From Antedon mediterranea (taxonomy: Eukaryota > Echinodermata > Crinoidea > Comatulida > Antedonidae): a stretch of 64,000 nt of DNA. The notes beneath the pieces were generated by a model. It did not search any database. It was not told the origin of the DNA and worked only from the letters and a program-made list of their open reading frames with translations. The stretch covers positions 29,074,501 through 29,138,500 of the forward strand of contig NC_092672.1 of the NCBI RefSeq assembly GCF_964355755.1. Direction: 5' to 3'. The position numbers and the translations under genes were made by a program. Below are positions 1-64,000 of the stretch, piece after piece (within the stretch, counting starts at the first letter, position 1; every line of letters begins with the position of its first letter).

Positions 1-2734
1 TTGGTCTATGATACAGATGTAATGTGATCACATGTGATGTCACATTGTATTACCGGGAATCGGCTAACCATGTCATTCTAATAATAATTATGTCTATAAA
101 CATGGACATATGGTCCCGATCCATGCTATATATATAAGGAAACATAAATCAATCGTATAGTTTGATGGCAAATCATTAAAAATTTATTATAGAATTATAG
201 AGAGAACACGTTTCCTCAGATCAATCATAACTTGACGTTCCAGCCTTGGACTAGACAAATATTACTCCGTATATGCTTGTTAGGGAATAGTACGTTACTC
301 ATAGACTGGAATATAGCTAGGGATAATCATGATGTTGTATTCAATAATATAACACAATTATGTCAAAATGAAGATTAACATAATTATCATATTCTATTGA
401 CTTTATGATGATAGTTCTAATTGTTATCTTTAATAATGAAATGTTTTTCCCGATTATGCAGCTTTCACTAGATAATAACTAACTGACTATTGACAGTCAG
501 TTAGATAGTAGTCTAGGCGTAGTAAATACTTTACAAAAATATGTTTTAACGAATACGTATAACTTAGTGCATTTTGAGAACATACGTCTTGTAAAAATGT
601 GTACATGGGAAAAAACAATCTAAAATTGTTTCACGCGAGAAAAGCTTCAAAGGTATTTTTCCATGAGTTTAATTGCCACGTCATTTTATTTTATTTTCAA
701 AACTATTTGATTTTTTATATACAAAATAAATCATTCTTTATTATACGGGATAGAGTGATGAGTTAAATTTTCCGTTGTTGATCCCGTCCTCAACTCTTGT
801 ATCCAAACTAGGCTAATGTGTACCATCCACTTTTCAACCTATCAACGTTAAGACATGTGGCTTAAATTTATACTATTTTATTTTTGTTTCTGTTATTCAA
901 ACTTTAATTGCTACCGACTTAATAATGACATATTGAAGTTCTATGTTTGCCATATGTGACATAGCAAATACGAATTGCCGATGATATAGGCCTATGGTAC
1001 GCGGTAAACTGTATTGATCGACAAGTTATTTTTACATTACGTTTACTTAAATTAGATTTATTGTCCCCTGAAAAAAAATTTATTGTCACATAATACTTAT
1101 CCACTTTAAAAAAAAATTGAAAAAAAAAATTTATTTACTGAAAAACCTGTAAAATAAAGCAAAAAATATGATGCTAGACAATGCGTTTTTGGTTGAATTT
1201 TAGCATTTATTTTGTCATTTTATATGAGAAAACGTTATTTTTTATTTCTTTTAACGGAAGGGATTAATTTTATTAAAACAACAAAATAACCTATTCAATC
1301 AAAGTCTGATTTAATTATTCGTCATTTTTCATGTCTTTCTCCTAGCCCATGATAACAATGCTTTCTTTGTAGTACTATATGTTTTGTTGCCATCATTGTT
1401 ATCTGGTAAATAGTAAACTGCACTAACATGTATTATTATAAATTAATGTAGAGAGAAAAATTATTATCTAAATAAAGAGTATATTTCGTCTACAGAAACT
1501 CCCGAACTATAATAATATACATATAATAGGCCTACATGCAATATGCAAAGTTAAAATACTTTATTGCGGTCCAGACTCTAAAATAATTTAATAATAATAA
1601 ACGTGTGAGGAAATTGGTTATACCAACAGGCTGCTGAGTTCTGGAGATCTTTGGCTGCGACACCATCAGTTCGATTTACAATACAAGATGTGTTGTAAAA
1701 ATGACGATAATTGTAAATATTTAAATATTGTATAATTAAATTTAACGGAACACATCTGTTACCCATAATTATTATTACTACAACGTTTTCTTTGTAATGA
1801 GTGAAATAATTAAAGGGTTTTCAAAGCTATTGCAGTCACTGACACGTCACACGATTTTCCATTAGGAGGCGAATTTGTTTGCGCGAATCGAAAGCGTCAG
1901 CTTATACGCATGCGTAGAGAGGCATTTGGAAGACGAAACAAGAGTACGCACGCTTATAAAGCGTATCAGAGTATCATAATTTAGAAATAAGAATAGATAG
2001 TTGTGTTGTATGTCGTAAAATATAACAAATCGGAGACTGGGTAGATCACTCATAGGACTTTGCGGTGTTGGTTCTTAAAAAAGTGTCATTCACAGGCAGT
2101 CAATGTGAACTGATATTCTTTATTCACAAGCTGTATCCCGTCAAATACCACCGGTTGTGTATTTTTAAATAATCATGGGTGCCATTAATACCATTTTCAA
2201 TAACATGATTAGGAAGGAATTGCTCTGCATACAAATGGTGTCTTATTTAAACATATCAGATAATCCACATGTTTAGCCAAACTATGACGTAATTAGGCCT
2301 ACATGTACAGTTACTCATCGAAAACAATTCTAAAAACATTTGCAATCGGCCGATACATATTGCGTCTTTATTGGTCAAGAAATACACAAGTGCCGTCATT
2401 AACTGATTCACAGATTATGCATAGCATTTTTTTACCAACTAAACTTTATTTTAATTAATCTAATGAATTCTTGAGGATGATGTAATGAATTTCATAATAT
2501 TGAAACCCAACACGATGGACACATCGAGCTTTTCTTTAGGTCACTAAATTATCATAACATTTGAAAAAATGACCTTCTTTTTCGGCATGTCACATTTTGA
2601 TTGAAGATTGCCATAATTCATTAAATTCAGTCTAATTAATAAATACATTTGATTGCATTGATTATTCTACATTGGCGGTAGTCAGCGGACATCAGACGGT
2701 TTGAGGTGTCATTGATACCGGATCAATAGACATT
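1..2734. other. Upstream region of the lectin-protease gene
   Basis: AT-rich, no supportable exon. The longest open frames (about 60 codons) lack coding features. Probably promoter and 5' UTR lie in its right end, but I cannot place a start site; TATATATAA at 127 is too far and too common to count. There is a perfect-arm hairpin at about 480-506 (arms CTAACTGACT). TAGGCCTA occurs at 987, 1527 and 2294. Confidence 0.6.
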
Positions 2735-2827
2735 ATGAGGAGATTATATTCATGTCAGCCTATTTTATCAATAATTATGATTCCTATATTATTTCTCAAC
2801 CTTATAATTGGAGATTTTGCTGAAAAT
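2735..2827 (+). CDS. Exon 1: start codon and signal peptide
   Basis: ATG at 2735 opens a 31-codon exon ending at a consensus donor (GTAAGT) at 2828. A basic start (MRR) is followed by a long hydrophobic stretch of Ile, Leu, Pro and Met residues, as in a secretory signal peptide. An in-frame TGA lies at 2702-2704 and the -3 base is A, which supports this ATG as the start. The exon ends in phase 0 and fits exon 2 at 3625. Confidence 0.8.
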
Positions 2828-5800
2828 GTAAGTGCAAAAAATGTGATTATTATCAAACTTTAGTAGTAGTGTTAGTTTTCGCCAGAACATCAGTTCGGCA
2901 ATTTTAGTTTTCGCCAGAACATCATTTCGGCAATTTGAACTGTTCATGTCTCAAAATGAATTCAAATTGCGTGATTCCTTGTACTTGTATTGTATTATTT
3001 TTATTTGGCTTGTACTGTTATGAGACTTGCTGCCGTGTAAGTTTTGAAAGAATGTCACTCAGAATGTAGAATAGAGTATTCATCGTTCACACGCGCTGAC
3101 GCAGATTTCTGGTGGGAGAGATAGCATACTTGTATCTCAATGACTTGCGATGGTCAATGAACATGTATCTAGTGACAACTGCGAAAGAATCGCGTGGTTC
3201 CTCTGCACATCATGATGTATGGATATTATGTGTGTACGTGTACCACTTTATGAAAATGGTCTACTTGTTGTTATATGTTACACACTCAGCAATGATGACA
3301 GGCCCTATTCTTTAGTTTATAATGTATGTTGTGAACATGACTTTAGGCAAAACTCACTTTGTTATACTAAAACCATGTCACTGACAGCATACTCTGCTAT
3401 TTAAACCAATTGTTTGTTCTCAGGTCTGCCTGATTTTAGAATTTTTTAAGAACAAATCTTGTAACAGCCTAGGCCTATATAAAATTGTTTTTTTGGGTTG
3501 AAAATATTTTTTTCTTTTATAGCTAGTTTATTACATGTTATTCTTCCTGCATCCTAGATACAGTGATTATAAATAGATATATTACTACCATTTATTTTAT
3601 ATTGAAAATCCGTTCGTTTTTCAGGTTGATGTCAACAATAATATTACACAAATAGAAGGAAACCAGTATGGAAACGATACTAAACTGGTAAACGGCACTG
3701 AACTAGTGAACGACACTAAACTAGTGAACGACACTGAACTAGTGAATGACACTGAACTAGTGAACGACACTAAACTAGTGAACGACACTAAACTGGTGAA
3801 AGACACTGAACTAGTGAACGAAACTGAACTAGTGAATGACACTAATCTGGTGAACGACACTAAACTAGTGAACGACACTAAACTGGTGAAATACACTGAA
3901 CTAGTGAACGACACTGAACTAGTGAATGACACTAATCTGGTGAACGACACTAAACTGGTATACGAAACTAAACTGGTGAACGACATTGAACTAATGAACG
4001 ACACTAAACTAGTGAACGAAACTGATCTAGTGAACGACACTAAACTAGTGAACGACACTAAACTAGTGAACGACACTAAACTAGTGAACGACACTAAACT
4101 AGAGAACGACAGTAAACCAATGAACAACACTAAAAAGTCAAATGGAACGGCGAAAATACAGATTATAAAGGCAAACTATGTAAATAGACAAGCGCTTTCA
4201 GTTTTATGGAAGAACTCCTTAATTGGCGCTTACCAAGGGGATATGTTCCTGACGACAGACCAAAAATCACGTTTGGAGGAACTGATCCAAATTAGCGGGA
4301 AAAGAAACAAACGTAAAGCGGTAACGGATTTAGCACTACTCTGGCCTGATGGTGTAATTCCGTACGAAATAAGCGAAGCACTAGGTAGGACTTAATTCTG
4401 TTATTATAATGCATTCTAAGCTTTTTAATATCCTTAAAAAATTTAAGAAATAGTTAGTAGTTTTGTAGCGCATGTTTGAAGAAGATGCATCCGGGAACAC
4501 TGCATTCTACATTCCTAGGTCTGCATAGTTCCATTTTATATATAATTTTCTTCGACTGTAACTTGTTTGTTTCAAGTAATTATTGCGTAATTAAAGAAGT
4601 CAATTATAGCTTACATTGGGGACTGCCATTTTGATTGAATTAGCTTTATCCGGGCAAAACATTCGCCTATCGTTGATGTTTAGTGCGTTCACAGCAATGT
4701 TGTTAACATTCCTGTAGTAGTATATCACCCAGCGGTATCAGTTGACACCTATATTTGGTAAAATTCCAAGTAAACCTGGCAAGGAAGATTTGCAAAGTGA
4801 TGTTTTCATGAATTGTAATACGTAGCTATTCGGCAAATGTTTACAAAAATGCTACAATTTTTTTAATTAATATTAATTGAATTTGTTGGCATATTGTCAG
4901 CCGATTTCGAACCAACCAGGCTAACACTCAATTTACAACAATGATTATATTCGCAGCTAACTATGTTAACTAACTAATATTATTCCTCTTTATAATTTAC
5001 ATCCTATACACGCATCACTGCATTTCAACTCCGAAATATTATCGTTAAAATTATAAATGACTGAAGTAATAGTTTGGTTCAAATTTAGGACACAAAGTAA
5101 AGCCGTACTTAAGTCGATGAGAGATGGATCTGAACTGTTGCATTGCTAAACTCGTTTGCGTCATGTAGGCATATATTTCTACATAAAAAGGACGTCTGGA
5201 TGACATAGCATAAATAACCACAAACGACTAACCTTAACGTTTGTTTAGTCGTACTTGTAGTCTAGAACGTTTTTAATTTTAGGCCTACGCGATATTTCTT
5301 TAATGAAAATTTCCTCCAGATAAACATTAACCAAATTGCTAAACTCCACCGATCCTCGAACAGAAAAATAATCTAGTTACTGGTATTTGGAACCCTTTAA
5401 ATCTAATTTACTATTTATCTATTGAAATGTTAGGACCAACCAAGGTGCTTTAAACAGTCCTAGCTTTGTTTGAATCAAACCTGTTAGTGGCGGTAATTAT
5501 CGCTGTTGGTTTTTTATTGAATAAAATAAAATATAAAGACCTTTTAAGGCCCACTAAATGTAGTTCCTTGAATCTCAATACGAGTACAAAGTTACGACAT
5601 TAAGTTTGGTTTAGATTTTATTTACAAAAAAACGATGGTTACAAGTGCATATAAGCTACACAGCAATGGACAATGGGTAACTTGCTACGTATTTATACCA
5701 TTATGCATTACGTCATTCTATAAATATATCACGCATAACGAAACGATGTGCAATAAATATTACACATACAAATTATAATCTTCTATATGTTGTTTTCAGA

Positions 5801-8800
5801 GGAGAATGAAAAGGCTATTGTATTTGAAGGAATGCAGACGATTGAGTCTTTGACCTGTATTCAATTTGTCAAACATAACGAGTCTATATCTGAAACACTT
5901 GGCCATGATAGTTACATATACATCTACAAAGGAGAAGGGTACGGGACTTAAATTATATAATATTAATATTGGTACTTTTGGGCCACCGTAGTTGTAATAT
6001 GTGTGTTGCTATGTATGTGGCTACTTGCACAAAGACAATACGTGTGCACACAAAAGCTAATGTTGATTACAACGAGTTGGTCAACTTTCAACATTGATTT
6101 GATTTCTTAAGAGAAGTTGAGTTTAAAACAATATACAGTAGGCCTATATTCTGTTTTTTTTCTCTTATTTCCCCATTTTTTGTTTGTTTACTTTTTGGCA
6201 GTAGGCCTATAACTTTTGAATGTAAAGAACCTGAATTACAGGTTGTAACAGCTTCAAATTACTGCCTTCAATTTTCTTTTTTTTATATTTATTATCTTTG
6301 TAGATGCTGGTCTCATGTTGGAAAGCTTAATGGCGGCAGACAATCGTTGTCATTAGATAATGGATGTTACACAGTAAGTAACCGGAGACCCCTAAAGCTT
6401 TGTCTACACAATCAAAATGCAATGTGCCCGTCATATCACTAACATATTATTGGGGCACATCACACTTTCTGTCAAACTAGTTTGATAGTGTAAACATACA
6501 TGGAATTAGTAGTAATATAATATAACACCTAGATTATATGAAAAAAGTGAACAAAGTAAGGGTTTTAAAAATAAAGATTAACCATCTGAAACATTTATTT
6601 TTTAGCCAGGTGTTGTCCTTCACGAACTACTGCACTCCCTGGGTTTTCACCACGAAAATTCACGATCAGATCGTGACGACTACATCAAGATAAACTGGCT
6701 TAGCATTGAAGAAAGTTCAGCAAGTAACTTTGAAAAGACAAACACAATCACGGATTACCCATATGATTTCGATTCTGTTATGCATTATGGCAGGAACGTA
6801 AGCTATGCCTCATCTTAAATTTCTTTTTGTTTGCATGAAAACGGTCAAATTGATGTTTATTTTAATTAGTATTATTTGCACGTAAACATTCACACTATTG
6901 TGAAGTATTAATTTAACCGCTATTATATATATTGACTCAGTATACGGTCCACACAATTCTCTCAAGACTAATATAACACGTTAACATCATGATAGTGGAG
7001 TGAAAATGACTTCTTCTACACAGACTAACTACAATCCAATTTAAACGCAGGCATATTAATATACAACAAACAGGGGAAACTGTCAATTGACAGCCTAAAA
7101 ATACTTACAAGGATGCAATTTCTCGCATATGTACCAGGTTTGACCTAACCGGTCTGTATGTCATTTTCCAGTTTACGACGCATTAACGTCCAGGCCAGCT
7201 GAATATGTGACACGTTCTAAACATTTAATTTCCCCCTGAGATAACCAATTTGAATGGGCAGGATATATTTTATATTCCGTCTTCACATCAAAGATACAGT
7301 CAATTCAATTCCATAAAAGTAGCTAACAAATCGAGCGAAATCGAGCGGAACTGACATTTCCTCTGGTTTCTTTATAGCTGAAAGGAAGTGGTCAAGTTCT
7401 CCATTTCGATCAATTTAACACTCTTAATTAAATTAATTAAAAAGATAAACTGTTATGGTAAAGAAATGAGAAATATAACATTTGAATCATACAATTTAAG
7501 AAATTTGAAAAAAAAATCTTATAAAGATATAACCAATAAAGAAAGAAATTACGGAGATTTTCTTTAAAACATTTACTGAGACAAACAATATTGAGACCAA
7601 AAGGATTTAAGCTGGCTAACGGTCAACCTGATGTTACTGCATATGTATATATTATTAGTTTTTATTTTGCCATACAACAAACACTCTTACAATATTATAC
7701 AATATTTTAAGAGAATATTTTACTGATATATAATATACTGTACCTTGCATACAATTTCTTTAGCTATAAAAGAATTTGAAATTATAAAAACTTGTTCACA
7801 TTTTTCTATCAAATTTTATTAGAGTGCGGTATACAAGAATTTATTAAACGCTTTACTGATATCTATCTATCTATCTATATAAAATGTCTTTATAGAAGAT
7901 TAATATGAAATTATGATTCCAAATTTTTTTTAAATCTATTTTTCTACTATTTTTCTGCTCCTCCACCGATTTTGAAAATTATAATGTTTACTTTTGTTGA
8001 TCTGGTAACAATTTGTAGCTTTAAATGTGGAATATTATTAAAATTAAATTATTTTCTTGTAGAGTTATAGTATTAACGACGACGAGCCATCGATGAAGAC
8101 AATAGATCCTTTGTTACAATACGACATCGGGGGAGGAGACAACTTGACTTATACCGATATAATGACGTTGAATGATGTTTATGGTTGTAGTGGTAAGATT
8201 GCCAATTAAGAACAATCATTATTACATTGTAGAGTAATTTACACACCTGTTGCAGTTATAGATTTCCATAATTAAGCTTGAAACAACCAAACTATTGTGG
8301 TGTAATAATCACGCGAGAGTTGACACGTGAGTAAATTTAATCAATTTTGTAGGCCTATTCGAGAATTGTTCACGTTAGAATAAGCTCTAGTCTACTACTT
8401 AGCTGACTTACCAAATTCACTAAAAATGAACCAAAGTTGGACAATTATTGGTTGCTGTGTACCTGGAAAATTCACTTGTCAAACGCCTGCAGAACAACTG
8501 AACTTACTTTTTTCTTCCTGTAAACGTTTTCTAATTGTTCTGTAGAAAACAAAACATGGTATTTGTTTGGCATGTTGATATTTTCCATCTAAAGTCTACG
8601 CAGGTCGTCCATATATCAAATATATTTTTGGCTAAACCAAAACGACCGAAAACGATAATCGGTGCCTACATTGCGTATGTGTTATATGCCTAACCATTTG
8701 AGGAAATACAGCACGAATGTTGTTCCAATCACATTAACAACAACTTATGTATGATTAATCACATTTTCTCTCTGTAGACAAATGCCCGGAAATAGACTGT

Positions 8801-11800
8801 GGTGCTGGTTTCCTTGGCATTAATTGCCAGTGTTTTTGCTTTCAAGTTGACGAAAATGAATTCGACGAGAAATGTAATCGACATAAACCGGCAGAAACTT
8901 TAGCAGGTAGGCCTAAAATCTAGTGCCAATGATGGGCCTACTAACTGAGTGTAAATAGCACACTTTATACAGTACGTCATGTTTGATTTTACCTTGTAAT
9001 CAAGTCACTTCTTTACACATTATAAGATGTCACAATACAACAATATGTACGTCACGCAAATAAATAAATAATAATATGCTTTGTTTATAATTTCCATATC
9101 TAATTTTTTTTTTTTAGTTGTTAAAATAGTTTCATATTAAATTATTTTAACGTCCCCAACTGTAACACAGCGCACTGGGAAACGAGAACGTTGATTTTTT
9201 TTTCAGCTTATATCTATAAAGCGTTTTGCAACAAAAAAAGGAACAACAAATGCTTCCAGTTTATAATGATTTAAATACCACAATTTGTGTTTTAAATTTA
9301 TTTATAGATTGCAGATACAGTTTAAATGCTGAATCAGGAATAATAACCTCACCAAACTTCCCTTCTAACTACGATGATAACATTAAGTGTTTATGGCATA
9401 TACACGTAAGTAGGACAAAATGTGTATATGTATCAATACACCTATCAGAAGATTCACTGAAACATTTCAGGTGAAATAAGCCAAGGGTATACTCTATTGT
9501 TTGTTCTGTTTATTTGGTGTTGCTACATTTTTGGGAGAAAAAATAACAACACTTTCTGAATTGATTAGCTTACAACATAAACATTAGCAAACAACCTAAT
9601 TTTCCCGTGTGAAATTAGCACCCTCAATGGTTTATTGTGGCTCTAAATACCCAATTACGTCTGCTCGCCAATTCACTCTATTAATAAGTACCACTGTTTT
9701 CATGTCATGTGATACATTATAATGTTAATACAACTTAAATATATCTAAATCAATATTATCTTTAATTTCAGGTAGAAGAAGGAAAGAGTATAACTTTGAC
9801 CTTTCACACTTTCTCAATTGAATCGGCATCTGAGTGCTCACGTGACGTTGTGGAAGTACGAGTTTCTGATCTCTACAAAGAATCCAAAAAGTATGTTGAA
9901 AGTCTAACCAAAGAATTTCATTTTGTCTGCTTAGTAGCCAAAATTGAACTTGCAAGATTGGCTTGGTTCGCACTGGAACATAATGTATCAAATACACTTC
10001 TTCCTTAAAGCCAATCGATCTTGGAAATTAACACCTCGATCACGATCGATCAATCCCATATATAATACAAAATCGTGGATTTTGATATTTTACTATCGAT
10101 ATGTAACGTTATTCTTCCATAATCTATTGTATCTACACCCTATAAAATTATTTTATCTATAAAATTCGTATTCGTAAAATCATTTTTCAGTAAGTTATGT
10201 GGTCATGGACTTCCGGGTCAAGTACACACAGAAAACAATGAGCTTTTATTGTACTTTGAAACAGACAGTAAAATCAATTCTATTGGGTTCAATGCCTCAT
10301 ACGTCACCAATGATGATTACCATAGTAAGTTTTAAAATGCCAATATTCTAAAAAAAATTACAACATACATAGCTTAAAAGAGTAGTAACTGCCTTTGAAA
10401 GCCCATTCTTTTCCCTGCAGATAGATAGAAATATATTTACACTACAACAAACATTATCGTCCCATTTAAAGGACGGGTAAGGTGCTTTAGTTTATTGCTT
10501 CTTCCCATTTGACAGCGATGGAAAAAGAGGAAAGTTTCTTGGCCGCCTAGAAAACGGTCCACGGCTGCCTTGATCTTTACACACAGCAAAGTCCATGCTT
10601 TACAATTACGCCATCTTTCTTCTATCTGGTTACTGAACACTTCAGCAAACCAATTTCGTTGGGAATATAGAATAATGCCGAGTAATACATTTAGGTACAG
10701 TATCCCAATCCCGAATAAATACAGCTTGAAAATACGAGCTTTTTTCTTTCTTAAAGATGACACCTCTCACGAATGTTGGCGGGACAGCTGTTACATAGAC
10801 ATCAAGGAGGAAGCAGTATGGAGCGATGCCCAAGAAATGTGTCAACAAATCGATGGACATCTTCCAGAAATTGACAGTTCAGACAACAACGACTTCATTC
10901 GGTCCTACGCTTCAGATTGTAACGTTGGACAAAACTTCTGGATTGGATACATGTCTGCTGAATATGGTGACGATTGGCAGTGGGCTTCTGGCAACCAGAC
11001 GATTAACTTCACTAGTACGTTTAAATCAATGTATCTCGCTATACATACAATCTCTAAATTGTATGTTATGTAAGCCAGTCTACATTAGCAGAAGTTTTGT
11101 TTGCAAAGTCTAAGTATGTACATGTTCGGAGAAGGTTATGTTACTTGAAGCTGTCCATCTGAGAATCAGACGAGTACAGTGTAAGTCATTTGATCACCAG
11201 GTGGACAGCCTCCAGTAAGCACAAGCATCTCCACACAGTTGAAAATTCGGAGTATTTTTTTACAAGCCCATTACAGCTACATGTTAATATTTGTTCCATT
11301 CCACTTTGACAAAGTATAGGTATCCAAAGTGCACTCTATTTACAATTGTTAAGCTCCTAACTTAACTTTGGTAGCGTAAAATCACAATTTTATAGTACTC
11401 CTTTATTGATAATTAGGTTGGGAGACTGGATACCCGTATCCTCGTGGTAGTAGTGCGTTGTGTGCCGACGCGTCCGTTTACGGATATTGGAAAAGTGAAA
11501 AGTGTTCAACAACCTATTCGGCTGTCATCTGTCAAATACATTCAGAAGGGAGTGGTACGGTACACTATTTTGTTTCTTTTGCTACTTCAATGACCACTAC
11601 TTGCTAGCACTCTTCTGATATCACTTGATGTGTCTGCTGCTACTACCGACACTACAGCGCACTGAAAACACCAACCGCTGCAACACCAATACTACTATTG
11701 GTGGATTGCAGCTGCTAGTTTGAAAATATTGTATATTATTAATATCTTTTCATATTTTAGCATTGTGGTTTGACTGGGAGCCTTGGTCATACTGCACAGT

Positions 11801-14800
11801 GAGCTGCAGTGGAGGTATACAGAAAAGACACCGCGAATGCACTCAACCAGGGAACTGCCCAGGAAAACTTCTTGACCAGAGAGTGTGTGCCGAAGAACCA
11901 TGTCCCAGCGCCTACGCCCAAGGAAAACCAGCACTGATGAGTAGTACGCTTGATGACACATCTGGAGCCATGAATGCAGTTGATGGAAATCCTTGGCCTA
12001 GAGAAGGAGACGCTAGCTGCAGTATAACGAGTATGTTATGTCTTTCATACATATTATACACTATTGACTGGTCTGTTCTGGATTTTCAAGAACTACTTGT
12101 TTTTCATTGTTTTCTATTTTCATTGAAACAGAAAGAAGTTTGGAACCATGGTGGATGGTAGACCTAGGGAAAACATATATCGTGGAAAATATCATCATCA
12201 CTAACAGAGCAGATTGTTGTGGTTTGTAATTGAATAATATGTTCATCTGATTTGTTTGTTGTTTGTTGTATATGATTCGAATTAACTCTTAATTGTATCA
12301 CACTCAACAGGCGAGTACATTATTGGTGGCGTAATACGAGTTGGAAATACTTTAGAAATACTGAAACGGAATACAAAATGTGGTCCGACAATAAATGAAA
12401 CAATTGTGACGTCAGACTATCGAATAGACATACAATGCAGCCCGGGAACCATCGGAAGATACGTCAGTGTACAGCTTGAAGATTTAGATGACGCAAAGTT
12501 ACAAATGTGTGAGGTTGAAGTATTTACAACTGGTAAGTTTTAAATTATCAAACATTTCGGTGGTCCTGTGTGTCGATCTGAGACTGGTGTCCTTTAAATT
12601 AAAGCAAATTGCTATTCTACGCCTGCCTGCCTGCCACATAAATCAATTTGGTTGTTATCTGAAGTAATTTCATCATGGGTATGCATGTGATTGAGCGTAC
12701 GTATATGCGTGACGTGTACGTGTGAAATAATTTACATTACATTATTAGCAATAAGAAAACGAATAATTCATATCTGCATTCTCGATTGTAATATATTTAT
12801 TATTTTCGTAGGAACACCCATTTCAACACTTACTTGTCCATTTCATGCTGGCGCTTTCACCGATCCTAGCTCTAATGGAATTGACGTAACCTGGCCTGAA
12901 GTAAATGCTTATGATCCGACTGACCAAACCATTGGCCCAGTTTCTTGTTCATATGCAGCCGGCTCTAGGTTTCCTGTTGGCAAAACTGAAGTAACGTGTG
13001 AGGTTGATGACCCGATCTCTGGATGGGTGCTGTCGTGTTCCTTTTTCGTCAAAGTTACAGGTACGTTTCCTAATCGAATCGGTTTTGCGTCTACTAAAGA
13101 TACATTTAGAAAATGCTGATATTTAACAAAAAATGCTAGAATATTTACAAACACCAAATAATGTGTATAGAATTTTTATCACACAGTATAAAACAATTTT
13201 ACCATCGAAATTATTTGTCTTCTGACTGCCGACTTCTTCAGGGGTAAAGGATAATAATGTTGACTTGACCTATGTATTAATTCTTTATTCTTTATTTGAC
13301 TGTAACTTAGTTAGTAATTTTTATCTTAGAGTCCCTAGTCGTCGTCTTAGAAGAAATACTACTTTTCATATTCCTTTTAGTAGAGTAAATGTTTTAAAAA
13401 ATGGTTTTATTAGTAGATTAAGTCAAACTTACAATTCTTTTACTTTAAGAAACCCTGAGTTAGATATCTTTAGTAATAATTTCCGTAAGTTTCGTAACAT
13501 TGTTAGTAGTTTAGTTTAATGTTTGTTATTGTATATGTTCGTGTTTGTCTGTGTTCCCTCCTGTAAGTGGTGAACCATGAGCTCACTGTTGGTTGGGAAA
13601 TGAATAAATAAATAAATAAATAAATGACGTAAAAACATTGTACTTTAGAAAACGGCCCCCATCAACAGTTGTATTGTCTCTACATTATATTTACAAACAC
13701 AGATGAGTTTTTAAGTTAATACCAAATGTAATATTTCCCTTCTTTTATGGAATCTAGCATGCATGAATAAGTTTGGTGATAGTTGTTATCAAGAGGTCAA
13801 TGATCGATATGACCAAACAAATGCTGAATATAATTGTCAATCACTTGGTGGCGCTTTAGTCTCTATTAATTCTGCTGAAGAACACGAGTTTGTCAGCATT
13901 TTAGTTGGTAGACTATCAGCATGGTCCTGGATTGGGTACACAGATAAGGAGAATGAAGGCCAGTGGGTTTGGGGTGATGTCTCTGAAGGAAATGGGTACA
14001 CTGGTAGGTAAACTGCATGACGTTTGACATTAATGGCGTTCCTTATTGTTCACGTATAATTAGTAAATCTGTATATTTAATTTACGTAGGTATAACTGTA
14101 AATTGACAGAGTGTTCAACCAGAATCTAAGCATAACATTTATATTTTAATAACATGTATTTGCGCATGCGTAATACAAAAACAAAATCCGATATGCATTC
14201 GGTTTGGAAAACTGTCAATGACCAAAATTAAATTCTTTGTAATATAATGTTATTCTAAGATTGGGATGATGGTCAACCTGACAACCAAGGCAGTGACGGT
14301 GAAGACTGTGCAGTGATGAAAGACAATGGAAAATACAAAGACCGGTCATGCGCAGAAGAGCATAACCCAGCAATATGCGAAGCACGTAAGCTGTACTTTT
14401 ATAACTTTTTTCAATGTATTGGTTATTACTAGTACCATCTAAAAAGTTGTTACGTTGGCTTAGTTATTGTTAAGCGTGGTTCCCACTAGCGATGCAACAC
14501 AAGGACGTAACGCAACGCAAGTGAATTGACCAATCACAAGCGATGGCTTATTCGCTTGTGATTGGTTAAAACGCTTGCGTTGCGTTTACGTCCTTGCGTT
14601 ACGTTCTAGTGGGAACCAAGCTTTAGTTGTAAATAAACTTACTGTAGCCGTTAAAACAATCATTACTCATTTAATATATGACAGCTGCTCGATTCCCGAC
14701 GATGTCTTGTCCAGACCTCATCTCCAAATTCATCCCAGAAGGAACTGTTGAATCCCGAGTGTCCTGGGAACAGCCAACTGTTTTTGACTTCAATGGAAGA

Positions 14801-17800
14801 CTGTTTGATGTCGAATGCAATCCAGAAGCTGACAGTGTATTTCCATTGGGTGAATCGAATATTACATGCGTTGCAAGAAGTAGCGATGGCGGTTACATCT
14901 CTTGTTTATTTCCAGTAGTTGTTCTTGGTAAGTTACGATTCGTCACTCAAGTACTTTTATAACGTTAGTCTAGCTTGTTTCCAAGATTATCCATCCCTCT
15001 GAAGATAATATGCCAGTGCCATTTTTGGATCAACGCTTTTGAAGCGACTCCCATCATGTGACTAAATGACGAAAATGTTTGTGCATGCGCCGGGCATGGT
15101 AGTTAAACTATATGAAAGTGTTTTTTTTTGTTAATCTAGAATGTTCTAATCGTCTGGGCTTCAGTTGTTATGTTTTCCTGTCTGACAAACGTACGTTCAG
15201 TGAGTCTCGAGAGGAATGTCAAAATATTGGAACCGACCTCGCCATCTTAAAATCTAGAGAAGAGATTGAATTTGTTACTTCAAGATTGAGTGTTGATTTA
15301 GTAGGTGATACGTCAGCATTCATTGGAATGGATGACATTGACGCAGAGAGTAATTGGATCTGGGTAGATGGAGAACATGTTGATGGGGCGGAATTGTGTA
15401 AGTACGTGAATCCGCTGAACATTATGTTTTAAAGTTAAAAACTATGGTCGTCGGTCAGCAGCAGTTCTTTTTTATAAATAATCAGCCGCCTTTAAACGTG
15501 AGTGGAAATTGCCGGGGTTTCACGTAGATTAAATGCATTAAAAACACTATCATAAAGTAAACAACATATATAAAACACAATCATTCTAACAAGTCTTGTT
15601 ACGTCTTGACAATATAGAATTTCTTTTTAGTTTGGAAAAGTGGAGAACCAGACAACAAAAACAACCAAGACTGTGGCTTATTGCTTGATGAAGGGTTATG
15701 GAGTGATAACTCATGTACAAGAAAATTTGCTGCAATATGTGAAGGAGGTAACGTACACATACGAGAATAGTATGCATTCAAAATAGGCACGTTCCATACC
15801 TATATTACGAACAGATTGTCTACAAATGAGGTTCGATCCTGCAGACTCTAACGCCCTCCATACAGCCAGAAAGTATGGTCATGACCATGACTTTTACGAT
15901 TGGTTCCCATTAGAGATGACGTAAACGCAACGCAAGAGAGTTGACAAATGACAGTTCGAATAATACTTCGCTTGTGATTGGTCAAAATCACTTACGTTGC
16001 GCTTACGTCTATAGTGGGAACCAAGCATTAGCGTATTATATTGCTATATTATAAGTATCTTATTTCAATCTTACAGTTGCAGAATTCCCTATTATCACGT
16101 GTCCAGGAGCATCGGCTTTTGCCCGAGAAGGCACATTAACTGCTAAAGTATCATGGGATACTCCAGTAGTTAACGATACCATGGGTAGAACATTCGATAT
16201 CGTCTGTGAACCCAAAACAAATTCTGAATTTTCATTGGGCAACAGTAATGTCACGTGTGTAGCAACCGCAGGAGACGGCGAAACGGCGTCATGTGATTTT
16301 ATAGCTACTGTTACAGGTTTGAATGTTTTCCCAAACTATAATAATAACTTATAAAACAGTTACGACTCTCTAGTAAAAATAAAGTCCAATGGTTTTATGA
16401 GAGGCCAAAACCGACAAAATTTCAAACGTAAAATGTAGAAGATGCAACAATGAAAATAAAAATAAAAAGCAATTCATATAATGAATAAACATCTCCTGAT
16501 TATTATTTTAGCATGTGACAACAGACTGGAATCGAACTGTTATGTCTTTTTAAATGAAAAGAGAACATTTACCGAATCAAAAGAAGCGTGTCAAGCGATT
16601 GGAGCAGATCTTCTGGTAATTAACTCCCTCGAAGAGAATTCGTTCGTGATGTCAGAAATGGCAATTGAGATGATTGGCGTTGATGCAGCTTTTATTGGGA
16701 TGCAGAGTGATGGCGATGGAGTATGGACGTGGACTGATGGCACTTACGTGGATGGCTCATTCACAAGTAAGTGACTGCGTTACGTTGCCTTCGCGTCAGA
16801 CAAAATGGTAAACTCTGACACCAAAGGAATTTTTGTGCAATTGTAGTTAGAGGTAGGCTACCCTTTTTACAAGAACTTGAGGTGTTTCTAACAGTTTAGA
16901 TACGCTCTTCAATATCTTGACATATTTGAATAGACAACATCATGAGCCTAAACTTCCGAACCAATCATCATTATGATAAGTTATTCCGAGACTCAACAAA
17001 CAACATAAACATAAAAGCATGCCTTTATTTCCAGACTGGAAAACAGGACAACCATATGGTGACGCCGACCATTACTGTGGTTTGATTCACGACGATGGCA
17101 AATGGAGTGAACACGTATGCTCAAAGGAAATGCGAGCTATCTGCGAAACAAGTAAGAAAGAACAACTTTAAACTTGGATTTGTTGATGCTGTAATGGTTC
17201 TGCAACAATACACAAGTTAAATAGTCAAATGTTAAGTATTATTTCTCATATATAAATGATATGTAGGGCTTATTGTTTTCTCTATATAGACACGTCATAT
17301 GCTTTCATGGACTGCCCACGTGACGTTTTAGTTTACGCTGCTCCAAGCGTTAACGGTGCAACTGCATTGTGGGATACACCAAACGTGACTGATCCAAACA
17401 ACCGGGATATGCAAGTGACGTGTGAACCAACATCTGGCTCAGAATTTCTAATTGGTCAGACTGAAGTGATGTGTAGAGCAATGTTTCACCAATCAGAGCA
17501 AGCGCTGTGCTCATTACTCGTGAATGTTGTTGGTAAGATGATAAAAACCAATCACAATTATTCTGATGTTTATAAAAATTTAGACGCGACTATAGGCCTA
17601 CTATAACTAGGTTGTTACAATGGGCTGTTATCAGTGAAGTTACTACAGCATCTCCAGAGAGCTGCAGAATAAAATGTATAACTCTTCAACTGTAATATAC
17701 AAAAATTAGCAAGACAATACTGGAGCCCAAGAGGGTGATATAAGTAAACATCATTTAAGTAACACATAACTGTTACGCTGAACAAGTGTCATATTTGCAT

Positions 17801-20800
17801 ATGAATATTTATGAGTATAATATCGTCTAATTTAGCTATTTCATTTATTTAGTTTGCGAGAATGCATATGAAAATAGTTGCTACAAGTTTATTCAATCAA
17901 AGCAAATATTTGAAAACGCTCGCGACTCTTGCCAAGCAGAAAATGCAGATTTAGCTTCCATAAAATCAGAACCGGAGAGAGATTATATTTCTATCCATCA
18001 AAACGACCAATTAGGTTCTTCTGCTTTAATTGGTTTAAATGGTGTGGATAGTTCTTTGAAATGGATTGATGGCTCACCACTGCTACAAGATGAATTTCAA
18101 GGTATGTTACAATTTTCTAATCTTAAATGACTTTTTGAAACTGCATTAAATATCAGACACATTCAATTATGTTTTTTTAAATTACATTTTATTGTTACGA
18201 TAGACTGGGCGTCGGGCGAACCAAACAGCGACGCTGGTGAAAATTGCGTCACAATGAAAACGAATGGCCAATGGAGAAACGTGAATTGTAATTCTAAAAA
18301 TAGAGCTATCTGTGAAGCTGGTATGTGTTTAGTCAATGTATTACCAATCGATATACTAAATTGCTCTTTGATAAGTTAGAGAACCTACTGAACATAGTTT
18401 CCAGCAATATTGTCTAAAAACTGTAATAAATTAGCATCAGTTTCATTAAACTACTTAAAACAAACATATCTAAGTATTTAATACACGTAGTTTGTATCTC
18501 AATGACTTGCGATAGTCCGTTAAGGTGTACATTATGACCTGCTGCAGAATCAAACACTTTTTTCAAAACTGTTTTGTCAAAGGAATTTATGCATTGCGTC
18601 TCTTATGCCCAAATGATGTCGTCACTCATCTGTCTCCAACTACGGGAATACCAAACTTCAACTATACATTACCAGAGCTGGTAGATCCGCAGGAGAGAAA
18701 GGCACATATTACTTGTGACGTCACTCTTGAGATGCTAGTTGAACTGGGCACTTACAATGTAACGTGTATGGGTATGCCGGACCAAAGTATCTTAGTGGTA
18801 ACATGCTCGTACACAATAATAGTAGAGAGCCGTAAGCATTTACATTATTTCCAATTTCCAATGTTATATGTCCACTATTGGCTCGGGCCAGGACTAAAGA
18901 TATTTACAAGCCTAACCACTTTTTCTAGGTAATTAGTTTTACATATTTAGCTATGTATTTATTCATTCAGAATGACACAAATAGTCGCAGTACTTTTACA
19001 ACATCCTTTACTGTTACAATCGGTACCCATATCATTTTTATAATAGAACCACCACCACCAAAAATGACATGTCCTTCAAGAGCAACTGCCTTCGCCAGAG
19101 AAGGCACAGTATCCGCAGAGGTAACTTGGGAAAATCCTACAGTGAACGACACAGTAGGAAGAACTTTTGATGTCATCTGCGAACCTGAGGCGAATTCGCA
19201 ATTTCCTCTGGGCAAAACAAATGTCACGTGTGTAGGAGAAGCAGACGACGGAGTTACGGCGTCTTGTAGTTTTTTCGCAACGGTTACAGGTACGACATTA
19301 CGTCATATTATGTTTTCTTCGTCATAGTATTGAAGATTTTTATTTGTATGTTTTCTGAAATGACGATTCTGAACTTTTAATAAATAAGGCCAAATGTGTA
19401 GGTCTACTTTAACCTAATTTCCTTCAAAAAGTTACTTTGAAAGTGAATATTATTATTACCAACAAATAGAGAGATTTGTACATGTTTCCGTTATACAAAA
19501 ATGTTTGTTATTGGAAAAAAATGACCGTAATTGTACGGGGAAGACTTTAAATCTTCGAACTCTTGGCAATATTTCAGCCAAAATGCGGTCTAAATTTCTA
19601 ACTTTTCCCGAACTTTTTCAGCCTGCGAGAATAGGTTTGGGACACATTGTTATGTGTTCATGGACGCCAAGAAAACATTCTCTGATTCAAAAGCTGCATG
19701 TCAAGAGATTGGTGCTGAGCTATTGGTCATTGAATCACTCGAGGAGAACGAGTACATAGTCTCCAAACTAGTGTCTGAACTACCTGACTCTGGGTCAATC
19801 TACATCGGCATGGATGACATTCTGGCTGAAGGAGACTGGATCTGGAGCAATGGTGAACACGTGGCAGACTCATTTACTCGTAAGAGTTTTTGTTTTTTAC
19901 ATAAAAAAGTGTGAAAATCTAAAATTGAGTTTATATTTACCGTTGAGTAGTCTAGTAGTCACGAATATCCCCTCCATTTTCCAACTTATATCTACCTTGG
20001 CCAGTAACACACTATGTGTTTAATAACAGATTGGAAATCTGGAGAACCAGACAATTTAAATAACCAAGACTGCGGATTGATATTCAGCGATGGACAGTGG
20101 ACTGACAATCTTTGTTCAAGAGAACGTACATCCATTTGTGAAACAAGTAAGTGACGAAATCAAAAATACGCGGAAGCCGGGCCTATATAGACTCAATAAA
20201 TATAGGATAACGATCTTAATGCGCACGCGCAAATAACACACTGAAACTATTAAATCAGTGTAACTGAAATTATTGTTTAAGTATGCGCAATGATCACAAC
20301 TTAGGTAAACATAAACTAACGTTACAAGATATATAAATAGGTACTGAACATGCATTCATGAATTGTCCTGCTGACGTTGAAGTGCACATCGATCAAACGG
20401 TGACAGGAACTACTGCATCATGGGATACCCCGGTCGTTACTGATCCAAACAACCGGGAACTGCAAGTAGCGTGTGAACCAAGTTCTGGATCAGAGTTTCT
20501 AACTGGTGTAACATCTGTTAAGTGTAGAGCAATGTACGAGCATTCTGAACAAGCTACATGCTCATTCAATGTTCAAGTTACGGGTACGTTACGTCATTGT
20601 TACGCAATGTGACGACATTATTGCAGAATGATTAGTCTGACTCCTTTACTTTACAGTCGTTCTAACGATTCTTCAACTACCACAACTAACAAACACAGAC
20701 AATTTGTTCATTTTTTCATCAGTTTGTGATATAGCATTCATGTCAAGTTGTTACGAGTTCATAAACTCCAAGCAGACGTTTGAAAAGTCACGTGATCTAT

Positions 20801-23800
20801 GCAGAGCACTTAATGCTGACTTTGTTGCAATAGAGACAGAAGCCGAGAGAGACTTTGTCTCTGTCCATCAAAATGATCAATTTAGTTCGTCTGCTTTAAT
20901 TGGTCTGAATGATATTGATGTGGAGAACTCGTGGCGATGGATTGATGGTTCACCACTGTTACAAAATGACTTCCAAGGTTTGTTCATGTTGTTTAATTGT
21001 CTCCTTCGAAAGTTTCAATTGTTTATCAAACATTATTCTGTTTACAGTTACATCATAATATTATGTACTGCTTTCTGTTTGGGAAAATAGACTGGGCATC
21101 AGGAGAACCAAATAACAAAGATCCGGGTGAAGATTGCGTTCTTATGAAAACAAGTGGACAATGGAAAGATGTTCAATGTGACGCACAAAACAGAGCGATA
21201 TGTGAAATTGGTAGGTTTTAGTCAAAGCAGTCTTTGTAATTTACGCAGGTTGGCTTCATGGCAACAAATAGCCTACCTGTACCTCTAAATGTGGTGGGTC
21301 GAAACAACTTACCCGGGCGAGTAAATAACTAAGCCTATGCATGTGTGGTCTCATGGTTATGGATGGATGGCTTGCTTAGGCATGTAAGTTGTGACTTCGT
21401 TTACGCATTTTGTGTGGTCAATATTGTCATTATGCTGCATACCCTGGACTATATGACTACCAACTTGCAACATAGTCATTCAACCAATGTAATGTGGATA
21501 TGTCATAAGAAAGTTAAAAAAACGTAGTTTTACTGTACTATAGTCATCTCTTTGTGAAAGCGCTAGTAACAATCCGTTATACGTGATTGAATAATGAATG
21601 ACGTAACCTAATGAATAAACAGCCATACATAGGAAGTAAGATTTATACTAGGGTGTTCATTACGAGTATGTATCATGCTATTTTAACAAGTCAAAGATGT
21701 TGTAAAATCGTCAGAATATTATTGACCCAACATAATGTTCAAATCAAAATATATTTCAACTAATTAATAGTACTCAATTATTCCTACAGAACTCAATATA
21801 TTGCGGATGTTATGTCCAAGTAGCATTAATGTACTCATAAGTCAATCAGCATCAGGGGGAATTGTTGAATACGATGCTCCTGATCTTATCAACGATCCTC
21901 GTACGCTGGCAGCAACATGTACCCCTCCTTCTGGAACCTTCTTTCCAATTGGTACAACTAATGTGACGTGTACTGGGACACCGGAACAAAGTATACTTCA
22001 AGTTTTTTGTTCATTTGAAGTGACTGTAGAAGGTAGGTTCTATCTAGTACTTTCAAAATCTCATAACACGTGGTACACCGGTTTATTTTTTAACTCAAAT
22101 TATCGACCACGCATCGATAGCCTGATTTTAAATATATGGACATATACGTGACATTCTACTCAACCTCGCTATTCATATTCATATCATCAACAAGCCTTAA
22201 ATTGACTTTAAGACTGAAATAAAGTAACTAGATACCAAATGTTAAATTCTTTTTTTCCACCCTCAGTGTCCGATACTCCATCAATTACATGCCCTTTAAA
22301 GGAAACTGCATTTGCAAGAGAAGGAACGTCGTCTTCCGAGGTCTCTTGGGATAGCCCAGTAGTAAATGACGTTCTTGGAAGATCTTTTGATATCGTTTGC
22401 AGTCACGAGATGTATTCACAGTTCTCATTGGGTGATACCAATGTCACGTGTGTCGCATCATCAGCAGACGGTGCTTCAACGTCTTGTAGTTTTCTGGTAG
22501 TTGTGACAGGTAAGTTATGAAATGTTATAAATATTGTTGATTAAATGTTGCTATATTATTGGTTACGTCGAAACACCCGAAAGATTAGGCTAATTTCGTG
22601 GAACCTAGGAGACTGCAGTTTTCATATAATGTATCAACATTTATCAAGTCGATAAAGAACGATAAAGCATTTTGTTTTTCACCAATATACGCCTATTGAT
22701 CTTATACTCTTAGCTTGTGACATACGATTTGAGTTCAGCTGTTACGTCTTCATGAAAGAGCTGCGAAAGTTTTCTGATTCAAGAGAAGCGTGTCAAGCTA
22801 TCGGAGCAGATCTTCTGGTGATTGATTCAGTAAACGAAAATTCCTTTATAACGGACAGACTAGCCGTTGAGTTTCCAAAGGTAGTTTTTGTATATTTTGG
22901 TATGGATGACAAGGACACTGAAGGCAACTGGAAATGGATCAATGGTGAAAACGTTGGTGATGACTTTCTAAGTAAGTTTTAAAAAAATATTACGGAGACA
23001 CCTTGATTAAAAGTGTTCCGTTAATATGGGTATCCACTGAGTATAAGGACTGGCCGTAGTGCTATAACATAATATATTGCCCTGTAATGAATTTAATTTA
23101 GCTTGCCAACATAATAATACTAAATTAACCTCAACTAAATACTATGATTTGGTATTACACCTTTTATAATTAAGTAATCTCGTCGTCTTCACGATTTTTC
23201 CAATTTGTTTTACTTCTTTTCTTAATAACAGATTATGAAGTTTATTGTCATTTCCTTTTTTGTACTGCAAATAAATATAATACACCATTACTAGTATCTT
23301 ACATTTGTAAGATGGTGGTCCTTTTTCCTCCGGCTGAGGTCTTCACATACTACAAGTACCATCGTGTTAGCATTTTGTTCCATCGTGTGTTGATGATCAC
23401 ATCACGTTTCCAACTATTTTATTAGTAAATTTTCGTAGTTTGAAAATTATCTGAAACACCCCCCCCCCCCCCCCATAAAAACAGTATTCTGTAATGATTA
23501 TATAAAATGAAAATATTCAATATTATGTTATAGATTGGAAAACTGGAGAACCAGATAACGATGATAATCAAGACTGTGGTGTGATTCTTCAAGATGGCCA
23601 ATGGAGTGATAACCTGTGCAACAGATATATTGAATCTATCTGTGAGAAAAGTAAGAACTAGCTTAGCTAGCCAGTACGGATTAAATAGCCTTACGTAATT
23701 TAGTTCAGCAAGTCTTCTCTCAATTAAATTGTTTAAATGAAAGCATCATGTGAACATCAGCTATGAATTGAATTATGTGGTGTATGTATGCATAGCTTGT

Positions 23801-26800
23801 TTCAAATCGAAAGCTTCATATTATTAGATTTGAATTTTGTCTTTGTAATACTTATACGATATTCATAAATGATGCACAAATAAAACCAATGTTAAATCAT
23901 TATTTTCGCATTTCTATTTCTAGAAACTACATATGCTTACATGCAATGCCCAAATGACGTTGTAGTTTATGTTGATAACCTGGTGACTGGTACTACTGCA
24001 TCATGGGATACACCAGTAGTGAATGATCTTTACAATCGCGAGATGCAAGTGATTTGCGAACCCATCACTGGTTCGGAGTTTTTGATTGGTCAAACGATAG
24101 TGACGTGTAGAGCAATATTTGACGAATCAGAAGAAGCGTTATGTTCATTTAGTGTTGATGTCTTCGGTGAGTATTTGTTAAGTAATAAGAAATAAGTAAT
24201 TATATTTTATAACCAACAGCAATTGCGCATGATGTACTAATGGAACATAAACTTTAAATACAAGTTTTAATAGTTTGTACTTTGTACAGCAATACATTTC
24301 TTTTTTTCTCCGGCATGAATGTTACCACACTGGCATTTTTCATTGTTTCATTTAGTTTGCGACATATCATTCGAAGCGAGTTGTTACAAATTGATAAGTT
24401 CTAAGCAAACGTTCCAACAATCACGTGATCTGTGCAGAGCAGACGATGCTGATTTCGTCACTATAGAGACCGAGAAAGAAAGGGACTTTGTTCTGAACGT
24501 TCAATACGAAACGTTTCAATCGTCTGCACTGATCGGATTGAATGACATCGACAATGAGGGGTCATGGACATGGATTGACGGTGGTTCCTTATTACAAGAT
24601 CAATTTCAAGGTGACTTACATATTGCCTCAGAATTGAATAAGGGGCATATGTTGGGGTAACGCATGTTGGGGGCCTATTACAACTGTGGTGCGGGGGCGG
24701 GGTTGGTGTGGAGCTCGACACCGTTCAAGCTGAATGTGCCTATACCCAGCTTATTCGACAAAAAAAGGCTGACGTACGTAAAATTGCGTTGGAAAATACT
24801 ACAACAATAAAATACTGAGTCCATTTGAAGTCTATTTTCCTGTTGTGTTTTCAATGATCCTACATACAAACTAAAATATATTTAACTGTCTTTTTTGTTG
24901 GTATGATTCAGTAAGTGTTCTAATTGTATTCGTCTATAAACATTATTACTAAAACACAGTTTAAATCTGATTTTATATTCCAAGAATGGGCATCAGGAGA
25001 ACCAAATAACAAAGATCCGGGTGAAGATTGCGTTCTTATGAAAACAAGTGGACAATGGAAAGATGTTCAATGTGACGCACAGAACAGAGCGATATGTGAA
25101 TTAGGTAGGAATCCTACTGTAGGTTTCAATTATTTTCAAGTTAAACCAAATAAAAAGTAACAATGTTCCGCAGATAACCACTCCCCAGTCAGCATACCGT
25201 ATTACTTACAATACAATCTTAATTAGTTGGTTGCTTGTGATTTTATTAGAACTCGTTTTTCATATTTTTTACCTCCATCGCTATAATGTAGTCAGGTTTC
25301 GTTTCAAACGTAATAATAATACGTTTATACATATTCATGAGGCGTCTAACAGTAACAGCATCCATTTCAGGATAATCGGTTAGTTACCTAAAAATATTCA
25401 TTAAGAATAAACGATTGCGCCAAATTTCCGGTGCTATTATGTTTCGACTTCAAATTGTCATATATTACGTAATACAACAATCATACAATATGCAAGTTCA
25501 TCATTCGTGGCCATAGTTGGTCAGTTATGCAAGTTATATAAAGTAATTGTAATCATTTCTAATGAAAGTATTAGATATACATATGCTTCTTAGGCCAGAT
25601 ATGATTTGTTTTCCAAATTCTTTCAGAGATGTCAAACTTACGGCTGCAATGTCCGAGTGATATTCAGGAACAAGTTAGTCAAAGAAAATCGGGACAGATT
25701 GTCTATTATAGTGATCCACAATTAGTAGATTCAGAGCAAAGAGATCTATCAATAGATTGTACCACTCTATCTGGAATGACCTTTGACATCGGTGTGACCA
25801 ATGTGACATGTGGTGCTGTCCCGGATGGCAGCATTCTTACTGTGTTTTGTTCTTTTTCGGTTACGATAGAAGGCAAGTTTTAGGAAATCAATGAACTAAA
25901 ATCTTTTAATAAATGTTATAGAAGATTATAAATATTATATATCAGAAAGCGTGATTAATTATATAATATGATTTTTCGTTATAGTTGAGTATATTCCAAC
26001 AATCACGTGTCCAGAAAGAGCAACTGCTTTTGCCAGAGAAGGAACCTCGTCTGCAACAGTCGTCTGGGAATCTCCAATAATCGATGACGCAAATGGCAAA
26101 AGTTTTTACATCGTCTGCGACCAGGAGGCGAATTCACAATTCCAATTAGGGGAAACGAACGTCACGTGTGCAGCAACATTTGAGGATGGTTTAACGATAG
26201 AATGCAGTTTTCCCGTTATAGTAACAGGTACACACTTTTATTCTTCAGTAACAGTGTAGAACCTGTCTATGGTAAATCAATCGTATAATACAAAATTGTA
26301 TAATATACCACGCCATTGCGTCAAACACCATACCGTAATTTTAGGCCTATAAGAACCCTCATGTCATCACTTATAATGCTATTTCATTTTCATATTGTTT
26401 GTTTGTAGCATGCGATATTAGGCTAGAGTTCAGCTGTTACGTTTTTGTGACGTCAAAGATGACATTTTTCGAATCCAAAACAGGATGTCAAGAAATTGGA
26501 GCTGACCTTCTTGTTATTGACTCTGTAGAGGAGAACTCTTTTATCACATCTAGAATGGCTGATGAGGTGCCAGATGCTAATATGGTATACATTGGAATGG
26601 ACGATAGAGACGTTGAAGGTGTTTGGAAATGGATCCATGGCGATATTGTTGGAGAGGATGCGTTTAAAAGTATATGAACATTTGTGTTTCCTTATTAATT
26701 AGGCCTTTTAGGGACACAGCAAACTTTGTTAACTTGTCTACACTACCAAACTTTGGAAAACCTATCTTGCCAGATTCGGAGTTTGTTCATATTTGCTAGT

Positions 26801-29800
26801 AGATACTAGGAAGATATTCCGTGTACGCACAGAAACATGAGTATTCTTGATTAGTACACTATGTTTTAGGAACGGTTTATCTTACAGTTTAAGTTGTACA
26901 AATATTATAAAATGATTACCGTACATAACATGTTTGCTTTTCCGTCAACAGATTGGAAGGAAGGAGAACCAGATAATCTAAACGACCAAGATTGTGGGTT
27001 AATTTTTGATGATGGTTTATGGACAGATAATCTGTGCAGCAGAGATTTTCCATCTATTTGTGAAAAAAGTAAGATATAATAATCTATCATATCTTCATAA
27101 TTTATACAATTTCAAACAATAGATCGACCTAAGGCTACAGTAGTACAAATATAATTATTTGAAAGTTGGAATGTTTTCCTTTTTAGATACTATGTACGCA
27201 TATATGAATTGTCCAGGCGACATCAGGATCGAAATAGATTCAAGTGTTACCGGTGCAGCTGCATCATGGGATACGCCAGTCGTTGTTGATCCGAATAATC
27301 GTGAAATGACGGTAAAATGCGAACCGAGTTCTGGATCAGATTTTCTACTTGGTGTTACATCAGTGACTTGCATAGCTCTTTACGAGGACTCAGAGCAAGC
27401 AATATGTTCATTCAATGTCGAAATTATTGGTAAGTTACGAATACCTGCCATGTGACGTCATATTCGTTTAAATTATCCACACAATACTTTAGGCACAGAC
27501 ATTACCTCCCATGTGACAAGATCCCAAAAGTGTAAACGATAAAACAGAATCAAGTATATGTTGTGTTGTTTCAGTTTGCGAAACCACGTTTGAAGGAAGT
27601 TGCTATAAGTTCATGACCTCTAAAAAGACCTTTCAAGATTCACGTGACCTGTGCAAAGCAGAGAATGCGGACCTTGTGACCATAGAAACAGAAGCTGAAA
27701 GAGACTACATTTCTTTTCTTCAGAACGAGTACCTTGGGTCATCCGCATTAATTGGTCTGAATGACATCGATCAAGAAGGGACGTGGCAGTGGATAGATGG
27801 CTTAGCATTTCACCAAGATGATTTCCAAGGTTTGTTCTGCAGACAATGTTTTACATTACTTATTTAATTAATTTTAGATTCTTCATTTAGTAGTAAATGC
27901 TTTAATTAAAAGTTGCATTTAAACTAAAAAAAATGATTATGATACCTGGAATGTCTAGCCTTATGAAAATTAGGCTAAATCAAATTTACGGAGCACCGTC
28001 TGATATATTAACATTTCTTGTAAACAACAATGCATGGTTTGACATTTTTTTGCCAAATAATTGTTTGGCTTTTACAAACTATTGTCTCGTCTTTCAAGAC
28101 AAACAATGTTTCTTTTTTTTAAAACTATAAACGAAACCGTTATTTGTCTTTCGCAAACAAAGTCTGTCTTTACAAATCATGATTTGTAGGAAACATAATA
28201 TATACTGTAGTGTGTGGGACCGAACAATTCATTTACCCATATTACCAAGAGTTGTACAGATACACTTTTGTTCTTGTAGACTGGGCCTCTGGAGAACCAA
28301 ACGGAGATTCAGGTGAAAACTGCGTCACAATGAAAACGAGTGGACAATGGAAAGATGTCAGTTGTGATTTACAGAACAGAGTTATCTGTGAATTGGGTAT
28401 ACCGTCACAATGTTAACATCTCACACAAACATATTAGGTATGCTGCATAATGAAATGAATGATCTTTTTACGGAAAATAACAAGAATCTAATTTCCTGTT
28501 CTTTACAGATATTCCAAAACTGCAATTATCCTGTCCAGACGACCTAACCAAACTAATCAGCGAAAGTGAAACTGTTGGTTTAGTAGATTACAGTACACCA
28601 GTGTTGGTAGATCCTGATCAGCAACGTGAGGTGACTATTACGTGTGAACCAGAATCAGGAACAGAATTTCCACTTGGTTCTTCTATTGTAACGTGCGGGG
28701 GTGTTCCAGACAGCAGTATACTTACGGCTTACTGTTCTTTTACGGTCACGGTGGAAGGTAAGTTTTAAAAAAGAAATGTACAACACGAGATTTTCAAGAA
28801 AATATGAAACAGGCTTCCAAAATATCTAAGATATAAATAATTATTAAAATAAAGACATTTTAAGTAGCTACAAATAAATAATTTATCATTTATTCTGATA
28901 AAAGAGCTTTTCTTTACTAGTTGCACCAACGCCTATTTTAGTGTGTCCAACGAGTGCTGCCGCTTTTGCCAGAGAACGAACATCGTCTGCAAAAGTTGTT
29001 TGGGAATCTCCAGTGGTGGATGATGTCCTTAAGCGAGAATTTGACATCGTCTGCGATCCTCCCGTAAATTCAGAGTTTCCATTAGGAGACAGCACTGTAG
29101 AGTGTGTAGCAACTACAGATGGCACTCAAGTTTCTTGCAGCTTTTCAGTAACTGTGACAGGTAAACTGGTATTACTGTATATAAGGCAACATACCATGTT
29201 TTATTTGTTTTGTTTTAACAAATAAGTAGACAACACAATAGAAGCAGAATGCTGAAGAGGGTCAAAAGCAGAAAAACGACCTAACCGGGAAGCGATATTT
29301 CTTTTCGTACATAAGTTGGGGACCCCTCGTCAAACGTCACAAAATAAACATGAATATTCATTAGTCATATCAATAAGGTGTGACGTAAGAATTAAGCTAA
29401 CTACAATTCGCTAATGCAAACGATTTCTGTCGAGCCGTCTGTGTAGTCGAGTGGATAAGACTATCTTTACATGTCGATGTATGGGGTTCGATTCCCATGA
29501 GCTACTTCTTTTACTTTATAGTGAGAGACAGATTATTAAGAGGGTTAGGTTTAGTTATATTTAGGAAGTAGTTCGGCTATCTTTCACATGGGGTCCCCAA
29601 CTTATGTACGAAAAAAAAAATCGCAACCGGGAATGGTGTGACCCTCCAATTCCATTGTGTCACAAATAGCTTTTTCAGTATGTTCATTATAGCAAGCTAG
29701 CTTAACCGTTACCACACTAAAGATGAGTTCTATGCCACATTTAAAACGTATTTGGCCAATAACCATGTTTCTATTTTATACTCAATTCAGCGTGTGATAA

Positions 29801-32800
29801 CCGGTTCCAATTCAACTGTTACATTTTCATCAATGAAAAGAGGACGTTTTCTGAGTCGAGATCAGCATGCCAGGAGATCGGAGCTGATCTACTGGTGATT
29901 GAGACAAGGGAAGAGAACGAGTACATCACCAGTACAATTGAGATGGAGATGCCAGGCGTGGTATCGATGCTAATTGGAATGGAAGATAGCGAAGTTGAAG
30001 GAGACTGGGTTTGGATAAATGGAGATCGACTCGCCAACAGTTTTACATGTGAATAAAATTGATTTGCTTTTAAACACTGTTGTTCTAAAACTGTTAGTTG
30101 GCCTCTGACTCCGACAGTCCGCCGCCGCACATCGTCACAGTAGCATGTTTAATGAGAGAGTTTTTAAACGAGATATTAAATCACTTATTGCATAATTTTA
30201 CTTTTACTACTTATTTGATAGATTGGAAGGAAGGAGAACCAGACAACTCTAACAACCAAGACTGTGGGTTTATCCTCAGTGATGGTCAATGGAGTGACAA
30301 CCTTTGCACACGTGATTCGGAAGCTATCTGTGAAGCAAGTAGGTTGAGATATCTAATAGATACTATTTTACTTCTATTTAATAAAACGTAATTCCATTAC
30401 ACCTGAAACATGTGTGGCTGCAACGTGACATTCTATGTAACGCCAACGTTGACGAACCGAACAAAGTAGTACAACAGCGTGTAATGAAAAGCCGAAGTTG
30501 ACAACATTAATAACTGCTATCCTAAGCCATACGTTAAACGTTTGTATTGTTTACGATTGTTCACAGGTACTACATATGCGTACTTGACATGTTCAGGTGA
30601 CATTGTCATCCACACAGACCCACGAGTAAATGGCGCTACTGTATCATGGGACACGCCAGTAGCTACTGATCCAAACAACCGCAAAATGGAAGTCACGTGT
30701 AAGCCTATGTCTGGATCGGAGTTTTTAACTGGTGAAACAGACGTCACATGCAGAGCCACATTTGACGAATCAGAGCAAGCCACGTGTTCATTTAGCGTTA
30801 ACATTGTTGGTAAGTTATAAATACCGGTTACGGATCACCAAGTTCATTCAATTCAACACATTTTAATAAAAACATCATTACTGGTGTTTCTTCTTTCAAA
30901 CTTTTCAGCTTGCGAAACAGCCTTCGAATTTAGTTGCTACAGCTTCATAACTACCAAGCAAGTTTTTGAATCATCACGTGATTCATGTATAGCAGAAAAC
31001 GCCGATCTGGTATCCATAGACTCAAAGGCAGAAAGGGACCACGTCACATTCCTTCAAAACGATTTGTTAGGTTCATCTGCATTTATCGGTCTAAATGACA
31101 TCGAAATGGAGAACTCTTGGAGGTGGATTGCTGATGATACAATATTGACAGAAATCGGCTTCCAAGGTAAGTTCCATTTTGTTACACCAAGTAGGCCTAT
31201 AAATCACAATAAAGTTGTGCAGATTACTTTTGTTTTTTCTCTCCAATCACACGTTGCCAATGCTTCTTTAACAACGTTCTTCTGTTTCTACACAAAGACT
31301 GGGCATCTGGAGAACCAAACGGAGATTCAGATGAAAATTGCGTCACAATGAAAACGAGTGGCCAATGGAAAGATGTCAGCTGTGATTCTAAAAACAGGGC
31401 GATTTGTGAACTTGGTAAGTTATAATAAATCTCAAATTTAGGTAAATTTATATAAAGATTATCAGCATGCGATATCGTGCCAAAGACTACGAGAACACAG
31501 TGTCTCAAACGATAAAGTATTAAAACTTCTGAACCATTTTTGTCGCTTTACATTTTTGACTGATATTGTTTTTGCTTACAGAAATATACCCTTTGAGATT
31601 ATCTTGCACGGCGGACATCACCACAATAATCAAACAAGGCAGCTTCGGCAAAATTGTTACTTACACTATACCACAGCTGGTGGATCCAATCTTTGAGAGG
31701 TATGCAGCAGTAACTTGCAACTATCCACCAGGAGCAGTGTTTCCAATTGGAACAACAGTTGTGACGTGTGAAGGGGTACTGGTTGAAAGTTTAATGACGG
31801 CATCGTGTTCTTTCTCTGTAACGGTAGAAGGTATGTATACCCACCAGTGTCAATCATCCTCCAAATGTTAAGAAATCCATTGTTTAGTTATTGTATTGCT
31901 CATTAGGATTAGCTTTAACCATCAGCTTCCACTATGTCGCAAAGTAATGACGTAAGAGCAACGATCTCACCAATCACGTGATCTAAGTCCTTGCATTATG
32001 TTGCTAGTGGGACCAAAGCTTTATAAAGACATCTAACCAGAGAGTGATCATACAAATGATCTACAGTTAAATCCTGGTAGCCAAACGTGTCTTACACATT
32101 TCCCCTTTTAAATACGTAATTATGTTCATTTTTACGGTCGACTATATTGGTCAGTCTTACTTCCAGTCTCAGTACGTATTTTTTTAAAAGAATGTAATAC
32201 CATATCCATCCATGACGTAACATCTTTTGTAAAACATTGTGGACTGTTTCTTTTTAATTCAGAGTGCGAGATCGGATACCTGAACAGTTGTTACATTTAC
32301 ATATCAACCAAAAATACATTTGACGGGCAGGCATCTAAATGTCAAGAGATAGGAGGTTCACTAGTAGACATTCACAGCCAGGAAGAAAACGATTTTCTCT
32401 CTGTTAACTTTCAGAGCATAATGGAAAACGACAAAGCGTATGCAGGCTTGCGATACACACCAGAAAATGGTTGGAAATGGCAAGATGGACGGGGTATTGC
32501 AGACTATGAATGTTAGTAAAACTGAATACTAATAAAGCTAACTAATAAAATCGATATCTGAAAAATGTCATGCTCTCATACTTGGAGTTACACCAGGGAA
32601 GAGTGAAATTACGCTAATTGCACTCTTCCCTAGTTACACAGTCTTATAGGCCTACACTTTAAAGTGAGCCGAGCTGCATGAATAAAAATCACAATTGTTA
32701 TTTCAGATTGGGACAGTTCACAACCTCGAAAATATAAAGACGGAGAAGCCTGTCTATCATTGAGACCTGAGAATGGAAAATGGGTGGACCAGTACTGCAC

Positions 32801-33744
32801 GACAAAGTTACCGACTATATGCGAAATAGGTACGGGCTAGTAGGCCTATTATTAGTCCGAGACAGTAGTCGTACAGTGGCTTATTAAGTCTCCATAAAAG
32901 TAAAGACCTTCTTTTCAAAATTCCAGTTTGCACACTGATACAGAAGAAAAGTCGCAATCAATAGTAATAATGCCATAGTTGTTGAAATGGATACATTAAC
33001 TAGGCCTACTTACCAACAATTCGATGGCCGCCGATATAACCCTCGTGTCGCGGTACGGTAGCTCTTTCGGTGTCGCAAAACCTCTTTACGGTATGCTTAA
33101 CCTGGAACACCACATTAACCTCCTGCGCAGTGCCTATATTTAATTTAACTGAATAACAAACATGGCGTAAACACTAATAATAATAATTAATGAACAGTTG
33201 TTTTGCGCGCAATTGTTCAGACAATATCTTTTAATAGCATACTGTGCTTTCTAAAAAAATTGTGAACACGTGTTATGTATATCGTTCGTAATCGCCATCA
33301 CAATGATGCAAAACTGTATTTCAGCTGAAGCTTCGTTGTTGGCGGCGGTAGTTCAAAGATGTTCAAAACTGAGGCTTTATTTACAAAACATGATCATCTA
33401 AATGTTAATGCTAGATTAGTAAAATTGCTATTTTGAAAACCCAATACTAATAATACTAATACTAATTATTATTACTTTTTGCTGCTAAGCATGTTTGATA
33501 AATCTTACCCTTTTATCTAAGCCCATTTAAGCAATTTTACAATTAATTTATTTTGAACATTATACAATCCACCAAACGAGTGAAAGGCGCACTGACATTT
33601 TAGTGAATGTATGAAATCAACACAACCATTCAATTAATATTATATTAGAGAATGTGAAACATCAAAGATAAAAAGAACTTCAATTATAATGTAGCAATTC
33701 AAATAGGCCTACTTGTGTTTTTTTCTTCAGATATTGGTGGGTAA
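2735..33744 (+). CDS. Giant secreted astacin-CUB-lectin-TSP1-F-type lectin-HYR/CTLD protein (59-exon model)
   Basis: I assembled 59 exons by hand from reading frames, splice sites and domain homology; they total 11,865 bases and join without a frame break into 3,954 residues plus stop. Order: signal peptide, repeat-rich propeptide, astacin protease (about 263-461), Cys-rich linker (462-504), CUB (505-621), CTLD (622-753), TSP1 (754-803), F-type lectin (804-947), HYR, CTLD, HYR, CTLD, then five units of HYR-CTLD-HYR-CTLD-HYR (1361-3826) and a last CTLD (3827-3950). There is no transmembrane segment after the signal peptide, so it is predicted to be secreted. From the intron after exon 10 to the one after exon 58 all introns are phase 1, so each exon from 11 to 58 is symmetric. 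One intron has a GC donor. Function is inferred from domains: zinc peptidase coupled to carbohydrate or protein recognition. I know no family with this whole order. Least certain are the last exon and whether all exons enter one mRNA. Confidence 0.85.
2873..2938. repeat. Two-copy tandem repeat of about 32 bp in intron 1
   Basis: The stretch GTTTTCGCCAGAACATCA, then TTCGGCAATTT, occurs twice back to back with one mismatch (CAGTTCGG versus CATTTCGG). It lies 45 bases after exon 1. Confidence 0.85.
3625..4384 (+). CDS. Exon 2: repeat-rich propeptide and start of astacin domain
   Basis: Begins after a pyrimidine tract and CAG, and ends in phase 1 at a GTAGGA donor. Residues 48-203 are 26 copies of a six-residue repeat (consensus N-D-T-K/E-L-V). 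After it comes normal astacin propeptide sequence, including YQGDMF, where Asp237 fits the zinc-blocking aspartate switch of the family. The string KRNKRK just before the mature start (about Ala263) is a furin-like basic site. The mature domain opens with the typical [11 protein letters not shown]. Astacin propeptides are often short; this one is unusually long because of the repeat. Confidence 0.85.
3673..4140 (+). repeat. 18-bp coding minisatellite, 26 units, N-glycosylation sequon array
   Basis: Exactly 26 in-frame 18-base units with the core AACGACACTAAACTAGTG. Twenty-two units carry an N-x-S/T sequon; units 8, 13, 17 and 18 have lost it. A further N-G-T follows at 4141. Units differ at synonymous and Lys/Glu/Asn positions, and neighbouring units share variants, as expected from unequal exchange or slippage. 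All length changes by whole units keep frame. The reverse strand is also open for 169 codons, but that is a by-product of the repeat. Confidence 0.95.
4385..5799 (+). other. Intron 2, nothing recognised
   Basis: AT-rich intron of 1.4 kb between the propeptide exon and the next astacin exon. No open frame of note and no identified repeat apart from one TAGGCCTA at 5280. Confidence 0.7.
5800..8192 (+). CDS. Exons 3-6: astacin (M12A) zinc metalloprotease domain
   Basis: Exons 5800-5938, 6304-6373, 6606-6797 and 8063-8192 continue the catalytic domain begun in exon 2. Exon 5 holds the zinc motif [12 protein letters not shown]: His360, His364 and His370 are the ligands and Glu361 the catalytic base, followed by the family signature RSDRDDY. 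The Met-turn SVMHYG at the end of exon 5 supplies Met413 and the Tyr415 ligand. Four cysteines (in LTCIQF, CWSHVG, NGCYT and YGCS) match the two conserved disulfides. Nothing essential is missing, so an active secreted endopeptidase is expected after propeptide removal. The family includes BMP1/tolloid, meprins and hatching enzymes; the downstream domains here differ from all of these. Confidence 0.93.
6392..6495. mobile_element. MITE family B, short copy in intron 4
   Basis: Left end CTTTGTCTACACAATCAAA and right end GTTTGATAGTGTAAAC are inverted versions of the family ends seen at 35.3, 48.6 and 58.3 kb; the inner GGGCACATCACA is shared. Begins about 20 bases after the exon 4 donor. Confidence 0.75.
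6798..8062 (+). other. Intron 5, low-complexity AT-rich DNA
   Basis: Separates the zinc-site exon from the next exon. Contains a short (TCTA)n microsatellite near 7861 and AATT-rich runs near 7425. No coding signal. Confidence 0.7.
8778..8906 (+). CDS. Exon 7: Cys-rich linker after the protease
   Basis: A 43-residue phase 1-1 exon with the pattern C-x4-D-C-x7-N-C-x-C-x-C and a later Cys. Astacins often carry an EGF-like or short Cys-rich segment between protease and CUB. The spacing here is not a full EGF domain, so I call it only a Cys-rich linker. Confidence 0.75.
9308..10324 (+). CDS. Exons 8-10: CUB domain
   Basis: Exons 9308-9405, 9772-9890 and 10191-10324. The start (C-R-Y-S-L, then [20 protein letters not shown]) is a classic CUB opening with its first two cysteines. 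The second pair lies in [10 protein letters not shown] and LCGHGLPG, and the end ([10 protein letters not shown]) matches the usual G-F-x-A-x-Y strand. Astacin followed by CUB is common in BMP1/tolloid and nematode and sea-urchin astacins. CUB domains usually mediate calcium-dependent protein contacts. The domain looks complete. Confidence 0.88.
10325..10756 (+). other. Intron 10 with an antisense open frame of unknown meaning
   Basis: The minus strand is open for 108 codons (10763-10437). The product has a hydrophobic stretch but no motif I recognise, and the base composition is richer in GC than neighbouring introns, which hints at a transposon fragment. I do not call it a gene. Confidence 0.4.
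10757..11554 (+). CDS. Exons 11-12: first C-type lectin-like domain
   Basis: Exons 10757-11014 and 11417-11554. The CTLD fold is clear from [20 protein letters not shown] and the terminal C-S-x-T-Y-S-A-V-I-C. The loop that holds the sugar-binding calcium in classic lectins has no EPN or QPD motif and no WND, so calcium-dependent sugar binding by the standard mode is unlikely. It differs from the later, mutually similar CTLDs. Confidence 0.85.
11761..12030 (+). CDS. Exon 13: TSP1 repeat and start of F-type lectin domain
   Basis: Residues about 754-803 are a thrombospondin type-1 repeat: W-x-x-W-x-x-W, then C-x-V-S-C-S-G-G, R-x-R-E-C and C-A-E-E-P-C. The overlapping WFDW and WEPW are standard C-mannosylation motifs. 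The same exon runs on into the F-type lectin domain (A-x-G-K-P-A, then N-A-V-D-G-N), so two domains share an exon here, unlike the rest of the gene. Confidence 0.88.
12132..12532 (+). CDS. Exons 14-15: F-type lectin (fucolectin) domain, binding residues altered
   Basis: Exons 12132-12221 and 12311-12532 complete the domain begun in exon 13. Typical marks are SCSIT before P-W-W-M-V-D-L-G, the NRADCCGE strand and GRYVSVQL near the end. Known fucose-binding members use a His in the first motif, an Arg before x-D-C-C and a second Arg four residues after that Asp-led stretch. Here the His position reads Ile, the first Arg is kept and the second position reads Tyr. The fold is likely preserved but canonical fucose binding is doubtful (inference from motif positions, without alignment). 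Confidence 0.82.
12812..13060 (+). CDS. Exon 16: HYR domain 1
   Basis: A single phase 1-1 exon of 83 residues with the HYR pattern: L-T-C-P early, V-T-W-P, a central [13 protein letters not shown] and a closing [12 protein letters not shown] domains have an Ig-like fold and occur in sea-urchin hyalin and many secreted adhesion proteins. This copy is more diverged than those in the repeated array. Confidence 0.85.
13235..13625 (+). mobile_element. 5'-truncated LINE 3' end with (AAAT)n tail
   Basis: An open stretch (to TAA at 13519) encodes [10 protein letters not shown], then F-x-I-P-F-S-R, L-S-Q-T-Y-N-S-F and an N-N-F-R-K-F-R-N end. This is the usual C-terminal tail of CR1/Jockey-like LINE reverse transcriptase proteins (basic segment, then Y-N, then F-K/R). 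A short 3' UTR follows and ends in an AAAT microsatellite (13603-13625), the expected 3' end. No reverse transcriptase core is present, so it is a dead, truncated insertion in intron 16. Confidence 0.7.
13758..14385 (+). CDS. Exons 17-18: CTLD with QPD motif
   Basis: Exons 13758-14003 and 14260-14385. The CTLD is complete, with F-G-D-S-C-Y, the S-W-I-G-Y strand and a terminal C-x8-I-C. It is the only CTLD in the gene with QPD at the calcium-site position, which in vertebrate lectins goes with galactose preference, followed by G-E-D-C. The usual WND is replaced by K-Y-K-D, so one calcium ligand (Asp) is kept. Confidence 0.85.
14471..14626. mobile_element. MITE family A, copy 1 (intron 18)
   Basis: Almost its whole length is one inverted repeat: left end GTGGTTCCCACTAG, right end CTAGTGGGAACCAAG, inner arms GACCAATCACAAGCGA and CGCTTGTGATTGGTT. 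It is the best-preserved copy in the window. No coding capacity. Confidence 0.88.
14685..15747 (+). CDS. Exons 19-21: HYR 2 and CTLD, a partial array unit
   Basis: HYR exon 14685-14927, CTLD exons 15140-15397 and 15631-15747. The HYR has P-x-M-S-C-P, V-S-W-E and [10 protein letters not shown]. The CTLD belongs to the class with W-K-S-G-E-P-D-N and N-Q-D-C-G seen in the first half of each later unit. The pair therefore looks like a truncated or ancestral copy of the five-domain unit, lacking its second half. Confidence 0.85.
15893..16030. mobile_element. MITE family A, copy 2 (intron 21)
   Basis: Ends TTGGTTCCCATTAG and TAGTGGGAACCAAGCATTA, with the inner CGCTTGTGATTGGTC arm shared with copy 1. 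Confidence 0.85.
16077..18831 (+). CDS. Exons 22-28: array unit 1 (HYR-CTLD-HYR-CTLD-HYR)
   Basis: Exons: HYR 16077-16316; CTLD 16512-16766 and 17035-17151; HYR 17290-17532; CTLD 17853-18101 and 18204-18320; HYR 18583-18831. Residues about 1361-1850. The three HYRs are distinct subtypes (alpha with A-F-A-R-E-G-T, beta with T-S-Y-A-F-M-D-C-P, gamma with L-R-L-L-C-P). The first CTLD has G-Q-P-Y in place of GEPD, unlike its equivalents; the second has D-W-A-S-G-E-P-N and G-E-N-C. The exon 28 acceptor (GTCAAAG) has a weak pyrimidine tract. Confidence 0.87.
19047..22032 (+). CDS. Exons 29-35: array unit 2
   Basis: Exons: HYR-alpha 19047-19289; CTLD 19622-19879 and 20030-20146; HYR-beta 20341-20583; CTLD 20723-20977 and 21091-21210; HYR-gamma 21790-22032. 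Residues about 1851-2343. HYR-gamma of unit 1 and HYR-alpha of this unit are adjacent, so two HYRs in a row mark every unit junction. The first CTLD has GEPDN with NQDCG; the second has GEPNN with GEDC. Exon 34 is nearly identical to exon 41 in unit 3. Confidence 0.88.
22267..25872 (+). CDS. Exons 36-42: array unit 3
   Basis: Exons: HYR-alpha 22267-22509; CTLD 22714-22971 and 23534-23650; HYR-beta 23924-24166; CTLD 24356-24610 and 24985-25104; HYR-gamma 25627-25872. Residues about 2344-2837. The longest unit in genomic span because of bigger introns, one with a run of about 16 C at 23459. Exon 40 uses a weak donor (GTGACT). Exon 42 ends at a GC donor (GCAAGT at 25873), where every paralogous exon has GT. 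Confidence 0.87.
25985..28757 (+). CDS. Exons 43-49: array unit 4
   Basis: Exons: HYR-alpha 25985-26227; CTLD 26409-26669 and 26952-27068; HYR-beta 27187-27429; CTLD 27575-27829 and 28280-28396; HYR-gamma 28509-28757. Residues about 2838-3332. All splice sites follow the pattern of the other units. The first CTLD has W-K-E-G-E-P-D-N with N-D-Q-D-C-G, the second D-W-A-S-G-E-P-N with G-E-N-C and W-K-D. Confidence 0.88.
28921..31830 (+). CDS. Exons 50-56: array unit 5
   Basis: Exons: HYR-alpha 28921-29160; CTLD 29791-30048 and 30222-30338; HYR-beta 30567-30809; CTLD 30909-31166 and 31298-31414; HYR-gamma 31582-31830. Residues about 3333-3826. The intron between exons 50 and 51 holds a transposon with a tRNA-like core (29292-29624). 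Exon 51 uses a GTGAAT donor. Exons 48 and 55 are close relatives, consistent with recent duplication of neighbouring units or exchange between them. Confidence 0.88.
29292..29624. mobile_element. Short long-TIR (MULE-like) element with 9-bp target duplication
   Basis: Starts GCGATATTTC and ends AAAATCGC; about 35 bp of each end are inverted copies (both contain ACATAAGTTGGGG or its complement). Both flanks carry AACCGGGAA (29283-29291 and 29625-29633), a 9-bp target duplication. Nine-base duplications with long inverted ends point to Mutator-like elements. Its left 80 bp match the ends of the larger element at 54215-56074. Lies in the intron between exons 50 and 51. Confidence 0.8.
29436..29512 (+). 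other. tRNA-like sequence inside the MULE-like element
   Basis: TAGTCGAGTGGATAAGAC resembles a tRNA D-arm (A box), and ATGGGGTTCGATTCCCAT forms a perfect T-arm (B box) at the right distance. The outer stem pairs poorly and no good anticodon arm forms, so it is a tRNA-derived relic or SINE head rather than a working tRNA gene. Confidence 0.6.
31911..32022. mobile_element. MITE family A, copy 3, degenerate (intron 56)
   Basis: Right end GCTAGTGGGACCAAAGCTTT and inner ACCAATCACGTGAT match the family; the left end is worn (CAGCTTCCACTATG). Confidence 0.65.
32263..32829 (+). CDS. Exons 57-58: terminal CTLD
   Basis: Exons 32263-32511 and 32707-32829. A complete CTLD of 124 residues that matches neither unit class: the loop reads W-D-S-S-Q-P-R-K with G-E-A-C, so the EPN/EPD calcium motif is gone although W-V-D remains. 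Exon 57 ends at a GTTAGT donor. It directly follows the HYR-gamma of unit 5, where a new unit would have begun with HYR-alpha. Confidence 0.82.
33731..33744 (+). CDS. Exon 59: four codons and stop
   Basis: A strong acceptor (long T tract then CTTCAG) is followed in the correct phase by codons D-I-G-G and TAA. The C-terminus would thus be hydrophilic, with no membrane anchor. The bases GGTGG followed by GTAAAA could also be a donor, making this a 10-base microexon leading to further exons that I cannot identify. I see no unique polyadenylation signal; the 3' end is unresolved. Confidence 0.5.
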
Positions 33745-33865
33745 AATGATCTACATAGTCTGTCAGCTTGCTTTAGGAATCACATAGCGACTCAAGCTGA
33801 TTCGTATACTCTTGTTATGTACTTCGTGACGTCACAAGCAGTAGTTTGACGCGTCTGTAGACATC

Positions 33866-33990
33866 ACCAGAGACGCAATGCATGGACGTAAGCGAGTTGA
33901 CCAATGACAGACAAGAGTTCCAATAATCCATCGCTCGTGATTGGTCAAATCACTTTTACGTTGCGCTTGCTAGTTTGAACCAAGCATTAT
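33866..33990. mobile_element. MITE family A, copy 4
   Basis: Contains GAGTTGACCAATGACAG and CTCGTGATTGGTCAAATCAC as inverted arms, and ends GAACCAAGCATTAT. The left terminus has decayed. Starts about 120 bases after the lectin-gene stop, so it would lie in the 3' UTR. Confidence 0.8.
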
Positions 33991-34903
33991 AGACAGTACA
34001 ACAATTCATTATACCAAATATATATATATCACTGTTGTTTATTTAAAAAGAACCAACGTACGCACCCTAGGAAACTGCATATACCGAACTTACTTATATA
34101 CAGAACAATCATTGGTGTGTGTGTAACATGTGACCTTACGCAGACTAACACAATTGAACCAATGATAAACGAAGACTGGTTTTAAAAACTATTTCATGTT
34201 ACTTAGATTTAAACTTAATTATTCTTAAGTACAGTATATACATGTTTACTAATTAAAATAATGTTAGTATATTTTTGTAGTTTCTACTAATTTTTGTATT
34301 GCGTACTGATTACTGTATATTATTATTATACTGTATCTACATTTTCCGGATTTCTTATTCTATTTTCCCTTCATTATGGGGTGCCATGAGCAGTGTGTTA
34401 AACATACATTTTACAGCACAGACACTTGTTTTATTGCTGCTTATGGCACCTCATACTTTCAAGATTCCGATTTCTATTAAAGGTGAAACATACTTACGAT
34501 TACTAATGTTACACACTTGAATACATGAATGTACTGTATGTAATGTTTTCACATCATGATTTCTGGGACTATAATATAGAGTATAGCTACGGACAGGAGT
34601 TCGGTAGCTTTTGGTGGAGTGGAGCAACTATTCTGATACAAAATGTACGATTTATTTCAAACATATAGAAACTAAAGACATTGGTAAGTTTGAAGATTTC
34701 CCATAGAGATATAAAAAACACGGAGGGAATTATGAATATAATAATATGAATACAATTTATTAATATTTAGAATATAATTGATGAATACCATATGATATAA
34801 GATAGTATTAGAGTTTAGAATGAGTTAAGTAAAATGAATACATGATGTACCTCTTTGATAAATTAAATAGTTAGTTATACTGTATGTATCAAGATGCTGT
34901 GTG

Positions 34904-35047
34904 TTAATGCCTGGTTCACACTAGAACACAACACAAGAACGCAAGAGCAATGTAATTTGACCAATCACAATGGGATTTATGATGATCCATAGCGTCGTGA
35001 TTGGTCGAATTACTTGCGTTGCGTACTGGTGGAAACCAAGCTTAATA
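34904..35047. mobile_element. MITE family A, copy 5
   Basis: Left end TTAATGCCTGGTTCACACTA, right end GTGGAAACCAAGCTTAA, with inner TTGACCAATCACA and CGTGATTGGTCGAAT arms. Confidence 0.85.
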
Positions 35048-35335
35048 GTTAATGCATTATAATGTTTAACGTTACAGCATAGTTATAATATAATTGACAT
35101 GTAAAAATTAGCAGGTAATACAATAATAAACAGATAACTGACTTTGTTTAAAGTACTATCAAGAAATCGGTTAATAAAACTCCAAGTTTAAAAAATCCTA
35201 TTAATTGTTGGCAGTTTTACACACAAAAGACCAATGTCATCTAAAGGAATGATTGAATTACTGTTTAATTGGAAAGTAAGATAAAACATGAAAAATAATT
35301 GAACACATGAATACAGTTTGAGACAAGATTGGCTA

Positions 35336-35483
35336 AATGCTCTGTCTACACTATCCAACTTTGTGTGACAACAAAAATGTGATGTTTCCAATATATGGAC
35401 ACGATGACGTCATATCACTACCGTATTTGGGCACATCACTCTTTCTGTTGGTCAAACTAGTTTGATAGTGTAGACAGAGCTTA
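35336..35483. mobile_element. MITE family B, copy 2
   Basis: Inverted ends GCTCTGTCTACACTATC and GATAGTGTAGACAGAGC are perfect complements over 17 bases. Interior carries TATGGACAC and GGGCACATCAC as in the other copies. Confidence 0.88.
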
Positions 35484-37191
35484 AGCTTATTTCAGTTTTA
35501 CAAGGTCAATATATATATCTTTTATTACTTTTTTATAACAAGGTTTCAGCAACTATGAACAGGAAGAATCCCAAGAACCTGTGATCAATACATACAAAGT
35601 GTGATACACAAAGCCCAACACGTTAGTGAGTGGGCATGTATCTGCATGGGCCAGTCATGGTACATAATGGTATTGCTTTAAACCCAATAGATAGCATAAA
35701 TACGAAGACTGAAATATGATAAAAGTAGTACCATTTACAATATAAAATCTGGTAGATATTACCATTTTAAAAAGACAAAAAAAAACAACCAGACCTAGCA
35801 AACGTTTTTTTCAATTTTTGGACCTCGGAGAAATTAATTCTTAATTCTATTCCTCAACTTGATTTTATTTGACCAATGACACATGATTTGCTTAGGTCGG
35901 AGGTCGTCGAAAATGTCAACTTAATGACTTACATTGATGATCACTTTATTATAAACAACATTTACTATTTAGAATGTTACTAGTCATTTAGTTCTATGAT
36001 TATATTTTTCTAAACAAATTAAAATTTGGTACATAATTGCTTATACTTAACCATTGAAGTAAATAAGACATTGAAACTTAAATGAGTAAAATGTTGGAAC
36101 AAACACCTTTAAAACATAATTTAATAAATTAAAATATTGGTAATATATCAACATAAGTCTTTTACTTCTACATTATAGTCAAATCATTGATATTAACAAG
36201 ATTCTGAAGAAACTTGCTATCTTTTAAAACTTTGCAGCATATACCAATATGCTTAGAAACAATTTTAAGTATAATAGTATTATGGTAGATTAACCCCTTA
36301 ATTGAGAAACCTCTATGCAGTGGACATCCCTATTACGGGGACACTTTGCTGGGTCGCAAAGGTGTCAACTTTAATATGAGTTCTACTCTATCTAACACTT
36401 CAGTATGTATTGACATATTATTAATTGGTAACGTATCAGCACCATTACAAAATATTTTGATTAAACCATAAACAGGCCAAGATTAAAGAACTGTTATATG
36501 TCCAGAAACCAACACCTTAAGTTAATTGCCAATCTAACCAAAGTGCAGAATAAGAAATCCCAGCAAAGTCTGTTTGCTAGCTGCTCTAAAATAGTGTATC
36601 TCAAAATTAAACCATACAGAGGCAGATCCAGAGTGATGGTGAAAAAGGATGGCAGCTGGGAACTGGAGAGGAGCTCATGCATTCTGTGGGATTGGATCTG
36701 CATCTGCAAGGAAGCGTGCTCACCGTATAGTAGAGAAGTATCACCAGGCAAATGTAGTTGTGTAAGGAATAACAATATAATGAACAAAAACATACTATAA
36801 ACAGAACAGAAGTCTGCTTTGTGTTGAGGTCTCTTAAAAGCTTTTACACAAATTAAATACAGCCACACTACCAAATCTGGGAACCTTGGGCTGGCCCAGA
36901 AACATTTTTTTCCTGGAAAGTCTGGTTTCAGGATTATTAGTAAGAAAGATTTTTGTAACTAAACAAAATTTACATCTACAGGTTTTCCAGATTCCAGGTA
37001 GTTCACAAAAGTCACTACATAAAAACATAACATAAAAAATAATCTTAAATAATGTTCCTGTTTTCTTTTTGTATAAAATATACAATAATGTACAATATGC
37101 ACATCACATAACCTTACTTTCATCTGAATATAAAACTCTAAGCACCATTTCAATCTTTTAGAATTTCCAACTTCTTAGAAAACTAACTTAG

Positions 37192-63293
<26,102 letters not shown>

Positions 63294-64000
63294 CTGTAGA
63301 AAATAAAATTAAATTTTGAGCAATTATGTAATTGTGACTACAGTATTCTTCCAAACATGTATGTATAGTTACTGTATCTGATTAATTGTACACCTCAGTC
63401 AGTCATCAAACGACAGAAGATAAGACAACAGATTATTTAGGTGCACCAAAATGCTTAGTAGACGATCCTCCTATTGCAACTGGAACTTGGCTCATTTTAA
63501 AAAATAATTTAAAAAAAATTTAAGATGCTATTTTAAAGATAGCATGTTTACATGTACATCAAAATTATTCTTTTAAACAATAGAAAAGATACAATAATAA
63601 TCAGTCCATATGATTGAAAAATTGTTTAAAAAGCAACATTTCTAGTAGTACGAGTAGGAGCAAATGAAAAAGTTCTGAAACATAAAATGGTGATTTGACT
63701 TAATTTAGGTCAACTCTTGCATGCTGTTCTCTGTTAGGTCAATTAAAACTTCCTTAATATTATTAGTGATTACCCCAGATAACTGATTATATAAGCCATT
63801 GCAATTTGTGACACACCACAAATCGTTCTACTGGCATCAGTGTTAATGTCATACTTATTTTAGCATGGAGGTATACCGCCATGATTTTAGAAATAATAAG
63901 AATTTGTCTTTTCTTCAGTAGAAAACAGGCTAAATATATCATGGAAAGATTTCTGTGATATTCAATATTTCGGTATCAAATTTTGTCCAGGTCAAAAACT
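63294..64000 (-). other. Kinase intron reaching the window edge
   Basis: Begins at the acceptor of the glycine-loop exon. No further exon is seen up to 64000; the SAM domain exons of the family should lie beyond. Confidence 0.6.

Follow-up and report, generated by a model that had tools for sequence, protein, structure and literature searches.

A predicted astacin protease with a tail of about 30 lectin-type and spacer domains in Antedon mediterranea, most likely encoded by one gene and the longest found of a five-gene family

Astacins of the tolloid/BMP1 type carry several CUB domains that alternate with EGF domains, and the aspartate switch of astacins has the form FxGD. The CUB-bearing astacins of sea urchins include SpAN and BP10. 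Multi-CTLD receptors, such as the mannose receptor and lymphocyte antigen 75, are animal membrane receptors that are not known to have a protease or HYR domains. Latency conferred by an aspartate switch and a prodomain is described for astacins in a review that names CUB, CLEC, FA58C, HYR, IG and TSP among the domains found with these proteases (PMC9848320). The naming is that of a legend, which does not give the domains that co-occur in one protein.

The window analysed here, the whole 64,000-nucleotide stretch of DNA, was located at C3:29074501-29138500 by an own-genome search. Its focal gene was modelled with a dynamic-programming gene finder, using a coding model trained on domain peptides from a six-frame translation, and the raw output comprised 58 exons. 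The model was edited by hand: the start was moved to 2735, six internal exons were re-bounded by their sister exons, which biases the model towards regularity, the last exon was swapped, and an exon in the middle of the F-type domain (12132-12221), missed by the gene finder, was inserted. The resulting splice model runs from 2735 to 32840 on the plus strand, with 58 exons, 11,862 coding bases, 3,953 residues and zero internal stops, and thereby confirms the one long open frame of the first-pass annotation, which had been given as 3,954 codons in 59 exons between 2735 and 33744. The 3' end can be read in two ways, as a TAG in frame at 32838-32840 or as a splice that leads to a TAA at 33742-33744. 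Donors are GT in 56 of the 57 introns and GC at exon 42, acceptors are AG in all 57, and several donors have low scores. Every one of introns 10-57 is in phase 1, and 48 exons (7 and 11-57) are of the phase 1-1 kind. A 32-base repeat in two copies, 96% matching, lies directly past exon 1 (2872-2936). Downstream, a minus-strand model of a kinase gene, by its look of the ACK/TNK2 type, bounds the 3' extension of the focal gene; exons which that model puts at or below 34473, where they would overlap or adjoin the focal gene, were taken as false. A tandem repeat at 37899-38756, with periods of 33 and 15 bases (25.5 and 51.3 copies), corresponds to an acidic DEEDDF-type repeat in the kinase model. 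An Rfam scan of the 64,000-nt window returned 0 matches at gathering scores.

The predicted protein contains one astacin domain, one CUB, one TSP1, one F-type-lectin fold, 14 CTLDs and 17 HYRs (Table 1). This inventory, including the intact protease, had been claimed in the first-pass annotation and was borne out by Pfam and by HYR alignment. Pfam thresholds were E 0.001 for exons 1-28 and E 1 for exons 29-58. Exons 1-16 matched Astacin (183.9 bits, covering positions 2-189 of the 189 in the profile), CUB (95.1), Lectin_C (56.5), F5_F8_type_C_2 (56.3), TSP_1 (37.3) and HYR (27.0). Four Lectin_C and two HYR stretches were found in exons 17-28 (E 0.001), two Lectin_C and three HYR in each of exons 29-35, 36-42 and 43-49 (E 1), and three of each in exons 50-58 (E 1). 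The HYR scores, against a cut-off of 21.7, were 27.0 bits for the first stretch, 94.8 for exons 17-28 and between 83.1 and 88.6 for every one of the four later stretches. Pfam thus supports all 14 CTLDs and, as separate stretches, 15 of the 17 HYRs, the remaining two being assigned by alignment with other HYR exons alone. No Pfam match to EGF was obtained (exons 1-28 at E 0.001, exons 29-58 at E 1), and there was one CUB stretch.

In the protease head, the zinc motif HExxHxxGxxH is intact at residue 360 and the Met-turn SVMHY lies at residue 411. The motifs YQGD (residue 234) and RNKR (residue 258) stand just upstream of the astacin domain. Among solved structures, those closest to this domain are hatching-type astacins, crayfish astacin, meprins and BMP1. 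N-glycosylation sequons are concentrated towards the N-terminus, with 24 of the 44 in the whole protein falling within residues 32-285, and the 18-base coding repeat encodes sequons.

Table 1. Features of the focal gene, its neighbour and its relatives on C3 (positions in the window unless marked C3)
Feature	Position	Strand	Basis or remark
Whole focal gene	2735..32840, alternative end 33744	+	58 exons, 3,953 residues
Exon 1	2735..2827	+	Hydrophobic N-terminus, taken as signal peptide (sequence; hydrophobicity 2.96, best ten residues)
Coding tandem repeat, 18-base unit, 25.7 copies	3673..4134	+	Many N-glycosylation sequons
Astacin catalytic domain, from the end of exon 2 through exon 6	4342..8192	+	Pfam
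Cysteine-rich linker, exon 7	8778..8906	+	Without Pfam match
CUB, exons 8-10	9308..10324	+	Pfam
Head CTLD, exons 11-12	10757..11554	+	Pfam
TSP1 and F-type lectin fold, exons 13-15	11761..12532	+	TSP1 and start of F-type domain within one exon (13)
First HYR, exon 16	12812..13060	+	Pfam
Dispersed repeat in intron 16	13273..13620	+	AATAAA run in tail
First array CTLD, exons 17-18	13758..14385	+	Pfam, alignment
HYRa-CTLDa half cassette, exons 19-21	14685..15747	+	Alignment
Cassette 1 (HYRa-CTLDa-HYRb-CTLDb-HYRc), exons 22-28	16077..18831	+	Alignment, direct repeats
Cassette 2, exons 29-35	19047..22032	+	Alignment, direct repeats, Pfam
Cassette 3, exons 36-42	22267..25872	+	Alignment, direct repeats, Pfam
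Cassette 4, exons 43-49	25985..28757	+	Alignment, direct repeats, Pfam
Cassette 5, exons 50-56	28921..31830	+	Alignment, direct repeats, Pfam
Terminal CTLD and stop, exons 57-58	32263..32840	+	Pfam
Gene model with kinase domain in first part	63837-37196	-	Tyrosine/serine-threonine kinase (Pfam), tail to tail with focal gene
C3n	C3: astacin exon matches start at 29065532, last CTLD exon lies at 29053636	-	Head to head with focal gene, outside window
C3b1 and C3b2	C3: 10.319-10.339 Mb	+	Tandem; exon matches
C3c	C3: 26.243-26.234 Mb	-	Exon matches

Past the F-type domain, 17 HYRs and 13 CTLDs form an array that reads HYR-CTLD, HYRa-CTLDa, five cassettes and a final CTLD; the five types HYRa, CTLDa, HYRb, CTLDb and HYRc, defined by identity tables, cover most of its modules. 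The cassette HYRa-CTLDa-HYRb-CTLDb-HYRc occupies seven exons and 2.8-3.6 kb and stands in five head-to-tail copies, and the tail has evidently grown by tandem duplication of this unit. Among the direct repeats listed (those of at least 60% identity), DNA identity is 61-77%, one 97% pair apart, which gives the cassette duplications an old appearance. The repeats end no more than 18 bases from the exon borders with which they were compared, and a recent origin of the whole array was rejected on these two grounds. The exceptional pair is formed by exons 34 (21089-21215) and 41 (24983-25109), which share 97% of 127 bases, against 76% identity in the neighbouring stretch. Near-identity of this kind inside diverged cassettes suggests local exchange or gene conversion.

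Same-type modules were also compared by substitution class. In 60 of 60 pairs pN was smaller than pS, giving no sign of diversifying selection at the domain level; mean pS was 0.63-0.77 by group, and the dN/dS ratio was discarded because pS is near saturation. Identity between same-type copies was 37-52% at third and 64-83% at second codon positions, and the array is evidently kept as protein. Long tandem arrays are prone to pseudogenes and misassembly, and the near-identical exon pair could be cited in favour of an artefact here. The third codon positions are nevertheless the most diverged, the listed copies outside that pair share well under four-fifths of their bases, and 58 exons read through without a stop or frameshift, on which account we give a pseudogene or assembly artefact a probability close to negligible.

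An own-genome astacin search (59 of 59 candidates scored) returned 32 matches, one of them to an astacin exon that lies on the opposite strand, some 11 kb beyond the left edge of the window. The genome pieces examined were those around this neighbouring exon and around several, though not all, of the other astacin exons. Exon matches revealed the head order astacin-CUB-CTLD-TSP1-F-type in four more genes on C3, designated C3n, C3b1, C3b2 and C3c (Table 1). The orders of these paralogues rest on exon matches because their splice models missed some exons. Beyond the F-type domain we found HYR-CTLD-HYR-CTLD in C3n, HYR-CTLD-Ig-CTLD in C3b1 (the Ig, between the CTLDs, by Pfam) and HYR-CTLD-CTLD in C3b2, where the exon matches leave the intervening stretch unresolved; in C3c a CTLD is present and no HYR was found by exon matches. 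The F-type matches of C3n are weak (E 0.013 and 0.036) and its F-type domain has no Pfam match. The sisters therefore resemble the focal gene in the head order and in a three-exon F-type domain, with a CTLD after it in four of four and an HYR between in three of four, and differ from it in having two to four modules found past the F-type domain against 30.

Of the 81 matches listed for a query of exons 11-15 (122 of 327 candidates scored), those to the fused TSP1/F-type exon all fall at the five C3 loci. The HExxHxxGxxH motif is intact in all four sisters, and ten of ten astacin active-site exons compared across the genome keep the catalytic motif. In a FastTree tree of the active-site exon (~62 residues), the focal gene grouped with C3b1, C3b2 and C3c at 0.92, and C3n adjoined this group at 0.51. 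The family is best explained by a protease head that would be the conserved part and a tail that would be the evolving part. No paper describing the whole focal domain order was found by title or abstract opening within CC-licensed PMC text. The first-pass annotation had called the architecture undescribed; the whole order is indeed unmatched in the literature searched, but the head is common to five C3 genes, so that what seemed a unique architecture becomes the extreme member of a five-gene family, of which the focal gene is the longest found.

Elsewhere in the genome, a C10 model (24455168-24462690) joins an astacin, a CUB and six HYRs and is partly like the focal gene; no CTLD or F-type domain was found with it by exon matches. 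After this model, near 24.475-24.482 Mb of C10, lies a second astacin with repeated TSP1-like exons. HYR domains are very abundant in the genome (C1-C11), with matches for 150 of the 150 candidates scored out of 1,417.

The first-pass annotation had read the locus as a single gene. Its open frame is by itself weak evidence of this, because introns 10-57 share phase 1, and module exons bounded in this way would stay in frame wherever they were joined. Two adjacent genes, one for astacin-CUB-CTLD-TSP1-F-type and a separate one for the HYR/CTLD array, could thus have been merged by prediction with the frame staying open over the border. The model is known here from genomic sequence alone, an AATAAA/ATTAAA site lies at 12598 in intron 15, and novel domain combinations in lancelets have reportedly been attributed to gene-prediction errors (PMC4967905). 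Against such a merger stand the same-head paralogues, which cross the junction: counting the focal gene, the F-type domain is followed by an HYR in four of five family genes and by a CTLD in five of five (exon matches), and since the sisters repeat the same join, the join of head to array is old. The content of intron 16, the simplest place for a second gene to begin, points the same way. The intron measures only 697 bases, of which 348 are an inserted repeat. With 40 of 142 candidates scored, this repeat has at least 39 other genome copies, which are 91-100% identical to it; from its appearance it may be a LINE 3' end. Five AATAAA/ATTAAA sites in the intron, starting at 13603-13619, all lie in the repeat tail, and no polyadenylation signal was found in intron 16 outside the inserted repeat. 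Its AATAAA run was rejected as a gene end, given its position in the tail of a dispersed repeat. All introns were also scanned for alternative first exons (an ATG, a hydrophobic start and a phase-1 donor). Two stricter threshold sets gave 0 candidates and the loosest gave one, in intron 2, with none in intron 16; as a control, the true exon 1 clearly exceeded the limits set on hydrophobicity and donor strength. The two-gene reading was rejected as first choice on the strength of the paralogues, and we consider it highly improbable. The focal locus is most likely a single gene for one very large secreted enzyme, which would carry an astacin on a tail of about 30 lectin-type and spacer domains.

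Sugar-binding motifs were examined across the 14 CTLDs, with EPN present in five and QPD in one. In an alignment with human mannose-binding protein, EPN, the E that follows it and the D of WND are all conserved in CTLDb (the exon 33-34 copy), where K replaces the N of WND; one of the five CTLDb copies, that of cassette 1, has N in place of the D of WND. The corresponding CTLDa motif is EPD in five of six copies and QPY in one, neither of which is classical. The best PDB scores of CTLDb were to multi-CTLD receptors (mannose receptor, lymphocyte antigen 75), and its ligand site resembles those of mannose-binding protein and other mannose-type lectins. This resemblance and the multivalency of the array would suit an immune effector, in which CTLDs that bind microbial glycans would direct the protease to the microbe or trigger a proteolytic cascade, but the excess of pS over pN in every copy pair, with diversifying selection not seen at the domain level, speaks against it, and we hold such a role to be distinctly unlikely.

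The F-type domain is clearly related to FBP32 (E 1.9e-36) and to the lectin 1k12 (E 6e-18), so that the fold named in the first-pass annotation stands. The fucose contacts of 1k12 are His, Arg and Arg. Opposite these the focal domain has Ile, Arg and Tyr; with two of the three contacts missing, fucose binding by this domain was rejected, and the "lectin" of the earlier label is probably not a fucose lectin. An RXD element was not found in the middle F-type exon matches of C3b1, C3b2 and C3c, and the C3n match stops before that site. We conclude that CTLDb would be the main source of any glycan binding, the F-type domain being probably structural or a binder of another ligand.

From the intact catalytic domain, the domain order and the gene family, all seen in the sequence, we infer latency, cleavage, glycan binding and a site of action, and lean, at somewhat better than even, towards a furin-activated secreted zymogen, encoded by one gene and tethered by an HYR/CTLD rod to the glycans of a matrix or coat. 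The prodomain would hold the astacin latent through an aspartate switch (YQGD) until furin removed it at RNKR. The HYR domains would act as spacers of a long rod, along which CTLDb, one per cassette, could provide multivalent calcium-dependent glycan binding. Such binding would anchor the protease to a matrix or surface coat, where it would cleave the molecules that are bound. Counted against the tether are the K for N in the WND of CTLDb, the EPD/QPY motifs of CTLDa and the two lost F-type contacts; further points against the model are the C3c gene without HYR, the weak F-type match of C3n, the GC donor, the low-scoring donors and the six hand-set boundaries. More broadly, the protein may have a role in extracellular matrix or innate immunity.

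An adhesive or embryonic coat offers a fair rival, in which the HYR and CTLD modules would serve to construct a secreted matrix or to attach to one, and the protease would remodel or loosen it, since a sea-star astacin is found on footprints and a footprint protein has hyalin repeats. That CUB-bearing astacin is produced by de-adhesive cells, remains on the adhesive footprint and has been proposed to help the animal detach; Sfp5, another protein of the footprint, contains hyalin repeats, and hyalin itself forms an embryonic matrix in sea urchins (PMC9382459). The known sea-star protein, however, has 445 residues and is described there without an HYR/CTLD array (PMC9382459), and the present animal may be without such attachment organs; we regard this role as unlikely. 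The 48 phase 1-1 exons would be skippable in frame, HYRs singly and CTLDs as pairs, so that one gene could give many proteases with different tails. That the C3 family is a modular aimed-protease system, with an activatable head and tails remodelled through cassette duplication and exon exchange, perhaps with exon skipping as well, is a long shot. If the single-gene reading is true, the locus provides an extracellular protease on an unusually long lectin-type array, and the four shorter C3 genes would preserve an earlier design. It would also offer a readable series of a protease gaining and lengthening a targeting tail by exon-cassette duplication, and natural variants for asking whether the tail sets the protease's site of work.

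Tolloid/BMP1, sea urchin SpAN and BP10 and the sea-star Astacin-like Sfp (PMC9382459) have an astacin domain followed by CUB, with the catalytic motif, like the focal protein. Unlike astacins of the tolloid/BMP1 type, the focal protein continues after one CUB with a CTLD, TSP1, an F-type domain and an HYR/CTLD array, and not with more CUB or EGF. With the mannose receptor and lymphocyte antigen 75 it shares many CTLDs per chain. Tandem HYRs are found in it as in hyalin and other HYR proteins, but here, in contrast to those proteins, HYRs and CTLDs alternate, and the chain also includes a protease.
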